A DNA stretch of 64,000 nt. Origin: Microbacterium sp. 4R-513. GTDB taxonomy: Bacteria; Actinomycetota; Actinomycetes; Actinomycetales; Microbacteriaceae. Position numbers and translations under genes: made by a program. This document shows, in pieces, positions 1 through 64,000 of the stretch. The DNA lies in NCBI RefSeq assembly GCF_011046485.1, contig NZ_CP049256.1:2046001-2110000 (forward strand), written 5' to 3'. Within the stretch, counting starts at the first letter, position 1. Each line of letters opens with the position of its first letter. The notes under the pieces are model-generated. The model had not been told where the DNA came from, made no database searches, and saw only the letters and a program-made list of their open reading frames with translations.

Positions 1-455
1 GCAAGTCGCTCGCCGAGCTCGAGCTCGGGGATCAAGTCGTCTCGGAGTCCCGCGAGGTCACGCTCGCCGACATCGAGACCTTCGCGAACTTCACGGGCGA
101 CACGTTCTATGCGCACATGGACGAGGCCGCGGCATCCGCGAACCCGTTCTTCCCCGGTCGTGTGGCGCACGGCTACCTGCTCGTCTCGTGGGCCGCGGGG
201 CTCTTCGTCGACCCCGATCCCGGCCCCGTGCTCGCGAACTACGGACTCGAGAACCTGCGATTCCTCACGCCGGTGTCGCCGGGCGACACGATCCGCGTCG
301 TCCTGACGGCGAAGCAGATCACGCCGCGCGAGACCGACGAGTACGGCGAGGTGCGCTGGGATGCCGTCATCCTGAACCAGCACGACGAGATCGTCGCGAC
401 CTATGACGTCCTGACGCTCGTCGCGAAGGAGCAGCCGGCGGAGGCGCGGGCATGA
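1..455 (+). CDS. paaZ: PaaZ C-terminal MaoC-like hydratase domain (5' truncated by window edge)
   Basis: This is the 3' end of a gene that begins before the window; the reading frame is open from base 3. The visible part is a MaoC/hot-dog fold hydratase domain: a segment reading ETFANFTGDTFYAHMDE is followed by NPFFPGRVAHGYLL, the usual catalytic Asp/His region of R-specific enoyl-CoA hydratases. In PaaZ this domain is fused behind an aldehyde dehydrogenase and opens the oxepin-CoA ring in phenylacetate degradation (known for the family). The ALDH half is outside the window, so a free-standing MaoC protein cannot be excluded. The stop overlaps the paaI start by 4 bp (ATGA), and the paa genes that follow support the PaaZ call. 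Confidence 0.85.
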   Translation, partial: KSLAELELGDQVVSESREVTLADIETFANFTGDTFYAHMDEAAASANPFFPGRVAHGYLLVSWAAGLFVDPDPGPVLANYGLENLRFLTPVSPGDTIRVVLTAKQITPRETDEYGEVRWDAVILNQHDEIVATYDVLTLVAKEQPAEARA

Positions 456-856
456 GCGAGGAGCTGCGCACGATGCTCCAGCGCGACCGGGCGTCGGCGA
501 TGCTCGGGATGCGCGTGGTGGTCGATGAGCCGGGCCATGCGGTGGTGTCGATGCCGGTGCGCGACGACATGACGAACGGCTTCGCCATCACGCACGGCGG
601 CTTGGTCTTCGCCCTCGCCGACACGGCTTTCGCGATGGCGTGCAACGAGGACGAGTCGATCACGGTCGCGGCGGGCGCCGACATCACGTTCCTCAAGGCG
701 ACGGGTGCCGGGCAGGTGCTGACGGCCGAGGCGCGGCGTCGCACGAGATCGGGTCGCAACGGCCTCTACGACGTGACGGTGACCGACGAGACCGGCGACG
801 TGGTCGCCGAGTTCAGGGGGCGCTCGCTGACCACGAATCGGCGCCTCGAGGAGTGA
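452..856 (+). CDS. paaI: Hydroxyphenylacetyl-CoA thioesterase PaaI
   Basis: 134-residue hot-dog fold thioesterase, the usual PaaI length. The central NGFAITHGGLVFALADTAFA segment carries the HGG motif and the Asp expected for hot-dog thioesterases of this subgroup. In the phenylacetate pathway PaaI hydrolyses stalled or dead-end CoA thioesters in the cytosol, releasing CoA (family knowledge). Its ATG overlaps the paaZ stop by 4 bp, so the two are translationally coupled. A 90-bp gap holding a promoter and a palindromic operator separates it from paaA, so paaZ-paaI may form the end of one transcript and paaA-E the start of another. Confidence 0.92.
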   Translation: MSEELRTMLQRDRASAMLGMRVVVDEPGHAVVSMPVRDDMTNGFAITHGGLVFALADTAFAMACNEDESITVAAGADITFLKATGAGQVLTAEARRRTRSGRNGLYDVTVTDETGDVVAEFRGRSLTTNRRLEE

Positions 857-882
857 CGGTTCCCCGCAGATGCGAGCCGCGC

Positions 883-910
883 TACAATTACTGAACGCTC
901 GTTCTGTAAT
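883..910 (+). promoter_or_regulatory. paaA promoter -10 with overlapping TetR-type palindromic operator
   Basis: A -10 hexamer TACAAT (883-888) overlaps an imperfect palindrome at 887-910 with half-sites ATTACTGAACG and CGTTCTGTAAT around a CT centre; the only mismatch is one A/T pair in each arm. The size and symmetry fit a TetR-family operator such as that of PaaR in actinobacteria, which is relieved by phenylacetyl-CoA (inference). No good -35 is visible. It lies about 40 bp upstream of paaA, where a bound repressor would block the promoter. No paaR gene is inside the window. Confidence 0.75.
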
Positions 911-946
911 CCTCCGAAACGCTCGGAAACGGGAGGGGAGTCGACG

Positions 947-2032
947 ATGACCACAGTGCAATCCGTGATGGATGCCGAAGAAGAGGCGCAGGCCGCCTTC
1001 GACGCGCTCATCGAGGCCGAGTCGCGCATCGAACCGCGCGACTGGATGCCCGAGGCGTACCGCAAGACGCTCATCCGGCAGATCTCGCAGCACGCGCACT
1101 CCGAGATCATCGGCATGCAGCCCGAGGGCAACTGGATCACGCGGGCGCCGAGTCTCAAGCGCAAGGCGATCCTCATGGCCAAGGTGCAGGACGAGGCGGG
1201 CCACGGCCTCTACCTCTACTCCGCGGCGCAGACCCTCGGCATCACGCGCGACGAGATGACCGAGCAGCTCATCGACGGCAAGGCGAAGTACTCGTCGATC
1301 TTCAACTACCCGACGCCCACGTGGGCCGACATGGGTGCGATCGGATGGCTCGTCGACGGCGCCGCGATCTGCAACCAGGTGCCGCTCTGCCGCGCCTCGT
1401 ACGGTCCGTACGGGCGGGCGATGGTGCGCATCTGCAAGGAGGAGTCGTTCCACCAGCGGCAGGGCTTCGAGATCCTCCTGACTCTCATGCAGGGCACTGA
1501 CGCGCAGCGCGAGATGGCTCAGGATGCAGTGAACCGCTGGTACTGGCCGTCGCTCATGATGTTCGGCCCGCCCGATGACGAGTCGCCGAACTCCGCGCAG
1601 TCCATGAAGTGGAAGATCAAGCGCTTCTCGAACGACGAGCTGCGGCAGCGGTTCATCGGGATGCTCGTGCCCCAAGCCGAGGTGCTGGGCGTGACGCTCC
1701 CCGACCCGAACCTCCGATGGAACGACGAGACCCAGCGGTGGGACATGAGCGAGATCGACTGGGAGGAGTTCAAGGAGGTGCTCTCCGGTCGCGGCCCGTG
1801 CAACGCCGAGCGCCTGCGCAACCGCCGAACCGCCCACGAAGACGGTGCCTGGGTGCGCGAGGCCGCGGCAGAGTACGCGCGCAAGCAGGCCGGCATCCGC
1901 TCCTTGAGCGAGCGGAGCGAGCCCAACCGCGCTGACCCCCACGCAGTACCCGACGCCCATCCGGTCCCTGACCCCCATCCGGTCCCTGACCCCCACCCGG
2001 TCCCTGAGCTCGTCGAAGGGTCGAACCGATGA
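947..2032 (+). CDS. paaA: 1,2-phenylacetyl-CoA epoxidase subunit PaaA (catalytic, extended C-terminus)
   Basis: Catalytic di-iron subunit of the phenylacetyl-CoA monooxygenase, which epoxidises the aromatic ring with O2 and electrons from PaaE. Ferritin-like iron ligands are visible as DEAGHG (about residue 85) and EESFHQ (about residue 165), matching paired ExxH motifs. The start has a strong RBS (GGGAGGGGAG, 931-940). At 361 residues it is longer than a typical PaaA of roughly 310-330. The excess is the last 40 or so residues, which are low-complexity tandem PVPDPH hexapeptides ending in [11 protein letters not shown], encoded by a dispersed repeat (1999-2027) and its tandem preamble. The tail is probably dispensable. 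The stop overlaps paaB by 4 bp. Confidence 0.96.
1958..2027 (+). repeat. Tandem 18-bp units plus dispersed 29-bp repeat copy 1, inside the paaA 3' end
   Basis: The dispersed repeat occupies 1999-2027, starting GGTCCCTGAGCTCG and ending GGGTCGAACC. It is preceded by 18-bp units of the type CCGGTCCCTGACCCCCAT, two full and one partial, that copy the first bases of the element and translate as repeated PVPDPH. The element ends just before the paaA stop and the paaB start. Four other copies lie at 3265, 22589, 26053 and 51204. Confidence 0.9.
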
Positions 2033-2334
2033 CCGCCCCCGGCGCATCCGCCCGCGAGACGTGGCCCTTGTTCGAGGTCTTCGTCCGTGCGAACCGCGGG
2101 CTCAGCCACGTCCACGCCGGCTCGCTGCACGCTCCCGACGCCGAGATGGCGCTGCGCAACGCGCGTGACGTGTACACGCGTCGCGGCGAAGGCACGTCGG
2201 TGTGGGTCGTCCCGGCCGAGGCCATCACGACGAGCGACCCCGACGCGAAGGGCGCCTTCTTCGAGTCGCCCGCGGGCAAGAACTATCGGCACGCGAAGTA
2301 CTACACGGCTTCCGAGGGGGTGCCGCACCTGTGA
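2029..2334 (+). CDS. paaB: 1,2-phenylacetyl-CoA epoxidase subunit PaaB
   Basis: 101-residue small subunit with the family core [22 protein letters not shown] near the N-terminus and a C-terminal [14 protein letters not shown] end. PaaB bridges PaaAC heterodimers in the multicomponent oxygenase (family knowledge). The length is close to the usual 95 or so residues. Its ATG overlaps the paaA TGA by 4 bp, and its TGA lies inside the GTGA that starts paaC, so the paaA-B-C order is translationally coupled. Confidence 0.95.
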
Positions 2335-3191
2335 CATCCCGGACACCTCAGAAAACGGTCCCCCCGGGATCGGCGGGTGAAGTCCACGTGACCGTCGACG
2401 ACATCGCCCTCTCCGCCGAGCTCGCGGGAGGCGACGCGCGCCCCGGCTCGGCCGAGATCGCCGAGTACGCCCTGTGGCTCGGTGACGACGCGCTCATCCT
2501 CGCTCAGCAGCTGAGCGCCTGGATCTCGCGCGCGCCCGAGCTCGAGGAGGACGTCGCCCTCGGCAACATCGCGCTCGACCTCCTCGGCCATGCCCGCTCG
2601 CTGCTCCGCTACGCCGCGGCGTGGGACGGCCGCACCGAGGACGATCTCGCCTACTGGCGCGACGAGCCGGAGTTCCGCAGCGCCTGGCTGTTCGAGCAGC
2701 CCAACGGCGACTTCGCGCAGACGATCGCACGGCAGCTCGCGGCATCCGTCTACTGGTTCGAGCTATATTCGCGACTGCAGGGGTCGTCCGACGCGACGCT
2801 CGCGGCGATCGCTGCGAAGGCCGTGAAGGAGGTCGAGTACCACCGCGACCACGCCGTGCAGTGGACGCTGCGGCTCGCCGGGGGAACGGACGAGTCCAGG
2901 CGACGGATGCTGCGCGCCGTCGTCGACGTGTGGCCCTATGTCGGCGAGCTCCTCCGCGACGAGCCGCTGACCGACGCGCTGGCGGCCTCTGGCGTCGCTG
3001 TGCGTCCGTCCGACCTGCGCGAGGGCTTCGACGCCGTGATCGCCGCGGTATTCGCCGAGGCGGACATCGAGACCCCCGCCGGATTCGTCTCGGCCGGCGG
3101 CGGCCGGCGGGGCAGCCACGCGGCACCGCTCGGCTACGTCCTCGCCGAGATGCAGGTGCTCGCCCGCAAGCACCCGGGGGCGACATGGTGA
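2331..3191 (+). CDS. paaC: 1,2-phenylacetyl-CoA epoxidase subunit PaaC
   Basis: Non-catalytic ferritin-like partner of PaaA that stabilises the oxygenase core. The core reads EYALWLGDDALILAQQLSAWISRAPELEED, followed by a helix with GNIALDLLGHARSLL, characteristic of PaaC. I chose the GTG at 2331, which overlaps the paaB TGA and has GAGGGGG about 10 bases upstream, giving 286 residues. An alternative GTG at 2388 gives about 267 residues, closer to the usual length, so the first 19 residues are uncertain. The gene ends by overlapping the paaD start. Confidence 0.94.
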   Translation: MTSRTPQKTVPPGSAGEVHVTVDDIALSAELAGGDARPGSAEIAEYALWLGDDALILAQQLSAWISRAPELEEDVALGNIALDLLGHARSLLRYAAAWDGRTEDDLAYWRDEPEFRSAWLFEQPNGDFAQTIARQLAASVYWFELYSRLQGSSDATLAAIAAKAVKEVEYHRDHAVQWTLRLAGGTDESRRRMLRAVVDVWPYVGELLRDEPLTDALAASGVAVRPSDLREGFDAVIAAVFAEADIETPAGFVSAGGGRRGSHAAPLGYVLAEMQVLARKHPGATW

Positions 3192-3766
3192 CCGTTTCGA
3201 CCGCCACCCCGGTCCCCGAGCTTTCCCGGGTCCGCGAGCACCCCCCGGTCCCCGAGCAATCCCCGGTCCCCGAGCTTGTCGAGGGGTCGTCCCTCGGCCT
3301 CGCCCGCCGGGTCGCGGCATCCGTCACCGATCCCGAGGTCCCGGTCCTGACGATCGAGGATCTGGGCATCCTGCGGTCGGTTGACGTCGACGGCGACCGC
3401 GTCGTCGTGACGATCACCCCCACGTACTCGGGCTGCCCGGCCGTGGACACGATCCGCGACGACCTCGTGCTCGCGCTGTCGGCGGCGGGCTTCGCGCAGG
3501 TCGACGTGCGGCTCACCCTCGCCCCCGCCTGGACGACGGACTGGATGAGCGACGCGGGCAAGCGCAAGCTCGAGGAGTTCGGCATCGCTCCGCCGACGGG
3601 GCGTGCGGCCGTCGGGGGCCCGATCCCGGTCCGGCTCAGCGTCCGGTGCCCGCGGTGCGGCTCGCTCGACACACGGGAGCTCGCGCGCTTCGGATCGACC
3701 TCGTGCAAGGCGCTCTACGAGTGCCGCGCGTGCCTCGAGCCGTTCGACCACTTCAAGGCGCACTGA
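3185..3766 (+). CDS. paaD: PaaD, Fe-S/DUF59-type assembly factor of the phenylacetyl-CoA epoxidase
   Basis: 193 residues. After an odd N-terminal extension there is a DUF59/MIP18 domain (about 37-110, with TITPTYSGCPAVD carrying the conserved Cys). A zinc-ribbon-like C-terminus follows, with CPRCGS and, 20 residues on, a CRAC motif. PaaD is needed for maturation of the oxygenase metal or Fe-S centres (family knowledge). The first 35 residues repeat VPE motifs and end with [10 protein letters not shown]; they are encoded by partial copies and one full copy of the dispersed repeat (3265-3289). The start overlaps paaC: ATG 3185, or GTG 3188 giving a 4-bp overlap. The TGA shares its A with the paaE ATG. 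Confidence 0.93.
   Translation: MVTVSTATPVPELSRVREHPPVPEQSPVPELVEGSSLGLARRVAASVTDPEVPVLTIEDLGILRSVDVDGDRVVVTITPTYSGCPAVDTIRDDLVLALSAAGFAQVDVRLTLAPAWTTDWMSDAGKRKLEEFGIAPPTGRAAVGGPIPVRLSVRCPRCGSLDTRELARFGSTSCKALYECRACLEPFDHFKAH
3265..3289 (+). repeat. Dispersed repeat copy 2, inside the paaD 5' end
   Basis: A 25-bp core match (GGTCCCCGAGCTTG at its start, GAGGGGTCG at its end) read in frame as VPELVEGS. Two partial GGTCCCCGAGC copies precede it between about 3210 and 3260, giving the local PVPE repeats of the PaaD N-terminus. Confidence 0.88.
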
Positions 3767-4953
3767 TGGCGGAGTCGCCGCTCGAGAGGGCGCGGATCGC
3801 CGAGAGCTTCCTCGCGAGCGCCGTCGGCGGCCCGCGCGGCAGCCGGCATCGTGCGCGTTTCCACACCCTGCGGGTCGCCGCGGTGCGGCCGCTGACGGAT
3901 GCCTCGATCGAGGTGACGTTCGCGATTCCCGAAGAGCTCCGCGGCGATTACGACTACCTCGCCGGACAGCACGTGGCCCTTCGCACGATGCTGGACGGGC
4001 ACGAGGTGCGCCGCTCGTACTCCCTCTGCCGCGCGATGGACTCCGGTGGGGGCGGCGATGGCCCGCAGACCATCAGCGTCGCGATCAAGCGGGATCTCGG
4101 CGGTCGCTTCTCGACGTGGGCGCAGACCGAGCTGAAGGTCGGCGACACCCTCGACGTGATGAGCCCGCAGGGGAGCTTCACCTCGGCGCTCGCCGACCTC
4201 GACGGCCGCCATGTCGCCGGCATTGCGGCCGGCTCGGGAATCACGCCTCTCATGGCGCTCGCCTCCACCGTGCTGGCGCGGTCCGACACCTCGCGCTTCA
4301 CCCTCGTGTACACGAACCGCTCGACGACCGATGTCATGTTCGTCGAGGAGCTGTCCGAGCTCAAGGACCGCTACCCGACGCGCCTCGCGCTGCACCATGT
4401 GCTGTCGCGCGAGCAGCGCACGGCTCCGCTCCTCTCCGGCCGCATCGACGAGGATCGCCTGCGCCGCATCCTCGACGAGCTCGTCTTCCCCGAGACGGTC
4501 GACGAGTGGTTCCTCTGCGGACCCTTCGACCTCGTGCAGCTCTGCCGCGACACCCTCGCAGACATCGGCGTCGACGCCGCGCACATCCGCTACGAGCTCT
4601 TCACGACGGGTGAGCCGGGTGCCGAGGCGCCCTCCAGCGGGCGACCGGTCGTGGTGCGCGAGGACACGCCGGTCTACCGCCTGGAGTTCTCGCTCGACGG
4701 CCAGTCGTCGACCGTCGACAGCCCCCTCGACGCGCACGAGTCGATCCTCAACGCCGCGCTCCGCGTGCGGCCCGACGTGCCGTTCGCGTGCGCCGGCGGC
4801 GTGTGCGGGACGTGCCGCGCGCGGCTCGTGGAGGGCTCGGTGGCCATGACCGAGAACTACGCCCTCGAACCCGACGAACTGGAGCGCGGCTACGTGCTCA
4901 CCTGCCAGTCGCACCCCAAGACCGACCGCGTCGTCGTCGACTACGACGTGTGA
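3766..4953 (+). CDS. paaE: PaaE, ferredoxin-NADP reductase-type electron transfer subunit
   Basis: 395 residues; supplies electrons from NADPH to PaaA. An FAD-binding domain shows RRSYSLCR (about residue 83). An NAD(P)-binding domain follows with AAGSGITPLMAL (about 155) and LCGPFDLV near 250. The C-terminus is a plant-type 2Fe-2S ferredoxin domain with the cluster ligands in FACAGGVCGTCRARL and a final Cys in LTCQSHP. Length and domain order match PaaE of other bacteria. The ATG overlaps the paaD TGA by one base. A long hairpin directly after the stop may reduce transcription into the next gene. Confidence 0.95.
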   Translation: MAESPLERARIAESFLASAVGGPRGSRHRARFHTLRVAAVRPLTDASIEVTFAIPEELRGDYDYLAGQHVALRTMLDGHEVRRSYSLCRAMDSGGGGDGPQTISVAIKRDLGGRFSTWAQTELKVGDTLDVMSPQGSFTSALADLDGRHVAGIAAGSGITPLMALASTVLARSDTSRFTLVYTNRSTTDVMFVEELSELKDRYPTRLALHHVLSREQRTAPLLSGRIDEDRLRRILDELVFPETVDEWFLCGPFDLVQLCRDTLADIGVDAAHIRYELFTTGEPGAEAPSSGRPVVVREDTPVYRLEFSLDGQSSTVDSPLDAHESILNAALRVRPDVPFACAGGVCGTCRARLVEGSVAMTENYALEPDELERGYVLTCQSHPKTDRVVVDYDV

Positions 4954-5022
4954 GGGGAGGGGATTCGGCGTGCGGAGGACGGATCCGGCCCACGCGTCCT
5001 CCTTCCGCCGAATCGCCTCCCC
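4954..5022. repeat. Nested long hairpin between paaE and paaG
   Basis: Outer arms 4957-4970 and 5006-5019 (GAGGGGATTCGGCG against CGCCGAATCGCCTC, one mismatch) enclose inner arms 4974-4981 and 4995-5002 (GGAGGACG against CGTCCTCC, perfect). The long stem could act as a terminator or attenuator, or be a REP-like element; there is no U-tract. Confidence 0.75.
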
Positions 5023-5046
5023 CGACCGACCCGCCGAGGAGCCCTC

Positions 5047-5817
5047 ATGATCGAGCTGACCATCGAGAACGACGTCGCCCACGTGGTCTTGAACAATCCC
5101 GCGAAGCTCAACGCCCTCGACGAAGAGGCGATCCGGGAACTGGATGCCGCGTACGCCGAAGCCGAGGCATCCCGAGTCCGCGCGCTCGTGCTCCGGGGCG
5201 AGGGCCGCGCCTTCTGCGCGGGCCGCGACATCTCGGGCGTCGACCCGCGCCACGACGACGTCATGGGCTATCTCGGGGGTCTCGTGACGCCCCTGCTGCA
5301 GCGGATGTCGCGGTTCCCGGCGCCGACGTTCGGGGCCGCGCACGGCGCCTGCCTCGGCGTGGGCCTCGGATTGCTCATCGCGACGGACGTCGTGTACGTC
5401 GCCGACACCGCCAAGATCGGGTCGCCCTTCGCAGCGCTCGGAGCGACGCTCGACTCGGGCGGGCACGCCTTGTTCTTCGAGCGGCTCGGCGCGCACAAGA
5501 CCCTCGACCTCATCTACACGGGCCGGCTCATGACGGGCTCGGAGGCCGTGCAGTCCGGGCTCTTCTCGCAGGTCTTCCCGGCCGACGAGGTCGTCTCCGC
5601 CACTGTCGCGGCCGCCGAGCGTGCGGCGTCGGGCGCGACGGGCGCGTTCCTCGCGAGCAAAGCCCTCGTGCGGCGTCTTCGCGACGAGCGGCTGGGCCTC
5701 TGGGAGTCCGTCGACGTCGAGAACGCGGCGCAGGCCGCGCTCTGCGACAGCGACGACTACCGCGAGGGCTTCGCCGCGTTCCAGGAGAAGCGCACGCCCC
5801 AGTTCAGGGGACGCTAG
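5047..5817 (+). CDS. paaG: Enoyl-CoA hydratase/isomerase family protein, PaaG-like
   Basis: 256-residue crotonase fold. Oxyanion-hole segments are GRAFCAGRDISG (about 56-67) and AAHGACLGVGLGLL (about 97-110). The segment ATLDSGGHALFFERLG at about 138-153 resembles the (P)DSGG..FLPRLVG signature of PaaG, the isomerase that turns 1,2-epoxyphenylacetyl-CoA into oxepin-CoA. Its position right after paaE supports that role, but another phenylacetate-pathway crotonase (PaaF-like) is possible. No strong RBS change was seen; GAGGAG precedes the ATG. It ends 14 bp inside the convergent hydrolase gene. Confidence 0.8.
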   Translation: MIELTIENDVAHVVLNNPAKLNALDEEAIRELDAAYAEAEASRVRALVLRGEGRAFCAGRDISGVDPRHDDVMGYLGGLVTPLLQRMSRFPAPTFGAAHGACLGVGLGLLIATDVVYVADTAKIGSPFAALGATLDSGGHALFFERLGAHKTLDLIYTGRLMTGSEAVQSGLFSQVFPADEVVSATVAAAERAASGATGAFLASKALVRRLRDERLGLWESVDVENAAQAALCDSDDYREGFAAFQEKRTPQFRGR

Positions 5818-6628
5818 GCGTCTCCGGCGTCGCACCGCGCTCGACGTCCGCATCGGGCGGGATCGGGATGCCGGTGTCCGGCGTCGCGGGCGGTGCCGGG
5901 GCATCCGTCGCCGCCGCGGCGACCGTCTCGTCGACGATCTGCTCCTGCACGACGGCCGGACGACCCGCGACGTCGAGCACGATGTCGATCACGTCGGGGC
6001 TGTCGAGGAGGCGGAAGTGCCCGCCGTCTTCGACGGTGATGTTCGTCGCGCCCTCGAGGGCGACGATCCGCGGGATGTGCGGGTCGAAGACGCCGGTGAT
6101 CGTCGTGATGCGCGCGTTGACCTCGAGGTTGCGGCCCATGCGGACGGTCGTCGGGTCGTCGGGCGAGAAGGCGCGGAGCGTCCGCATCATCATGAAGCGG
6201 GCGTAGTCCGAACCCGCGAAAGGCGTGCAGATCGCGACCATGCTCGTGATGCGCTCGTTCGGATCGAGCTCGCTCATGACGAACTTGCCGATGAGTCCGC
6301 CCTTGCTGTGCGCCACGATCACGACGTCGTGCAGGTCATGCTCGTCGAGGTATTTGGCGACGACACGGGCGGTGTCTTCGACCGGCCGGCTGTTGCGGCC
6401 GAGCGCCGGGATGACGTGCACGGGGTGACCGGCCTTGTGAAGGGCATCGATCACCGGGCCGAGGAATCCCCACGGCTCCCACACCCCCGGGACGATCAGC
6501 ACCGGGCGCTCCGTGCCGTCCTGCAGCGCATCGCGCTTGCCCGGGCGAAGGGTTCCGCGCACCTGCCAGTAGGCGGCGTAGGCGTAGTCCTGCCCCCACC
6601 ACGAGAGGATCCGGCCCAGGGTAGCCAC
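5804..6628 (-). CDS. Alpha/beta hydrolase (PGAP1/triacylglycerol lipase-like)
   Basis: 274 residues. The nucleophile elbow is AHSKGG (about residue 120), preceded by the oxyanion strand VLIVPGVWEPWGF. The acid Asp may lie in GVFDPHIP (about 195) and the His in VEDGGHFRLL (about 215). No signal peptide is obvious. The last 35 residues are Pro/Ala/Thr-rich and probably disordered. The start is a GTG at 6628. It is divergent from the SDR gene at 6649 with only 20 bp between, so the promoters must overlap. Substrate unknown; esterase is the safest call. Confidence 0.75.
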   Translation of the reverse strand: MATLGRILSWWGQDYAYAAYWQVRGTLRPGKRDALQDGTERPVLIVPGVWEPWGFLGPVIDALHKAGHPVHVIPALGRNSRPVEDTARVVAKYLDEHDLHDVVIVAHSKGGLIGKFVMSELDPNERITSMVAICTPFAGSDYARFMMMRTLRAFSPDDPTTVRMGRNLEVNARITTITGVFDPHIPRIVALEGATNITVEDGGHFRLLDSPDVIDIVLDVAGRPAVVQEQIVDETVAAAATDAPAPPATPDTGIPIPPDADVERGATPETPSVP

Positions 6629-6648
6629 GAGACGGAAGAATACTTGGC

Positions 6649-7645
6649 ATGACTGACCAACGGGTGCTCTTCATCGGCGGGACCGGAACCATCAGCGCGT
6701 CGTGCGTCGCCGACGCCGTCGCTGCCGGCCACGACGTCACCGTCCTCAACCGCGGTTCCGGCCGCAGGGACCTGCCGGACGGGGTGCGCGAGCTCGTCGC
6801 CGATGTGCGCGACGCCGACTCGCTGCGGGAGGCGATCGGGGATGCCGAGTTCGACGTGGTGGCCGAGTTCCTCGCGTTCACGACCGACCACGTCTCGCTC
6901 GACCTGGATCTCTTCGAGGGGCGCACGGGGCAGTACATCTTCATCAGCTCGGCGTCGGCGTATGAGAAGCCCCCCGCGGTCGGTGCCGATCACCGAGTCG
7001 ACGCCGCTGCGCAACCCCTTCTGGAAGTACTCCCGCGACAAGATCGCGTGCGAGGACCTGCTCGTGCAGGCGTACCGCGAGCGGGAGTTCCCGGTGACGA
7101 TCGTGCGGCCGTCGCACACCTACGACAAGGGCCTCTTCCCGAACATGGGCGGCTGGACCGACATCGCGCGCATGCGCGAGGGCAAGCCGGTCGTGATCCA
7201 CGGCGACGGCACGTCGCTCTGGACCCTGACCCACTCCCGCGACTTCGCCGTCGGGTTCACGGGCCTCCTCGGCAACCCGCTCGCGATCGGCGAGGCATAC
7301 ACGATCACGGGGGACCACGCCCCCACCTGGAACCAGATCTACCAGTGGCTCGCCGACGCCGCGGGGGTCGATCACCCCGACTTCGTGCACGTCGCATCCG
7401 ACACGGTCGCCGTGTTCGCGCCCGACCACGGGCCGGGCCTCGTCGGCGACAAGGCCCACACGGCCCTCTTCGACAACTCGAAGATCAAGCGCCTCGTGCC
7501 GGCCTTCGGCACGACGATCCGGTTCGACGAGGGGGCGCGAGAGATCCTCGCGCACTACGACGCGCAGCCCGACCTCCAGCGGGTGGATGCCGATCTCGAC
7601 GCGGCGTTCGACCGCATGGTGGATCACGCCCGCTCGGCCGGCTGA
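6649..7645 (+). CDS. NAD-dependent epimerase/dehydratase (atypical SDR), apparent +1 frameshift
   Basis: The N-terminus carries the Rossmann motif FIGGTGTIS (residues 6-14) and a following GRRDLPDG loop. The protein continues in another frame after a run of six C at 6970-6975; removing one C joins ISSASAYEKPP to RSVPITESTPLRNPFWKYSRDK and gives an uninterrupted 331-residue protein. The FWKYSRDKIACED segment holds the Tyr-x3-Lys dyad of SDR enzymes. The family resembles nucleoside-diphosphate-sugar epimerase or CSP41-like SDRs, often found near sugar-catabolism genes. The indel sits in a homopolymer, so a base-calling error is more likely than a pseudogene. Confidence 0.8.
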
Positions 7646-7654
7646 CCCGGCAGG

Positions 7655-7691
7655 CTCCTCCGCTGCCTCGGCGGCGGCACGGGCGGAGGAG
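7655..7691. terminator. Hairpin downstream of the SDR gene, probable bidirectional terminator
   Basis: Perfect 9-bp arms CTCCTCCGC (7655-7663) and GCGGAGGAG (7683-7691), extended inside by TGCC/GGCA. It lies between convergent genes (SDR on +, kinase on -). The rest of this 157-bp gap is GC-rich with a further short CCGCG/CCGCGG symmetry. Confidence 0.5.
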
Positions 7692-7802
7692 ATTCGTCGA
7701 GGGGAGGGCGGATACCGCGCTTCGGTCCTCCGCTCGTGGGTTCACCTCCGCTCGTCACGCCGCGGGCGGGTCCGCGGCCGGAGGGACCGGGGGCGACCGG
7801 GG

Positions 7803-9046
7803 TCAGGCGCCGGCGCGCACGAGCTCGAAGAGGTCGACCGGGCCGACCTGCCCGCCTTTCAGCAGCAGCTCCAGGCCGTCTACGACCGGATCCGAGGCGT
7901 GGCTGCGCAGCAGCACGACGTTCGCCACGGGGTTCGCGGCGATCGACAGCGACTCGATGCCGAGGAGGCGTGTCACCCGGCTCGACGTGTCTCCGCCGCA
8001 CACGATGACGCGTCGCGTCGCTCCCGCGCGCACCGCCGCTTCGATGACGGATGCCGCGGCATCCGCGATCCGCTCCAGAGCCCCTGCCGGCCCGGACAGG
8101 TCCGCGTCGTCCGAGGTCAGCGCGACGCTCCGCCCCGCGCGCAGGGCGGCGACGACTTCCGACGCCTGATCGGCGTCGTCGAGCCGGAGGGGTTCGACCA
8201 GCCAGCCCGCCTGGGCTGCGGCATCCGCCTGCCGACGGGTCTGCGGGGACCGGCTGCCCGAGACAGCGAGAACCGGCCCGGACGCGTCGCCCCTGAGCGG
8301 CAGCTCGACCCTCCCGGAGCCCGTCGCCGCGGCGAGCCCGCGGCTCAGCCCCCCGATCCGATCGCGAAGACCGGCGCCACCGCTGCGACGGCACGGCCGA
8401 CGATCTCGACGTGCTCATCGGTGAGCGCGTCGAGGACGAGGGCCGCGGCATCCGTTCCCTCGATCACGGACGCGAGGTCGTCGTCGTCGTACGCGACCGA
8501 GTGCACCGAGCCGATCGGCAGCGTCGTCTGCAGGGCGAAATGCGCTGCGAGGTCGGCCTCGCGCATCGGCGTCGACGGATGGTTCGACATGGTCGGCTGC
8601 CGATCGAGCCGGTAGACGGTGTCGCCCTCGCGCGCGAAGTGCTGGCCGAACACCGTGTAGCGCCCGAAGTCGGGCTGCGCGAAGAGCATCGGCACGGCTC
8701 GCGTGCCGAACGAGGAGCGCGCGATCTCGATGACGCGCCCGATCGATCCGATCGTCGGCGACGAATCGGCCGTCGAGCACGCCTTGTACTGCACGACGCC
8801 GGTGCCGAGGTCGCGCAGAGCCCCGAAGACGGGGGTCAGTTCGGCCTCGAGCGACGGGGTCGACAGCGACCGCGCGATCCCTGCGATGCCGACGACGTCG
8901 ACCTCGTCGGCCGCGGCGCGCAGCACCCCCTCGGCGGGAAGCCCCGTGAAAAGCCGTCCGGCGAGCCCGTAGCGCGCGAATTGCAGCAGCACATCGACGC
9001 TGCCGGTGAAGTCGTCGCCGTAGAAGGCGACGGCGGCTCTAGCCAC
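7803..9046 (-). CDS. oiaK: DUF1537 (OtnK/OiaK-type) sugar-acid kinase, probable 3-oxo-isoapionate 4-kinase, apparent frameshift
   Basis: Four-carbon acid sugar kinase family. The N-terminal half begins with YGDDFTGSVDVLLQF, the DUF1537 substrate-binding signature, and contains VQYKACSTADSSPTIGSIG. The C-terminal nucleotide-binding half has VCGGDTSSRV and ANPVANVVLL. Both halves are intact but in different frames; adding one G to the G6 run at 8349-8354 (complement) gives 414 residues, the normal family length. The start is a GTG that overlaps the RuBisCO-like gene by 8 bp. In the known D-apionate pathways a DUF1537 kinase (OiaK) phosphorylates 3-oxo-isoapionate just before an RLP acts. That pairing is seen here; 3-oxo-tetronate kinase is the alternative. 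Confidence 0.7.
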
Positions 9047-10301
9047 CGGCGGGCTCCCGCACGGGTCCGAACGTCTCCACGGCACGCCGCAGGGCGGGCG
9101 AGGCGGAGAGCGCGCTCGACACGGGCTCGCCGCGCAGCGCCGAGTCCCATGCGGCGCGCATGCTCTCGACTCCGGCCGCCGAGCCGTCGGGATGACCGTG
9201 GATGCCGCCGCCCGCCAGGACCAGGAGGTCGGCCGTGCCGACGGCGGCGTAGGTCGCGTGCGCGAGCCCCGCCCACTGCCCCGACGACAGCACGGGGACG
9301 GTCGGCGTGAGGTCGAGCAGAGGGGCGCGGACTGCGGCGATCGAGTCGAGGACCTCGGCATCCGATTCGTAGAACTTGTTCGAGATGCCGTTCGTGTGAA
9401 GGTGGTCGGCGCCGCTGAGGCGGGCGAGCTGCTGCCACGCTCGGAAGCCGATTCCCACCTGCTCCGAGCGGCTGAGGGCGCCGAAGCCGGCGCGGTGTCC
9501 GTGGATGGGCACTTGCGTGCGACGCGAGAGATACTCGAGCCCGGCGAGCCCGACGTTAGGGATGACGACCATGACGCACGTGCCGCCCGCCTCGACGACG
9601 AGGTCGTGGTTGGCCTCGAGCCGGTCGATGTCGTCGGTGATGTTGAACGCGTACATGGGCTTCACACCGGTGCGGTCGGCGTGGCGCTCGAGCACGGGCA
9701 TGACGGCGCGGACGCGCTGGGCGAGCGGCGCGGACGGGCCGTTGCCCTGCAGCTCGTCGTCCTTGATGAAGTCGACGCCCGCCTCCGCGAGCTCGCCGAC
9801 GAGCGCCGCCAGGTCGTCCGGTGAGAGGCCGATCGACGGCTTGACGATCGTCCCGATCATGGGGCCGTCGGGGCGGCTCATGAGCGCTCGCGTCCCCGCG
9901 ACTCCGAAACGTGGGCCGCGGTACCGCTCGCCGAAGGCGGGAGGAAGCGAGAGGTCGACGAGCTTGACGGCGGCGAACTCCTTCAGCTCGAAGAGGTTGC
10001 CCGCGACCGCGGCGAGGAGGTTGGGAAGCGACGGACCGAAGTTGCCGAGCGGGAAGCGCAGAGTGAGCCGGGCGCGGCGGCGGTGGCCGGCGCCCACGGT
10101 GCCGGGAAGCGGCGACGCCCCGACCAGGGGCGCCTCGTCGACCGACTCCACCTGCGCCGCGAAACGTGCGCGGAGGTCGTCGGTCTCGCGCTCCACGCGC
10201 ACGAACGTGCCCGTCGACTGCTCGCCGACGAGCACCTCCGCGGCGCGCTCGATCGGCATGGCCGTCTCGACGACGTACGTCGCCCGCACGAACGCGTCCA
10301 T
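9039..10301 (-). CDS. oiaC: RuBisCO-like protein, probable 3-oxo-isoapionate-4-phosphate decarboxylase (OiaC type)
   Basis: 420-residue RuBisCO large-chain superfamily member. Visible active-site elements: GTIVKPSIGL (Lys near 152), the metal-binding DFIKDDE loop (near 175-182), GHRAGFG (His near 265), HTNGISNKF (near 310) and the phosphate loop GGGIHGHPDGSAAG (near 363). The Lys-Asp-Asp-Glu metal site is retained. RLPs do not fix CO2 in such contexts. The adjacent DUF1537 kinase, and the apnL- and apnO-like genes in the other operon, point to D-apionate catabolism. The TIM-like and RpiB-like tetrulose phosphate isomerases nearby favour the decarboxylase (product L-erythrulose 1-phosphate) over the OiaX hydrolase type. 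Family call is firm; the reaction is inference. Confidence 0.75.
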   Translation of the reverse strand: MDAFVRATYVVETAMPIERAAEVLVGEQSTGTFVRVERETDDLRARFAAQVESVDEAPLVGASPLPGTVGAGHRRRARLTLRFPLGNFGPSLPNLLAAVAGNLFELKEFAAVKLVDLSLPPAFGERYRGPRFGVAGTRALMSRPDGPMIGTIVKPSIGLSPDDLAALVGELAEAGVDFIKDDELQGNGPSAPLAQRVRAVMPVLERHADRTGVKPMYAFNITDDIDRLEANHDLVVEAGGTCVMVVIPNVGLAGLEYLSRRTQVPIHGHRAGFGALSRSEQVGIGFRAWQQLARLSGADHLHTNGISNKFYESDAEVLDSIAAVRAPLLDLTPTVPVLSSGQWAGLAHATYAAVGTADLLVLAGGGIHGHPDGSAAGVESMRAAWDSALRGEPVSSALSASPALRRAVETFGPVREPAGG

Positions 10302-12337
10302 CACCAGACCAGCGGGAGCCACACGGACATCTCGGAGGATCCGCGATTGCCCCAGGCGAAGTACGGGATGAGCCGTGCCTCGATCGAGCCGAGCTCCGCC
10401 GCACCGACCTCGGCGTACAGCTCGTCCGAGTTCTCCAAGGGAAGCACCGCGAAGTCGCCCGCGAGCTCCACGAGCCCGTACCCGTCGACGTCGGACTTGC
10501 GGGGTTCCAGGGGCGCCCCGCGCCGCAGCGCCACCTGCTCGAGCGCCACGCCTCCCGGCAGATCGGCGCTCTCGAGGCAGTAGACGACGGGTCCGCGCTG
10601 CACGGCCACCTGTCCCGTGAGCTCTTCGGCGAGGCGATGGCCGCGCAGCACCCGCACCGGCATCGGGAGCGTCAGCACGACGACGTCGCCGACCTCCCAC
10701 GTGCGATCCACTCGCGCGTAGGTGCCAGGCGCCGGGGCCGGCAACGCGTTGCCGTTGACCTCGAGTGCCGCCTCGGCCGCCCAGCCCGGCACCCGGAGGT
10801 GCAGCGGCATCCCTCCGTCCACGGCTTCGGTGACGGTGAAGGCGATGCGCCCGTCCCACGGATAGTCGCTGTCCTCCCGCAAGGCGAGCACCCGTCCGTC
10901 GGCGTCGAATCGCAGCTCGCTGCCGCCGTACTGATGGACGAAGAGTCCGTCCGGTGATACGGACGCCGCCCGCTCGTGGAATCGCGCGAGCGTCCGGGCG
11001 AGGTTGGGCGGACAGCAGTAGCAGCTCAGATACCGCTCGCGGAGGCGCTCGTCCGACGGGGGAGGGGGCGGGACGGGGTGGAGCCCGGTGTCGCCCGGAC
11101 GGCGCAGCGGGAACGGCAGGTCGCGCACCTGACGCAGGGCGTTCGTGTAGAAGTAGTCGGTGCCCGCGAGCGAGACTCCGGCGAGCAGCGTGTTGAAGGC
11201 GATGCGCTCGATGACATCGGCGTACTTGGCGTCACCGGTGAGCGACAGCATCCGTTCGCTCCACAGGATCATGCCGATGTTCGCGCAGGTCTCGCTGTGG
11301 GCCGTCGTGTGGGGCAGCTGGTACGCGCGTCCGTAGGCCTGATGAACGCGGCTGATCTGCTCCTGCCAGGGCGAGCCGTCGGGAGAGGCGCCGTCGTACA
11401 GCGCGCCGCAGCCGCCCGTGACATAGAGCTTCGTGTCGACGACGTCGTCCCAGAGGTTCTCGAGCACGGCCTGCAGCCCGGTGTCTCCCGTCTCGCTGAC
11501 GAGGTCGGCGAGGCCCGCGTAGAGGTAGTTGGCGCGCACGGCGTGACCGGCAACGACCTTCTGCTCGCGCACGGGGAGGCGGTCCTGGTTGTCGTCCCCG
11601 CCCTCGAAGTCGTCCCGCACCCGCAGGAATGCCTCGGCGAGCCGCAGGTACTGCTCGTCGCCCGTCGCGCGGTAGAGGTCGATGACCGCCATGTAGTGCG
11701 ACGGGCAGATGGCACTGCGGGCGAGTTCGAGCGGCTTGTTCGTGGCGAGGTCTTCGAGGAAGGATGCCGCGCGCTCGGCGACCTCGAGGAGGGTCCTAGA
11801 CCCGGTCACCTCGTAGTGCCGCACCCCGGCCGTGATGAGGTGGCCGAGGTTGTAGGTCTCGAAGTTGAAGCGGTCGGCGAGGGCGATCGCATCCTCGTGG
11901 TTGCGCGACGAGATGATCGTCGGCGTGTGGAGGTACCCGTCCTCTCTCTGCACCGACGCGAGAAGCTGGGCGACCTCTTCGACGGCCTCGGCCAGCCAGG
12001 GCTCCGGGTCCGTCTCGAGCTGCGCGATCGCTGCCTCCAGCCACTTGTAGAAGTCGCCGTCCATGAACGGGGGGCCCTGGTGCTCACCCTCTTCGAGGCC
12101 CGCCGCGATGCGGAAGTTCGTGAGCCCTGGGCTGACGGCCGGGTCGCTGAGCGCGCGCCACATATCGGGCACCGTCGTGGTGCGGGTGCGCGCGTGGATG
12201 TCGCCCCAGAACCCGCTCGTCCACCGGGCGCCCTCGGCCCCGAGGGCGGTCAGCCGCGCTCCCGGCGTCGCCGAGCGATGGGCCGCACCCGCCGATCCCG
12301 CAGACGGTCGGACCGCTGCACCTGCGCCGGCGCTCAT
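10301..12337 (-). CDS. GH127 family glycosidase (beta-L-arabinofuranosidase-like), cytosolic
   Basis: 678 residues, (alpha/alpha)6 barrel plus beta domains, with no signal peptide. The zinc-linked GH127 active site is visible: HSETCANIG near 345 (Glu-x-Cys) and CYCCPPN near 436 (Cys-Cys pair), matching the Glu/three-Cys site of HypBA1. It removes beta-L-arabinofuranose or related sugars from imported oligosaccharides. Some GH127 members act on aceric acid in rhamnogalacturonan II, so the substrate is open. ATGA overlap with the upstream racemase-like gene and TGATG overlap with the RLP gene show tight coupling. A short Pro-rich insert (VPPPPPS) lies near 420. Confidence 0.9.
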   Translation of the reverse strand: MSAGAGAAVRPSAGSAGAAHRSATPGARLTALGAEGARWTSGFWGDIHARTRTTTVPDMWRALSDPAVSPGLTNFRIAAGLEEGEHQGPPFMDGDFYKWLEAAIAQLETDPEPWLAEAVEEVAQLLASVQREDGYLHTPTIISSRNHEDAIALADRFNFETYNLGHLITAGVRHYEVTGSRTLLEVAERAASFLEDLATNKPLELARSAICPSHYMAVIDLYRATGDEQYLRLAEAFLRVRDDFEGGDDNQDRLPVREQKVVAGHAVRANYLYAGLADLVSETGDTGLQAVLENLWDDVVDTKLYVTGGCGALYDGASPDGSPWQEQISRVHQAYGRAYQLPHTTAHSETCANIGMILWSERMLSLTGDAKYADVIERIAFNTLLAGVSLAGTDYFYTNALRQVRDLPFPLRRPGDTGLHPVPPPPPSDERLRERYLSCYCCPPNLARTLARFHERAASVSPDGLFVHQYGGSELRFDADGRVLALREDSDYPWDGRIAFTVTEAVDGGMPLHLRVPGWAAEAALEVNGNALPAPAPGTYARVDRTWEVGDVVVLTLPMPVRVLRGHRLAEELTGQVAVQRGPVVYCLESADLPGGVALEQVALRRGAPLEPRKSDVDGYGLVELAGDFAVLPLENSDELYAEVGAAELGSIEARLIPYFAWGNRGSSEMSVWLPLVW

Positions 12338-12999
12338 CGCCCGCGCTCCCCGGCCCCGATCGTCGCGGCGAGCCGCTCGATCCCCGGCCCGACGCTCGTG
12401 AGCACCGGCACGCCGACCTCGACGGCTTCCGCGGCCGACGCCATCGAAGCCTGGGCGAGCACGACGACGTCTGCGCCTCCGGCCAGCCGCTCGATCGCCG
12501 CGGCTACCAGTCGGTCGTGCTCGGCGCGATCGCCGGACGACACGGCGGCGAACGCGCCGTCGACGACCTCTGACCTGATCGACGGCGCACGGCCCGCGAG
12601 CGCGGCTCGCTCTTCGAGCAGCCCCACCGTGGGGCGGAGGGTCGTGGGCAGGGTGGCGATCACGGCGATGCGGTCGCCGGCGGAGACCGCGGCATCCGCC
12701 ATAGCCTCATCGATCCGCAGGACGGGGATGCCGACCTCGGCGCCGATGGGAGCGGCGAGCTCCGAGATCGACGAGCACGTCAGCATGACGACGTCGGCGC
12801 CCGCGGCCTTCGCCGCATGGACGAGGTCGGTGATGCGGCCGGGAACGGAAGCCGCACGATCGGGATCGCCGAGGTCGGCGACGATCCGGTCGTCGAGGTA
12901 GTTCACGAACGTCGCGTCGGGCAGGGCCGCTCGCGCCCTGTCTCCGACCGGACCGATGTTGACGGCCCCCGTGTGCAGAAAAGCGATGCGTGTGCTCAT
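12334..12999 (-). CDS. Asp/Glu racemase-fold protein with only one active-site cysteine
   Basis: 221 residues of the aspartate/glutamate/hydantoin racemase superfamily. The first catalytic region is MLTCSSIS (Cys near 74). The second region, normally GCT-like, reads VVLAQASMASA (near 176) and lacks the Cys, so a two-base racemase mechanism is unlikely. Known one-Cys relatives act as decarboxylases or isomerases. It overlaps both neighbours by ATGA and so belongs to the GH78-GH127-RLP-kinase operon. A role in converting a branched sugar acid intermediate is possible but unproven. Confidence 0.7.
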   Translation of the reverse strand: MSTRIAFLHTGAVNIGPVGDRARAALPDATFVNYLDDRIVADLGDPDRAASVPGRITDLVHAAKAAGADVVMLTCSSISELAAPIGAEVGIPVLRIDEAMADAAVSAGDRIAVIATLPTTLRPTVGLLEERAALAGRAPSIRSEVVDGAFAAVSSGDRAEHDRLVAAAIERLAGGADVVVLAQASMASAAEAVEVGVPVLTSVGPGIERLAATIGAGERGR

Positions 13000-15603
13000 G
13001 CGATCTCCTCCAGAACCGTCATCGAGACGGTGCGCTCGTGGGTGCCGTGGCCCAGCACCTCGACATCCTCGCCCTCGAGGTCGAGGATTCCCTCGGCGCC
13101 GACGGGAACGACCACCGTGACGTGCAGCCCGGCGTCGTCGAGGCGCCACTCGATCGATGTCTCACCGTACGGGGTGATGTGGCGCGCGCTCGCCGATGTG
13201 AGCCCTCCCCCGGCCTCGGCGCGAACCGGATGCGGCGGTAGCCCGGCGCGTCCGGGGCGAGTCCCGCGACGACCCGGTGGAGCCAGTCGGCCACCGCGCC
13301 CAGGGCGTAGTGATTGAACGACGTCATCGATCCGGGGTTGACCGTGCCGTCGGGGAGCATCGAGTCCCACCGCTCCCACACGGTCGTCGCACCCATCCGC
13401 ACCTGGTACAGCCACGACGGGCACTCCTCCTCGAGCAGGAGGTCGTAGGCCGTCTCGAGGCGGCCGTGCGCGCTCAGCGCGTCCGCGAGCACCGGAGTGC
13501 CGACGAACCCGGTCGCGATGCGATTGCCCGCGCCTCGCACGAGCTCCGCGAGGCGCTCGGCCGCGGCATCCCGGAGCGACGGGGGAGAAGTTCGAATCGC
13601 AGCGCGATAGCGTAGGCGGTCTGCGCGTCGGAGGCCATACGGCCGTCATCGTCGACGTAGCGTGCGACGAACGCTGAGCGGACCTCGCCGGCGAGCGTCG
13701 CGTAGTGCGCTGCCATCGCGGTCTCGCCGAGGGCATCGGCCATGCGGGAGACGAGCTCCGCGGAAAGTGCGAAGTAGGCCGTCGCGACGAGGTAGCGGTC
13801 GGTGCGGCCGTCGGCCGGGTCCTGCGGCGGCGCGGCGGGGTCGAGCCAGTCGCCCAGCTGATAGCCGGAGTCCCACAGGCGCGAGGGTCCGGCGATGTCG
13901 GCCTGGAGATCCACCCACTTGCGGGCGCTCTCGAACTGCGCGCGCAGCACGCCGAGGTCGCCGAACCGCTCGTAGAGCGTCCAGGGCACGACGGTGGCCG
14001 CATCGCCCCACGCCGCGCCCGGGCGCTGCGGCGTCCACATCGTGTCGGCCGGGATGACGGGCACGAACCACGGCACCGTGCCGTCCGGCAGCTGCTCGGC
14101 CTCGAGGTCGCGTAGCCAGCCCGACAGCATGCCCGAGCAGTCGTAGAGGAAGGACGCGGTCGGTGCGAAGACCTGGATGTCGCCGGTCCACCCGAGCCGC
14201 TCGTCGCGCTGGGGGCAGTCGGTGGGGACGTCGACGAAGTTGCCGCGCATGCCCCACACGATGTTCTCGTGCAGGCGTCCGAGCAGCGGATCGGATGCCT
14301 CGAACCAGCCCGTCCGCTCGAGGTCGGAGTGGAGGACGCGGGCGACGAGCGCACCGTCCGCGACGGCGGCGTCGAGGTCGCCCGGCCATCCGTCCACCTC
14401 TGCGTAGCGGAAGCCGTGGAAGGTGAAGCGGGGCTCCCATTCCTCGCCCTGGGGCCGGCCCGCGAAGGTGTAGCGGTCGGTCGACTTCGCCTCGCGGAGC
14501 GGGCGGGTGTAGAGCTCGCCGTCCTGCAGGACCTCCGCGGTGCGCAGGGTAACGGTCGTGCCGGCCGCCGCCGATCCGCGCAGGCGCACGACGCCGACGA
14601 GGTTCTGCCCGAAGTCGAGGATGCGACGCCCCGACGGAGTGGTCAGCACCGCGACGGCATGCACGTCCTGTGTCACCCGGACGGGCGGCGCCGTCGGCGC
14701 GACGAGAGTGGCGGGATCGCGGCGGCGCAGCTGCACGCGGCCCCACGCACTGTCGTCGAAGCCCGCGCGCGACCAGCCGGGCAGCTCCTCGCGGGCGTCG
14801 TAGTCCTCCCCGTCGTAGAGGCCCGACGCGAGGATCGGGCTCAGGGCTGCCTTCCAGGTCGTGTCTGTCGCCACGACCGTCCGCGTGCCGTCGTCGTATG
14901 TGAGCTCGAGCTGACCGAGGAAGGACAGGTCGTCTCCCGAGAGGTTGCGGAAGCCGCCCCGCCAGCCGAGCCTGCCGCGATACCAGCCGTCGCCGAGCCA
15001 GGCGCCGATCGCGTTGTCGCCTGTCTCGAGAAGGTCGGTGACGTCGTAGGTGTAGTACCGCAGCCGCTCGCGATAGACGGTCCAGCCGGGGGAGAGCACG
15101 TCGTCGCCGACACGCCGACCGTTGATCTCGGCCTGGTACACGCCGTGCGCCGTCGCGTAGAGGCGCGCGCGGACGAGGCCGGGGCGCACCGAGAACTCCG
15201 TCCGCACGAGCGACGGTCGACGGCGGTCGGAGTGCGGGTTCTCGTTCCAGACCGCGCCGATCGGCCCGGCAGCCCAGTCGCCGGGAGCGAGGAGGCCCGC
15301 TTCCACCGTCGTCCAGCCGCCGGGCTGCGACCACGACCCGTCATCGCCGCGTACGCTCACGCGCACGTCGACGATGGTGCGCGACTCGAGCGGCTCGACC
15401 GGCCAGGGAACGAGCACCTGGTCCGATCCCTCGATGTCCACGACGACGGATGCCTCGTCCCGCCGCACCTCGACCCGGTAGCCGGTCTGCGCCCAGCCCT
15501 CGGGCGCAGAGGTGATGGTCCACGACAGGCGCGGACGCGACTCGCCGATCCCCCGCGGCTCGCGGTGATGCTCGACTCGGGGTGCGGACACGGTGACCGT
15601 CAT
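12996..15603 (-). CDS. GH78 alpha-L-rhamnosidase, cytosolic, two apparent homopolymer frameshifts
   Basis: First gene of the operon. N-terminal beta domains with WAAGPIGAVWNEN and an LSPGWTVYRERLRYYTYDV segment are followed by the (alpha/alpha)6 GH78 catalytic domain with DCPQRDERLGWTGD near residue 460. The C-terminal part continues in two other frames. Adding one base at a C/G5 run at 13581-13585 and one at 13207-13211 joins FELLPP to SLRDAAAERL and FAPRPGG to GLTSASARHITPYG, giving 869 residues, normal for GH78. There is no signal peptide, so it works on imported rhamnosides. The start follows a promoter flanked by two LacI-type operators. Confidence 0.85.
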
Positions 15604-15623
15604 TGGACACTCCAGGTTCGATT

Positions 15624-15690
15624 TCGAAACGTTTCATTTAGAACTATAGTCGAAGCGCAAAGACTGCGACAACGGTGTTGTGACGTTTCA
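15624..15690 (-). promoter_or_regulatory. Promoter of the GH78 operon with two LacI-type operators
   Basis: On the minus strand a -35 TTGTCG (15672-15667) and -10 TATAGT (15648-15643) are spaced by 18 bp. Just downstream of the -10 is GAAACGTTTC (15626-15635), a perfect 10-bp palindrome. Just upstream of the -35 is TGTGACGTTTCA (15679-15690). Operator centres are 54 bp apart, exactly as at the ABC transporter promoter, which points to the LacI protein encoded at 20202. Confidence 0.8.
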
Positions 15691-15743
15691 AAACACGACG
15701 CCGGCGCGCGAAGCGCGGTACGGTGGCGAACTCGGAGGCAGCC

Positions 15744-16574
15744 ATGATCATCGGTGTGACCGGCAGCGGCGGAAAGCTCGGACGAGCGACCGTCGCCGAG
15801 CTGCGCGAACGCGGGCACGACGTCATCGGCTTCGACCTCACGGGCCCCGCCGGACCGGGATTCGTCCGTGTCGACTTCACGGACTACGGCCAGACGCTCG
15901 ATGCCTTCCTCGGCGTCACGGCCCGGCACGACGGGCTCGACGCGCTCGTGCATCTCGCTGCCCTGCCGGTCAACGGTCTCGTGCCCGACGCGACGACGTT
16001 CGACAACAACGTCAGCGTCTCGTTCCACGTCCTCTTCGCGGCGCATCGCGCGGGCATCCGCAGGATCGTCTCGGCGTCGAGCATCACGGCGATGGGATTC
16101 CCCTTCGACGTGGCTCCGCCGGCCCTGCCCGTGGACGAGTCGTACACGCAGGCGAACAACACCTACGGCCTCGGAAAGGTCGTCGAGGAGGCGATGGCGG
16201 GCCAGCTCGTGTCGTGGCATCCCGAGACGTCGATCGCCGCGCTCCGCTTCACGAACGTCGTCGACGAGGCCGGGTACGACACCTTCGAGCGGGCGAGCGA
16301 CCCGGACTATCGCCGCGATCTTCTCGGCACGTGGATCGACGCGCGCGACGGCGCGCTCGCCGTCGCACTCGCCCTCGCGAACGCCCGGCCGGGCTTCGAG
16401 GTCTACAACGTCGCGGCGCCGGAGTCCGGCCTGTCGATCCCGTCGCGAGAGCTCGCCCAGCGCTGGTTCCCCGGCACCCCCGTCGCCGAGGACCTCGGCG
16501 AGTTCGAGTCGCTCGTCTCGACGCGCAAGCTGCGCGAGCAGCTCGGTTTCGTCGCGAGGCACGACTGGCGCTGA
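15744..16574 (+). CDS. NAD(P)-dependent extended SDR (uronate/sugar dehydrogenase-like)
   Basis: 276 residues. Rossmann motif GVTGSGGKLG (3-12), the HLAALP segment near 75, a Ser in SASSITAMG and the YxxxK dyad in NTYGLGKVVEE near 150. It is 30-40 percent similar by eye to the SDR at 45313. The start is ATG 15744 with GGAGG five bases upstream; a GTG at 15723 is in frame but lacks an RBS. It is divergent from the GH78 operon and shares its operator region, so it is probably co-regulated. A role in sugar or sugar-acid oxidation is inferred; uronate dehydrogenase-like SDRs look similar. Confidence 0.8.
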   Translation: MIIGVTGSGGKLGRATVAELRERGHDVIGFDLTGPAGPGFVRVDFTDYGQTLDAFLGVTARHDGLDALVHLAALPVNGLVPDATTFDNNVSVSFHVLFAAHRAGIRRIVSASSITAMGFPFDVAPPALPVDESYTQANNTYGLGKVVEEAMAGQLVSWHPETSIAALRFTNVVDEAGYDTFERASDPDYRRDLLGTWIDARDGALAVALALANARPGFEVYNVAAPESGLSIPSRELAQRWFPGTPVAEDLGEFESLVSTRKLREQLGFVARHDWR

Positions 16575-16613
16575 CCCGTCGGCGGCGCCGGGACGCGGCA
16601 TCCGTCGACTCCG

Positions 16614-16687
16614 CAGCGCAGGAGATCGCCAAAGCGCCGGACCGAGCCCCCCGATCCGATCCGACGCCGTGGCGATCTCCTGCGCTG
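16614..16687. terminator. Perfect 18-bp inverted repeat between convergent genes
   Basis: Arms CAGCGCAGGAGATCGCCA (16614-16631) and its exact complement (16670-16687) flank a 38-base GC-rich loop. Between the SDR (+) and the permease (-) this could be a bidirectional terminator, though it lacks U-tracts and may be a REP-type repeat. Confidence 0.6.
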
Positions 16688-16739
16688 TGGCGAGCGGGCG
16701 CTCAGCCGGCGCCTCCGCGCGGTGCCGCGGCATCCGTCG

Positions 16740-17654
16740 TCATCCCTTGACCGCGCCGGCCGCCAGGCCCTTCATGATGCGCTGGTTGAGGAACAGGTAG
16801 AGGATCAGGATGCCGAAGGTCGTGATGCAGATCGCGGCGAAGAGCGGGCCGTAGTTGATGGCGCCGTACTCTCCGGAGAAGTTCAGCAGGCCGACCTGGA
16901 TCGTGTTGAGGCTGCGCTTGCCGCCGAAGATCAGGGCGATCAGCAGGTCGTTCCAAATGAGGAAGAACTGCACGATGGCGACCGTGATGACGGCGTTGCG
17001 CATCATGGGGAACCCGATCGCGAAGAACGAACGGGTCATGGATGCTCCGTCGATCGTCGCCGCCTCGAAGATCTCGCGCGGGATGGCGCGGAAGTACGTG
17101 GCCATCATGAACACCGTCAGCGGGAGACCGGCCGCGGTGTAGATGAGGATCATCGGGAGGTACGAGTTGTTGATGCCGAGCTTGAAGAATGCGTTGAACA
17201 GCGGGAGCACGATCATCTGGCCGGGGATCATGATGCCGGCGAGGAACACCAGCAGAATCAGCCCGCGGCCCTTGAACACGAGGATCTCGAGCGCGTAGCC
17301 GGCGGCCGTTCCCAGGAGGACGATCAGCACGAGGGACGGGATCGTGACGATCAGCGAGTTCGAGATCGTCGTCGCGAGGTTCCCCGTCTCCCACGCGATG
17401 ACGTAGTTCTCCCAGTGCCACTCCTGCGGGAAGGCGTAGGACGGGTTGCTCAGGAAATCCGCGTTGGACTTCAGCGAGTTGATGACCATCCAGAACAGCG
17501 GATAGACCGTGACGATCAGCAGGAACGCGATCGTGATCCAGGTCGGGATGCGGCGCAGCCCGTGGAGGAAGGCCTGGCCCGGCGTGCGGGTGTGCGGCTC
17601 GAAGGCGCGCGGCGTGTGGACGGCGGTCGTCTCGGGATCGAGTGTCGTGGTCAT
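16740..17654 (-). CDS. Carbohydrate ABC transporter permease (MalG type)
   Basis: 304 residues with six predicted membrane helices. The EAA loop that contacts the ATPase reads EIFEAATIDGASMTRSFFAIGFP (near 195-217), the family signature. It ends LNQRIMKGLAAGAVKG, typical of MalG-type subunits. The start is ATG 17654, with 11 bp separating it from the first permease. It works with the permease at 17666 and the lipoprotein at 18640. No ATPase gene is present, so a shared MsmK/MsiK-type ATPase elsewhere is expected. Confidence 0.95.
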   Translation of the reverse strand: MTTTLDPETTAVHTPRAFEPHTRTPGQAFLHGLRRIPTWITIAFLLIVTVYPLFWMVINSLKSNADFLSNPSYAFPQEWHWENYVIAWETGNLATTISNSLIVTIPSLVLIVLLGTAAGYALEILVFKGRGLILLVFLAGIMIPGQMIVLPLFNAFFKLGINNSYLPMILIYTAAGLPLTVFMMATYFRAIPREIFEAATIDGASMTRSFFAIGFPMMRNAVITVAIVQFFLIWNDLLIALIFGGKRSLNTIQVGLLNFSGEYGAINYGPLFAAICITTFGILILYLFLNQRIMKGLAAGAVKG

Positions 17655-17665
17655 GGTCGGCGCTC

Positions 17666-18547
17666 TCAGACGGTGTTGTCGCGACGCGACGAGCGGAAGA
17701 TGAGCAGGGTGACGACGAGGCACATGATCGTCAGGAGCAGGGCGATCGTCGAGCCGTAGCCGAAGTCGCTGTACTGGAACGCCGTGCGGTACATGTACAG
17801 CGTGAGCGGGGTCGTGGAGTTGCCGGGGCCGCCGCCGGTGAGGGCGAAGACGGAGTCGAAGACCTTGATCGTGCCGTTGATGCTGAAGATGAACGACGCG
17901 AAGAGGATCGGGAGCGACATCGGCAGGATGATGTGCCGGAAGAGCTTGAACGACTTCGCCCCGTCGATGCGGGCGGACTCGACGATGTCGTCCGGGATGT
18001 CGAGCAGCCCGGAGAAGATGAGCACGCCATAGAAGCCGACCGAGCGCCAGACGTCCATGATGACGATGACCACGAAGGCCGTCGTGCCGGCGCCGAGCCA
18101 GTCCACCGATTGAAGGCCGACGTTGACGAGCAGCTCATTGACGAGGCCGTCGGTCGGTGCCGACTGGAAGAGCTTCTGGTAGAGGATCGCGATCGCGACG
18201 GTGGGCAGCACCACCGGGAAGAAGACGAAGGTGCGCACCAGCACCGACGACTTGCGCAGCACGAACTGATACAGGAGGGCGAGGCCATAGCCCAGCACGA
18301 CCTGCAGGAGTGTCATGAGGATCGCGTACTTGACCGTGAACCAGAACGCGTCCCACACGTAGGGATCGCTGAATAGCCGCTGGAAGTTCTTGAGACCGGT
18401 GAACTCGAAGCCGGTGAGCACGCTTCCCGTGAAGAACGTCAGGCCGAACGACCAGATCACGGGCACCAGGATGATGAGGGTGTAGACGAACAGCGCCGGC
18501 GTGAGCAGCAGCGTGATCGCCTTGCGATCGCCCAGTACGGACTTCAT
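17666..18547 (-). CDS. Carbohydrate ABC transporter permease (MalF type)
   Basis: 293 residues, six membrane helices, EAA loop DIVESARIDGAKSFKLFRHIILP near 190-212. The RBS before ATG 18547 is weak, and an upstream in-frame GTG could extend the N-terminus by about 16 residues. It lies second in the operon, behind a strong hairpin that separates it from the binding protein gene. Importer of an oligosaccharide or glycoside for the cytosolic GH78, GH127 and GH63-like enzymes (inference from context). Confidence 0.94.
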   Translation of the reverse strand: MKSVLGDRKAITLLLTPALFVYTLIILVPVIWSFGLTFFTGSVLTGFEFTGLKNFQRLFSDPYVWDAFWFTVKYAILMTLLQVVLGYGLALLYQFVLRKSSVLVRTFVFFPVVLPTVAIAILYQKLFQSAPTDGLVNELLVNVGLQSVDWLGAGTTAFVVIVIMDVWRSVGFYGVLIFSGLLDIPDDIVESARIDGAKSFKLFRHIILPMSLPILFASFIFSINGTIKVFDSVFALTGGGPGNSTTPLTLYMYRTAFQYSDFGYGSTIALLLTIMCLVVTLLIFRSSRRDNTV

Positions 18548-18597
18548 GTGCGGCAACTTTCGGGAGAGCGTGAGCGGTGGCGTCTGTGACAGGATGA

Positions 18598-18633
18598 CGC
18601 CCCGGCGCGCCTGAGACCAGACGCGCCGGGGCG
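18598..18633 (-). terminator. Intra-operon hairpin between binding protein and permease genes
   Basis: Perfect 12-bp arms CGCCCCGGCGCG (18598-18609) and CGCGCCGGGGCG (18622-18633) with a 12-base loop. Such a hairpin behind an ABC binding-protein gene usually lowers permease expression relative to the binding protein. Confidence 0.7.
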
Positions 18634-18639
18634 CGAGGA

Positions 18640-19956
18640 TCAGCCCTGGTCGAGGGCGTCCTGGACGAGCTTCATGAACTCCTCGGGCGAGAGCTGGCCC
18701 GTGACGAGGAGCGCGGCGTTCGTCGACGAGATGTTGCTCGCCTTCGCGTTGAAGAGCGCCTCGAACCACAGCACGCTGTCCTTCGCGGACGAGATCTCGT
18801 CGGCGATGGTCTGCGAGATGGCGGGGAGCTCCACGTCCTCGTCGGCGATGAAGCCGGTGATCTGGCCCTGCTTGAGCGCCTCGTTCCCGTAGTTGGTCGC
18901 GATGCACTTCAGCCAGTCGCCGACGCCGTTGTCCTTGGAGTAGGTCTTGGCGTTGAAGGTCGCGGGGAGACCGACATTCGAGGGGTACTCGTCGATCGAC
19001 CCCTTGCCGCCGTCGACGGAGGGGAACTTGAAGAACCCGACGTTGTCGGCGCCGATCTGGTTGCCGTCGCCGTTGATGTTCCCCAGCAGCCAGCTGCCCA
19101 TGTAGATCATGGCGGCCTTGCCCGTGAGGAACTCGTTCGAGGCGGCGTCGTAGTCGAGCGAGGCGACGTTGTCGCCGAAGTAGCCCTTGGCGCCGAGGTC
19201 CGCGATCGCGGCCGCCGCCTCGACGTACTCCGGGTCGGTCAGCTTGGCGTCGCCGTCGGCGACCTTCTGCAGCGCATCCGCCCCGAGCGTGCGGAACAGG
19301 TAGCCGCTCACGAGACGCGTGAGGGGCCAGCCCTGCTCGCCGGATGCCGCGAACGGCGTGAGGCCGGCGGCCTTCGCCTCATCGGCGATCGTCAGGAGGT
19401 CGTCCCACGTCTCGGGGACCTCCCAGCCGTTCTCCTCGAAGACCTGCTTGTTGTAGAAGATGCCCTCGATGTTGTACTGGAACGGCAGGAACGTGAACTT
19501 GCCGCCGTACAGCTTCTCGATGGTCGAGACCGCGCCCTCGGCGATCTTGTCGCGGACGCCGAGCTCGGTGAGAGCCTTGTCGAAGTCGACGAGGTAGTTG
19601 TTGTCGGCGAGCTTCGCTCCCTCAGCCGGGTTCCCGCCGGCGGAGAACATGGCAGGCAGGCCGTCCTGCGTCGCGAGCAGCTGGACCTGCGCATCGAGGT
19701 CAGCCTGCGGGATGGAGTTCACCTCGAGGGGCAGAGCCTTGTTCTCGTCGGTGCACTCGTTGTCGGCGAGTGCCTGGAGGACGGGCTCGGTCGTGGTGTT
19801 CTCGGCGTTCTTCAGGAACTCGAGGCTCTTGACGTCCTCCGTGCCGCCGGAATCGCCCCCGCCCGAGCAGCCGGCGAGGATGAGCGCGCTGGCGCCCAGC
19901 AGAGCCGCTGCACCGATGAGCGGCTTCCGCAGACGCCGTCGTTCTGCTGTGAACAC
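18640..19956 (-). CDS. Sugar ABC transporter substrate-binding lipoprotein
   Basis: 438 residues, extracellular solute-binding protein family 1. A lipoprotein signal peptide ends in the lipobox LILAGC (Cys 30), followed by a Gly/Ser linker. The start is a GTG at 19956 with a consensus RBS (AAGGAGG) seven bases upstream; an ATG at 20019 is in frame but lies in the operator region. SBP features include KQVFEENGWEVPETWDDLL (near 160) and GKAAMIYMGSWLLGN (near 270). Transcription comes from a TTGACA promoter flanked by two LacI operators. Confidence 0.95.
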   Translation of the reverse strand: MFTAERRRLRKPLIGAAALLGASALILAGCSGGGDSGGTEDVKSLEFLKNAENTTTEPVLQALADNECTDENKALPLEVNSIPQADLDAQVQLLATQDGLPAMFSAGGNPAEGAKLADNNYLVDFDKALTELGVRDKIAEGAVSTIEKLYGGKFTFLPFQYNIEGIFYNKQVFEENGWEVPETWDDLLTIADEAKAAGLTPFAASGEQGWPLTRLVSGYLFRTLGADALQKVADGDAKLTDPEYVEAAAAIADLGAKGYFGDNVASLDYDAASNEFLTGKAAMIYMGSWLLGNINGDGNQIGADNVGFFKFPSVDGGKGSIDEYPSNVGLPATFNAKTYSKDNGVGDWLKCIATNYGNEALKQGQITGFIADEDVELPAISQTIADEISSAKDSVLWFEALFNAKASNISSTNAALLVTGQLSPEEFMKLVQDALDQG

Positions 19957-19988
19957 ATTTCCTCCTTGAAAAGTGGGAGCATCTCCTT

Positions 19989-20113
19989 TGAGACGTTTCA
20001 AAAGGATCGTAAGATGCATTGCGGTTCTCTGTCAAGCAGATTTGAAACGTCACAATGCGATAACGAGGCTGTTGCAGGCGGCGCCGGTGGGCGAACCTCG
20101 TTGAAACGTTCCG
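19989..20113. promoter_or_regulatory. Divergent control region of the ABC operon and lacI, three operators
   Basis: For the ABC operon (minus strand) a -35 TTGACA (20035-20030) and -10 TACGAT (20011-20006) are spaced by 18 bp. Operators TGAGACGTTTCA (19989-20000) and TGAAACGTCACA (20043-20054) flank the promoter with centres 54 bp apart. A third site, TGAAACGTTCCG (20102-20113), lies upstream of the probable lacI -10 TACAGT (20145-20150). All match the consensus TGAAACGTTTCA with one or two mismatches. Confidence 0.82.
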
Positions 20114-20201
20114 AGTCGACGTGTGCGTGCAACGGCGGCTCCGCTACAGTGCTGTTCAATCTGTGGGCGCTGGGGCCGACCGATGGAGAAGGGGCAGTCC
20201 A

Positions 20202-21218
20202 ATGGCCAAGACCGGCATCCGTGGGGTGGCCGAGGTCGCCGGCGTGGCGGTGGGCACCGTGTCGAACTACCTCAACCACCCGGACCGCGTCTCGGCCGAC
20301 AAGGCGCTGCGCATCCAGGAGGCGATCGATCAGATCGGGTTCGTCCCGAGCAACGCCGGCCGGCAGCTGCGGCTCGGCGTCAGCAGCGTCATCGGCTACA
20401 TCTCGCCGAACGTCAGCAACCCCTACGTCTCCGAGATCGCCGAGAGCGTGGAGCGGCGCGCGACCGAGCGCGGCGTCACCGTGTTCCTCGCCAACTCGCA
20501 CCGCAGCCGCGAGCGCGAGGACGACTACCTCGCCGTCTTCGAGCAGCACCAGGTGCTGGGGCTCCTCGTGTCGTCCGACGGTCCCATCGAGGACCGCCTC
20601 GCGAGCGTGCGTCGACGGGGAACCCCATCGGTTCTCGTGGGTCAGCGCGCCGTGTCGTCCGAGCAGCCCTCCGTGTCGATCGACGATGTGTCGGGCGGTC
20701 GCCAGGCGGGCCGTCATCTTCTCGAGATCGGATGCCGCCGCCTCGCCGTCGTCGGCGGACCGCTGAGCCTGCCGCAGATCGCCGACCGCTTCGCGGGGCT
20801 CAGCGAGGTGGTGCGGGAGTCGGGCGGCGCGACCCTGGAGTTCATCGACGAGACCGACCGCAGCGTCCGCGGCGGGCTCTCGGTGGGAGCCGCCCTCATG
20901 GCCCGGCCGCCCGAGATGCGGCCCGACGGCATCTTCGCCGTCAACGACCTTCTGGCGCTCGGCATCATGCAGGTCCTCGTGCTCGGGGGAGTGCGGGTTC
21001 CCGAGGATGCCGCGATCATCGGCTACGACGACACGGCCTTCGCCGAGGGCTCGCTCATCCCGCTGACGAGCGTGCGGGGCCGGCACGACGGCTACGGCAC
21101 CGCGGTGGTCGACCTGCTGTTCGATGTCATCGAACGTCGCGCGATCGACGATCCGCACCGCGTCTTCGCTCCGGACCTCGTCGTCCGCGCGAGTACGCGC
21201 GGGTTCGGCGGCCGATAG
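20202..21218 (+). CDS. LacI-family transcriptional regulator
   Basis: 338 residues. The N-terminal helix-turn-helix reads GIRGVAEVAGVAVGTVSNYLN, followed by the hinge helix NAGRQLRLG; the periplasmic-binding-protein-like effector domain follows (GYISPNVSNPYVSEIAE, then DGIFAVNDLLALGIM). The ATG at 20202 has GGAGAAGGGG upstream. Its own promoter and those of the ABC operon and the GH78 operon share TGAAACGTTTCA-type sites, so it is probably the local repressor that responds to an imported sugar or a breakdown product. Confidence 0.93.
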   Translation: MAKTGIRGVAEVAGVAVGTVSNYLNHPDRVSADKALRIQEAIDQIGFVPSNAGRQLRLGVSSVIGYISPNVSNPYVSEIAESVERRATERGVTVFLANSHRSREREDDYLAVFEQHQVLGLLVSSDGPIEDRLASVRRRGTPSVLVGQRAVSSEQPSVSIDDVSGGRQAGRHLLEIGCRRLAVVGGPLSLPQIADRFAGLSEVVRESGGATLEFIDETDRSVRGGLSVGAALMARPPEMRPDGIFAVNDLLALGIMQVLVLGGVRVPEDAAIIGYDDTAFAEGSLIPLTSVRGRHDGYGTAVVDLLFDVIERRAIDDPHRVFAPDLVVRASTRGFGGR

Positions 21219-21259
21219 ACACGGCGTCGGGCCGAGCCTGCCCGCCGATCGCCGCCCGG

Positions 21260-22525
21260 TCAGAACTCGCTCACGGTCCTGCGGCCCTCGAGGTGCGCGA
21301 TCATGTTCAGCACGAGGAAGTTCCAGTTCTGGAAGCCGTGCGTGATGATCGGCTCCCCGCTGTCCGGGTGGTAGTACTCGTGGAGCGACCCGTTCGTCTC
21401 GAGGTCCTGGCCGAACAGGCGCACGGTCTTCTCCGCGAGGGCGGCCGCGTCATCCGAGTATCCGTACTTCACGAGGCCCCGGAAGACGAGGTAGTTGCTG
21501 ATGCCCCAGATCGGTCCGAGCCAGTTGGACGGATTGTTCGAGGCGCGCAGGTCGTACATCTTCTCGAGGCGCGACAGGGTGCGGATGCCGTAGTTCGCCG
21601 AGAAGGTGCGCTCGTCGCGGTGGCGCTCGACCATGCGATCCGCCTGCTCCTGCGTGGCGAAGCCCGCCCACAGCGGCAGGAAGCTCGACCAGTTGTCGAT
21701 GCGGAGGGGGAGGGAGCTCCACCGCCGCGGGGCGCCGCGATGCAGCCAGTCCTCGGGGTCGATCGCGCGCAGGCCGAGGTCGACGCTGTAGAACGTGCCG
21801 TCCCGCTCGTCCCATGCGTGGCGGTTGAGCGCGTCGACGAGATCCTGGGCCCTGCCGCGCGCCGCGTTGGCGGCGGGTGCGTCGCCCGACAGCTCGAGCA
21901 GGTAGCCGTAGGCAAGCAGCTCGCGGTAGAGGAGGCTGTTGAGGTAGATCGCGGCCGTGCTCCTGTCGGGGCGGTAGTACACCGACGGATCGTTGTCGAC
22001 GCCGACGGCGAAGTCGGTCTGCCAGTACGCGAGGCCGGTCTCGGCGTGCACGTGGCTCTCGAGATAGCGATCGAGGAACGCGCCGATCGTCGCCAGCTGC
22101 GGTTTCACCCACTCGACGTCGCCGCGCCGCTGCGCGAGCAGGGCGGCGTGCTGGGCGAGGACCGGCTTGTGCATGTTCTGCGAGAAGCCGCCCCCGCGGC
22201 CCGCCTCGCCGTGGGTGAGCGAGCCCGTCGGCGTCAGCTGGATCGGCACGACCCCGTCGTCGTCCGTGTGATCGAGGAAGTTGAGGATGCTGCCGCGCTC
22301 GTACTCGAAGAACCGGCCCTGCTGACCGGTGTCGGCTTCGACCTGCGCCAGCGCGATGCTGATCGTCCACGAGTCCCAGTCCCACAGGGCGCTCGAGTAG
22401 TAGGGCGAGCCGGGGCTGCTCGGCACCGTGTAGGGATGCTTCAGCTGCCCCTCCGGCTCGCGCGTCATCTGCTCGGCGCTCTCGTGGATGTAGGACTCGA
22501 GAAGACGGGCCCAGCGTTCGTGCAT
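21260..22525 (-). CDS. Trehalase/GH63-like (alpha/alpha)6 glycosidase, cytosolic
   Basis: 421 residues with no signal peptide. Motifs of the GH63/GH37/mannosylglycerate hydrolase-like group: SSALWDWDSWTISIAL near 45-60, GGFSQNMHKPVLAQHAALL near 110-128, SNWLGPIWGISNYLVFRG near 330-347 and GFQNWNFLVLNM near the end. The acid/base and substrate are not identified. RBS AGGAG precedes ATG 22525. It is the last gene of the operon running from 31316, 84 bp after apnL, with a dispersed repeat in the gap. It may release the terminal sugar of an imported glycoside. Confidence 0.7.
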   Translation of the reverse strand: MHERWARLLESYIHESAEQMTREPEGQLKHPYTVPSSPGSPYYSSALWDWDSWTISIALAQVEADTGQQGRFFEYERGSILNFLDHTDDDGVVPIQLTPTGSLTHGEAGRGGGFSQNMHKPVLAQHAALLAQRRGDVEWVKPQLATIGAFLDRYLESHVHAETGLAYWQTDFAVGVDNDPSVYYRPDRSTAAIYLNSLLYRELLAYGYLLELSGDAPAANAARGRAQDLVDALNRHAWDERDGTFYSVDLGLRAIDPEDWLHRGAPRRWSSLPLRIDNWSSFLPLWAGFATQEQADRMVERHRDERTFSANYGIRTLSRLEKMYDLRASNNPSNWLGPIWGISNYLVFRGLVKYGYSDDAAALAEKTVRLFGQDLETNGSLHEYYHPDSGEPIITHGFQNWNFLVLNMIAHLEGRRTVSEF

Positions 22526-22588
22526 CGTTGCTCCTGCTCTCGTGGTCCGCGAGGTCGAGGGGTCGCGCGCGCCGCCTCCGGCGACTTC

Positions 22589-22617
22589 GGTTCGACCCTT
22601 CGACAAGCTCAGGGACC
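22589..22617 (-). repeat. Dispersed repeat copy 3, at the apnL 3' end
   Basis: A full 29-bp copy on the minus strand (GGTCCCTGAGCTTG at one end, GGGTCGAACC at the other). Its TGA provides the stop codon of the lactonase gene at 22609. Confidence 0.9.
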
Positions 22618-24366
22618 GGGTATGGACGTGTCCGCGGGTCGGCTGGCGATCGCGAGCCAGCTCTCGGCGGGGACGGATGCCGCGACCTCGGCATCGTCCA
22701 CGACGATCGTGAGCTCTCGCGTCGCGACGTCGAGGTTCGCGACGAGCACGGTGCGACCGTCCGCCCCTTCGGCCCCGATCGCCCAGACGGAGCCGTCGGG
22801 GCTCGTCGAGGAGAGGAGGCGCGAACCGGCGAGGCCGGCGAGGCCGCGCAGCGCGGCGGCCACCGGGCGGTCGGAGCCGTCGGCGCGGACGGCGCCCCGC
22901 GGGCCCCATTCCTCGAACCACGCGATGCTCGACACGCCCGGGACGGCGAGTGCGGCGGCGCTCGCGATGGTCCACGCCGCGAGCTGCGGGGCATCCTGCC
23001 GCTCGTCGTCCGCGTCGGCGGACTGCGGACCGTAGCCGCGGGTGAGGTCGGTATCGGCAGGCACCGGTGGCGGGACGGTCGCGACGTCGTTGAACCGCGG
23101 TCGGAGGGTGACCGGGCCGACATGCACCGGGGCGCCGGCCGCGAGGCGGACGGCCTGCTCGGCGACGAGCCGCTGCATCCCGAGCGCTTCGACGAGCTGT
23201 TCGGTCGTAAGGCTGTGGAAGAGGGGGGTGCTGCTGAAGACGACGCCGTCGAGGCCGTGCGCGATGCGCCCCTGCTCCCGGCTCAGCTCGGTGAAGTGCG
23301 AGCGCGCGCCTCCGACGACCGGCACCTCGATGCCGGCTGCGGCGAGCGCCGCGCGGACGGCGGCGGCGGCATCCTCGTCTGTGACATGGGTGAGAGGGTC
23401 GAACGCCCCGATCCGCACGACGGGGAGCCCCACGAGCCGGGTGACGAACTCTTCGATGGTCGCCGGATTCGCGGGGTCCACGACGAGCCGCACGTCCAGC
23501 GGGCGAGCGGATGCGGCAGCGCGGGCGAGAGCCGCGTGCCTGCTCGGCGCGGAGAGGTCGATCTCGACCAGCAGGGTCGGGGCGACGGGGGAGAGGACCG
23601 GCGCCGGATCGGGCGCCGAGGAGGCGCCGACGACGACCGCGGGGAAGGCGGCCCCGGCATCCGTCAGCTCGATCCGGTCGGGATCGGGAGGGATCGAGGC
23701 GGCGGCTCGCGGCGTGACGCGCACCGCGATCGACTGGCGCACGTGATCGCCCGCTGCGAGCGCATACGGGAAGGGCAGCGAGAGCGGCCGGGAGTAGGTC
23801 TTGTACGAGGCATCCGTCCAGTTGCGCTGGTCCTCCATCTCGAAGACGTCGCCCGTGAAGCGCACGTCGATCTCGAGACCGTCGTCGGCCCATTCCAGGC
23901 CCGCGATGTCGTACGCCGGCTGGTCGGGGCTGATGTCGGTCGGGAAGCCGGATGCCTCGACCGACCCGTCGCTGTGCGTCACGGCGAGCGGCGAGCCGGC
24001 GAGCTGCGGCGGATGCAGCACCACCAGTCCCGTCCGGTTCGTGTCGAAGGCCGTCGTCGAGACGGCGTCGAAGCTCACGACGAGGAGGTCGTCGGCGGCG
24101 TCGACGCGGACCGTCCCGCGCAGCTCGGCGCCGTACCCCTTGGAGTGGACGAGCAGCTCGAGGCTGGAGGAGGTCTCGTCGATCTGCTCGACGACCCAGG
24201 TCGCCGTGTTCCAGTCGCGGTCCCGGACGACGGCCCGGACGCTGCGGAGCACGCGCCGCCCGTCGAACGTCAGGTCGGCGATCTCGTCGTCGCGGAGCTC
24301 GAGCGCCCAGCGGCCGCCCACCCAGAAGCGGGACGGGCCGTGCGAGTCATGCCAGGCGTCGGTCAT
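22609..24366 (-). CDS. apnL: Probable D-apionate lactonase (ApnL-like)
   Basis: 585 residues, no signal peptide. Recognised by a set of motifs I associate with the ApnL family: VRDRDWNTATW near 46, NRTGLVVLHPPQ near 111, a THSDGSVE and GFPTDISPDQP stretch near 130-147, and DVFEMEDQRNWTDASYKTYSRPL near 172-194. ApnL opens D-apiono-1,4-lactone to D-apionate. The C-terminal 300 residues form a second domain of TIM-barrel-like character with no motif I can name. The neighbours SDR and ApnO-like enzyme fit the pathway. The stop codon is supplied by the inserted repeat, so the last residues are not native. No search was run, so the call is moderate. Confidence 0.6.
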   Translation of the reverse strand: MTDAWHDSHGPSRFWVGGRWALELRDDEIADLTFDGRRVLRSVRAVVRDRDWNTATWVVEQIDETSSSLELLVHSKGYGAELRGTVRVDAADDLLVVSFDAVSTTAFDTNRTGLVVLHPPQLAGSPLAVTHSDGSVEASGFPTDISPDQPAYDIAGLEWADDGLEIDVRFTGDVFEMEDQRNWTDASYKTYSRPLSLPFPYALAAGDHVRQSIAVRVTPRAAASIPPDPDRIELTDAGAAFPAVVVGASSAPDPAPVLSPVAPTLLVEIDLSAPSRHAALARAAASARPLDVRLVVDPANPATIEEFVTRLVGLPVVRIGAFDPLTHVTDEDAAAAVRAALAAAGIEVPVVGGARSHFTELSREQGRIAHGLDGVVFSSTPLFHSLTTEQLVEALGMQRLVAEQAVRLAAGAPVHVGPVTLRPRFNDVATVPPPVPADTDLTRGYGPQSADADDERQDAPQLAAWTIASAAALAVPGVSSIAWFEEWGPRGAVRADGSDRPVAAALRGLAGLAGSRLLSSTSPDGSVWAIGAEGADGRTVLVANLDVATRELTIVVDDAEVAASVPAESWLAIASRPADTSIPGP

Positions 24367-24367
24367 C

Positions 24368-25147
24368 TCAGAGCGAGGTCATGCCGCCGTCGACCTGGAA
24401 CAGCCCTCCGGTCGCGAACGAGCCGTCGTCGCTGGCGAGGTACACCATGATGCCGGCGACATCGTCGGGGGTCCCCGCGCGACCGATCGGGATGCGGCTG
24501 ATGATCGCTGCGCGCGACTCCGGGTCTTCGCTGATCGCGGCGACGAGCGGGGTCTCGGTGTAGGCGGGCTGGACCGTGTTGACGCGGATGCCCCTCGACG
24601 CGTAGGCGGCGGCCACCGTGCGGCCGAGGCCGTGGATGCCGGCCTTCGAGGCGCTGTAGGCGGTGAAGTCCTTGCCCTCGCCGTTGACCCCCGTGGGGCT
24701 GCCCGTCAGGATGATGGACCCGCCGCCCCAGCGCGAAGCCTGCTGATCGGCACTGCGGAGCATCGAGCGCACCGCGTGCTTGACGGTCAGGAACGTCCCG
24801 GTCAGGTTGATGTCGATCGTGCGTCGCCAGACGTCGAGGTCGAGGTCGGCCGCCTGTGCGTCCTGGCCGAAGAGCTGCACGCCGGCGTTCGCGACCACGA
24901 CGTCGGGCGCCCAGCCGTCGGCCTCGACCTCGGCGAAGGCCGCGGCGACCGCCTCCTCGTCCGAGATGTCCATCGTCACTGCACGGGCGTTATCGCCGAT
25001 CTCAGCCGCCGCATGCGCCGCGCCTTCGCCGTTGCGGTCGGCGAGCACGACACGTGCGCCCTCGCGGGCGAATCGCTGCGCCACAGCGAGGCCGATGCCG
25101 AGCGCCCCGCCCGTGATGAGCGCGGTCTTGCCTTCCAGCTGTCCCAT
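24368..25147 (-). CDS. SDR-family oxidoreductase (candidate sugar or polyol dehydrogenase)
   Basis: 259-residue classical SDR: TGGALGIG cofactor loop (11-18), DMD-like acidic residue region near 60, NAG near 88, catalytic Ser in SIILTGSPTG and YSASK near 160. C-terminal GGLFQVDGGMTSL is typical. It could oxidise D-apiose to its lactone, the step otherwise missing from the cluster, or act on a tetritol. The start ATG 25147 overlaps nothing; it is 35 bp after apnO and 1 bp before apnL, so it is co-transcribed. Confidence 0.85.
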   Translation of the reverse strand: MGQLEGKTALITGGALGIGLAVAQRFAREGARVVLADRNGEGAAHAAAEIGDNARAVTMDISDEEAVAAAFAEVEADGWAPDVVVANAGVQLFGQDAQAADLDLDVWRRTIDINLTGTFLTVKHAVRSMLRSADQQASRWGGGSIILTGSPTGVNGEGKDFTAYSASKAGIHGLGRTVAAAYASRGIRVNTVQPAYTETPLVAAISEDPESRAAIISRIPIGRAGTPDDVAGIMVYLASDDGSFATGGLFQVDGGMTSL

Positions 25148-25182
25148 GGTCGAGTGCCTTTCCCGAGTCCGCTCTCGCGGAG

Positions 25183-26091
25183 TCACCGCTCGATGTGGTC
25201 GAGGTGGAGCATCCGCGCGAGGTTCTTGTCGAGCTCGTCGTCGCGGAAGATCTTCTTCCAGTCGTCCTTGATGATGCTCTCGCGACCGTAGTCCATCGCG
25301 ATGAGGCACGCGTCGCTGAACGGGTTGTCGCCGCGCAGGCCGTTGGCGAGGGCGACCTGGGTGTGGCCGTACAGGATGCTGCGGGCCGCCGCCTCGGGGA
25401 CTCCCATCGTGTTGATCGCCTCGTCGAGCGCCTCGTTGAGCAGGGCGCCGATCATGCACGCGACGGTCTCGACGAGGGTGGGCTCGAGCTGAGCGAGCTG
25501 CTTGACGGTGACGAAGTGCACGTCGATGACGGGGGCGTAGATCGCGCGGACCGTGGCCTCGACGATGGCCTTGTGCGCGGGGTCGTCGCTCTCGACGGCC
25601 GCGATGGCGTCCTGGGGCGCCGCGATCCCGCCGAACGTGTCGGCCCACTCCTCCTTCGAGGTGCGCTCCAGGAACACCGAGGGGTGGCACGGGTGCGCGA
25701 CCGCCTGGACGACGTCGTCGCGCGTCGTCAGGAGGCCTGCGTAAGCCGCGGCCGGGTCGAGCGTGAGCACGATCGCGCCGGACTTGAGCTGGGGCACGAG
25801 GTCGGCGGTGACGGGGCCCAGCGCGAGGTCCGGGACGGCGAGCACGACGATGTCGGCGTCGGCGACGGCGGTCGAGGCATCCGTCAGCTCTCGGCCGGCT
25901 TCGCGGGTGCGCTGCTGACCCGCGGGGGAGTTCTCGACGTACCAGACGGTGTGGTCGGTCTTGACGAGGTTGTTGGACACGCGCATGCCCATCTTCCCGC
26001 CCGCGCCGAGGACGGCGATCTTGTACGGGCCGGTCGCGCTGTTCGGCTCGGCGGTCCCCGAGCTCGTCGAGGGGTCGGTGGTGGTGCTCAT
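25183..26091 (-). CDS. apnO: Probable D-apionate oxidoisomerase (ApnO-like)
   Basis: 302 residues of the 6-phosphogluconate dehydrogenase-like superfamily. Rossmann motif AVLGAGGKMGMR (26-37), VVLAVPDLALG, HPCHPSVF near 132 and TFGGIAAPQDA, then an all-helical C-terminal domain with DACLIAMDYGRESIIKDDWKK. This pattern matches ApnO, which oxidises and isomerises D-apionate to 3-oxo-isoapionate. The first 20 residues contain DPSTSSGT, encoded by repeat copy 4, and are unlike the compact N-terminus expected. The ATG overlaps the stop of the isomerase upstream. Other C4/C5 sugar-acid dehydrogenases of this fold remain possible. Confidence 0.65.
   Translation of the reverse strand: MSTTTDPSTSSGTAEPNSATGPYKIAVLGAGGKMGMRVSNNLVKTDHTVWYVENSPAGQQRTREAGRELTDASTAVADADIVVLAVPDLALGPVTADLVPQLKSGAIVLTLDPAAAYAGLLTTRDDVVQAVAHPCHPSVFLERTSKEEWADTFGGIAAPQDAIAAVESDDPAHKAIVEATVRAIYAPVIDVHFVTVKQLAQLEPTLVETVACMIGALLNEALDEAINTMGVPEAAARSILYGHTQVALANGLRGDNPFSDACLIAMDYGRESIIKDDWKKIFRDDELDKNLARMLHLDHIER
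26053..26077 (-). repeat. Dispersed repeat copy 4, inside the apnO 5' end
   Basis: A 25-bp core copy (GGTCCCCGAGCTCG at its start, GAGGGGTCG at its end on the plus strand). Read on the coding strand it gives DPSTSSGT at residues 6-13 of the ApnO-like protein. Confidence 0.88.
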
Positions 26092-26882
26092 GATGTGCTC
26101 CTCAGGTAGTCGACGGTGGCGCGGGTCCAGTCCCGCTCGGTTCGGATGGTGGTGTCGGGGTCGCCCTGCCAGGGCAGCCAGTGCTCGACGATCTCGTCGA
26201 TGCCGCGCTCGCGCGGGCGGACGGTCTCGAGAAGGTGCGGGTAGTCGTGCAGGCCGTCGCCCATGCGGGCGCCGCTGTAGGTGAAGCCGACCCAGCCGGC
26301 CTGCCGGTCGAAGGCGAAGTCCTTCACATGCACGTTCGCGACGACGTCGGCGGTGAGCTCGACGCACGCGCGCGGGAGCTCGAGCCGGGCGACGACGTTC
26401 GCCGGGTCGAGGCAGACGCCGAGCTGCGGGCTGCCGAACGACTCCACGAGGGCCACGAGATCGGCCGTTCCGACCTGCTCGTACGTCTCAAGGGCGAGCG
26501 TGACGCCGGCGGCCTCATAGGCGGGGAGCGCTTCGCGGAGCCAGACGGATGCCTCGGCGAGCGTCGGTCGCGAGTCGGGGCCGTAGAGCATGCTGCGGAC
26601 GAGGCGCGCATCGAACGCCTCTGCGAGGCGGAGGTAGCGCGCCAGGTGGTCGGGCTCGACGCCCTTGGTGCCGAGCTGGATCGTGAGGCCCAGGTCGCGG
26701 GCGGCTGCGGCGGCGTCCGTGAGCTCGGCGTCGGACATTCCATCGAGGGGCGCGTAGTCGCAGATCTGGAAGAGATCGACGTCGAGCTCGCGGGTGGCCT
26801 CGAACGCGCCGCGCAGGCTCAGCGGCTCCGGCGCACGCTCGGAGTGCTGCCAGAAGAAGGCGTAGGTGCCGAGCCCGATCAT
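26088..26882 (-). CDS. Sugar phosphate isomerase/epimerase (xylose isomerase-like TIM barrel)
   Basis: 264 residues, AP-endonuclease-2-like TIM barrel. Metal ligands are suggested by LALETYEQV (Glu near 147), CLDPANVV (Asp near 177), NVHVKDFAFD (His/Asp near 207) and the C-terminal ERGIDEIVEHW (Glu near 238). The family includes hydroxypyruvate isomerase, tagatose epimerase and EryC-like enzymes. In this operon it may isomerise apiose, an oxo-acid or a tetrulose phosphate; I cannot choose. ATGA overlaps link it to the genes on both sides. Confidence 0.8.
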   Translation of the reverse strand: MIGLGTYAFFWQHSERAPEPLSLRGAFEATRELDVDLFQICDYAPLDGMSDAELTDAAAAARDLGLTIQLGTKGVEPDHLARYLRLAEAFDARLVRSMLYGPDSRPTLAEASVWLREALPAYEAAGVTLALETYEQVGTADLVALVESFGSPQLGVCLDPANVVARLELPRACVELTADVVANVHVKDFAFDRQAGWVGFTYSGARMGDGLHDYPHLLETVRPRERGIDEIVEHWLPWQGDPDTTIRTERDWTRATVDYLRSTS

Positions 26883-27643
26883 GCGGCTGCCCCCGCGTGG
26901 GCGGCGGCCTCGTCGAGGACGGCCGCGAGGTTGTCGATGTCGTGGGCGAAGCGGCCCAGGAAGAGGCCGTCGACGGCGTCGCCCAGCTCGGTCAGCAGAC
27001 CGGGGCCGGCCGAGCCGCCGTAGATGACGGCGCTGCCCGCACGATCGGGCATCGCGAGGAGCGCCTCGCGCAGGGCGCGGGCGACCGTCACGATGTGCGC
27101 GACGGGGGCCGGCTCGGGGGTACCGATCGCCCAGACGGGCTCGTACGCCACGATGACGGGTCCTGCCGGCGCCCCGGCGAGATCGGCGTGGAACTGCGCG
27201 ATCGTGGCGGCCGAGGCATCCGTCGCCTCCTGACGCTCGGTCTCGCCCACGCAGAGCACGGGAGTGATGCCGTGGCGGAGGGCGGCGGCGGTCTTGGCGG
27301 CGACCACCTCGTCGGTCTCGCCGAAGAGGCGGCGACGTTCGGCGTGACCGACTTCGGCGACGCGGACGCCCGCCTCGGCGAGCTCGGCGGCGCTCACCTC
27401 GCCGGTGTACGCGCCGGGTTCGTGGGCTGCGACGTCCTGCGCTCCGATGAGCACGCGGGTGCCGACGAACGCGTCGAGGGCGGGGAGGATGCCGAGATAG
27501 GTGGGGATGACGAAGAGGGCGACGTCTCCGGATGCCACGGCCGGGTGGGTGCGCACGCGGTCGGCGACGCGCGCGCACCAGTCGATCGCCTGATGATGCC
27601 CGAAGTACATCTTCAGGCTCACGCCCACCACGGCGCGAGGCAT
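26879..27643 (-). CDS. Triose-phosphate isomerase family, probable L-erythrulose-1-phosphate isomerase (LerI/EryH-like)
   Basis: 254-residue TIM homologue with the catalytic set KMYFGHH (Lys near 11), VGHAERR (His near 97), VAYEPVWAIG (Glu near 168) and GGSAGPGL (near 210). The start of the Lys motif (SLKMYFG rather than GNWKMN) marks the divergent TIM group found in erythritol and tetrulose operons, not glycolytic TpiA. Such enzymes convert L-erythrulose 1-phosphate to D-erythrulose 4-phosphate. RBS GGAGGAGAGG precedes the ATG. It is followed by the RpiB-like gene that would catalyse the next step. Confidence 0.78.
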   Translation of the reverse strand: MPRAVVGVSLKMYFGHHQAIDWCARVADRVRTHPAVASGDVALFVIPTYLGILPALDAFVGTRVLIGAQDVAAHEPGAYTGEVSAAELAEAGVRVAEVGHAERRRLFGETDEVVAAKTAAALRHGITPVLCVGETERQEATDASAATIAQFHADLAGAPAGPVIVAYEPVWAIGTPEPAPVAHIVTVARALREALLAMPDRAGSAVIYGGSAGPGLLTELGDAVDGLFLGRFAHDIDNLAAVLDEAAAHAGAAA

Positions 27644-27683
27644 CAGCCCTCTCCTCCCACGGTCAGCACTGTCTGGTCTGCGG

Positions 27684-28154
27684 TCAGCACTGTCCGGTCG
27701 TCTCGTACTGGTCGATGACGGCGACCTTCTCGGCCGAGGCCGAGGTGGGGTCGAAGCGGTAGGTGAGCCACTCGCGCACGAGGCGGCGGGCGAGCTCGAG
27801 ACCGATGACGCGCTGACCGAGCGTCAGGACCTGCGCGTCGTTCGAGAGCACGCTGCGCTCGACCGAGAAGCTGTCGTGCGCCGTGACGGCGCGGATGCCG
27901 GCGACCTTGTTCGCCGAGATGGCGACGCCGAGGCCCGTGCCGCAGACGAGCAGGGCACGGTCGGCCTCGCCCTTGGCGACGAGCTCGGCAGCGGCGATGG
28001 CGACCTTCGGGTACGCCGTGTGCCCGTCGGAGTCCACGCCGACGTCGATCACCGACGCGACGCCGTCGCTCTGCTCGAGGTCCTTCTTGAGGGCCTCTTT
28101 GTAGTCGAAGCCGGCGTCGTCGCTTCCGACGACGATGCGGAGGGGCTCAGCCAT
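27684..28154 (-). CDS. RpiB-family isomerase, probable D-erythrulose-4-phosphate isomerase (DerI/EryI-like)
   Basis: 156 residues. RpiB/LacAB signature: [14 protein letters not shown] near 9-22, [37 protein letters not shown] near 48-84 with the catalytic Cys in CGTGLG. The GSDDAG start replaces the GSDHAG of ribose-phosphate isomerases, as in tetrulose phosphate isomerases. It would yield D-erythrose 4-phosphate for the pentose phosphate pathway. One base separates its ATG from the stop of the kinase gene upstream. A short direct repeat (GGTCAGCACTGTC twice, about 27660-27691) spans its 3' end and the gap to the next gene. Confidence 0.78.
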
Positions 28155-28155
28155 G

Positions 28156-29910
28156 TCAGTTCCTTTCGAGGGGCTGGTCGAGGTCGGCGGCCGCGGCAGC
28201 GAGCACGTCGCCGACCGCCGTCACGATGAGGGCGAGCGAGAAGGCGCCCGGATCGGGCGTCCCGACGCTGTTCTGTCCGTGCGTGCGTGCCCGGCCCATG
28301 CGGGGGAGGAGGTCGGCGGTCGCACCGGCGGCGCGGGTCGCGGCGTCCGCGGCGACACGCCAGGCGTCGACGAGGCGTGCGCCCGCGTCGATCTGCTGCG
28401 ACAGCTCGCTGCTGAAGGGGACGAGCGCGTCGACCATGGTCTTGTCGCCGACCTCGGCCTTGCCGTACGCCATGACGGCGGCCCGGCCCCCGGCCACGCC
28501 GGACGCGACGGCCGTGCGCGAGGGACGGCCCTCGTCGCCGAGAGCGCCGGCGAGGGACGACAGGATGACGCCCCAGAGCGCACCCGACGTGCCCCCGGCC
28601 CGGTCCGACCAGGCGTCGGCGGCGCGGGCGAGCGTCGTGCCGGCGCCTGCCCCCGCCTCGGCGGCGGCCCGGCCGGCATCGAGCGCCGCGTGCGACCCGC
28701 GCTGCATGCCGATGCCGTGGTCGCCGTCACCGGCGATGGCGTCGATCCGGCCGAGCTCGTCGACGTGGGTGTCGATGGTCGCGACGACCGTCTCGAGCGC
28801 CGCGACCACGGTCTGCGCGGCGACGCGCGATGCGTCGTCGGCCGGCGGGACGGCCTCCTCCGCGTCGGACGCGGCCTCGGCGTCGCTCCGGCGCTCCTGA
28901 GGAGCGACGGAGCCGCGGCGGTAGGCCGGCGTGTCGACGGGGGTCTCCCAGAGGTCGGCGAGCTCGTCGTCGAGCCAGAACAGCGTGAGCGAGACGCCCG
29001 CCATGTCGAAGCTCGTGCAGTACTCGCCCACGTGCGGGTCGGCGATGTCGATGCCGGCGTCGGCGAGGAGCTGGGCGACCCGTCGGTACACGACGAAGAG
29101 CTCTTCGTACTTGAGCGATCCGAGGCCGTTGAGGATCGGCACGACGCGCGCGCCCGCGGTTTCGACGCCCTCGGGCACTTCGTCGAGGAGCCGTCCGACG
29201 AGAAGCTCCGCGAGGCCGTCGGCCGTCGGGATGTCGGTCTCGTCGACGCCCGGCTCGCCGTGGATGCCGAGGCCGACCGCCATGCGCCCCTCGGGCACGC
29301 TGAACAGGGGCTGCTCCGCGCCGGGGAGGGTGCACCCGGTGAATGCCACGCCGAACGACCGGGTGCGGTCGTTGGCGAGTCGGCCGACGCGCGTGACCTC
29401 GGCGAGGTCGTAGCCGCGGTCGGCTGCGGCGGCGGCCGCGCGGAAGACCGTGAGGTCGCCCGCGATGCCGCGGCGCTTGTGCTTCTCGTCGGGATTCGCG
29501 CTGACGATGTCGTCGGTCACCGTGACGGTCTCGCACGCGACGCCCTCGGCCCGGAGCCGGTCCTGCGCCGCGTCGAAGTTCAGGACGTCGCCGGCGTAGT
29601 TGCCGTAGCTGAAGAAGACCCCGCCGCCGTTGTCGGCCGCCTTCGCCACCGCGAAGACCTGCTGTGCCGACGGCGAGGCGAAGAGGTTGCCCATCGCCGC
29701 ACCGTGCGCGAGGCCCGGTCCGACGAGGCCTCCGAAGGCGGGGTAGTGGCCCGAGCCGCCGCCGATCACGACCGCGACCTGACCTTCCGGCGCGACCGTC
29801 GACCGGACGACGCCGCCCTGGACGCGCCGGACGTAGCGGCCGTTGGCCGCGACGAAGCCGTCGATCATCTCGTCCGCGAAGGCGGACGGCTCGTTCCACA
29901 AGCGGGTCAT
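28156..29910 (-). CDS. DhaK-DhaL fusion kinase, probable erythrulose or dihydroxyacetone kinase
   Basis: 584 residues, ATP-dependent type. DhaK domain (1 to about 330) has [17 protein letters not shown] near 44-60 and the substrate-binding His in GIHGEPG near 213. DhaL domain (about 385-584) has [10 protein letters not shown] and GGTSGALWG for ATP-Mg binding. The linker is Ala/Glu-rich. In the neighbourhood of TIM-like and RpiB-like isomerases such fusions phosphorylate L- or D-erythrulose (LerK/DerK in mycobacteria). That could be a second entry to the same tetrulose phosphate pool. The stop overlaps nothing; the ATG overlaps the MFS stop by 4 bp. Confidence 0.85.
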
Positions 29911-31316
29911 CGGCCGTTCGCCTCCTGCGCCTTGGCCTCGGCGACCTCGACGTGCGCGTCCGTGCCGGCCTGCTCGTCGACGATCCGATCGACCGGGGCG
30001 ATGCGATTGCTGCGGGCGAGGAGCAGCATCAGCAGGGCCGAGACGAGCATGAAGAATCCGACGATGAACATCGGCACCTCGTAGCCGCCGGTCCAGTCGT
30101 GGACGGCGCCGGTGATGTACGGGGCGCTGAACCCGGCGAGGTTGCCGATGGTGTTGATGAGGGCGACGCCGGCCGCCGCGGCGGCACCCGTGAGGAAGCG
30201 CGTAGGCAGCGTCCAGAAGTTCGGCAGCGCGGCGAAGATCGCGGAGGCGGTCACCGTGATCACGGCGATGGTCGCGACGGGCGAGCCTGCGAAGAGGGCG
30301 ATCGGGATGGTGACGCCGCCGACGAGAGCCGGGATGGCGATGTGCCACGTCTTGAGGCCGCGCTTCGAGGCATCCCGTGCCCAGAAGAACATGATGATGG
30401 CCGCCGGGAGATACGGGATCGCCGTGATGAGGCCCTTCTGGAGGGTGTCGAACGTCTGCCCGGTCTGCGCCTGGAAGCCCTCGATGATCGTCGGCAGGAA
30501 GAACGCCAGAGCGTACAGGCCGTAGATGAAGCCGAAGTAGATGAATGACAGCACCCACACGCGGCCGGACTTGAAGGCGAAGCGCACCGAGACGTGCTTC
30601 TCGCGCGCTTCGGTCGCCTTGCGCTCGTTCGCGAGGGCATCGGTCAGCCAGACCTGCTCGTCGTTCGAGAGCCACTTGGCGTCGGCCGGCTTGTCCTTGA
30701 GGTAGAACCACGCGATGACGCCGACGATGATCGCCGGGATGGCGACGCCGAAGAACATGAAGCGCCAGCCCTCGAGGCCGAAGAAGACCGCGTGCTGCTG
30801 GATGAGCCAGCCGGCGAGCGGGGCGCCGAAGACGGTCGTGAGGGGCTGGGCGAGGTAGAAGAGCATGAGGATGCGGCTGCGGTACTGCGACGGCACCCAC
30901 AGGCTCAGGAAGAGGATCGCGCCCGGGAAGAAGCCGGCCTCGGCGACGCCGAGGAGGAAGCGCAGGAAGACGAGCTGCTCGAAGTTCTGCACCCAGGTGA
31001 AGAGCAGGGCGACGATTCCCCAGCTGACCATGATGCGCGAGAGCCACCGGCGGGCGCCGAACTTGTGCAGGGCGAGGTTGGACGGCACCTCGAGCAGGAT
31101 GTAGCCGATGAAGAAGACCCCGGAGGCGAAGCCGAACTGAGCGGCGCTGAGCGCGAGGTCTTCGTTCATGCCGTTGGGGGCGGCGAACCCGATCGCGGTG
31201 CGGTCGAGGTAGTTGATGAAGAACATCAGCGCGACGAAGGGGACGAGGCGCCACGCCACCTTCCGGATCGCCGAGCGCGCGACGTCGCTCTGTGCGGTGT
31301 TGAGGGTCTGGTCCAC
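29907..31316 (-). CDS. MFS transporter (anion:cation symporter-like, sugar acid or polyol uptake)
   Basis: 469 residues with about 12 membrane helices. NYLDRTAIGFAAP near helix 1 is characteristic of the ACS family (hexuronate, tartrate and phthalate type carriers), and the loop WLSRIMVSWGIVA near 98 matches the MFS signature region. Start is GTG 31316 with GACGGAG as RBS. As first gene of the operon for sugar-acid catabolism it probably imports an acidic monosaccharide such as apionate, or an uncharged tetrose (inference). It is divergent from the GntR regulator. Confidence 0.88.
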   Translation of the reverse strand: MDQTLNTAQSDVARSAIRKVAWRLVPFVALMFFINYLDRTAIGFAAPNGMNEDLALSAAQFGFASGVFFIGYILLEVPSNLALHKFGARRWLSRIMVSWGIVALLFTWVQNFEQLVFLRFLLGVAEAGFFPGAILFLSLWVPSQYRSRILMLFYLAQPLTTVFGAPLAGWLIQQHAVFFGLEGWRFMFFGVAIPAIIVGVIAWFYLKDKPADAKWLSNDEQVWLTDALANERKATEAREKHVSVRFAFKSGRVWVLSFIYFGFIYGLYALAFFLPTIIEGFQAQTGQTFDTLQKGLITAIPYLPAAIIMFFWARDASKRGLKTWHIAIPALVGGVTIPIALFAGSPVATIAVITVTASAIFAALPNFWTLPTRFLTGAAAAAGVALINTIGNLAGFSAPYITGAVHDWTGGYEVPMFIVGFFMLVSALLMLLLARSNRIAPVDRIVDEQAGTDAHVEVAEAKAQEANGR

Positions 31317-31364
31317 GGTGACTCCGTCTTCGAATCGTCAGCGATTGCACGAGGTGTTGAAGAG

Positions 31365-31393
31365 AGTATGGCAAACCGGTTGACCAATTGCAA
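31365..31393 (-). promoter_or_regulatory. Promoter of the MFS-led operon with palindromic operator in the spacer
   Basis: Minus-strand -35 TTGCAA (31393-31388) and -10 CATACT (31370-31365) with a 17-bp spacer that contains the palindrome AACCGGTT (31374-31381), extended as TTGGTCAACCGG. Placement inside the spacer and next to a divergent GntR gene suggests this is the GntR operator. Confidence 0.65.
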
Positions 31394-31428
31394 TACCGAT
31401 GCGGCAGCCGAGCGTGTAGCTTGTGACC

Positions 31429-32166
31429 ATGCCCGCGTACCCCGGCGACCGATCGGCGGAGATCACCGCCGCATTGGGCGCGCTGCCCTCGGGCACCCCG
31501 GTCTCGGAGGTCGCCCGCCGGCTTCTCGACCTGTTCACGAGCGGATCGATCGCCCCCGGCACCCGACTTCCTCCCGAGCGTCAGCTCGCTGCGACCCTCG
31601 AGGTCGGTCGGTCCGCCGTCCGCGAGGCGCTCGCCGCCCTCGAGATCCTCGGCATCGTCCAGGTCCGCCCCGGGTCGGGCACGTACCTCCGCGGAAACGC
31701 CAGCGAGCTTCTGCCGCAGACGCTGCGGTGGGGGCTCCTCATCGGCGAGCGCAACACCGCCGAGCTGCTCGAGCTGCGCTCGGGCCTCGAGATCTACGTC
31801 GCCCGGCTGGCGGCGGCACGGGTCGAGGCATCCGATCTCGAAGCGCTCGGCACGAGCCTCGATCGCATGCGGCAGAGCGTCGGCACGCTGAAGGCGTTCG
31901 CGAAGGCCGACCTCGATTTCCACGACGCCCTGGCACGGACGGCTGACAACGCGATGCTCATCGACATGCTGCACGTCGTGCGCTCGCTGCTCCACGTCTA
32001 CGCCGACCGGGCCGTCCACGACGAGGCCGAAGCGCTCGCGGCGATCGCCGAGCACGACGCCGTCTTCCGTGCGGTCGAGGCGCGCGACGAGGACGGTGCC
32101 GCATCCGCGATGGCCGTGCACATGGCGACGGCCTCGGCGCGCGTCGCCGCCGCCGCGACGGGCTGA
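31429..32166 (+). CDS. GntR-family (FadR/FCD subfamily) transcriptional regulator
   Basis: 245 residues. Winged helix with LPPERQLAATLEVGRSAVREALAALEILGIVQVRPGSGTYL near 44-85, the FadR-type signature, then an FCD ligand-binding domain with metal-ligand-like positions (DLDFHDALARTADN near 163). Start is ATG 31429; a GTG at 31423 is also in frame, and no RBS is seen, so the mRNA may be nearly leaderless. Divergent from the MFS-led sugar operon that it probably represses, with a sugar acid as likely effector. Confidence 0.9.
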   Translation: MPAYPGDRSAEITAALGALPSGTPVSEVARRLLDLFTSGSIAPGTRLPPERQLAATLEVGRSAVREALAALEILGIVQVRPGSGTYLRGNASELLPQTLRWGLLIGERNTAELLELRSGLEIYVARLAAARVEASDLEALGTSLDRMRQSVGTLKAFAKADLDFHDALARTADNAMLIDMLHVVRSLLHVYADRAVHDEAEALAAIAEHDAVFRAVEARDEDGAASAMAVHMATASARVAAAATG

Positions 32167-32236
32167 GCCGCGCGCCGATCGCCGCATCACCCGAAGCCCC
32201 GCAGGCAACCCGGCTCGCGCCGGAGAAGGAGGACGG

Positions 32237-33487
32237 ATGCCCCGCAACTGGGCCGGAACCTACGAATACGCCGCCCCGCGCATCGTCGAAGCGGCGACCG
32301 AGCAGGAGGTGCAGCGCATCGTCCGCGAGGGCGGCCGCGTGCACGCCCTCGGCACCCGGCACTCCTTCACCGACCTCCCCGACACCGACGGCACGCTCGT
32401 CGACGTGTCGGGGCTCGTGGGCGAGTTCGACCTCGATGCCGGCGCGCGCACCGTGACGGTCGCCGCCGGGACGCGCTACGGCATCGTGGCGAGCGCTCTC
32501 GACGAGCAGGGCTGGGCCCTCCACAACCTCGGGTCGCTGCCGCACATCTCGGTCGGCGGTGCGACCGCGACCGGAACGCATGGCTCGGGCGACGGCAACG
32601 GGGTCCTCACCACCGCCGTGCGCGGCATCCGGTACGTCGGCGCCGACGGCGAGGTGCACGAAGTGCGGCGCGGTGACGCCGACTTCGCGGCGCTCGCGGT
32701 GGGCGTCGGGGCCTTCGGCATCGTGACGGCGGTGACCCTCGACATCCAGCCCTCCTTCCGCGCCCGGCAGGACATCTACAGCGGCGTGACGTGGGAGGCG
32801 GCGCTCGCCGACCTCTCCGCCCTCACGGGCGCGGGGTACAGCGTGTCGCTCTTCACGAAGTGGGAGCCGGGCACCGCCGGGTTCGTCTGGGTCAAGACGC
32901 GCGTCGAGTCCGACGACGACATGGTTCCCGACACGCTCCTCGACGGTCGACGCGTCGAGGGCAAGGACTCGCCGCTCGGCATGGGTGACAACATCACAGA
33001 GGTCGGGGGTGTCCCGGGACCGTGGATGCTGCGGCTCCCGCACTTCCGCCTCGACAGCGAGCCCTCGCTCGGCGACGAGATCCAGACCGAGTACTTCGTG
33101 CCCCGCGAGCACGGCGCTGCGGCCCTGGACGCGGTGCGACGCCTGGGCGACAGCATCCGTCCCCATCTCGCGGTGAGCGAGATCCGCACCGCCGCCCGCG
33201 ACGACCTGTGGCTGAGCGGCGCCTACGAGCAGGACGTCGTGATCATCCACTTCACGTGGTTCGACCACCCCGACGAGGTCGGTGCGTTGCTGCCGCGGAT
33301 CGAGGAGGCGCTGCACCCGTTCGCGGCGCGGCCGCACTGGGGCAAGGTGCACGGATTCGACGCTGCGGCGATCGAGCGGGTGCATCCCCGCCTCGGCGAT
33401 GCCCGCGCCGTGTTCGAGCGACTCGACCCCGAGGGCCGCTTCGTCAACACGCATCTGCAGCGCGTGGGGCTGCGCGAGCCGCGCTGA
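32237..33487 (+). CDS. FAD-linked alditol oxidase (AldO/xylitol oxidase-like)
   Basis: 416 residues, VAO/PCMH flavoprotein fold. The N-terminal NWAGTYEY, RVHALGTRHSF (His near 46, the expected covalent FAD attachment residue) and SLPHISVGGATATGTHGSG stretches closely follow Streptomyces AldO. The C-terminal ARPHWGKVHG and FVNTHLQ are also conserved. Such enzymes oxidise terminal hydroxyls of alditols with O2, producing aldoses and H2O2. RBS GAAGGAGGA precedes the ATG. It follows gntR by 70 bp on the same strand, so it may belong to that regulator's unit and feed polyols or tetritols into the pathway. Confidence 0.88.
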   Translation: MPRNWAGTYEYAAPRIVEAATEQEVQRIVREGGRVHALGTRHSFTDLPDTDGTLVDVSGLVGEFDLDAGARTVTVAAGTRYGIVASALDEQGWALHNLGSLPHISVGGATATGTHGSGDGNGVLTTAVRGIRYVGADGEVHEVRRGDADFAALAVGVGAFGIVTAVTLDIQPSFRARQDIYSGVTWEAALADLSALTGAGYSVSLFTKWEPGTAGFVWVKTRVESDDDMVPDTLLDGRRVEGKDSPLGMGDNITEVGGVPGPWMLRLPHFRLDSEPSLGDEIQTEYFVPREHGAAALDAVRRLGDSIRPHLAVSEIRTAARDDLWLSGAYEQDVVIIHFTWFDHPDEVGALLPRIEEALHPFAARPHWGKVHGFDAAAIERVHPRLGDARAVFERLDPEGRFVNTHLQRVGLREPR

Positions 33488-33521
33488 GCTCGCGCGTCCC
33501 GCACCCTGCCGCCCGCCGCCC

Positions 33522-33607
33522 GCGTCGAGAGCGTACTTAATCGTCGAGAGCACACGTCCGCGACGGCGCTGACGTGTGCACTCGGCGAGATCGTATGTTC
33601 TCGACGC
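33522..33607. repeat. Large imperfect palindrome between aldO and decarboxylase genes
   Basis: Outer arms GTCGAGAGCGTAC and GTATGTTCTCGAC (two mismatches) enclose a perfect inner hairpin GCACACGTC/GACGTGTGC with a 12-base loop. The whole gap is 192 bp, GC content drops locally (ACTTAATC), and no gene is seen. It may be a terminator or REP-like element. Confidence 0.6.
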
Positions 33608-33679
33608 GGCGAATGGCGTCGCGATTGTGGCACGGAGATCGCGGGGCACGACAATGGGAGTCGACCTCGGGAGGATCCT

Positions 33680-35065
33680 GTGACCGACGCCCCTACGCCC
33701 GAACGCATGCACGCCATCTCGGACGAGACGCGCGCGACCGTCGACGTCGTGCTGGACTACGCCCGCCGCCGGGCTCTCTACCAGGACGTGCCGCTCGACA
33801 AGCCGCTGACGCCGCGCGACCTCTCGCGCCTCGCCTCGGGATCGATCACCGCCGAGGGCATCGGCGCTCGCCGCGCCACGGCGCTGTTCGAGAATGTGCT
33901 CGCGCCGGCCTGCGTCTCGACGGATCATCCGGGATACCTGTCATTCATCCCGTCGGCTCCGACGAAGGCCGCAATCGCGTTCGACCTCATCGTGTCGGCA
34001 TCCGCCATCTACGGCGGATCGTGGCTCGAGGGATCCGGCGCCGTCTTCGCCGAGAACGAGGTGCTGCACTGGCTGGCATCGGAGTTCGGGATGCCGGCCG
34101 GGTCGGGTGGCGTCTTCGTGCAGGGCGGCACGATCGGCAACCTCTCGGCGCTCGTCGCGGCTCGGGATTCCGCGCGCCGGCGCAACGCCGAGGCCGGACG
34201 CCCGGATCCCGGCCGGTGGGTCGTCGTCTGCAGCGCCGAGGCGCACTCCTCGATCGCGTCGGCGGCCGCCGTGATGGACGTCGACGTCGTGAAGGCCGCC
34301 GTCGACGCCGACGGTCGGCTGCACGGCGAGTCGGTCGAGCGGATGCTGGACGCCTACGGCGAGGCGGTGTTCGCCGTCGTCGCGACCGGCGGGACGACGA
34401 ACTTCGGGATCGTCGACGACATCGCCTCGGTCGCCGAGGTGACGAAGGAGCGTGGGATCTGGCTGCACATCGACGGCGCGTACGGCCTCGCCGCGATGCT
34501 CGTGGAGCGGATGCGGCCCGCTTTCGCCGGGGTGGAACGCGCAGACTCGGTCATCGTCGACCCGCACAAGTGGCTCTTCGCGCCGTTCGACGCCTGCGCG
34601 CTCATCTACCGCGACCCGTCGCAGGCGCTGCTCGCGCACACGCAGAAGGCCGAGTATCTCGACACGCTGACCGACACCGCCGACTGGAACCCGTCGGACC
34701 TCGGGGTGCAGCTCACGCGCCGGGCGCGCGGACTGCCGCTCTGGTACTCGCTCGCGACCTACGGGACCGATGAGTACCGCTCCGCGATCGAGTACGGCAT
34801 CGACCTGGCGCGCCGGATCGCCGACGAGATCGAGACGCGTGACGGCCTCTCTCTGGTGCGCGACCCGCAGCTCTCGGTCGTCGTGTTCCGTCGCGAGGGA
34901 TGGACGCTCGCCGACTACCAGGCGTGGTCGGATCGGCTTCTCGACGAGCAGACGGCGTTCGTCGTGCCGAGCTCGCACGCCGGCGAGCCCGTGCTGCGCT
35001 TCGCGATCATCAGCCCGCTGACGACGTACGACCTGCTCGTCGGCATCCTCGACACCCTGGCCTAG
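33680..35065 (+). CDS. PLP-dependent group II decarboxylase / aspartate aminotransferase-fold enzyme
   Basis: 461 residues. The PLP Schiff-base lysine is in DPHKWLFAPFD near 295-305; GGTIGNLSALVAAR near 150-163 binds the phosphate, AEAHSSIA the pyridine-stacking His and HIDGAYG near 269 the PLP Asp. Order and spacing match aromatic-L-amino-acid or glutamate decarboxylase relatives (pyridoxal_deC). Start GTG 33680 with GGGAGGATCC upstream. Substrate not predictable. It stands alone, converging on the YbaK-like gene with a 4-bp overlap. Confidence 0.85.
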   Translation: MTDAPTPERMHAISDETRATVDVVLDYARRRALYQDVPLDKPLTPRDLSRLASGSITAEGIGARRATALFENVLAPACVSTDHPGYLSFIPSAPTKAAIAFDLIVSASAIYGGSWLEGSGAVFAENEVLHWLASEFGMPAGSGGVFVQGGTIGNLSALVAARDSARRRNAEAGRPDPGRWVVVCSAEAHSSIASAAAVMDVDVVKAAVDADGRLHGESVERMLDAYGEAVFAVVATGGTTNFGIVDDIASVAEVTKERGIWLHIDGAYGLAAMLVERMRPAFAGVERADSVIVDPHKWLFAPFDACALIYRDPSQALLAHTQKAEYLDTLTDTADWNPSDLGVQLTRRARGLPLWYSLATYGTDEYRSAIEYGIDLARRIADEIETRDGLSLVRDPQLSVVVFRREGWTLADYQAWSDRLLDEQTAFVVPSSHAGEPVLRFAIISPLTTYDLLVGILDTLA

Positions 35066-35610
35066 TCGTTGGGCGCCTCGCGGGCGAGGCCCTCGAGCAC
35101 CTGAGCCCCGGGCAGGGAGGCGAGCACGCGGCCGGGGACCGAGAGCTTCGCACCGCGGATGCCGGCGCCCACGATCGCCGACGGAAGAGCGGCGACGCGG
35201 GAGTCGACGAGGATCGCCCAGTCCTCGGGGAGGCCGATCGGCGTGATGCCGCCGTACTCCATGCCGGTGCGGGCGACCGCGTCGTCCATCGGAGCGAAGC
35301 CCGCGCGGCGGGCGCCGAGGAACTTGCGCACGACCCCGTTGACGTCGGCCCGCGTCGTCCCGAGCACGAGGCACGCGGCATACGTCGTGACGTCGCCGCG
35401 CGTGCCGACGACCACGATGCAGTTCGCGCCCTCGTCCATGCCGACGCCGTACGCCTCGCAGAAGGCCGCCGTGTCGGCGAGCGACGCGTCGATCGGCGTC
35501 ACGCGCACCTCGGCTGCGAGGGCCGGGTCGAGGTCCTCGAGTCCCGCACGGACGGGTCCGGCGAGCAGCTCGGGGCGGTCGAGGGCTGGGGAGAACTCGA
35601 GCGACGGCAC
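35062..35610 (-). CDS. YbaK/EbsC-type aminoacyl-tRNA deacylase family protein
   Basis: 182 residues with the YbaK/ProRS-associated fold: ANCIVVVG (near 62), KFLGARRAGFAP (near 95) and GGITPIGLP (near 119) are the usual conserved strands and loops. Members hydrolyse mischarged tRNAs such as Cys-tRNAPro (family knowledge), but many paralogues are uncharacterised. ATG 35610. It is followed closely by the amidase gene upstream of it on the same strand (18 bp gap). Confidence 0.85.
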   Translation of the reverse strand: MPSLEFSPALDRPELLAGPVRAGLEDLDPALAAEVRVTPIDASLADTAAFCEAYGVGMDEGANCIVVVGTRGDVTTYAACLVLGTTRADVNGVVRKFLGARRAGFAPMDDAVARTGMEYGGITPIGLPEDWAILVDSRVAALPSAIVGAGIRGAKLSVPGRVLASLPGAQVLEGLAREAPND

Positions 35611-35628
35611 CCTCCGACGCTACGGCAC

Positions 35629-37347
35629 TCAGCCGAGGCGGGGCGTACGCGGCGGCTCCGTGCGCCGGGCGCCCGTCGCCTCGAACGCCGCCGCGAGCCG
35701 CAGCAGCGCTGTGTCGTCGTACGCGCGTCCCGCGAAGGTCAGGCCCACCGGCATCCCGATGTCGGCCATCGTCCCCATCGGCACCGTCACCGTCGGGATG
35801 CCCAGGTGCCGGATCGCCAGATTGCCGTTCGCGACCCACACGCCGTTGCGCCAGCCCAGATCCGCGGATGCCTCGACCCGGTCCATGTCGGCGGGTCCGA
35901 CGTCGGCGACAGCGGGGAAGACGACGGCGTCGAGGCCCAGGCCGTCCATCCATTCCTCGAGATCCACACGGCGGGTCTCTTCGAGACCTCGCAGGCCCCC
36001 CTCGAGCTCGGGCATGTCGGTCCACGGCGATGCGCCCGGGTGCGTTCGGACCCACTCGGGGTACTCCGCGATGTCGTCGTCGAAGCCCGTGTAGCGGTCG
36101 AGCTCGGAGCCCGGCGGGCGCGGGAAGATCCGCGCGCCGTCGACGTCGGCGAGGGTCGACAGGGCGGGATCGCCGTTCGCCGTGAGGAAGTCCTCCCACG
36201 ACCAGGCCGAGAGGTCGACGATCTCGCGCTCGAGGTACTCCCGCGTCACGAGGCCGCGTGTGAAGATCGTCGGCGCGCCGGCACGATCGCCCTCGTAGTT
36301 CGAGACGACGGGGAAGTCGACCTCGAGGACGGTCGCGCCCGCGGCCTCGAGGTCGCGGCGCGCGGCCTCCCAGAGCGCGATGACGGAGGCGCGCGTCTCG
36401 ATGCGCTCGCCGGTCGGTCCGCCGATGCCCGTGCCGGTCCCGGCGTCGGGGTCGGCGTTGATGTACATGCGCGGGATGCCGATCACACGGCCGTCGAGGA
36501 CGGATGCCGCGGCCGAGGCATCGGTCATCGCGAGAGCCGGGTACGACTCGGGTCGCACCGCGGACGCAGCCGGGAGCGACACCCACGGCTGGGCGCGCCA
36601 GAAGTCGCCGCGCGTCTCGGCGTCGTCGGCGACGATGACGTCGAGCACCTCGAGGAGGTCGGCGATCGTGCGGGTGTGCGGGACGACGACGTCCATCGTG
36701 GGGACCAGCGGCCAGTTGCCGCGCGTCGAGATGACGCCGCGCGAGGGCGTGTACGCGCACAGGGCGTTGTTCGTCGCGGGCCCGCGGCCGCTCGACCACG
36801 TCTCCTCGCCGAGCCCGAAAGCCGCGAAGCTTGCCGCGGTCGCCGTGCCCGAGCCGTTCGACGAGCCGGAGGCGAACGGCGCTGTGAGCCAATCCCCGTT
36901 ATAGGGGCTCTCGGCGCGGCCGTAGACGCCGCGCTGCATCCCGCCGTTGGCCATGGGCGGCATGTTCGTGAGGCCGAGGCAGATCGCGCCGCCGGCTCGG
37001 AGCCGCTCGATCGTGAAGGCATCGCGCTGGGCGACGAGGTCGGCGAACGCCGGGCTGCCGGCCGCCGCCGTCAGTCCGCGGACGAGGTAGCTGTCCTTTG
37101 CCGTGTACGGGATGCCGTCGAGCGGGCCGAGCGTCTCTCCCCGCGAGCGGCGGGAATCGGACGCCTCGGCCTCGGCGATGGCGTCGGGGTTGCGCACGAC
37201 GACGGCGTTGAGCTTCGTCTCGGTGTCGGGCCCGTCGTAGGCGTCGATGCGCGCGAGGTACGCGCGCACGAGCTCGACGGCCGTGGTCTCGCCCGCCTCG
37301 AGCGCCGCGCGCAGGTCGGCGATGGATGCCTCGACGACGTCGATCAC
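35629..37347 (-). CDS. Amidase signature family enzyme, divergent subgroup
   Basis: 572 residues. Amidase-signature features: LGPLDGIPYTAKDSY (catalytic Lys near 83), and a Ser/Gly-rich loop ASGSSNGSGTATAASFAAFGLGEETW near 159-184. The usual GTDTGGSIR nucleophile loop is replaced by GEETWSSGRGP, so the cis-Ser/Ser arrangement differs from classical members. Overlaps the agmatine deiminase gene by ATGA, so the two are co-translated. It may hydrolyse the N-carbamoyl amine made by its partner; a general amidase is the fallback. Confidence 0.85.
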   Translation of the reverse strand: MIDVVEASIADLRAALEAGETTAVELVRAYLARIDAYDGPDTETKLNAVVVRNPDAIAEAEASDSRRSRGETLGPLDGIPYTAKDSYLVRGLTAAAGSPAFADLVAQRDAFTIERLRAGGAICLGLTNMPPMANGGMQRGVYGRAESPYNGDWLTAPFASGSSNGSGTATAASFAAFGLGEETWSSGRGPATNNALCAYTPSRGVISTRGNWPLVPTMDVVVPHTRTIADLLEVLDVIVADDAETRGDFWRAQPWVSLPAASAVRPESYPALAMTDASAAASVLDGRVIGIPRMYINADPDAGTGTGIGGPTGERIETRASVIALWEAARRDLEAAGATVLEVDFPVVSNYEGDRAGAPTIFTRGLVTREYLEREIVDLSAWSWEDFLTANGDPALSTLADVDGARIFPRPPGSELDRYTGFDDDIAEYPEWVRTHPGASPWTDMPELEGGLRGLEETRRVDLEEWMDGLGLDAVVFPAVADVGPADMDRVEASADLGWRNGVWVANGNLAIRHLGIPTVTVPMGTMADIGMPVGLTFAGRAYDDTALLRLAAAFEATGARRTEPPRTPRLG

Positions 37348-38378
37348 TTCGCGACCTCCGGCTGCTGCTGCGTGATGCAGTGGATGCCTCCGCCGCGGTC
37401 GAAGATCGGACGCGCGTCGACCGTCACGACGCGCCGCCCGGGGTAGGCGTCCGCGAGGATCTCGCGGGCCGCGGCATCCGCCCCCTCCTCGCCGAAGCCG
37501 CAGGCGATGACGCCGTCGTTCACGACGAGGTGGTTCACGTAGCTCCAGTCGACGAAGCCCTCGTGGTCGCGGAGCGTCTCGGGCGCGGGCAGGTCGACGA
37601 TCTCGAAGCGGCGACCCGCGGCATCCGTCTGCTGCTCGAGGAGCGCGCGCAGCTCGCGCGTGACGTCATGGTCGGGATGCCCGGGGTCGTTCTGACGGTG
37701 CAGCAGGAGCCGGCCGGGCGAGACGATCGTCGCGACGATGTCGACGTGCCCGTTCGTCCCGAAGTCGTCGTAGTCGCGCGTGAGCCCCCGGGGAAGCCAG
37801 ACGAAGGTCGTCGCCCCGATCGTGCGGGCGAGCTCGGCTTCGACGCGCGCCCTGTCGGCGAAGCGGTTGCGACGCGGGTCGAGCTGCACCGTCTCGGTGA
37901 GGAGCACGGTGCCCTCGCCGTCGACGTGGATGCCGCCTCCCTCGTTGACGAGCAGGGAGCTGACCACCTCGGCACCCGCGGCCGTGCCGACGATGCGGCC
38001 GAGCTCGGCCGACAGCTGCCACTCGGCCCACTCCGGCGCGCCCCAGCCGTTGAAGGTCCAGTCCACGGCGCCGAGCGCGCCGGGCCGCTCGTCGTCGACG
38101 ACGAAGGTCGGTCCGACGTCCCGCATCCAGAACTCGTCGAGCGGAGCCTCGAGGATCTCGATGTCCGACCCCAGCATCCGCCGCGCGCGACCGGTCTCCG
38201 ACGGGTCGACGACCATCGTGAGCGGCTCGAACTCCGCGACGGCATGCGCCACGGCGGTCCACGCCGCGTAGCCTTCGTCGCGCAGGGCGTCGGTGTCGCC
38301 GAGGGTCAGCCCCTCGCGGGGGAACGCCATCCACGTGCGATCGTGCCGAGCGGTCTCGGCGGGCATGCGCCAGGCCAT
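37344..38378 (-). CDS. Agmatine deiminase family protein (PAD fold)
   Basis: 344 residues. Conserved PAD/AguA motifs: APLDEFWMRDVGPTFV near 79-94 (Trp/Asp), NEGGGIHVDGEG near 148, GHVDI near 214 (His) and the C-terminal GGGIHCITQQQP with the nucleophilic Cys near 334. Agmatine deiminase converts agmatine to N-carbamoylputrescine. First gene of a two-gene operon with an amidase, divergent from a TetR regulator with a clear palindromic operator between them. Another guanidino substrate is possible. Confidence 0.9.
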   Translation of the reverse strand: MAWRMPAETARHDRTWMAFPREGLTLGDTDALRDEGYAAWTAVAHAVAEFEPLTMVVDPSETGRARRMLGSDIEILEAPLDEFWMRDVGPTFVVDDERPGALGAVDWTFNGWGAPEWAEWQLSAELGRIVGTAAGAEVVSSLLVNEGGGIHVDGEGTVLLTETVQLDPRRNRFADRARVEAELARTIGATTFVWLPRGLTRDYDDFGTNGHVDIVATIVSPGRLLLHRQNDPGHPDHDVTRELRALLEQQTDAAGRRFEIVDLPAPETLRDHEGFVDWSYVNHLVVNDGVIACGFGEEGADAAAREILADAYPGRRVVTVDARPIFDRGGGIHCITQQQPEVAK

Positions 38379-38400
38379 GCCGGCACCTCCGTGTCATTAG

Positions 38401-38416
38401 TTGATCAAGTGATCAA
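38401..38416. promoter_or_regulatory. TetR operator between agmatine deiminase and tetR genes
   Basis: Palindrome TTGATCAAGTGATCAA with perfect 7-bp half-sites TTGATCA/TGATCAA and an AG centre. It is the only AT-rich stretch in the 70-bp divergent gap, 22 bp from the deiminase start and 32 bp from the tetR start, so a bound dimer would block both promoters. Confidence 0.82.
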
Positions 38417-38448
38417 TAAGATGCGAAGATAGCCAGGAGGAGGTCGGG

Positions 38449-39081
38449 ATGTCAAGCACCGCGCGCAAGAAGGCCGCCCGCAAGTCGGCGGCCGAGCGCT
38501 CCGCCGAGATCGCGGAGGCAGCACGCGACCTCGCGCTCGCCGAGGGCCTCTCCGCCGTGAGCCTGCGGGCCGTGGCCGCCCGCATCGACGTCGCACCGGC
38601 GCTCGTCGCGCACTACGAGCCCAACATGGACGCCCTCGTCGCGGCATCCTTCCGCACCGTCGTCTCACCCGAGCTCGACGAGATGCGCCGCGTGATCGCG
38701 GCCGCACCGACGGCGACCGTAGCGCTCGCCGGACTTCTCGCGACCCTTCTCGACGGCACGCGCGATGACGTGACGGTCGTCTGGGTCGAAGCCTGGGCGA
38801 TGGGCCGGCGCAACGAGACGCTCGCTGCGGCCGTGCGCGCCGAGATGGACGCATGGCAGGCGGTCGTCAAGGGCGTCGTCGACGAGGGAGTGCGGACGGG
38901 GGAGTTCGAGACGGATGCCTCGGCCACCGCCGATGTCGCGTGGCAGATCCTCGGGATGATCGACGGCCTCAACGCCCAAGCCCTCGTGCGCTGGAACGAC
39001 GAGCGCGCGCGCGGCTCGGCGCTGCATCGCGCGATCGAGGGGATGCTCGGGCTCGACCGGCTCGCCCTCGACCGGCCGTAG
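38449..39081 (+). CDS. TetR-family transcriptional regulator
   Basis: 210 residues. N-terminal Lys/Arg-rich arm, then a TetR HTH (AARDLALAEGLSAVSLRAVAARIDVAPALVAHYEPNMDAL, about 24-63). The C-terminal ligand domain is of the BetI/TetR_C_6 kind (VWVEAWAMGRRNETL near 105). RBS GGAGGAGG upstream of ATG 38449. It probably represses itself and the divergent agmatine deiminase-amidase pair through the palindrome at 38401. Confidence 0.9.
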   Translation: MSSTARKKAARKSAAERSAEIAEAARDLALAEGLSAVSLRAVAARIDVAPALVAHYEPNMDALVAASFRTVVSPELDEMRRVIAAAPTATVALAGLLATLLDGTRDDVTVVWVEAWAMGRRNETLAAAVRAEMDAWQAVVKGVVDEGVRTGEFETDASATADVAWQILGMIDGLNAQALVRWNDERARGSALHRAIEGMLGLDRLALDRP

Positions 39082-39089
39082 CGTCGGCC

Positions 39090-39164
39090 GTCCGCACGGC
39101 GCACGCGCGACACGCCGCCGCGACGAGGCATCCATCCCGCGTGTCGTCGACCGATCGTGCGGAC
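39090..39164. terminator. Nested inverted repeat between convergent tetR and transglutaminase genes
   Basis: Outer arms GTCCGCACG (39090-39098) and CGTGCGGAC (39156-39164) are perfect; inner CGACACG/CGTGTCG arms lie around 39108 and 39140. Placement between convergent stops suggests a bidirectional terminator or repeat. Confidence 0.5.
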
Positions 39165-39188
39165 GACTCCGCGGCGCGGCCGGCGGGC

Positions 39189-40067
39189 TCAGCCGACGGG
39201 GGCGACGTCGACGTTGACCTGCAGCGTCGACTTCTTGGACTTGGTGAAGATGATGCCCCGCACCGGCGAGACATCGCCGTAGTCGCGTCCCCACGCGACG
39301 GTGACGTAGCGCTCGTTCGCCCACTGGTTGTTGGTCGGATCGATCGCGAGCCAGTCCGACGAGCCCGGCATCCACACGGCCAGCCACGCGTGCGAGGCGT
39401 CGGCTCCGACGACCCGCTCCTTTCCCGGCGGCGGCTGCGTCGCGAGGTAGCCGCTCACGTAGCGGGCGGCGATCCCGTGACTGCGCAGGCACGCGAGGGC
39501 GAGGTGCGCGAAGTCCTGGCAGACTCCGGCGCGCTTGCGCAGCACCTCGGCGACGGTCGAGGTGACGGTCGTCGCCGTGCTGTCGTAGTCGAAGTCCGCG
39601 TGGATGCGGGTCATGAGGTCGGTGGCCGCTTCGCCGATGGGACGTCCGCGGGTGAGGGATGCCGCTGCATACTCCGCGGCGCCCTCGGCGTGGATCGCTC
39701 GCGGCGACTCGAGTGCGAACTCGACGGCGGCCCAGGCATCCGGATCATCCGTGTTCAAGAGGGGTCGGGCCCGCTCCCACGGCACCGACAGGGCGTCCTC
39801 GTCGTAGAGCGGCTGGACGATCGAGACCTCGCTCGTCGCCTCGATGACGAGCTCGCGGTGCGGATCCGTCACCTGGAAGTACGTCACAGCGTTGCCGTAC
39901 GAGTCGGTGTCGCGGTGCAGGTCGATCGGCAGCGGCTCGACGGCGACCGTGTGGGTCGCGACGTCCTGCCACGGCAGCGAACGCGGCGAGAGGTGGTAGA
40001 TCCCGCGGCTGTCCCGGACGGGCGAGCTGTACGTGTAGGCGGTGCGGTGCGAGACGACGTATTTCAT
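39189..40067 (-). CDS. Transglutaminase-like protease family protein
   Basis: 292 residues. An N-terminal bacterial transglutaminase-like beta domain (HRTAYTYSSPVRDSRG) is followed by the papain-like core with the catalytic Cys in KRAGVCQDFAHLAL near 176, His in VVGADASHAWLAVW near 216 and Asp in LAIDPTNNQ near 232. These proteins are regularly encoded with circularly permuted ATP-grasp and alpha-E proteins, as here (ATGA overlap with the upstream gene). The pathway is thought to make and cleave peptide-like bonds; its physiological role is unknown. Confidence 0.9.
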   Translation of the reverse strand: MKYVVSHRTAYTYSSPVRDSRGIYHLSPRSLPWQDVATHTVAVEPLPIDLHRDTDSYGNAVTYFQVTDPHRELVIEATSEVSIVQPLYDEDALSVPWERARPLLNTDDPDAWAAVEFALESPRAIHAEGAAEYAAASLTRGRPIGEAATDLMTRIHADFDYDSTATTVTSTVAEVLRKRAGVCQDFAHLALACLRSHGIAARYVSGYLATQPPPGKERVVGADASHAWLAVWMPGSSDWLAIDPTNNQWANERYVTVAWGRDYGDVSPVRGIIFTKSKKSTLQVNVDVAPVG

Positions 40068-42577
40068 GACTTCTTCGCCTGAACCTCGATGAGCGACATG
40101 GTCGACAGGGTCTGGGGCTCCGGTCCGCTCGCGAAGTGCACGTCGCCGATCGAGTCCGCGAGCTGCATGAGCTGCGAGCGGGTCGTGTCGAAGTACCGCT
40201 GCAGGCGAGGGCGGCGCAGACCCGAAGGCGCCGCGAGAGCCTGGAGATCCAGGTTCTCGAGGGCGGTCTCGAGGTGCTCGAGCAGACGCTCGGGGCGCGT
40301 CGAGCCCGTCGACGCGGGCATCGCCGCCAGATGCATCCGCAGCTCGCGGAAGGCGAAGGCGAGCGACCGGGGGTTGTCGCGGTCGAGGAGGAGGAGTTCG
40401 AGCACGCCGCTCGTGCGGACGTTGCCGCGGTAGCGGCGACGGAACGTGACCGAGCTCTCGGCCGCCGTCAGCACCGCCTCGAGCACCTCGCGGTCGGCCT
40501 GCGGACCGTGCCGATCGGTCGTCGTCGCGGCGAGGAGCGTGCACAGCTGCAGGCCCCGCTCGAGGTAGCGGCCGGCCTCGATCATGCGCCACCCGGGATC
40601 GCGGATCATCGACGCCGTCACGCCGTGGAGCGACAGCACGGCGGTCAGCAGGCGACCGGCCGACTCCGTGATGCGGTGCGAGCGCTCCGAGGTGCGCAGC
40701 GCCTTCTTGGCGCGATCCGTGTGGGCGAAGACGCGCCACGTGTCGGCCGAGAGCTGATCGCGCACGCCTTCGAGCGCCTCGCGCAGCCGGTCGAGCGCCT
40801 GCGCCGCCGAACCCCGCCGGTCCTCGTCCAGCAGGAGCGAGCGGAACTCCTCCTCGGGGTCGGGCGAGCGCCGGCCGGCGAGCCGCTGCAGCACGCCGAG
40901 GAGCGCACGCGCGGGGATGCCGTGCTCCGACTCGACCGGAGCCGTCAGCTCCTCGAGGTGCGCGTCGGCGGTGATGAGCACGCGGAGCAGGTCTTCGGCG
41001 CGCTCCGCGTAGCGGCCGGCCCAGAACATGTCCTCGAGCGCGCGGGGCGCCATGGCGGGGATGCTCGGGCGGAAGTCGAGCGGCGCGACATCGACGAGTC
41101 CCTGATCCGGGTCGTCGGACGCTCCCTTGACGACCCACACGTCTTTCGTGACGAGGGATGCCGCGGCCGGCGCCATGACCGTCGCCAGACCCCCGACGAG
41201 CGGCCGGAAGGCCTGCCGGTACCGGACGGTGAAGGCGCGCATGACGACGGGTTGCGCGTCTGCGCGTCCGGTGCCCGACCAGACGGGTGCCTGCGAGAGC
41301 GCCAGGCGCTCCTGTCCGACGAAGCGGTACGGGGCGGCGAGGACGCGTGCGCGCAGCTCGTCGGCCGTCAGAGAGGCGTGGGCGCGGCGGGATTCGTCGA
41401 TGCTGCGCACCACGAACTTCTCATCGCTCTCGCCCAGGCGGTCGAGCAGCACGTCGAGCCCGTCGGCGTCGCCGCCCCACCACGTCTGCACGGCGGGCAG
41501 GCGCAGCTGCTCGCCCAGCAGCGCGTCGCAGATCGCGGGCATGAAGGGGAGGAGCGCGGGGTTCTCGAGGACGCCGGCGCCCAGGCCGTTGACGACCCGC
41601 ACCCGTCCGCGCCGTACGGCTTCGGTCAGGCCGGCGACACCGAGTCGCGAGTTGCCCCGGAGCTCGAGCGGGTCGCACCAATCGGCGTCGACGCGACGGA
41701 GGATGACGTCGACCCGCTCGGTCGGTCCGTTCTTCGGCCATCCCGGAGGCTTGATCCAGATCCAGCCCCCGCGCACCGTGAGGTCGCTCGACTGCACGAG
41801 CGGGAAGCCCAGCGTGCTGGCGAGGAACGCCTGGTCGTAGGCCGTCTCGGAGTGCGTGCCCGGCGAGAGCACGACGACCCGCGGTTCGGTGACACCCTCG
41901 GGAGCCGCGTTGAGGAGCGCCGACCGCAGCGCCGCGAAGTACGGCTCCATGCGGTGCAGGTCGGTCTCCTGGTACAGGTCGGGCAGGACCTGCGCAAGCA
42001 CCCGGCGGTTCTCCATCGCATAGCCCAGCCCCGACGGCGCCTGGACGCGGTCGGCGAGCACGTGCCACTCGCCCTCGGCATCGCGGCCCAGGTCGGTCGC
42101 CGAGAGGAGGAGCGGCTCGGGGTCGTGGGCGCTCGGCCGCACGAGCGGGCGAAGGTAGCCCGCATGGCCGAAGACGGCGGCCGGCGGCAGGATGCCCTCC
42201 CGCAGCACCCGCTGCTCGCCGTAGAGGTCGACCAGGAGCGCGTTGAGCAGCTCGGCGCGCTGGGCGAGGCCGACCTCGAGCCGCCCCCACGCCGCGGACT
42301 CCATGATGAGCGGCACGGGGTCGAGCTGCCACGGCTGAGCCGCAGAGCCTCGCGGGACGTAGGTGACGCCCCGGTCGGCCAGGAAGCGCGAGATCTCGGA
42401 GCCGACGCGCTTGAGCTCTTCGGGGGTGAGGCCCAGCGCGACCTGCGCGAGGCCCTTCCACGCGGGGCGCAGCGACCCGTCGGGGGCGACGACCTCGTCG
42501 TAGCGCACGCCGCCGGGCTCGCCGAGGGGCAGCGTCGGCTGTGCGAGGGTCGTCGCGTAGTCGCGGAGCACTGTCAC
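40064..42577 (-). CDS. Circularly permuted ATP-grasp and alpha-E domain fusion protein
   Basis: 837 residues from a GTG start at 42577. Residues 1 to about 500 form the circularly permuted ATP-grasp (DUF404/407) domain: RPLVRPSAHDPEPLLLSA, VVVLSPGTHSETAYDQAFLA near 230 and NGLGAGVLENPALLPFMPAI near 320. The region from MAPRALEDMFWAGRYAERAEDLLRVL (about 513) to the end is the alpha-E (DUF403) helical domain. In many genomes these are separate adjacent genes; here they are fused. Functions as a presumed amide-ligase system with the transglutaminase-like protein downstream. Confidence 0.9.
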   Translation of the reverse strand: MTVLRDYATTLAQPTLPLGEPGGVRYDEVVAPDGSLRPAWKGLAQVALGLTPEELKRVGSEISRFLADRGVTYVPRGSAAQPWQLDPVPLIMESAAWGRLEVGLAQRAELLNALLVDLYGEQRVLREGILPPAAVFGHAGYLRPLVRPSAHDPEPLLLSATDLGRDAEGEWHVLADRVQAPSGLGYAMENRRVLAQVLPDLYQETDLHRMEPYFAALRSALLNAAPEGVTEPRVVVLSPGTHSETAYDQAFLASTLGFPLVQSSDLTVRGGWIWIKPPGWPKNGPTERVDVILRRVDADWCDPLELRGNSRLGVAGLTEAVRRGRVRVVNGLGAGVLENPALLPFMPAICDALLGEQLRLPAVQTWWGGDADGLDVLLDRLGESDEKFVVRSIDESRRAHASLTADELRARVLAAPYRFVGQERLALSQAPVWSGTGRADAQPVVMRAFTVRYRQAFRPLVGGLATVMAPAAASLVTKDVWVVKGASDDPDQGLVDVAPLDFRPSIPAMAPRALEDMFWAGRYAERAEDLLRVLITADAHLEELTAPVESEHGIPARALLGVLQRLAGRRSPDPEEEFRSLLLDEDRRGSAAQALDRLREALEGVRDQLSADTWRVFAHTDRAKKALRTSERSHRITESAGRLLTAVLSLHGVTASMIRDPGWRMIEAGRYLERGLQLCTLLAATTTDRHGPQADREVLEAVLTAAESSVTFRRRYRGNVRTSGVLELLLLDRDNPRSLAFAFRELRMHLAAMPASTGSTRPERLLEHLETALENLDLQALAAPSGLRRPRLQRYFDTTRSQLMQLADSIGDVHFASGPEPQTLSTMSLIEVQAKKS

Positions 42578-42780
42578 TGCTGGGGAACCCTCCGCAGGTC
42601 CAGGGTCCGTGGGTAGTCGGGGTTGGCCGCGCGTCGGGCCCGTTCGCGCAGTGCCGAGACATCGACGGTACCGGACGTATGGCCGTGCGGCTCGTCGCCA
42701 TCGCCGAACGGGCGCTGCTGAGAGGTGACGAGATGACGCGCGCTCCCTCGCCGGCGGCGTCGCGCCGGCGTACCGCGACC

Positions 42781-43182
42781 CTACAGAGCGGCCTCCGCGG
42801 CCTTCGCGCGGCGGCGCTCGAGCGTCGCCCGGCGGAACGACGCGTTGGCGGACGGCGTGTAGAGCAGCGCAAGGCCGAACACCGCGAGCACGGCCGACGT
42901 GATGGCGGGCGTCGCGAGCAGGCGCAGGTCGATGAGCGAGAAGACGACGGCCGCGATCTCGACCGCGAAGACGAGGGTGACGACCACCCGCGCGCTCGCG
43001 CGTGCGCGGAAGATCCCCAGGCACACGGGGAAGGTCACCAAGCCGACCAGCAGATGCGTCCAGCCGGTCAGAGGATGGTCGCCCGCCACGAGCATCAGCA
43101 CACCGGCGAACAGCTGCAGGATGCCTGAGATCCAGGCGAGCACACCGACGAGCACGACGCCCCCCGCCGGTCTCGCGCGCAC
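42781..43182 (-). CDS. Small four-helix membrane protein of unknown function
   Basis: 133 residues, GTG start. Four hydrophobic segments (about 8-32, 40-58, 64-84, 90-108) with a basic C-terminal tail (RRATLERRRAKAAEAAL) on the cytosolic side. No recognised motif. It stands between the ATP-grasp gene and another membrane protein. The 203 bp upstream of the neighbouring ATP-grasp gene (42578-42780) hold no gene I can support. Confidence 0.65.
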   Translation of the reverse strand: MRARPAGGVVLVGVLAWISGILQLFAGVLMLVAGDHPLTGWTHLLVGLVTFPVCLGIFRARASARVVVTLVFAVEIAAVVFSLIDLRLLATPAITSAVLAVFGLALLYTPSANASFRRATLERRRAKAAEAAL

Positions 43183-43249
43183 CCTGACCCCTTTCCGACG
43201 GCCGTTGAGGGAAGGCTACTCGCGCGGGCTCCTGTGCCGCGGGGAGAGC

Positions 43250-43831
43250 TCACGCACTGTGGGCGAGCAGCTGCAGGCCGACCACGCCGAGGGCGAGCGC
43301 CGCCTCCGCACCGAGGGCGATCAGGCGCTGCCACCACTTCAGCGGGACGTTGCGCACGGCCACCCAGCCGATGATCCCGAGCGTCGCGACCAGCGCGATG
43401 ATCCCCGCGCGCACCGCGGTCTCGGTCTGCATGATGCCGAAGACCGCGAGGAGCAGGAAGACGAAGGGCAGTGTGATGGCGCCGAGCGTGCCGAAGCTCG
43501 CGAACACGGCGTGCTGCCGCTCCGGGCGGTTCATGGCCCGCTCGTGCACGACCGTGAACGAGATGACGTCGGCGACGAACACCGCCAGGAGCGTGCCGAG
43601 CACCGTGACGAGGAGCGTCAGGAACGCGTCGAGAGCCTCCGTATGCCCGTGCGCGTTGATCGCGAGGAGCACGGCGAGCGCCGCGAACGACAGGTAGATG
43701 CGCTCCTTGAGGTGGTCGGCTCTCGCGCGGCGCGCGGCGTACTCGCGGTCGTGCACGATGCCGTCGTCGAACGTGGCATCGACGGGCGTGCCGTCGTCGG
43801 GGGTGGCGTCGGCGGGCGTGGCGTCGGACAC
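43250..43831 (-). CDS. Four- to five-helix membrane protein of unknown function
   Basis: 193 residues from GTG 43831 (RBS GGGAGA). The first 30 residues are acidic and repetitive (DATPADATPDDGTPVDATFDDG) and probably disordered. Hydrophobic helices follow at roughly 45-62, 68-90, 108-130, 137-155 and 165-185. No known family recognised. It is divergent from the gluconokinase gene. Confidence 0.65.
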   Translation of the reverse strand: MSDATPADATPDDGTPVDATFDDGIVHDREYAARRARADHLKERIYLSFAALAVLLAINAHGHTEALDAFLTLLVTVLGTLLAVFVADVISFTVVHERAMNRPERQHAVFASFGTLGAITLPFVFLLLAVFGIMQTETAVRAGIIALVATLGIIGWVAVRNVPLKWWQRLIALGAEAALALGVVGLQLLAHSA

Positions 43832-43933
43832 GGGGTCTCCCGGTTCGAGGAGAGGGACGGATGCCGCGAGCCTATCGGCGACGGTCGGCCGGCCGGCCGC
43901 TGAGATAGCGTGGATCGGGTCGAAGGGGGTGCG

Positions 43934-44428
43934 ATGTCGCTGGTCGTCATGGGCGTGTCCGGTTCCGGGAAATCGACCGTCGCGGCGCTCGTGGCGGAGC
44001 GCGCGGGAGCGGCGTTCATCGACGCCGACGACCTCCATCCCGAGTCCAACGTCCAGAAGATGGCGGCCGGCATTCCGCTGACGGACGAGGACAGGATGCC
44101 GTGGCTCGCGCGGGTGGGAGAGGTGATCGCCGACCACTCAGGCGAACGGGTCGTCGTCGCCTGCTCAGCCCTGAAGCGGGTCTACCGCGATGCGATCCGG
44201 GAGCGCGCGGGGAGCGTGCTGTTCGCCGAGCTCGACGGCACTCGCGAGCTCCTCGCCCAGCGCATGGGCGGGCGGCAGCAGCACTTCATGCCGCTCGGGC
44301 TCCTCGACTCCCAGCTCGCGACGCTGGAATCGCTCCAGCCCGACGAAGAGGGACTGCGGGTCGACATCGCCCGCGAGCCGGACCGGATCGCGGACGCGAT
44401 CCTCTCGCGCTGGCTCGCGCAGCCGTGA
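43934..44428 (+). CDS. gntK: Gluconokinase (GntK)
   Basis: 164 residues, the standard length. P-loop GVSGSGKST (7-15), DADDLHPESNVQKMAAGIPLTDEDRMPWL (30-58), the gluconate-binding signature, ACSALKRVYRD near 75-85 and HFMPLGLLDSQLATLE near 118-133. Phosphorylates gluconate to 6-phosphogluconate. RBS GAAGGGGG before ATG 43934. No gluconate permease is adjacent, so it stands as a single gene. Confidence 0.95.
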   Translation: MSLVVMGVSGSGKSTVAALVAERAGAAFIDADDLHPESNVQKMAAGIPLTDEDRMPWLARVGEVIADHSGERVVVACSALKRVYRDAIRERAGSVLFAELDGTRELLAQRMGGRQQHFMPLGLLDSQLATLESLQPDEEGLRVDIAREPDRIADAILSRWLAQP

Positions 44429-44483
44429 GAGGCTGACCTTCCGACTTCGCGCCCCGCGGCGCAGTTCCATCGGAGGAGAGCAC

Positions 44484-44702
44484 ATGCCGGGCACGTTCGA
44501 CCTCGACACCACGACCCTCGCGCAGCTGCTCGACGACCCGCGCGCTCGGGCGGTCATCGTCGAGGTCGTGCCCGAGCTGCCGAACCACCCGATGATCGGG
44601 TTCGTGAAGAATCTCCCCGTCAATCAGCTGCTGCAGATGGCGGGGAGCCAGCTCGACCCGGCGACGGTGTCCACGCTCACCCAGCGCATCCAGGCTCTCT
44701 GA
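44484..44702 (+). CDS. Small hypothetical protein, 72 residues
   Basis: Short acidic helical protein with a good RBS (GGAGGAG, seven bases before the ATG). Sequence features: FDLDTTTLAQLLDDPRARAVI followed by PMIGFVKNLPVNQLLQMAG. Similar short modules occur, as I recall, at the ends of some actinobacterial esterases and glycosidases, where they end in L(D)xL helices; here the module stands alone. It is 55 bp after gntK and converges on the DUF1992 gene. Function unknown. Confidence 0.6.
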   Translation: MPGTFDLDTTTLAQLLDDPRARAVIVEVVPELPNHPMIGFVKNLPVNQLLQMAGSQLDPATVSTLTQRIQAL

Positions 44703-44708
44703 CCGCGC

Positions 44709-45308
44709 TCATCCGTCCACGCGCCTGCGGCGCATCCGCCAGCGCCGGCGGCGAGCGGATGCCTCGGCCTCCGCCACGGTCGCCGCTTCGGCGCTCGTGC
44801 GGGCGCTCCGCCGCTCGTGCCACCGCGCGATCTCTTCATCGACGTCGCGCGTCGGGGTGACGACGGGCGGACCGCCGAGCAGCTGCCGCCGCGCCTCGAT
44901 CACCCGCTTGTTGAAGTCCTCGAGGTACTCGCGCACGTCGCCCTCGGTCTTCAGGTCGTCGAGGCGCTGCTCCATCTCGTTGTGCTCGACGCGCAGGGTG
45001 AGCGCCGGCGGGCCGAGGCCCCGCAGCTGCTCCTGCTCGATCTTGCGTCGGATCCACCAGTCCGGGTCATGACGCTCGCCGAGGCCCTCGAGGGGCTTGC
45101 CCGCTCCCGGCAGGTCGTCGAACTCGCCGCGGCGGATCGCCTGCTGGATCGCCGTCTCGACGTACGCGGCGCGCTCCGCCGCGCTCGAGCCGCGCTGCGG
45201 TCCTTCGGGAGCGGCCTCCTCGGCGCCGGCCTCCTCTTCGCCCTCGTGCTCGCGACGCCACTTCTCCAGGCGATAGCGCTCGGCCGCTTCCCGTGGATCC
45301 TCGGTCAT
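44709..45308 (-). CDS. DUF1992 (DnaJ-homologue subfamily C member 28-type) protein
   Basis: 199 residues. The core AIRRGEFDDLPGAGKPLE near 57-74, followed by DPDWWIRRKIEQEQL and later EYLEDFNKRVIEARRQ, is the DUF1992 signature. No J domain is present. A highly charged N-terminal stretch and an Arg-rich C-terminus (RRRRWRMRRRRV) suggest nucleic acid or ribosome contact (inference). ATG 45308 lies 4 bp before the stop of the SDR gene upstream, on the same strand. Confidence 0.85.
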   Translation of the reverse strand: MTEDPREAAERYRLEKWRREHEGEEEAGAEEAAPEGPQRGSSAAERAAYVETAIQQAIRRGEFDDLPGAGKPLEGLGERHDPDWWIRRKIEQEQLRGLGPPALTLRVEHNEMEQRLDDLKTEGDVREYLEDFNKRVIEARRQLLGGPPVVTPTRDVDEEIARWHERRSARTSAEAATVAEAEASARRRRWRMRRRRVDG

Positions 45309-45312
45309 GGCT

Positions 45313-46158
45313 CTACACGTGGTCGCGCCAGGAGTGCTTCGGGTCGAAGCCGAGCACGCGCCGGGCCTTGTCGATCGAGAGAAGGGTGTCGTTCTCGCCG
45401 AGGTCGCCCTTGAGCGGCACATCGGGGAAGACCTCGGCGACGAGCTCGGCATTGGGCCGGCTCATGACCGTGTCGGCGGCGGCGATGATGAACCGATCGA
45501 AGCCGGGGGTCGAGGCATCCAGTGCCCTCTCGATCGCCTGCGCACCGTCGCGGCCGTCGATGTATCCCCACAGGTTCCACTTGCGCTGCGTCGCGTCGGC
45601 ATCGAAGGACGGGAACTCGGCGTAGTCCTCGGGGTTCATGACGTTCGAGAAGCGCAGCGCCGTGATCGACAGGTCGGGATGCCATCGCACGAGCTCGATC
45701 GCGAGCTGCTCCTCGAGGTGCTTCACGAGCGAGTACACCGACTCGGGGCGCGCCGCGTACTCCTCATCGACGGGGATGTACGGCGGCGGGACGTCGAAGG
45801 GCAGGCCCAGGACCGTCTCGCTGGACGCATAGACGATGCGACGGATGCCGAGGCGCACCGCCGCCCAGAACACGTCGAAGGTCGTGAGGATGTTGTTGCG
45901 GAAGGTCGCGATGTCGCTGCGGATGCTGGGGGCCGGGATCGCGGCGAGGTGCACGACGGCGTCGAACGGTCCCGATTCCCCGTGCACGCCCGAAAGCGCG
46001 TCGATCACCTGCCCGTAGTCGGTCAGGTCGACCTGGAGGAAGCCGGAGCCGCGCGGCCCGACGACGTCGAGGCCGACGACGTCGTGCCCCGCCTCGCGGA
46101 GCTCGCGGGCGACGACGGTGCCGAGCTTGCCGGTTGATCCGGTGAGGGCGATGCGCAT
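45313..46158 (-). CDS. NAD-dependent epimerase/dehydratase (extended SDR), paralogue of the 15744 gene
   Basis: 281 residues. GSTGKLG cofactor motif (7-13), VHLAAIPAPS near 70, SSETVLG (Ser) near 117 and YSLVKHLEEQ (Tyr-x3-Lys) near 146. The order and several segments (LREAGHDVVGLDVVGPRGSG, DLTDYGQVIDA) parallel the SDR at 15744, indicating a common ancestor. Start ATG 46158. Uronate or sugar dehydrogenase-like activity is a guess from family resemblance. Confidence 0.82.
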   Translation of the reverse strand: MRIALTGSTGKLGTVVARELREAGHDVVGLDVVGPRGSGFLQVDLTDYGQVIDALSGVHGESGPFDAVVHLAAIPAPSIRSDIATFRNNILTTFDVFWAAVRLGIRRIVYASSETVLGLPFDVPPPYIPVDEEYAARPESVYSLVKHLEEQLAIELVRWHPDLSITALRFSNVMNPEDYAEFPSFDADATQRKWNLWGYIDGRDGAQAIERALDASTPGFDRFIIAAADTVMSRPNAELVAEVFPDVPLKGDLGENDTLLSIDKARRVLGFDPKHSWRDHV

Positions 46159-46225
46159 GTGTCCAGCCTGACACGAGGTGACCGCCGCGGGCGCGGAGTG
46201 GTCCTCTTTCGGCGGCGGGCGTCCT

Positions 46226-46474
46226 CTACGCGGCGCCGCGCTCGCCCGTGGGTGGGACTGAGGCCGCAGAAGAGGGCGGGAGACTGACCCGGAGATCGAC
46301 GCCGCCGGGAGGGGCGACCGCATGAGGTGCGGCATCCGTCTTCAGCTCGCCCCGCAGGATGCGCGCCGACTGCCCGACGCTCCTCGCGAGGCCGGGAAGC
46401 TTGGCCGCCCCGAACAGCAGGAGGATGACGGCGAGCAGGATCAGCAGGTGCCAGCCGTTGAGGTTCGCGAACAT
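46226..46474 (-). CDS. tatA: Twin-arginine translocase subunit TatA
   Basis: 82 residues. Single N-terminal helix (GWHLLILLAVILLLFGAAKLP), hinge with the FGAAKLPGLARSVGQSARILRGE amphipathic helix, then a Pro/Ser/Ala-rich tail. This is the TatA/E layout. RBS GAAGGAGA precedes ATG 46474. No tatB or tatC is next to it; the main Tat genes must lie elsewhere, so this may be a second TatA copy. It is divergent from a Tat-signal glycosidase gene and has a palindrome (46513) in its upstream region that recurs at other secreted glycosidase genes. Confidence 0.9.
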   Translation of the reverse strand: MFANLNGWHLLILLAVILLLFGAAKLPGLARSVGQSARILRGELKTDAAPHAVAPPGGVDLRVSLPPSSAASVPPTGERGAA

Positions 46475-46512
46475 GTGCCCGGTTCTCCTTCGATCCGCTG
46501 CATCAGCCAGTG

Positions 46513-46526
46513 TGTTACCTGTAACA
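46513..46526. promoter_or_regulatory. Palindromic operator TGTTAC-N2-GTAACA upstream of tatA
   Basis: TGTTACCTGTAACA, perfect 6-bp halves around CT. It is 39 bp upstream of the tatA start and 267 bp from the divergent glycosidase gene. Near-identical sites occur at 55389 and 55951, pointing to one LacI- or GntR-type regulator not encoded here. Confidence 0.7.
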
Positions 46527-46599
46527 GAGACCAGGTTTCGATCAGTCTGCCCCGGATTCCCGGCCTCGGTCAACCGCTCGGCGAAAAGTTCCGAAAACC

Positions 46600-46628
46600 T
46601 TGTCACCTCTCTCTGATATCGCTAACGT
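46600..46628 (+). promoter_or_regulatory. Promoter of the Tat-exported glycosidase gene
   Basis: -35 TTGTCA (46600-46605), 17-bp spacer, -10 TAACGT (46623-46628). The 11-mer CGCTAACGTGA over the -10 recurs at the promoter of the 56015 gene. About 165 bp of apparently untranslated leader follow, in which I see no gene or clear riboswitch; the whole 318-bp gap 46475-46792 is otherwise empty. Confidence 0.6.
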
Positions 46629-46792
46629 GACGAAGGTCCGCCGAGGTTGCATGGCGTGCGGACGCATCGTGCACGAAGGAGTCACGCCTGTGCATCGAGT
46701 CGGCCGCGGTCGGTTCTCGCGCCGGTGACGAACCGGTCGTACGGCGACCGTCCCGAGCCGATGACCTCGATGAACTCTCGAAAGGATCGAAG

Positions 46793-49090
46793 ATGACCGG
46801 AGAGATCCGTCCCGACCTGAGCCGTCGCCACGTTCTGGGCGGCGGGCTGGTGCTCGCGGGGATGATCGCCGCCGCCGGAGCGCTCGATGTGCGCGGAGCC
46901 GCGGCCGCCGTGAAAGACGGCGCCGCCTTCCGTGCGGCCGGACCGGCTCATCCTGCGAGCCTCGTCCGCGCCTCGCAGACCCTCGTCTACCCCGAGTCGT
47001 GGAGCGTCCGGCCGTTCCCGCTGACCTCGGTCAAGCTGGGGCAGAGCGTCTTCACGCGTGCGCTCAACCAGCACCTCGTGCTCTACCGGTCGTACAACAT
47101 CGACAAGATCCTCGCCGTGTACCGCCGCAACGCGGGGCTCGACACCAAAGGTGCGACACCCCCCGGCGGCTGGGAGGAGTACGGCCCCAACCCCGACGCA
47201 CAGCGATGGGGCCCCGCCGAGTACACCCGCGGCCAGAACACGGCGGGGGCCGGCGGGTGCCTTCGTGGGCACTACGGCGGGCACTTCCTGAGTGGCATCT
47301 CGATGGCCTACGCCTCGACGGGCGAGCAGGCCCTCCTCGACAAGGTGAATGCGATCGTCGACGGCTTCGAGGAGTGCCGCGCAGCCCTCGCGGCCCAGCA
47401 GTACAACGGCGCACCGCGCTACTCGCACCCCGGCTTCTTCTCCGCCTACGGCGAGTGGCAGTTCTCGGCGCTCGAAGCCTTCGCCCCGTACGGCGAGATC
47501 TGGGCGCCGTACTACACGCTGCACAAGATCGTGGCGGGGCTGCTCGACGCCCACGCGCTGGCCGGCAATCAGAAGGCGCTGCAGCTCGCCGAGGGCATCG
47601 GCCACTGGGTGTTCAGCCGACTGTCGAAGTGCACGCAGGCGCAGCTCGACCGCATGTGGGGCTCGTACATCGCCGGCGAGTACGGCGGCATGAACGAGGT
47701 GCTCGTCGAGCTCTACTGGCGCTCATCCGACCCGAACAGGAGCGAGTTCCTCGAGGCGTCGAAGCTCTTCACCCTCCGGACACTGGTGGATGCCTGCGCC
47801 AACGGCACCGACACGCTCAACGGCAAGCACGCCAACCAGCACATCCCGCAGTTCCCCGGGTACGTCAAGCTCGGCGCGGAGCTGAACGACGATCACTACC
47901 TGCAGGCCACGAAGGGCTTCTTCGACATGGTGGTGCCCGGCCGCGCCTACGCGCACGGCGGCACGGGAGAGGGCGAGCTGTGGGGTCCGGCCGGCGCCGT
48001 CGCGGGCGACATCGGCCCCCGCAACGCCGAGTCCTGCGCCGCCTACAACATGCTCAAGGTCGCGAGCTACCTGTTCTTCAACGAGCAGGACCCGAAGTAC
48101 ATGGACTACTACGAGCGCACCGTGCTCAACCACATCCTGGGCGGCCGCCGCAACAACGAGTCGACGTCGGGCCCCGAGAACCTGTACATGTTCCCGGTCA
48201 ACCCCGGCACCCGCAAGGAGTATGGCAACGGCAACATCGGCACGTGCTGCGGCGGCACGGGCCTGGAGAGCCACGTGAAGTACCAGGAGGGCATCTACTA
48301 CCGCTCAGCCGACCAGAGCGAGCTCTACGTGAACCTCTACATCGCGTCGACGCTCACCTGGGACGAGACGGGGCTCGTGCTCGAGCAGACGTCTTCGTAC
48401 CCCGAGGGTGAGACGTCGACCCTCACGGTGAAGACGGCACCGACCGGCCCCCTGACGGTGCATCTGCGCGTCCCGGGCTGGTCGCGGGGCGTCGAGATCG
48501 AGGTGAACGGCGAGCCGATCGACGGGGAGGTGACCGCCGGCCGGTACGCGACGGTCGCGCGCACGTGGACACCCGGCGACACCATCACGGTGCGCATCCC
48601 GCTCGAGCTGCGGGCCGAGGCATCCTTCGACCGTCCCGACATCCAGGCGCTCGTCTACGGGCCCGTCGTGCTGCTCGCGTCGAGCTCCTCGACCAGCTAC
48701 CTCAAGGTGTCGCTCGCCGATCGACTCGGACTCGACGGCGCCGTGCGCCGCGGAGTCGCGAAGACTGCGGCCAACGTCTTCACGGTCGGCACGCTGACCT
48801 ACGAGCCGGCTTACAACGGCAAGGACGTCGCGTATCACATGTACTTCCAGCGCAACGAGCCCACCGTGACGTTCGCCGGCCAGGACTCGGGGGTGGCGAA
48901 CCCGAAGCGATCGGGGACGACCCTGCTCGACGAGGTGTGGGCGCGCGCCCCCTTCGCCGACCGCTCGGCGTTTCTCGATGCGGTAGGCGAGGTCACGGGG
49001 TCGTACGTCGGAGACGGAGTGCTGACCGCCCGCAACCGCCAGAAGATCCTGCTCGCGGCCGGTCGCGCGCCGATCGACTCGGTGAAGTGA
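46793..49090 (+). CDS. Tat-exported GH127/GH146-type beta-L-arabinofuranosidase
   Basis: 765 residues. Twin-arginine signal peptide LSRRHVLGGGLVLAGMIAAAGA (residues 9-30). The catalytic (alpha/alpha)6 domain has GGHFLSGISMAYASTG near 158-173, RNAESCAAYNMLK near 408 (Glu-x-x-Cys) and NIGTCCGGTGLESHVKYQE near 482 (Cys-Cys pair), matching the zinc/Cys site of DUF1680 enzymes. The insert-rich sequence and GGTGLESH are closer to GH146 than to the cytosolic GH127 at 10301. It trims beta-L-arabinofuranose or related sugars from plant polysaccharide outside the cell. Followed by a carbohydrate-binding partner gene 27 bp downstream. Confidence 0.88.
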   Translation: MTGEIRPDLSRRHVLGGGLVLAGMIAAAGALDVRGAAAAVKDGAAFRAAGPAHPASLVRASQTLVYPESWSVRPFPLTSVKLGQSVFTRALNQHLVLYRSYNIDKILAVYRRNAGLDTKGATPPGGWEEYGPNPDAQRWGPAEYTRGQNTAGAGGCLRGHYGGHFLSGISMAYASTGEQALLDKVNAIVDGFEECRAALAAQQYNGAPRYSHPGFFSAYGEWQFSALEAFAPYGEIWAPYYTLHKIVAGLLDAHALAGNQKALQLAEGIGHWVFSRLSKCTQAQLDRMWGSYIAGEYGGMNEVLVELYWRSSDPNRSEFLEASKLFTLRTLVDACANGTDTLNGKHANQHIPQFPGYVKLGAELNDDHYLQATKGFFDMVVPGRAYAHGGTGEGELWGPAGAVAGDIGPRNAESCAAYNMLKVASYLFFNEQDPKYMDYYERTVLNHILGGRRNNESTSGPENLYMFPVNPGTRKEYGNGNIGTCCGGTGLESHVKYQEGIYYRSADQSELYVNLYIASTLTWDETGLVLEQTSSYPEGETSTLTVKTAPTGPLTVHLRVPGWSRGVEIEVNGEPIDGEVTAGRYATVARTWTPGDTITVRIPLELRAEASFDRPDIQALVYGPVVLLASSSSTSYLKVSLADRLGLDGAVRRGVAKTAANVFTVGTLTYEPAYNGKDVAYHMYFQRNEPTVTFAGQDSGVANPKRSGTTLLDEVWARAPFADRSAFLDAVGEVTGSYVGDGVLTARNRQKILLAAGRAPIDSVK

Positions 49091-49117
49091 CCGTCGATGA
49101 AGACCGAGAGGAAGCAC

Positions 49118-51097
49118 ATGTCTGACCTTCGATCCGGACGAGCCGGGGTGAAGCGGATCGCCGCGGCCGTCGCGATGATGCTCGTGCTCGCCAGCGCGGG
49201 CGCCGCGGCGGTCGCCCCCGCGATGGCGGCGGACGAGCCGATCAACGTCGCGCTCGCCTCGGGGGAGAACGCGCCGGCGGTCGAGGTGAGCTACGTGACG
49301 GGATGGAACTCCGCCGCCGCGCTCAACAACGGCAACATCGGGCCGACCAACACCTACACCCAGATGTGGGGGACGTGGGGTGCGCCGGGCAATCCGACGC
49401 AGGACATCGCGACCTACACATGGGAGCGCCCCGTCACGATCAGCTCGTCGAAGCTCTACCTGTGGCAGAACCGCATCACGGGCGACGCCGGGGTGATGAT
49501 CCCGTCGGCGTGGAAGATCGAGTACCGCAACAGCGCCGGCGAATGGGCGCCGGTCACCGGGGCAGGCCTCACCTATCCGCTGCCCGTGCTCGACGTGGCG
49601 GCTCCCGTCTCATCCCTCCCGGCCGTCGAGGCGAAGTTCGACGCCGTCACCACGACGGCGGTCCGCCTCGTGCTCGACCGCGTCGTCTTCGACGGCCAGC
49701 GCAAGGCGACGAGCGTCATCGAGTGGCAGGTCTGGGGCGTCAACGCACCGGTCGTCGACCCCGAGCCCGAAGACCCGAGCGGCTTCATCGACTCGGAGCA
49801 CGTCGCGGTACGCACGCAGGTCGGCACAGCTCCGGCGCTCCCGTCGAAAATGTGGGTCATCGGCGAGAACGGGCCGCTGAAGTACGTCGATGTGCAGTGG
49901 GGCAGCGTCGCGGCATCCTCGTACGCCACCGCGGGCTCGTTCACGGTCGTCGGTCAGCCCGCGGGCTACACCGGCCAGACCGTCGAGGCGACGGTGTTCG
50001 TCGCCAGCACTCTCTCGAACGTCATCGACAGTGTCGACTATTCGGTGTCGATCACGACGCCGGGGGTCGCACCCGTGCTGCCCGACAGCGTCCGAGCCAC
50101 CTACAGCGACGGCACGGTGAGCAGCTCGGTCGACGTCGATTGGGACGCCATCCCTGCCGCTTCGTACGCCGAGGCCGATGCGATCTTCGACGTCGAGGGC
50201 GATGTGCCCGGCTTCGCCGACGGCGCTCTGGCCACGGTGTTCGTGGTCGAGCCCCTCGACCAGGCCGAGCCCATCGTCTCGATCGACTTCGACTCCGCGC
50301 CGCAGGGCTCGGGGTGGTACACGACGGCGCCGACCGCGACGATCACGGCGGAGGAGACGGCGAGCCCGATCGCATCGATCGAGTACAGCCTCGACGGGCA
50401 GACGTGGACGCCCTACACCCAGCCGTTCGCCGTGTCGGCGCAGGGCGAGGTCACGGTGAGCGCACGCGCGACGAGCGAGGACGACGCCGTGGGCGAGGCA
50501 TCCGAGACCATCAAGGTCGACACCATCGCCCCGACCACCGTCATCAACTACGTCGTGATCGAGGGCAGCACGGCGACCGTCACCCTCACGCCGACCGACC
50601 CCGAGCCGGGCTCGGGCGTCACGCGCACCGTGTGGTCGGACGGGCCGGACTCGTCGCCGACCGGCGAGACGAACAACATGTACGCGACGTACGAGGAGCC
50701 CTTCTCGGTGCAGCTGACCGAGGAGCCCCGCTACGTGCACGTGCAGGCTCAGGATGCCGCAGGCAACGTCGAGCAGCACGTCACGGTCGAGCTGCCCACG
50801 CTGACGGAGCAGTCTCTCGACCTGACCCCGACCGCCACCACCCGGTGCGTCGCGGGCAAGGTGACGCTCGTCGTCTCGGTCCGAAACGGCGAGGACTTCG
50901 CCGCCGACGTCGTCGTCAAGACGCCGTACGGAGAGAAGTCCGTGACGGCGAAGGCCGGTGCCACGGTGTCGAGCGCGTTCTCGTCCCGACTCGTCTCGGT
51001 CGGCCCCGGATCGGCCACCGTCACCGCGTCGGGCGACGATCGCGCCTACGCGGGGACCGCAGCATGGTCCGCCGCCTCCTGCGGTGCCGCGCAATGA
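49118..51097 (+). CDS. Secreted discoidin/Ig-like multidomain protein without catalytic domain
   Basis: 659 residues from ATG 49118 (RBS GAGAGGA); an ATG at 49097 is less likely. Signal peptide 1 to about 38. Residues 40-210 form an F5/8 (discoidin)-type domain (SAAALNNGNIGPTNTY, SKLYLWQNRI, VIEWQVWG). Two Ig-like domain-4 modules follow (VDVQWGSVAASSYATAGSF near 255; VDVDWDAIPAASYAEADAIF near 340), then a chitobiase-like/OmpL47-type region (SIEYSLDGQTWTPYT near 425). The last 85 residues (from about 574) are the two-Cys domain shared by four other proteins here. Such modules are often fused to GH127/146; here they are on a separate gene. Likely polysaccharide binding. Confidence 0.82.
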   Translation: MSDLRSGRAGVKRIAAAVAMMLVLASAGAAAVAPAMAADEPINVALASGENAPAVEVSYVTGWNSAAALNNGNIGPTNTYTQMWGTWGAPGNPTQDIATYTWERPVTISSSKLYLWQNRITGDAGVMIPSAWKIEYRNSAGEWAPVTGAGLTYPLPVLDVAAPVSSLPAVEAKFDAVTTTAVRLVLDRVVFDGQRKATSVIEWQVWGVNAPVVDPEPEDPSGFIDSEHVAVRTQVGTAPALPSKMWVIGENGPLKYVDVQWGSVAASSYATAGSFTVVGQPAGYTGQTVEATVFVASTLSNVIDSVDYSVSITTPGVAPVLPDSVRATYSDGTVSSSVDVDWDAIPAASYAEADAIFDVEGDVPGFADGALATVFVVEPLDQAEPIVSIDFDSAPQGSGWYTTAPTATITAEETASPIASIEYSLDGQTWTPYTQPFAVSAQGEVTVSARATSEDDAVGEASETIKVDTIAPTTVINYVVIEGSTATVTLTPTDPEPGSGVTRTVWSDGPDSSPTGETNNMYATYEEPFSVQLTEEPRYVHVQAQDAAGNVEQHVTVELPTLTEQSLDLTPTATTRCVAGKVTLVVSVRNGEDFAADVVVKTPYGEKSVTAKAGATVSSAFSSRLVSVGPGSATVTASGDDRAYAGTAAWSAASCGAAQ

Positions 51098-51203
51098 CGG
51101 CCTGAGCGTCTGATGTCAGGGCGATGGCCCGCAGCCTCCGCGGCTGCGGGCCATCCCCATGTCCCCCCGCGGTCGTGGCGCCCCCCGGTCCCCGCGCAGC
51201 GCG

Positions 51204-51232
51204 GGTCCCTGAGGTTGTGGAAGGGTCGAACC
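51204..51232 (+). repeat. Dispersed repeat copy 5, intergenic
   Basis: 29-bp copy (GGTCCCTGAGGTTG at its start, GGGTCGAACC at its end) in the gap between convergent genes, 2 bp from the stop of the DUF2236 gene. An additional GGTCCCCGCGCAGCGCGGG stem precedes it, and a CGCAGCCTCCGCGGCTGCG hairpin at 51129-51147 may act as terminator for the upstream gene. Confidence 0.85.
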
Positions 51233-51234
51233 CT

Positions 51235-52161
51235 CTACCGCCGATCGCCCCCGGCCTCGGCCTCGGCATCCACCGTCTCCAGCCGGCGCAGCCGCACCCG
51301 CGCGAAGTCCTGAGCACGGGGACCCGACGAGAGCGTGCGCAGGCTCGCCGCCAAGACGAATCGGGTCAGCGTGATGACCGGCAGGGGCGAGCGACGCAGG
51401 CCGAGCACCCGGCGGTAGCGCGCGGGGATCGTCGCGACGGCGCTCGCGAAGAGCAGCCGGTAGGCGACCGTCATCATGGGCGAGCCGCGGAAAGGGGATC
51501 GTCGGAGGAATCGCACGACGTCGTCAACGCGCTCGTCGCGGCGCAGCTGTCCCGACTCGAGGTAGGCGTCGAGCCGGCGCCGCAGCGCCGCCTCGGTGAG
51601 CGGCGGAGCGTCGACGCGCATCAGTCGCCCCGCGGTCGCCCACTCCGCGACGTAGGCGTCAGGACCGCCCGGGATGCCGCGCCCCCACGTCTCATGGCAC
51701 GTGAGGAACGCGTCGGTGAAGGCGAGATGCACCCAGTCCGAGAGGCCGGCGTCGCTCGCCGAGTAGGCGCGCGTCTCGTTCGCACCGTCGGTGAACGTGC
51801 CCTGCACCCGCGTGTGCAGCCGGCCGACGCGGGCGCTCTCGGCGTCGGCCTGGGCGCGCGAGCCGTAAGTGAGGCAGATGATCCAGCGGACCGTGCCCGA
51901 CAGCCGGCCGAGCGGGTCCTCGCGGTAGCGCGACCAGTCGTGCACGCCCGCCATCGGCCCGGGATGCAGCGCCTGCAGAAGAAGCGCCCGGATGCCGGCG
52001 ACGAACGTCGCGGTGCCGGAGTGCACGGTCCAGGCGGGCCCGTCCTCGACGAAATAGCCGGTGTCGTCGCCCTCGGCGAGGGCCCTCACCCAGGCCGGCG
52101 TGCCGTCGGGGTCGCCGGAGAGGGCGGTGAGCATGCGTGCTCGCAGCGCAGTTCGGGCCAT
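51235..52161 (-). CDS. DUF2236 (MpaB-like oxygenase family) protein
   Basis: 308 residues. The family pattern is clear: LLLQALHPGPMAGVHDWSRYREDPLGRL near 58-85 (conserved His), then VHTRVQG-like LHTRVQGTFTDG near 113 and WVHLAFTDAFL near 140, HETWG near 156. DUF2236 proteins include latex-clearing-protein-like haem oxygenases; the function of bacterial short forms is unknown. No signal peptide. It ends 2 bp after repeat copy 5. Confidence 0.85.
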   Translation of the reverse strand: MARTALRARMLTALSGDPDGTPAWVRALAEGDDTGYFVEDGPAWTVHSGTATFVAGIRALLLQALHPGPMAGVHDWSRYREDPLGRLSGTVRWIICLTYGSRAQADAESARVGRLHTRVQGTFTDGANETRAYSASDAGLSDWVHLAFTDAFLTCHETWGRGIPGGPDAYVAEWATAGRLMRVDAPPLTEAALRRRLDAYLESGQLRRDERVDDVVRFLRRSPFRGSPMMTVAYRLLFASAVATIPARYRRVLGLRRSPLPVITLTRFVLAASLRTLSSGPRAQDFARVRLRRLETVDAEAEAGGDRR

Positions 52162-52288
52162 GCTTCCAGCGTCGCACGCCCAGACGGCCAAGGCGCCGGC
52201 CGGACCACGAGGCGAGGGCGGCCTGGGGACGGCCCCGCCACGGGCCTGCGACGGCCGCGGTGGCGCGGCATCCGTCGACAGACGAAAG

Positions 52289-52316
52289 AGCCCCGCCGGA
52301 TCGCTCCGGCGGGGCT
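52289..52316 (-). terminator. Rho-independent-like terminator of the 52335 gene
   Basis: Perfect 12-bp arms AGCCCCGCCGGA and TCCGGCGGGGCT with a 4-base loop, followed on the minus strand by CTTTCGT. It lies 19 bp after the stop codon of the large LamG/GH43-like gene. Confidence 0.8.
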
Positions 52317-52334
52317 CCTTCTCGAGACGAGGCG

Positions 52335-55261
52335 TCAGCCGCAGGCCTTGACGGCGTAGTTCGCCTTGACCGTCGTCGTCGCACCGTCCGCGGTCGCGGT
52401 CACGCTGACCTCACCGGCAGGCGTCGTCGCGAGGCGCGTCGTGAAGGCGTATGACACCGACTTCCCGGCCGCGAGCGGAGCCGACTTGTCGCCGTAGGCG
52501 GTCGTCACGGCGAGGTTCACCGTGGCGTCGGAGCCGTTGGCGATGCGGGCCGTCAGCGTGACCTTACCGGCGACGCAGCGCGTCTCGGCCGTGACGGTCA
52601 CGTCGAGCACGGGCTCCACGGTGACGGTCGCCTCGACCGGCTGGCGCGAGGCATCCTGAGCGACGCCCTTCACCGTGAACGTCCCGGCCGTCGCGTACTT
52701 CGACGGTGCGATCGCCTCCCACGTGACCGCGGCGGTCTCCAGCGAGCCGTCCTTCTTGGTCAGCTGCGCCGTGGTGGGCAGCGTCGGGGCGACGCCCGCC
52801 TTCGTCGTGGCGGAGAGTGCTCCGACCGACGTGACGGCGATCGCCGGGGCATACGCCTCGAGCACCTTCTGGTACTCCGCGCGGGTGACGGGGATGACCG
52901 TGCCATGGCGGGGCTTGCCGCCGTCGGAGTTCTGCGGCAGGTTCGCCCGCAGCTTGGAGCCGAGGGGCACCCACGAGTCGCCGTTCTCGAGGTCGTTCGA
53001 GCCGAACGGGATGTAGTAGTTCGGTCCGCCGTGGTAGTTCGGCTGGTCGATGAACAGGAACCAGTCGAGGTTGTTCACGTCGCCGTCGTTCGCCGGGAAG
53101 ATGCTCGGGCCCTCGCCGCTCGAGTACGTGCCTCCGGGCTCGCCGTTCGGCAGGCCCGAGGCGACGCGCTCCTTGATGAGGGTCCACTGGTCCGCGGGAC
53201 CGGTCGCCCCCGGGAGCGTGCCCGTGATCGTGGCGAGCAGGTTGGTCGACTTCTCCTCGCGGATGGTCATCGACGCCTCGTCCTTCGTGAAGCGGTAGAA
53301 GACATCTCCGACCTTCGCGACGGTCGAGTCGATCAGGCCGAGGCCCGCCCCGCGTCGGACGTCGCTCCAGATCTTCGGCTCCGAGAACGTCACGAAGTCG
53401 TCGGTCGTCGCGTACATCATCCGGTTGTAGGTGACTGCCGTGCGGTCGGCGGGGTTCGTCGTCGGGTAGAGGTTCGAGGCCCAGAACACGACGAACGTGT
53501 CGAGATCCTCATCCCAGTACGCCTCGGGCGCCCACGTGTTGCCCGCGAAGTCCGACGAGACCTTCACGTGGCGCTGGGCCGACCAGTGCACGAGGTCGTT
53601 CGACTCCCACACCTCGATGTACCGCGAGCCCGAGATCTGCGCAGTGGTGAAGCCGCCGGCCAGACCGTCGACCTTGAGGTCGGTCGCCAGCATGTAGAAG
53701 CGGTCGCCCTCGGGCGCGCGGATGATGAACGGGTCGCGGAGGCCCTTCGTGCCGAGGTCGGAGGTGAAGAGGGGCTGGCCGTTGTTCAGCGTGTTCCACG
53801 CGAGCGCGTCGTTGCCCTTCGAGGCCGCGAGGCTGACGCGCTCGGCGCCGGCGCCCTCACCCGTGAAGAAGGCCCAGACGTAGGCTTCGGTCTTGTCCGA
53901 GCCGCCGGGCATGGGCTGCACCTTGGCCCGGAACTCCTTCGTGCGCGTCGCCGTGCCGTTGGTCGCCGTCGCGGTCAGAACGACGTCCGCGGCGGGCGTG
54001 CCCGCGGCGGGACGCTTCACCTCGATCGTCTTGGAGGTGGCCGTGACCCCGTTGCGGATGGTCGCAAACTCCGAGCCGCTCGTGACCGACCAGGCGATCG
54101 TCGAGCCGAAGGCGCCGGTCGTCGGCACCGAGAAGTTCGTACGGATGTCGTCGAGGTTCGCGGTGGTCACGGCATCCAGGTCCTGCTGCACCTTCGTCTC
54201 GCTCGAGATGTCGGCGGGCACCGTGACGAGGTACGTCTTGGTGCGCGTCTGCGCGCCGACCGTGAAGGTCGCGGTGAGCGTGACGGCGGCGTCGCCGGAC
54301 CCGGCGGCGGGACGGGTGACGGATGCCGCGCCCCCCGTGACCGCGATGGCGGCGTTGTTCGAGGCCCACGAGACCGAGGCGCCGTAGCTCGTCGTCGGCA
54401 GCGTGAAGTTCGCCGTCGCGGTGGCCGGGACGGTGACCCCGCCGACCGCCCGGTCGAGCGCCTCGTCGGAGTACAGCTGCTGCACCTTGGCGCTGTCGAG
54501 CGCCTCGCCGTAGACGGCGTAGTCGTCGACGTCGCCGTTCCAGTTGGCGTCGTTGTAGGTGGAGCGGCCGATGTACGAGACGAGCGACGAGCCGAACGAC
54601 GAGACGTTCCGCGCGATCGCGGTGGTGGTGACGAGCGCGCCGTTGACGTACACGCGGAGCTGGCCGTTCGTGCCGTCGATGACGGACGTGTAGAGCGACA
54701 TGCCGGCGGGGGTGCGGATGCCGGTCGTCGCGGCGTTCGTCGCCCCGGGGCCGACCTCGGTGCCCCACGGGGCCGAGGCGTTGACGGAGTTCGTGACGAC
54801 GGACTTGACGTACCCGCTCGGGTTGGTCGGGTTGAGCAGCCAGTACCCCGAGGAGTACGAGGCGCCCGAGGCGACAGGGGCGCCGATGAACGCCGAGGCG
54901 ACGTTCGCGGGGCCCGACCGGTTGGACATCCACGTCGAGATCGTGAGGTCCTTCTTGCCGACGAGCGCCGTCGTCGGGATGTCGAGGTACGCCGCCGTCG
55001 CCCGGGAGCCGCCCGGAAGGCTCAGCAGGCCGTTCGCGATCGAGCCGCCGGCCTGGCGGAGCGTCGCGTTGTTGCCGTTGCCCGTCACGTCGGCGATCGT
55101 CGTGCCGGCGTCCGCGTCGAACGTGTAGTGGATGAGGGGGTGGCGTCGATGGCCGCGCTCGCCATGGTCGCGGGGACGACGGCGCCGGCCAGCGCGATGG
55201 CGGCCGCGGTCGCGACCGCGGTGCCTCTCGCCAGGAATCGGGATCTGCTGCGCGCTCGCAT
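52335..55261 (-). CDS. Secreted LamG/Ig-like/GH43-family arabinan-type hydrolase, apparent frameshift at the N-terminus
   Basis: 975 residues after correcting a G5 run at 55136-55140 by one base. This joins the signal peptide (MRARSRSRFLARG...AGAVVPATMASA) to LIHYTFDADAGTTIADVTGNGN, the start of a LamG/concanavalin-type lectin domain (to about 240). Two Ig-like (BIg) modules follow (about 255-440), then a GH43-type five-bladed propeller with RDPFIIRAPEGDRFYMLATDL near 506, WAPEAYWDE near 577 and EGPSIF near 713 (Asp/Glu catalytic candidates). Then come an Ig-like-4 module and the conserved two-Cys C-terminal domain (about 892-975). Likely alpha-L-arabinofuranosidase or arabinanase. Confidence 0.82.
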
Positions 55262-55388
55262 GCGCTCGTGCCTCGCTCTCGTGGGGTGGCGGCGAGGCGG
55301 ATGCTCCGTGCCCGACGTCGCCGTCGGGATCGGTGGAGTGTGCGTCGTCGCGCTGCCCTGTCAGCCCTCTCGGGCGGTGGGTCGGGAG

Positions 55389-55446
55389 ATGTTACCGGGA
55401 ACATCCCGGTGCGTACACGGTAAGAGCGCACCTCGTCGACTGTCAA
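55389..55446 (-). promoter_or_regulatory. Promoter and operator of the 52335-55261 gene
   Basis: Minus-strand -35 TTGACA (55446-55441), 18-bp spacer, -10 TACCGT (55422-55417). Directly downstream is the palindromic operator ATGTTACCGGGAACAT (55389-55404), the same class as at 46513 and 55951. A leader of about 125 bp precedes the start codon. Confidence 0.72.
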
Positions 55447-55655
55447 GAGCGGATCGGAGTTCGGCCGTCGACCGCGCTTTCCGGCTTTCGGGATGACTCG
55501 CGCTGCCGTCCGCACGACGCCGTGGCGGCACGCCGGTTTCTGGCGGCTGGCGGGCGGCATGTCGTCGACCACGTCGTGCGGAGGGCCTGCAGTGGCGAGT
55601 GCAGGGTCCGACGGAGAGCGGGGTTCGCCGCCGCGGTCACCCACGATGACACCCG

Positions 55656-55875
55656 CCGAGATGGCACGAATCACGGGCGGGATGCCGCGGCATCCGTCTT
55701 CCAGATCGCACGGATTACCGGGGGATGCCGCGGGCATCGGTCTTCTCTGCGAGCTCGGCGTACCGCGCGAGCCGGTTCGAAGAGCGCGGAGAAGGAGCGC
55801 GCCGATACCCCGGCGAGATCGCACGAATCACGGGCGGGATGCCGCGGCATCCGTCTTCTCTGCGATTTCGGCGCC
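55656..55875. repeat. Cluster of imperfect hairpin repeats with GGATGCCGCGGCATCC cores
   Basis: Two related elements (about 55656-55760 and 55813-55875) share GAGATCGCACGAATCACG-like left arms, the 16-bp perfect palindrome GGATGCCGCGGCATCC, and CTTCTCTGCGA-type right arms complementary to the left ends. A degenerate third unit (ACCGGGGGATGCCGCGGGCATCGG) sits inside the first. They fill the middle of the 753-bp noncoding gap 55262-56014, in which I see no gene. Confidence 0.7.
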
Positions 55876-55950
55876 CTCTTGCCCCGACGGAGCGCGACGT
55901 GAACTGGCCGGCGGGAACAATCACGCGACGCGCGCTAGCCACGATCCGGA

Positions 55951-55974
55951 GTTACCGCTAACGTGAGCGGTAAC
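55951..55974. promoter_or_regulatory. Inverted-repeat operator over the 56015 gene promoter
   Basis: Arms GTTACCGCT (55951-55959) and AGCGGTAAC (55966-55974) around AACGTG. The left part, GTTACCGCTAAC, is a one-mismatch version of the TGTTACC-type operator. A -10 candidate TAACGT (55959-55964) lies in the middle, shared with the 46623 promoter. Confidence 0.7.
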
Positions 55975-56014
55975 AGCCTGTCCGACGATGTTCAGACACT
56001 TGATGGAGAGTGGA

Positions 56015-59000
56015 ATGAGACTGTTCCCCCGGCGCACTGCGGCAGTCGTCGCGACGACGATCGGCGCAATGATCCTGAGCCTCGGCGCCACCGCTGCACA
56101 GGCGGCCGTGCCCGACCAGGGCCTCGTCGCGCAGTACGACTTCACGCAGACGAGCGGCGCATCCGTGCCGAACACGGCAGCGGGGTCGAGCCTCGGCGCG
56201 GCGACCGTGCAGAACCTGCAGGCCTCGGACTGGACGGGCTCGCAGCTGACGCTCCGCGGCGGCGCCAAGACGTCGACCGGCAACTGGGTACGGCTGCCCA
56301 ACGACATCCTCAAGGGCAAGACCTCCGCGACCGTCGTCGCCGAGGTCAAGGCGTCGGCGGCGATGCTCAACGGCTTCCACTTCCTGTGGAACATCGGCAA
56401 CGACTCCTCCGCGACGGAGTATTTCTTCGCGTCGCTGAACTGCGGCTCGGGACGCTCGCCCCTCGTCGGGCTCAAAGCTGCCGGCGTCGAGCGGCTCGTG
56501 CAGTCCGGCTCCTGCGGGGTGACGGCGAACCAGTGGGTGAGCGTCGTCTCGGTCGTCGACGGCGCCGCGGGCACGGCATCCCTCTACATCGACGGCAAGC
56601 GCGCGGCGCAGGGCGCCATGCCCGTCACCCCCGCCGACGTGGTCGACCAGTCGCTCAATGCGATCGGACGCGCTCCGTGGCCCGACCCCCTCTTCCAGGG
56701 TGCGATCTCGGCGTTCCGCGTCTACGACCGCGCGCTCAACGCCTCGGAGATCGCCCAGGTCTCGGACTCGGATGCCCAGGCCCATGCGGCGGAGCTGCAG
56801 GCCCAGGCCCAGGCCATCCTCACGAGCCTCAACCTCGCCGACAGCCAGACGAGCACCGACATCGACCTCCCGACCTCGGGCGGCCGCGTCACGTGGTCCT
56901 CGAGCAACCCCGCGGTGGTCGCGACCGACGGCACCGTCACGGCGCCGCTAGCGGGCCAGCCGTCGGTCCCGGTTCAGCTGACCGCGACGGCGTCCGTGCG
57001 CGGCGTGATCGCGACCAAGACGATCACCGTGACCGTCCTCGCCTCGACCGAGACCGCCGAGCAGCGCATCCAGCGCCTTGCGCAGCGCTTCGTCATCCCC
57101 GCCGTCGTCGAGTCCGGCACGGCCCTCCCCGCCGCTCCCGAAGGCACGACGATCGCCATCCGGGCCACGACCGGCGTCGTCTCGATCGACGACAAGATCT
57201 CGATCACCTCGGCGGAGGCGGTCGACTCGACCATCACCGTCCGCGTGACCGACTCGGCGACGGGGGCGAGCACCGACCGCGCCTTCAAGGTCCGGGTGCT
57301 GCCCGCCGCGACGACGACGCAGCTGCTCGCCTATAGCCGCAACGCGACGACGGTCGGCGAGGCCAACAATGCCGACGTCGCCCTGAGCATGCACCTCGCG
57401 CTCGAGAACGGCGCCGGCTGGACGCCCCTCAACGAGAACTACGGCATCTTCTTCGCCAAGACCTCGGTGGCCCCGCCTGCGAGCGGCACGTCGGACTCCA
57501 TCATCCGGAGCCTCCGCAACCCGCACCTCTTCTACCTCGCCGACGGAGGATATGGCATCGTCGCGACGCGCACCGCGCGCGGCGGTACCTCGGACGGCAC
57601 GCAGACCTCGAGCCTCCTCTTCGCGAAGAGCTCCGACCTCCTGAGCTACCAGGAAGTGGGCTTCGTGAATCTCGGCGTGACGAGCGGCGTCAACGAGCCG
57701 GCCGTCGTGTGGGACTCGGCCTCCAGCCGCTATGTCGTCTCGTGGACCTCGGATGCGGGCGCCCCGTACTACACGACGTTCACCGACCTCGCCGACGTCT
57801 CGACCCGCGGCGCGGTCCTGCGCGGCGCGGTCGGCAGCACCGCCGGCAACCCCGGCGCGGGCGTCGCGAACTACGCCTCGGGCAATTCCGTCCCGGTCAC
57901 CGCCGACGTCGTCGAGGCGCTCGAGGTGCGCTTCGGGCGCATCGCCAACACCGAAGTCGAAGCCCTGGCCGGCGTCGAGGTCGAGCAGGGCGCGAGCCTG
58001 AGCGCGGCCGATCTGCCGCAGCGTGCGCAGCTCTCGTACGACGACGGCACCGACGCGACACGCGCGATCGCATGGGATGCCGCATCCCTCGCCGCCGTCG
58101 ACACGGCCACGCCCGGCACGTACCAGGTGACCGGCGCCGTCAAGCAGCCGCAGTACCCGACGCCTTTCGCCGACGAGCGCGCCGACCCGTCGGTGTTCCG
58201 GTTCGACTGGAACGGCACGACGAAGTTCCTCATGATCGCGACCGACGACCGGTTTGGCAACAACATCGGCTCGGCGCACATGCCGATCCGCGTCGCTGAC
58301 AGCATCGAGGACCTCTCGGACGCCGCGATCGCCGCGGGGCGCAACGTCGAGATCGACCTGCTGAAGCGGGGCGACACCGACGCCGACGGCGCGGCCATGA
58401 CGGGGTGCTTCTGGGCGCCGGAGTTCCACGTCATCGGCGGGAAGCTTTCGATCCTGTTCATGCCCTGCTACAACACCAACGGTGCGCCCGACATGTGGAC
58501 GGGCCGGGCGAGCATCATGCAGCTCAAGCAGGACGCCCAGGGCGACGACCTCGACCCGTCGGTTCCGGCGAACTGGACCAAGCCGCAGAAGGTGCTGCGC
58601 ACCGACGGCTCGATCCTGAACCCCATCCAGAACATCTCGCTCGACATGACGTACTTCGAGGACTCCGGTCAGTCGTACTACGTGTGGCAGATGGTCGGCG
58701 CGCTCTTCATCGCCAAGATGGACCCGGCGAACCCGACGCGGCTGACCTCGGCTCCCGTCCGCATCGGCGTGCCCGAGTACGCGTGGGACAACACGATCGC
58801 CGAGGGTCCCAACGTGCAGGCGCACGACGGAAAGCTCTTCCTGATCTACTCGGGATCGACCGTGGGGGACACGTACACGACGGGCCTGCTGACGGCCACG
58901 GCCGGCCAGAGCGTCGACCTCACGAACCCGGCCGCGTGGGCGAAGCTCAACTACCCGATCCAGAAGTCGGGCCTGTTCAACGGCGCCTGGCAGCTCGGCA

Positions 59001-59506
59001 CGGGTCACGGCATGTGGTCGTACGACGAGGACGACAACCTCATCTACGTGTTCCACGCCCGCACCGACCACAACGGCCTCTCGGGGCGCGACATGTTCGT
59101 GCGCCGCGTGCACTGGGCTGCCGACGGGCTCCCCGTGTTCGACATGGAGGAGGACGAGGAGGTCGCCCCCGACAACCGCACCGTCTCGGTGACCGTCACG
59201 GTCAAGGCTGCTCCGGCCCTCGAGTACACCGCGACCGCCTCGGCGCGCTGCGTGGCAGGGAAGGTCGTGCAGACGGTGACCATCACGAACACGGACGACG
59301 TGGCGCTCGCGCTCCAGACGACCTCGCCGTACGGCTCGAAGGCGACCGCCTCCCTCGCGGCCGGCAAGAGCGTCTCGTACGCGTTCACGACCCGGCTCGG
59401 CACGATGCCCGCGGGGACCGTGAAGGTCGACGCGACCGCGACCGTCGGAGGCAAGGCGGTCACCGCGAGCCAGACCGTCGCCTACCCGCAGGTGAACTGC
59501 GGCTGA
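56015..59506 (+). CDS. Secreted LamG/Ig-like/GH43-like protein with two propeller regions
   Basis: 1163 residues from ATG 56015 (GGAGAG five bases upstream). Signal peptide to about 32. LamG domain about 35-245 (LVAQYDFTQTSG, GGAKTSTGNWVRLPND, LYIDGKRAAQ). An Ig-like module follows at about 265-345. A partial propeller (about 430-600; LRNPHLFYLADGGYG, NEPAVVWDSASSRY) is interrupted by an Ig-like-4 module (about 650-705), after which comes a fuller GH43-type propeller with RADPSVFRF near 724, FWAPEFHV near 799 and AEGPNVQ near 928. The conserved two-Cys domain is at 1078-1163. Probably an arabinan- or xylan-side-chain hydrolase; the first propeller looks degenerate. Confidence 0.8.
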   Translation: MRLFPRRTAAVVATTIGAMILSLGATAAQAAVPDQGLVAQYDFTQTSGASVPNTAAGSSLGAATVQNLQASDWTGSQLTLRGGAKTSTGNWVRLPNDILKGKTSATVVAEVKASAAMLNGFHFLWNIGNDSSATEYFFASLNCGSGRSPLVGLKAAGVERLVQSGSCGVTANQWVSVVSVVDGAAGTASLYIDGKRAAQGAMPVTPADVVDQSLNAIGRAPWPDPLFQGAISAFRVYDRALNASEIAQVSDSDAQAHAAELQAQAQAILTSLNLADSQTSTDIDLPTSGGRVTWSSSNPAVVATDGTVTAPLAGQPSVPVQLTATASVRGVIATKTITVTVLASTETAEQRIQRLAQRFVIPAVVESGTALPAAPEGTTIAIRATTGVVSIDDKISITSAEAVDSTITVRVTDSATGASTDRAFKVRVLPAATTTQLLAYSRNATTVGEANNADVALSMHLALENGAGWTPLNENYGIFFAKTSVAPPASGTSDSIIRSLRNPHLFYLADGGYGIVATRTARGGTSDGTQTSSLLFAKSSDLLSYQEVGFVNLGVTSGVNEPAVVWDSASSRYVVSWTSDAGAPYYTTFTDLADVSTRGAVLRGAVGSTAGNPGAGVANYASGNSVPVTADVVEALEVRFGRIANTEVEALAGVEVEQGASLSAADLPQRAQLSYDDGTDATRAIAWDAASLAAVDTATPGTYQVTGAVKQPQYPTPFADERADPSVFRFDWNGTTKFLMIATDDRFGNNIGSAHMPIRVADSIEDLSDAAIAAGRNVEIDLLKRGDTDADGAAMTGCFWAPEFHVIGGKLSILFMPCYNTNGAPDMWTGRASIMQLKQDAQGDDLDPSVPANWTKPQKVLRTDGSILNPIQNISLDMTYFEDSGQSYYVWQMVGALFIAKMDPANPTRLTSAPVRIGVPEYAWDNTIAEGPNVQAHDGKLFLIYSGSTVGDTYTTGLLTATAGQSVDLTNPAAWAKLNYPIQKSGLFNGAWQLGTGHGMWSYDEDDNLIYVFHARTDHNGLSGRDMFVRRVHWAADGLPVFDMEEDEEVAPDNRTVSVTVTVKAAPALEYTATASARCVAGKVVQTVTITNTDDVALALQTTSPYGSKATASLAAGKSVSYAFTTRLGTMPAGTVKVDATATVGGKAVTASQTVAYPQVNCG

Positions 59507-59518
59507 TCAAGCCCACGA

Positions 59519-59550
59519 AGCCGGGCGCAGACACTCCGTCGCGCCCGGCT
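59519..59550 (+). terminator. Terminator after the 56015 gene
   Basis: Perfect 10-bp arms AGCCGGGCGC and GCGCCCGGCT with a 12-base loop, followed by TTTGTG. It lies 12 bp past the stop codon. Confidence 0.8.
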
Positions 59551-59624
59551 TTGTGCCATTCCGGCCCGCCCATCGCGGCCGGATTCCGCATCACCCGATC
59601 CCTTCCGAACAGGAGAGGCAGCAC

Positions 59625-62585
59625 ATGACGCCGAGGACTCAAGCGGACGGCGCACCCCCGCACGAGCGCAGCCCGCGACGTGCGGCGCGTCGCCGCATCG
59701 CGCTGGCGACGGCCGCCGCCGTGGCATTGGCCGGCGCAGGGCTCCCCGCGGCCATCGCCGCGCCCGCCGTCGCGGCCGACTCCCTCGCCGACGGACTGGT
59801 CGCGCAATACCTGTTCGACGAGACATCGGGCGACGCGATCCGCAACACGGCCGATGGCGCTGCCGCGGCGGGAGACCCGCTCGACGCCATCGTGCGCAAC
59901 TTTGCAGCCGACCAGCGGTCGGAGCCCGGCACGTTGCGGTTCACGGGTGGCGCGAAGACCTCGACCGGCAACTGGGTCGAGCTTCCCGACGACCTGCTGA
60001 AGAGCGCGTCGTCGGCGACCATCTCGATGGACGTCAAGGTCGACCCCACGATGCTCACGACGAACCACTTCCTGTGGAACATCGGAAACGACGCGAACCA
60101 GCAGTACTGGTTCGCCACAGCCCGCGGCGCGCGCTCGGCGATCACGACGGCGTCCGGCGGCGGCGAGCGCAACGGCACGGGCTACGCCGTGACCGCGAAC
60201 CGCTGGCACAGCCTGACGGCGGTCATCGACGCGGACGCCGACACCATCACGCTCTACACGGATGGGCAGCGGTCCGGCGTGGGCACGACCACCCTTACTC
60301 CGGCCGCCATCGCGCAGTCGCTCAACACCATCGGCCGCTCGCCGTGGCCCGACGCCCTCTTCAAGGGCTCGGTCGGCGCCTTCCACGTCTACGACCGGGC
60401 ACTGAGCGACTCGGACGTCGTCGCTCTGTCCGACCGCGACGGAGCGGCGCACGCCGCCGACCTCGCTGCCGCGTCGGCCTCCAAGCTCGCGTCGATCGAC
60501 CTGGGCGACACCGGCGCCGTCACCGGCGACCTCGACCTGTTCACGCTCCGCGGCATCTCGTGGGCTTCCTCGAACCCGTCTGTGGTCACGTCCGACGGCG
60601 TCGTGACGCGGCCGGCGCCCGGCTTCCCGGCGGCGACCGCGACGCTCGTCGCCACGGCGACGACGCGCGGGGTCGCGGCATCCGCCCCCCGCTCATTCGC
60701 TGTGACGGTGCCCGCCCTGACAGCGGCCGAAATCGCCGCTGACCGCGACGCCCTGTCGGTTCCTTCGGTGGTGCGGGGTGACGTCACGCTGCCTTCGCGC
60801 GGCGCAGCGGGCTCGCCCGTCACGTGGACGTCCTCGAACACCGCAGTGATCACGGATGCCGCCGCCGGCGCCAAGGCTGCGGGCGTCGTTACGCGGCCGG
60901 CGTGGGGCCAGCCCGACGTCCCGGTCACGCTCACCGCGACGGTCGGCGCGGGTGCATCTGCGGTCACTCGTGCGTTCGACGTGAGGGTCGCGGCATCCCC
61001 CCGTCCCGCGGCGGACGAGCGGTACGTCTTCGCGTACTTCACGGCCGACACGGTCGCGGGGGAGAAGATCTCGCTTGCCGCGTCGCAGGGGAACAGCGCG
61101 ATGAGCTGGGACGTCCTCAACGGCGGCAACCCGGTCATCACGTCGACGAAGGGCACGACCGGGCTCCGCGACCCGTTCATCCTCCGCTCGAAGGAGGGCG
61201 ACCGCTTCTTCCTCATCGCGACCGATCTCTCGATCGGCGGCGGCACGTCGTGGGACTCTGCGCTCGACGACGGCAGCGCCTACCTCGAGATCTGGGAGTC
61301 GACCGACCTCAAGACCTGGAGCGCCCAGCGCCACGTCAAGGTGTCGGGCCCGTTCGCCTCGATGACGTGGGCGCCGGAGGCGTACTGGGATGAGGCGGCC
61401 GCCGAATACGTCGTCTACTGGTCGTCGCGGGTCTTCCTCGATGCGACGCGTCCGTACGACAAGGCCGGCACGCCGAACTACACGTACTCGAAGGTCATGT
61501 ACGCCACGACCCGCGACTTCCAGACGTTCTCGAAGGCCAAGGTCTGGCAGGACGCCGGCGACCGCATCGACTCGACCGTGATCGAGGACGACGGCACCTT
61601 CTACCGCTTCACGAAGGAGGTCACGGGCTGCGTCGACATCGTGCAGGAGAGCTCCGACGCGCTGCGTGCGCTCTCGCTCCCTGGCGACTACGCGTGGAAG
61701 ACGGATGCCACGTGCATCTCGAAGACGGCCCGCAACACCACCCGCACGACCGAGGGCCCGACGATCTTCCGCGCGAACAAGGGCGACACCGCCCTGCCTG
61801 CGGGATCGACGGAGGGCTTCTACCTCTTCGTCGACGACTTCACGGGCGCCGGCTACCTGCCGCTGTTCACCGAGACGCTCGCGAACCCCCAGTGGCGGAC
61901 GGCGACGGGTGCTCTGCCCAAGTCCCGGCACGGCAGTGTGCTGCCGGTGACGCTGAACCAGTGGGAGTCCGCCAAGGGCGCCGCGCCCACGAAGGTCTCG
62001 ACGACGACGGCCCTTGCTGGGATCTCGGACGGGGACGTCCTCGAGCCCGGCGACGTCGTGTCAGCGTGGGTCACCGCCGCCGACGGCGGCACGGTCGCGG
62101 GATCGGTGCGGTTCCGGTTCGGTGAGTCGACGGTGGATGCCGCGGTCCGGCCGAGCGGCGACGGGTACGTCGCCGAGGCCGTCGTGCCCGACCTCGACGC
62201 GGCGGTGTCGCTCTCCGCTTCGTTCCAGGGTTACGACGTGTTGGCAGGGTCGGATGCCCCGACCGTCGCGGTGACGGTCGGCTCACCCGCGCCGGAGCTC
62301 GCGGTCTCAGGCGCCGTGGTCGCTCGCTGCGTCGCCGGCAAGGTCGTGCAGGCGGTGACCGTGTCGAACGCCGACGACGTCGCGCTCTCGATCTCGATCG
62401 TGTCACCCTACGGGTCGAAGAACCTCGGGTCGGTCGCGGCCGGCAAGTCCGTCTCGACGACGTTCTCGACGCGGCTCGCCGGGATTCCGGCCGGGTCGGT
62501 CGCGTTGAAGGCCTCCGCGGTCGTCGACGGCAAGACCGTCACGCTGGAGCAGCAGCTGCCGTTCGCGGCCGCGGCCTGCAACTGA
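59625..62585 (+). CDS. Secreted LamG/Ig-like/GH43-family hydrolase
   Basis: 986 residues from ATG 59625 (RBS AGGAGAGG). Arg-rich signal peptide, cleavage near APAVAA (about 50). LamG about 55-270 (LVAQYLFDETSGD, GGAKTSTGNWVELPDD), two Ig-like modules (about 285-450), then a GH43-type propeller with RDPFILRSKEGDRFFLIATDLS near 515, WAPEAYWDE near 582 and TEGPTIF near 708. A further Ig-like module (about 790-885) precedes the two-Cys C-terminal domain (900-986, ending CN). Close in architecture and sequence to the 52335 protein, suggesting duplication. It acts outside the cell on plant polysaccharide, probably arabinose-containing. Confidence 0.85.
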   Translation: MTPRTQADGAPPHERSPRRAARRRIALATAAAVALAGAGLPAAIAAPAVAADSLADGLVAQYLFDETSGDAIRNTADGAAAAGDPLDAIVRNFAADQRSEPGTLRFTGGAKTSTGNWVELPDDLLKSASSATISMDVKVDPTMLTTNHFLWNIGNDANQQYWFATARGARSAITTASGGGERNGTGYAVTANRWHSLTAVIDADADTITLYTDGQRSGVGTTTLTPAAIAQSLNTIGRSPWPDALFKGSVGAFHVYDRALSDSDVVALSDRDGAAHAADLAAASASKLASIDLGDTGAVTGDLDLFTLRGISWASSNPSVVTSDGVVTRPAPGFPAATATLVATATTRGVAASAPRSFAVTVPALTAAEIAADRDALSVPSVVRGDVTLPSRGAAGSPVTWTSSNTAVITDAAAGAKAAGVVTRPAWGQPDVPVTLTATVGAGASAVTRAFDVRVAASPRPAADERYVFAYFTADTVAGEKISLAASQGNSAMSWDVLNGGNPVITSTKGTTGLRDPFILRSKEGDRFFLIATDLSIGGGTSWDSALDDGSAYLEIWESTDLKTWSAQRHVKVSGPFASMTWAPEAYWDEAAAEYVVYWSSRVFLDATRPYDKAGTPNYTYSKVMYATTRDFQTFSKAKVWQDAGDRIDSTVIEDDGTFYRFTKEVTGCVDIVQESSDALRALSLPGDYAWKTDATCISKTARNTTRTTEGPTIFRANKGDTALPAGSTEGFYLFVDDFTGAGYLPLFTETLANPQWRTATGALPKSRHGSVLPVTLNQWESAKGAAPTKVSTTTALAGISDGDVLEPGDVVSAWVTAADGGTVAGSVRFRFGESTVDAAVRPSGDGYVAEAVVPDLDAAVSLSASFQGYDVLAGSDAPTVAVTVGSPAPELAVSGAVVARCVAGKVVQAVTVSNADDVALSISIVSPYGSKNLGSVAAGKSVSTTFSTRLAGIPAGSVALKASAVVDGKTVTLEQQLPFAAAACN

Positions 62586-62596
62586 CGTATGCGCGA

Positions 62597-62626
62597 GGGC
62601 CCGTCCGGCTTCGGCCGGGCGGGTCC
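62597..62626 (+). terminator. Probable terminator after the 59625 gene
   Basis: GC-rich hairpin with TTCG tetraloop: GTCCGGC-TTCG-GCCGGGC extended to GGGCCC/GGGTCC, followed by TTCGTC. It starts 11 bp after the stop codon. Confidence 0.6.
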
Positions 62627-62687
62627 TTCGTCGCGCCGGACACGACCTCTGCGCCCTTCCGGACGGGGCGGGCGGCCGAGATCGCAC

Positions 62688-62740
62688 AGATGACGGATGC
62701 CCGGGGCCCGGGCCGGTGATTCGCGCGATCTCGGCGGGCC
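62688..62740. repeat. Hairpin repeat related to the 55656-55875 cluster
   Basis: Left arm starts near GCCGAGATCGC, right arm ends GCGATCTCGGC, with GACGGATGCCCGGGG and GGCCCGGGCC symmetry inside. It shares the GAGATCGCAC start and a GGATGCC word with the copies near 55656 and 55813. Confidence 0.6.
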
Positions 62741-62771
62741 CGCGAGCGGAGACCCGCGGACCGGAGACGCG

Positions 62772-62805
62772 GAACGGCCCGCAGTCCGAAGACTGCGGGC
62801 CGTTC
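62772..62805. terminator. Strong terminator hairpin after the 62833 gene
   Basis: Perfect 15-bp arms GAACGGCCCGCAGTC and GACTGCGGGCCGTTC with a CGAA loop, 27 bp past the stop of the minus-strand gene. Confidence 0.82.
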
Positions 62806-62832
62806 GGCGGAGCCGGAGCCGGAGCCGGCGCG

Positions 62833-64000
62833 TCAGCCGCAGGCGGCCGTGGCGTACGAGGCAGTCGTGTGCGCCGTCGCGCCGCCGGCCGAGACCGTGA
62901 CATCGGCCGTGCCGGCGGGAATCGAGCCCAGACGCGTCGTGAAGGCGGCCGACGTCGACTTGCCCGGCGCGAGCGTCGCCACCGACTTCGAGCCGTACGC
63001 CGTGCCGACGTCGAGCGCGACCGCCGCCGTGCCGTCGTTCGTCACCGTGACAGCCAGCACGACCTTGCCCGCGACGCACCGCGTGCCGGCGACGGCCGTC
63101 ACCGGCAGCGGCGCCGCCGTGACGACGACCTTGGCCTTCACCGTGATCGCGGTCGAGCTGAAGAGCGTCCGGTCGGTCGCGTTCCACGCCGTCGAGCCGC
63201 CCGCGCCCACCCACTGGTTGAGGTTGGCGCCGATCGTGCGGACGGTCCCTGTCACGTCGTACGTGCCCGGGGTCGAGGCATCCACCGTCGACACGTTCCA
63301 GTCGACCGGCTGCGATGCCGTGCCACGGTTGTAGGCGAGGGTGACAGCGGCCTTCGCCGGCAGGGCGGCGCGGATCGAGGCATCCGTCGCGTCCTCGGTC
63401 ACTTCGACGGAGCCGAGGTCGCTCGTCACCGCCGCCGCGGAGTCCGCCGCGCGGATCGTGTCGTACTGTCCGCGGGTGAGGCCGACGATGCCGCCGTGCT
63501 TCGTGCTGGGCGCCATGAAGAAGCTGCTGCTCACGAGCTGCGACCACCCCGCGTCGAGATTCGTCGTCTGCATGGGCCGGTAGCCGGTTGACGGGATGAC
63601 GTCGACGTAGAGGTACCACTTGCTCTCGCCGTGGCGCTGGAAGACGGCCGGGCCCTCGACGCCGCCGGCGTTCCCGCCGGCCCACACGGCGCCGATCGCG
63701 GTCTGCAGGCGGGTCCAGGTCGCTGCAGGCTTCCACCAATCGGCCGCCGACGTCGACTCCATGTAGATGCCCTTGCCCGCCGAGTTGTCCTTCGTGATGC
63801 GGTAGGTCTTGCCCGCGTTCTGGATGATCGTGGTGTCGATCGTGTTGCCGCCCGCGTCGATGAACACGCCGCCGTACTGATAGGTGCTCTGCGAGAAGTC
63901 CGTCGTCGCGCCCCACAGGATGCGGGAGTACGACGAGCCGGAGTGCGAGGCATCCGGGTACACGTTGGACGACCAGTAGAGGACGAACGCGCCCGAGCCG
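62833..64000 (-). CDS. Secreted GH43-like protein, C-terminal part (5' end outside window)
   Basis: The open frame runs off the window at 64000, so only the last 388 residues are seen. They begin inside a GH43-type propeller (FVLYWSSNVYPDAS; later GVEGPAVFQRHGESKWYLYVDV with the Glu-Gly-Pro motif typical of the catalytic acid strand; STKHGGIVGLTRGQYD). Next comes an Ig-like-4 module (VTLAYNRGTASQPVDWNVSTVDASTPGTYDVTGTV). The conserved two-Cys domain forms the last 83 residues, ending ACG. It converges on the 59625 gene with terminators between. Confidence 0.85.
   Translation of the reverse strand, partial: GSGAFVLYWSSNVYPDASHSGSSYSRILWGATTDFSQSTYQYGGVFIDAGGNTIDTTIIQNAGKTYRITKDNSAGKGIYMESTSAADWWKPAATWTRLQTAIGAVWAGGNAGGVEGPAVFQRHGESKWYLYVDVIPSTGYRPMQTTNLDAGWSQLVSSSFFMAPSTKHGGIVGLTRGQYDTIRAADSAAAVTSDLGSVEVTEDATDASIRAALPAKAAVTLAYNRGTASQPVDWNVSTVDASTPGTYDVTGTVRTIGANLNQWVGAGGSTAWNATDRTLFSSTAITVKAKVVVTAAPLPVTAVAGTRCVAGKVVLAVTVTNDGTAAVALDVGTAYGSKSVATLAPGKSTSAAFTTRLGSIPAGTADVTVSAGGATAHTTASYATAACG

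Follow-up and report, generated by a model that had tools for sequence, protein, structure and literature searches.

Gene content of the two clusters

The sequence analysed here (the window, 64,000 nt) comes from the soil bacterium Microbacterium sp. 4R-513 (GCF_011046485.1; NZ_CP049256.1, 2,046,001-2,110,000, forward strand). It contains two neighbouring gene clusters, the LacI operon and the GntR operon (21260-31316), each with its own divergent regulator (Table 1). Profile searches confirmed that these regulators differ, and they recovered the GH78 rhamnosidase and GH127 families as well as the ApnL-like, ApnO-like, TIM-like and RpiB-like proteins of the second operon, all as given in the original prediction. 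Its pairing of a DUF1537 kinase with a RuBisCO-like protein (RLP) in one operon holds for the domains (SBD_N and NBD_C in 7803-9046, RuBisCO_large), but the broken frame of the kinase had been overlooked. The AP_endonuc_2 protein, the DAK-type kinase, the Asp/Glu-racemase-like gene (“rac”) and the frame changes in the GH78 gene had been overlooked too.

Table 1. Genes of the LacI and GntR operons with their positions in the window.
Feature	Position	Strand	Evidence
DUF1537 (OiaK-like) kinase, C-terminal part (NBD_C)	7803..8387	-	PF17042, 69.8 bits
DUF1537 kinase, N-terminal part (SBD_N), GTG start by eye	8345..9046	-	PF07005, 146.8 bits
RLP, OiaX family, predicted decarboxylase	9039..10301	-	RuBisCO_large, 225.1 bits
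GH127, aceric-acid-hydrolase-like	10301..12337	-	NF049879, 770.8 bits, full model
rac, Asp/Glu-racemase fold, predicted aceric acid aldose-ketose isomerase	12334..12999	-	PF01177
GH78 alpha-L-rhamnosidase, two apparent frame changes	12996..15603	-	Pfam rhamnosidase domains in separate frames
NAD-dependent epimerase/dehydratase-family SDR, opposite strand within the cluster	15723..16574	+	PF01370, 63 bits
ABC sugar transporter, two permeases and solute-binding protein (18640-20019)	16740..20019	-	PF00528, PF01547
LacI-family regulator, divergent	20121..21218	+	PF00356, PF13377
MGH1-like/GH63-like glycosidase	21260..22531	-	PF22422, 126 bits
ApnL-like lactonase	22609..24366	-	NF049900, 223.9 bits (cut-off 750)
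SDR dehydrogenase, candidate D-apiose 1-dehydrogenase	24368..25171	-	glucose-1-dehydrogenase subfamily
ApnO-like D-apionate oxidoisomerase	25183..26091	-	PF16896 (PGDH_C), 188.7 bits
OiaC-like 3-oxo-isoapionate decarboxylase	26088..26882	-	PF01261 (AP_endonuc_2 barrel)
TIM-like isomerase, L-erythrulose-1-phosphate isomerase type by position	26879..27643	-	PF00121, 184 bits
RpiB-like isomerase, D-erythrulose-4-phosphate isomerase type by position	27684..28154	-	PF02502
DAK-type kinase, predicted L-erythrulose kinase	28156..29904	-	Dak1 367.1, Dak2 149.9 bits
MFS transporter	29907..31316	-	PF07690, 153.3 bits
GntR/FCD regulator, divergent	31423..32166	+	PF00392, PF07729

If the kinase is compared to its relatives, its N- and C-terminal parts are seen to lie in different frames, the change falling near 8350 in a homopolymer run six bases long. 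The neighbouring NAD-epimerase gene (6649-7645) likewise changes frame at such a run, and the GH78 gene does so twice in the assembly, its relatives in loci L062, L068 and L072 being single frames. The frame changes of kinase and GH78 are either sequencing errors or signs of decay. The RLP, GH127, rac, transporter and regulator of the LacI operon occupy one frame each, and the completeness of the genome is 99.99%.

A probable D-apionate route in the GntR operon

The ApnL-like protein matched no Pfam family. A frame-shifted fragment of the GH63-like gene was considered for this 585-residue reading frame and ruled out, as the frame composition is that of separate neighbouring genes. The top NCBIfam match of the SDR in this operon is a glucose-1-dehydrogenase subfamily (208.2 bits, cut-off 215), and the nearest solved chain to the ApnO-like protein is 5t57 (214.2 bits). 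The DAK-type kinase exceeds the cut-off of PRK14479 (742.7 against 492 bits), and the RpiB-like protein lies above the cut-off of RPI_actino (210.8 bits) and below that of DerI (147.4 bits). Five relatives of the OiaC-like protein at 79-82% identity carry the JGI name 3-oxoisoapionate decarboxylase, while others are named merely sugar phosphate isomerase/epimerase or TIM barrel protein; no NCBIfam model of that name matched it, nor did a PDB sequence search give a match. To call the RLP OiaC, as had been done, is a slip of naming which we reject: the RLP matches the NCBIfam family OiaX, and the OiaC-type name belongs to the relatives of the protein at 26088.

With these enzymes the GntR operon could lead from D-apiose to D-erythrose 4-phosphate without need of the RLP. 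The SDR would form the lactone, from which the ApnL-like lactonase and the ApnO-like oxidoisomerase would yield 3-oxo-isoapionate; decarboxylation by the OiaC-like protein to L-erythrulose, phosphorylation by the DAK kinase and conversion by the TIM-like and RpiB-like isomerases would follow. The route would be complete without the RLP because the operon has both an OiaC-like decarboxylase and a DAK kinase, so that decarboxylation would precede phosphorylation. We examined 14 ApnO loci drawn from the 26 genomes of the genus that have ApnO and no RLP match: ApnO, the OiaC-like protein and ApnL occur in all 14, and RLP, kinase, GH127 and rac in none. As far as sequence can tell, it is well supported that the GntR operon alone encodes a D-apionate route. 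The route proposed in the original prediction is thus partly upheld, but its division over two operons is improbable, since the GntR operon would suffice and rac-type RLP cassettes are found in 11 genomes in which ApnO was not detected.

The RLP cassette of the LacI operon

Checked against the profiles named after the pathway, the predicted families are recognised at scores below the cut-offs, not only for ApnL but also for the RLP (405.7 bits against NF042437, OiaX, cut-off 700) and the N-terminal part of the kinase (178.4 bits against NF042436, OiaK, cut-off 700); a one-frame kinase orthologue (genome G190) reaches 249.5 bits. Since the ApnO-linked RLPs of loci L137 (465.5 bits) and L030 (456.4 bits) also fall under it, the OiaX cut-off appears narrow. 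The nearest PDB chain to the RLP is 3nwr. The RuBisCO catalytic residues Lys175, Lys201, Asp203, Glu204, His294, Arg295, His327, Lys334 and Ser379 are kept in the RLP of the window, in RuBisCO numbering mapped by motif and unsure for Ser379. The columns were read across 83 labelled rows; outside the window one rac-linked row has Val instead of Arg295, and no single residue rule separates rac-linked from ApnO-linked RLPs; the OiaX profile score does not separate them either.

The adjoining GH127 remains under the cut-off of 950 bits of NF049879 (“aceric acid hydrolase”). Its closest PDB chain is 5mqo, which we take to be BT1003, at 632.1 bits, the second-best chain reaching 363.2. BT1003 is described as an aceric acid hydrolase in PMC10850190. 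The GH127 of the LacI operon fits aceric acid hydrolase far better than arabinofuranosidases; the other GH127 of the window (46793-49090) scores 70.1 bits against the same model. Near RLP and rac, GH127 proteins score 1019.5 bits, over the cut-off, in L154 (Anaerolineae MAG; GH127, rac, RLP and kinase all on one strand) and 942.9 in L167 (Bythopirellula; the same genes in the locus), and the GH127 in L173 is of another kind (98.2 bits).

The rac protein belongs to the Asp/Glu racemase superfamily (PF01177, 72.1 bits, cut-off 31). Two-base amino acid racemases use two catalytic cysteines; in 13 aligned rows Cys75 is the only invariant cysteine of rac, and the region around 182-187 reads A-Q-x-S-M-A, so that rac does not show this pair. 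A PDB sequence search gave no match; the predicted model (pLDDT 95) matches superfamily folds in Foldseek with a best E of 2.8e-08, and arylmalonate decarboxylase, hydantoin and allantoin racemases are also among the matches. No aldolase or classical sugar isomerase is present in the LacI operon, and ApnO lies outside the RLP gene cluster, in the GntR operon. The SDR of the LacI operon has a counterpart at 40% identity or more in 12 of 18 RLP loci. Also in 12 of 18 there is a SorC/DeoR-type regulator, a kind that senses phospho-sugars, in whose place the cluster of the window has LacI.

A comparison by eye across 198 genomes of the genus places the orthologues of RLP (at least 70% identity), GH127 (at least 69%) and rac (at least 67%) in one identical set of 28, and the kinase, GH127 and rac accompany the RLP in 18/18 examined loci. 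ApnO is present in all 28, compared to 56 of 198 overall, and lies within 55 kb of the RLP on one contig in 23 of them (positions read from match lists). Four RLPs of the genus below 70% identity were kept apart: those of L080 and L081 (about 50%) stand in a compact kinase-ApnO-ApnL-RLP cluster, and those of L100 and L101 (35-37%) adjoin a TIM gene; for L101, the one of this pair scored against the models, the highest match is a DK-MTP-1-P enolase model, at 306.6 bits and below the cut-off of that model.

In a wider set of 81 RLP loci, rac alone accompanies 35, ApnO alone 23, both 3 and neither 20. Hydrolases of GH127/78/2/42, which would fit RG-II side chain B, are found in 33/38 rac loci, compared to 5/43 of the others and 1/26 ApnO loci; five rac loci have none in the examined stretch (L125, L147, L148, L175, L176). 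The rac-linked RLPs are spread over several branches of the tree. Independent pairs on this tree, underpowered in each case, gave 3 same and 0 opposite for rac and GH127 (p 0.25), on average 4.3 to 1.2 for rac and hydrolases (median p 0.375), and 1.0 same to 2.2 opposite for rac and ApnO (median p 1). If whole genomes are searched, ApnO is found elsewhere in 11 of 22 rac-only genomes and not found in the other 11; the genomes of L173, L174 and L180 have it. In a phylum sample of 396 genomes, 17 match NF049879 (E <= 1e-100), 62 match NF042437 (E <= 1e-40) and 3 match both (the genome of the window, G295 and G569), leaving 14 of the 17 without an OiaX-family match. With scores of no more than 340-558 bits, the GH127 proteins other than that of the window could be arabinofuranosidases, so this sample says little for or against.

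Aceric acid as candidate substrate and comparison with known systems

Aceric acid, 3-C-carboxy-5-deoxy-L-xylose, is a rare sugar acid of pectin RG-II. To our knowledge, how it is catabolised has not been described, and none of the papers in the collection searched combines “aceric acid” and “RuBisCO-like”. Side chain B of RG-II carries both aceric acid and apiose, as stated in PMC8218411. It is reasonably probable, in our view, that the two operons encode linked but separate routes for RG-II sugars, with the LacI operon degrading the aceric acid of side chain B. We explain the co-occurrence of the RLP and ApnO operons by this shared source.

We infer the substrate, the order of steps and the roles of rac, SDR and aldolase as follows. 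The LacI operon would import a side-chain-B oligosaccharide, from which GH127 would free aceric acid and GH78 rhamnose. Aceric acid would be isomerised to the 2-ketose, most likely by rac, and phosphorylated at C1 by the DUF1537 kinase. The RLP would then decarboxylate the 2-hydroxy-3-oxo acid HOOC-C(OH)(CHOH-CH3)-C(=O)-CH2OP, which differs from 3-oxo-isoapionate 4-phosphate solely in CHOH-CH3 for CH2OH, to a 5-deoxypentulose 1-phosphate. A rhamnulose-1-phosphate-type aldolase encoded elsewhere could split this into DHAP and acetaldehyde. The genome of the window encodes rhamnose isomerase and the RhaEW aldolase; RhaEW is present in 28/28 genomes with the cassette, though at 152/198 overall it is too common for this to prove much. 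Aceric acid yields the OiaX substrate pattern without oxidation, which fits the absence of ApnO. More tentatively, the combination of rac, kinase and RLP may be an aceric acid route in general, with the one-cysteine rac as aldose-ketose isomerase and the RLP decarboxylating the branched acid phosphate, and rac may have joined OiaX-type RLPs more than once, replacing ApnO, in several phyla.

The co-occurrence and proximity of RLP and ApnO in the genus, the OiaX and OiaK families and the kept catalytic residues would also suit a kinase and RLP acting on 3-oxo-isoapionate which the GntR operon supplies through its ApnO; the two enzymes would then form a second branch, or the main one, of a single apionate route. 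We regard this as quite improbable: the GntR operon has its own decarboxylase and kinase and persists without the RLP, close cassettes occur in genomes without detected ApnO (L116 among them, at 76% identity for the RLP and 63% for the GH127), and the genes whose distribution in the genus strictly follows that of the RLP are GH127 and rac. It is likewise unlikely, if slightly less so, that a different sugar, branched or carboxylated and released with these hydrolases, is what the cassette handles, and that rac is no isomerase but acts, for instance, as an epimerase or as a decarboxylase like the arylmalonate enzyme. The further fold matches of rac, the GH127 score below the aceric acid hydrolase cut-off and the rac loci without a GH127 of this kind are consistent with such a substrate; the far better fit of the RLP-adjoining GH127 to aceric acid hydrolase than to arabinofuranosidases argues against it, as does the substrate pattern reached without ApnO.

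Compatible with any of these readings, the LacI operon could be decaying in this strain and no longer work, irrespective of what it does in relatives, to which the frame changes in kinase, GH78 and epimerase gene, two of them at runs of six bases, point. We hold this to be doubtful, as clustering and homopolymers fit an assembly error equally well and RLP, GH127, rac, transporter and regulator are intact in frame in a nearly complete genome.

If aceric acid is the substrate, it would be added to the short list of RLP functions, the Asp/Glu racemase superfamily would possibly gain a new activity, and a function open to testing could be assigned to the operons with RLP and kinase that occur in several bacterial phyla. 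It would also be a warning that the names OiaX and OiaK may sit on genes of another pathway. A D-apionate pathway with OiaK and OiaX was reportedly described in a paper on D-apiose (Nat Chem Biol, 2018), which PMC6302742 cites. The LacI operon resembles it in an OiaX-family RLP adjoining a DUF1537 kinase, in the catalytic residues and in the predicted decarboxylation chemistry, but lacks ApnO and ApnL, possesses rac and an aceric-acid-hydrolase-like GH127, stays under the equivalog cut-offs and has counterparts in genomes where no ApnO was found. The GntR operon corresponds to the known D-apionate pathway by ApnO and OiaC in its ApnL-like, ApnO-like and OiaC-like proteins, kinase and tetrulose isomerases; it differs in being actinobacterial, in an ApnL below the NCBIfam cut-off and in the extra GH63-like glycosidase of some genomes. 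The RG-II degradation system of Bacteroides thetaiotaomicron, with the GH127 BT1003 and the GH2 BT_0993 for Gal-beta-1,2-aceric acid, shares the BT1003-type GH127 and, in related RLP loci, GH2, GH78 and GH140-like genes, but the present loci combine such hydrolases with a putative pathway that would consume the freed aceric acid itself.

Gene content and reading frames of the two clusters

Both clusters are located on the minus strand (G000, the window's own genome, C1:2046001-2110000), and each of them has a divergent regulator gene. Microbacterium is the probable genus, as most of the nearest RLP loci and the nearest relatives of the OiaC-like protein bear this name.

Features of the two clusters and of related stretches (window positions unless a fetched locus is named)
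Feature	Position	Strand	Remark
Cluster 1 (divergent LacI gene)	about 7803-20019	-	solute-binding protein, two permeases, GH78, racemase-like protein, GH127, RLP, DUF1537 kinase; SDR on opposite strand
DUF1537 kinase (OiaK-like)	7803-9046	-	
RuBisCO-like protein (RLP), OiaX family	9039-10301	-	
GH127	10301-12337	-	
Asp/Glu-racemase-like protein	12334-12999	-	
GH78	12996-15603	-	
Cluster 2 (divergent GntR gene)	21260-31316	-	MFS, DAK-type kinase, RpiB-like, TIM-like, AP_endonuc_2 barrel, ApnO-like, SDR, ApnL-like, glycosidase
MGH1/GH63-like glycosidase	21260-22531	-	adjoins ApnL; in some relatives only
ApnL-like	22609-24366	-	
ApnO-like	25183-26091	-	
OiaC-like AP_endonuc_2 barrel	26088-26882	-	
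NAD-dependent epimerase-family gene	6649-7645		adjoins cluster 1
D-arabinono-1,4-lactone-oxidase-like flavoprotein	32069-33487		adjoins GntR gene; near ApnO loci in some relatives too
Second GH127, several GH43-like proteins that carry Laminin_G and Ig-like domains	46793-62585		probably arabinan degradation
Second compact kinase-ApnO-ApnL-RLP cluster	L080, 6159-11509		also in L081
575-residue protein (approximate length)	L125, 7539-9263		Bacillota
Rhamnose isomerase, rhamnulokinase-like, RhaEW genes	L187, 2779-10958		G000, about 1.66 Mb
Apiosidase-family (PF13204) match	L187, 10134-10958		few kb from the RhaEW and rhamnose isomerase genes

The DUF1537 kinase is spread over two frames with a junction near 8350, GH78 over three, and the epimerase-family gene over two compared to its relative in L062, with the frame shifting at six consecutive C; the kinase change likewise falls at a run of six identical bases. 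One-frame relatives exist for the kinase (L062, L068, L072, L076), GH78 (L062, L068, L072) and the epimerase (L062). These frame changes may represent assembly error or decay, and our statements on kinase function are based on the relatives' genes and not on the broken frame.

Cluster 2 as a predicted D-apionate route

The originally predicted apionate route is well supported, but it is probably not split over both operons. Cluster 2 is the whole predicted route, as it contains an OiaC-like protein and a DAK-type kinase, and ApnO loci persist without the RLP. Five relatives of the OiaC-like protein at 79-82% identity (P0026, P0033, P0054, P0076, P0079) bear the JGI name 3-oxoisoapionate decarboxylase; the others are for the most part named unspecifically or not at all. 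The DAK-type kinase scores 742.7 compared to a subfamily cut-off of 492. If this kinase acts on free tetrulose, as predicted, decarboxylation would precede phosphorylation and the RLP would not be required.

ApnO occurs in 56 of 198 genomes of the genus; like the counts of RLP, GH127 and racemase-like protein below, this is a raw number ignoring kinship. A close RLP orthologue accompanies it in 28 genomes, an RLP of about 50% identity in two (G104, G171), and 26 have no RLP match. From 14 of these 26 genomes the ApnO loci were fetched, with 40% identity or more regarded as presence. ApnO, the OiaC-like protein and ApnL are found in 14/14, SDR and GntR in 13/14, DAK and RpiB in 11/14, TIM in 10/14 and MFS in 6/14; RLP, DUF1537 kinase, GH127 and racemase-like protein were found at this threshold in 0/14. 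The L082 stretch ends at a contig end. In L085 and L086, although the stretch is long, ApnO lacks DAK, TIM and RpiB as neighbours, so that the tetrulose steps are located elsewhere or missing there. The second compact cluster of L080 and L081 is present in two genomes of the genus, with an RLP about 50% identical to that of the window.

Cluster 1 within and beyond the genus

Cluster 1 is a separate cassette. RLP matches occur in 32 of the 198 genomes (28 at 70-100% identity, two at about 50%, two at 35-37%), a GH127 orthologue in 28, and the racemase-like protein in 40, 28 of them at 67% or more; compared by eye, these three sets of 28 are identical genomes. All 28 possess ApnO: in 23 of them it is no more than 55 kb from the RLP, in one it is about 304 kb away, and in four the two genes are located on different contigs. 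The RLP loci of 18 of them, taken as 20-kb stretches, contain RLP, kinase, GH127 and racemase-like protein in 18/18, a transporter in 17/18 and GH78 in 10/18. A SorC/DeoR-type regulator occurs in 12/18 compared to 0/22 other fetched stretches, a GH140-like gene in 10/18 and GH2 in 6/18, all lower bounds due to a crude ORF call. GH140 and GH42 labels were assigned by eye, and the GH2 has LacZ-type hits. The window's own cluster 1 has no SorC, GH2 or GH140.

Beyond the genus we regarded the best 80 of 562 confirmed RLP loci from one scan plus the window, whose row was entered by hand; some loci are short, and absences there are weak. Among these 81 loci 35 have the racemase-like protein only, 23 ApnO only, three both and 20 neither. 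GH127 of 300 bits or more occurs in 23/38 racemase loci versus 0/43 others, and any GH127/78/2/42 in 33/38 versus 5/43, with 1/26 for ApnO loci. In a quick-method tree of the RLPs with 85 rows, at least 7 changes of the racemase label are required by the starred branches, indicating that its link to the RLP was made or lost several times. Pairs without shared branches are few: racemase and GH127 agree in 3/3 informative pairs (p 0.25), and the remaining three independent-pair comparisons on this tree are also not significant. L154 (Anaerolineae MAG) has on one strand GH127 (1019.5 bits, above cut-off), racemase, permeases, RLP and a kinase cut by the stretch end; L167 (Bythopirellula polymerisocia) has RLP, kinase, racemase and GH127 at 942.9 bits; in L116 (Desertihabitans aurantiacus) identity to the window's proteins is 76% for RLP, 63% for GH127 and 66% for racemase.

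ApnO is probably not needed by the cassette. We searched 30 genomes of unstated completeness, hand-picked from these loci, with an 11-protein ApnO profile; they include those of 22 of the 34 named racemase-only loci. No match was found genome-wide in 11/22 (L116, L125, L126, L129, L147, L153, L158, L165, L167, L169, L176), while the other 11 have one. The profile matched in the L124 genome, whose locus has both genes, in 0/3 "neither" genomes (L121, L131, L145) and in 4/4 ApnO-linked controls, two of which (L130, L140) contributed rows to the profile.

Four loci (L127, L132, L133, L179) combine the RLP-kinase pair with a zinc-dehydrogenase-like and a class II aldolase-family gene, having neither ApnO nor racemase, and may constitute a third RLP module. 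For the L127 and L132 aldolase-family proteins the best fit is 3-oxo-tetronate 4-phosphate decarboxylase, below its cut-off. In Bacillota, the RLP loci L125, L129, L131 (without racemase), L147 and L165 are accompanied by genes for an FGGY kinase and for a split transketolase, a reading checked by Pfam on L125 only. This pair is reminiscent of the apiose route that uses apulose-4-phosphate transketolase. The NCBIfam names on L125 fail to support that route: the FGGY protein is a glycerol kinase above cut-off, and other proteins match transketolase and, weakly, sulfoquinovose isomerase.

Aceric acid as a suggested substrate

The GH127 of cluster 1 points to aceric acid. It matches the full model of NF049879 "aceric acid hydrolase" with 770.8 bits, below the cut-off of 950, compared to 70.1 bits for the window's second GH127, and its nearest solved chain is 5mqo (632.1 bits; runner-up 363.2). 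The aceric acid hydrolase among the enzymes compared in PMC10850190 is BT1003. Aceric acid, 3-C-carboxy-5-deoxy-L-xylose, is part of RG-II side chain B, which also holds Rha, MeFuc, Ara, Gal and reducing-end Api (PMC8218411); the B. thetaiotaomicron GH2 BT_0993 acts on Gal-beta-1,2-aceric acid (PMC11739564). In the literature searched we found no paper on aceric acid together with RLPs, and novelty is claimed within that scope only.

A protein of about 575 residues directly upstream of racemase or RLP in L125, L126, L129, L131, L134, L153, L158 and L165 (Bacillota) could be a candidate new hydrolase for aceric acid; its L125 copy has no Pfam or NCBIfam match.

The window RLP retains the RuBisCO catalytic residues. 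RLPs are reported to perform decarboxylation and transcarboxylation of 3-oxo-isoapionate-4-phosphate (PMC6302742). From the structures of the compounds we derive that OiaX-type chemistry would require HOOC-C(OH)(R)-C(=O)-CH2OP, and aceric acid could become such a substrate through 1,2-isomerisation and phosphorylation by a kinase. An aldolase step would be provided by RhaEW, encoded in the genome about 0.4 Mb from the RLP; RhaI and RhaEW are above their cut-offs. RhaEW occurs in 28/28 cassette genomes versus 152/198 of the genus overall; in 21/28, the window's own genome not among them, it lies no more than 30 kb from the RLP.

The racemase-like protein has an Asp/Glu racemase fold (predicted structure pLDDT 95; best Foldseek E 2.8e-08) with a single invariant cysteine, which may be sufficient for a one-base proton shift. 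Unlike apionate, for which ApnO oxidises, aceric acid would need no oxidation step; an isomerase is thus predicted in place of ApnO, and the racemase-like protein, a putative isomerase, takes that place.
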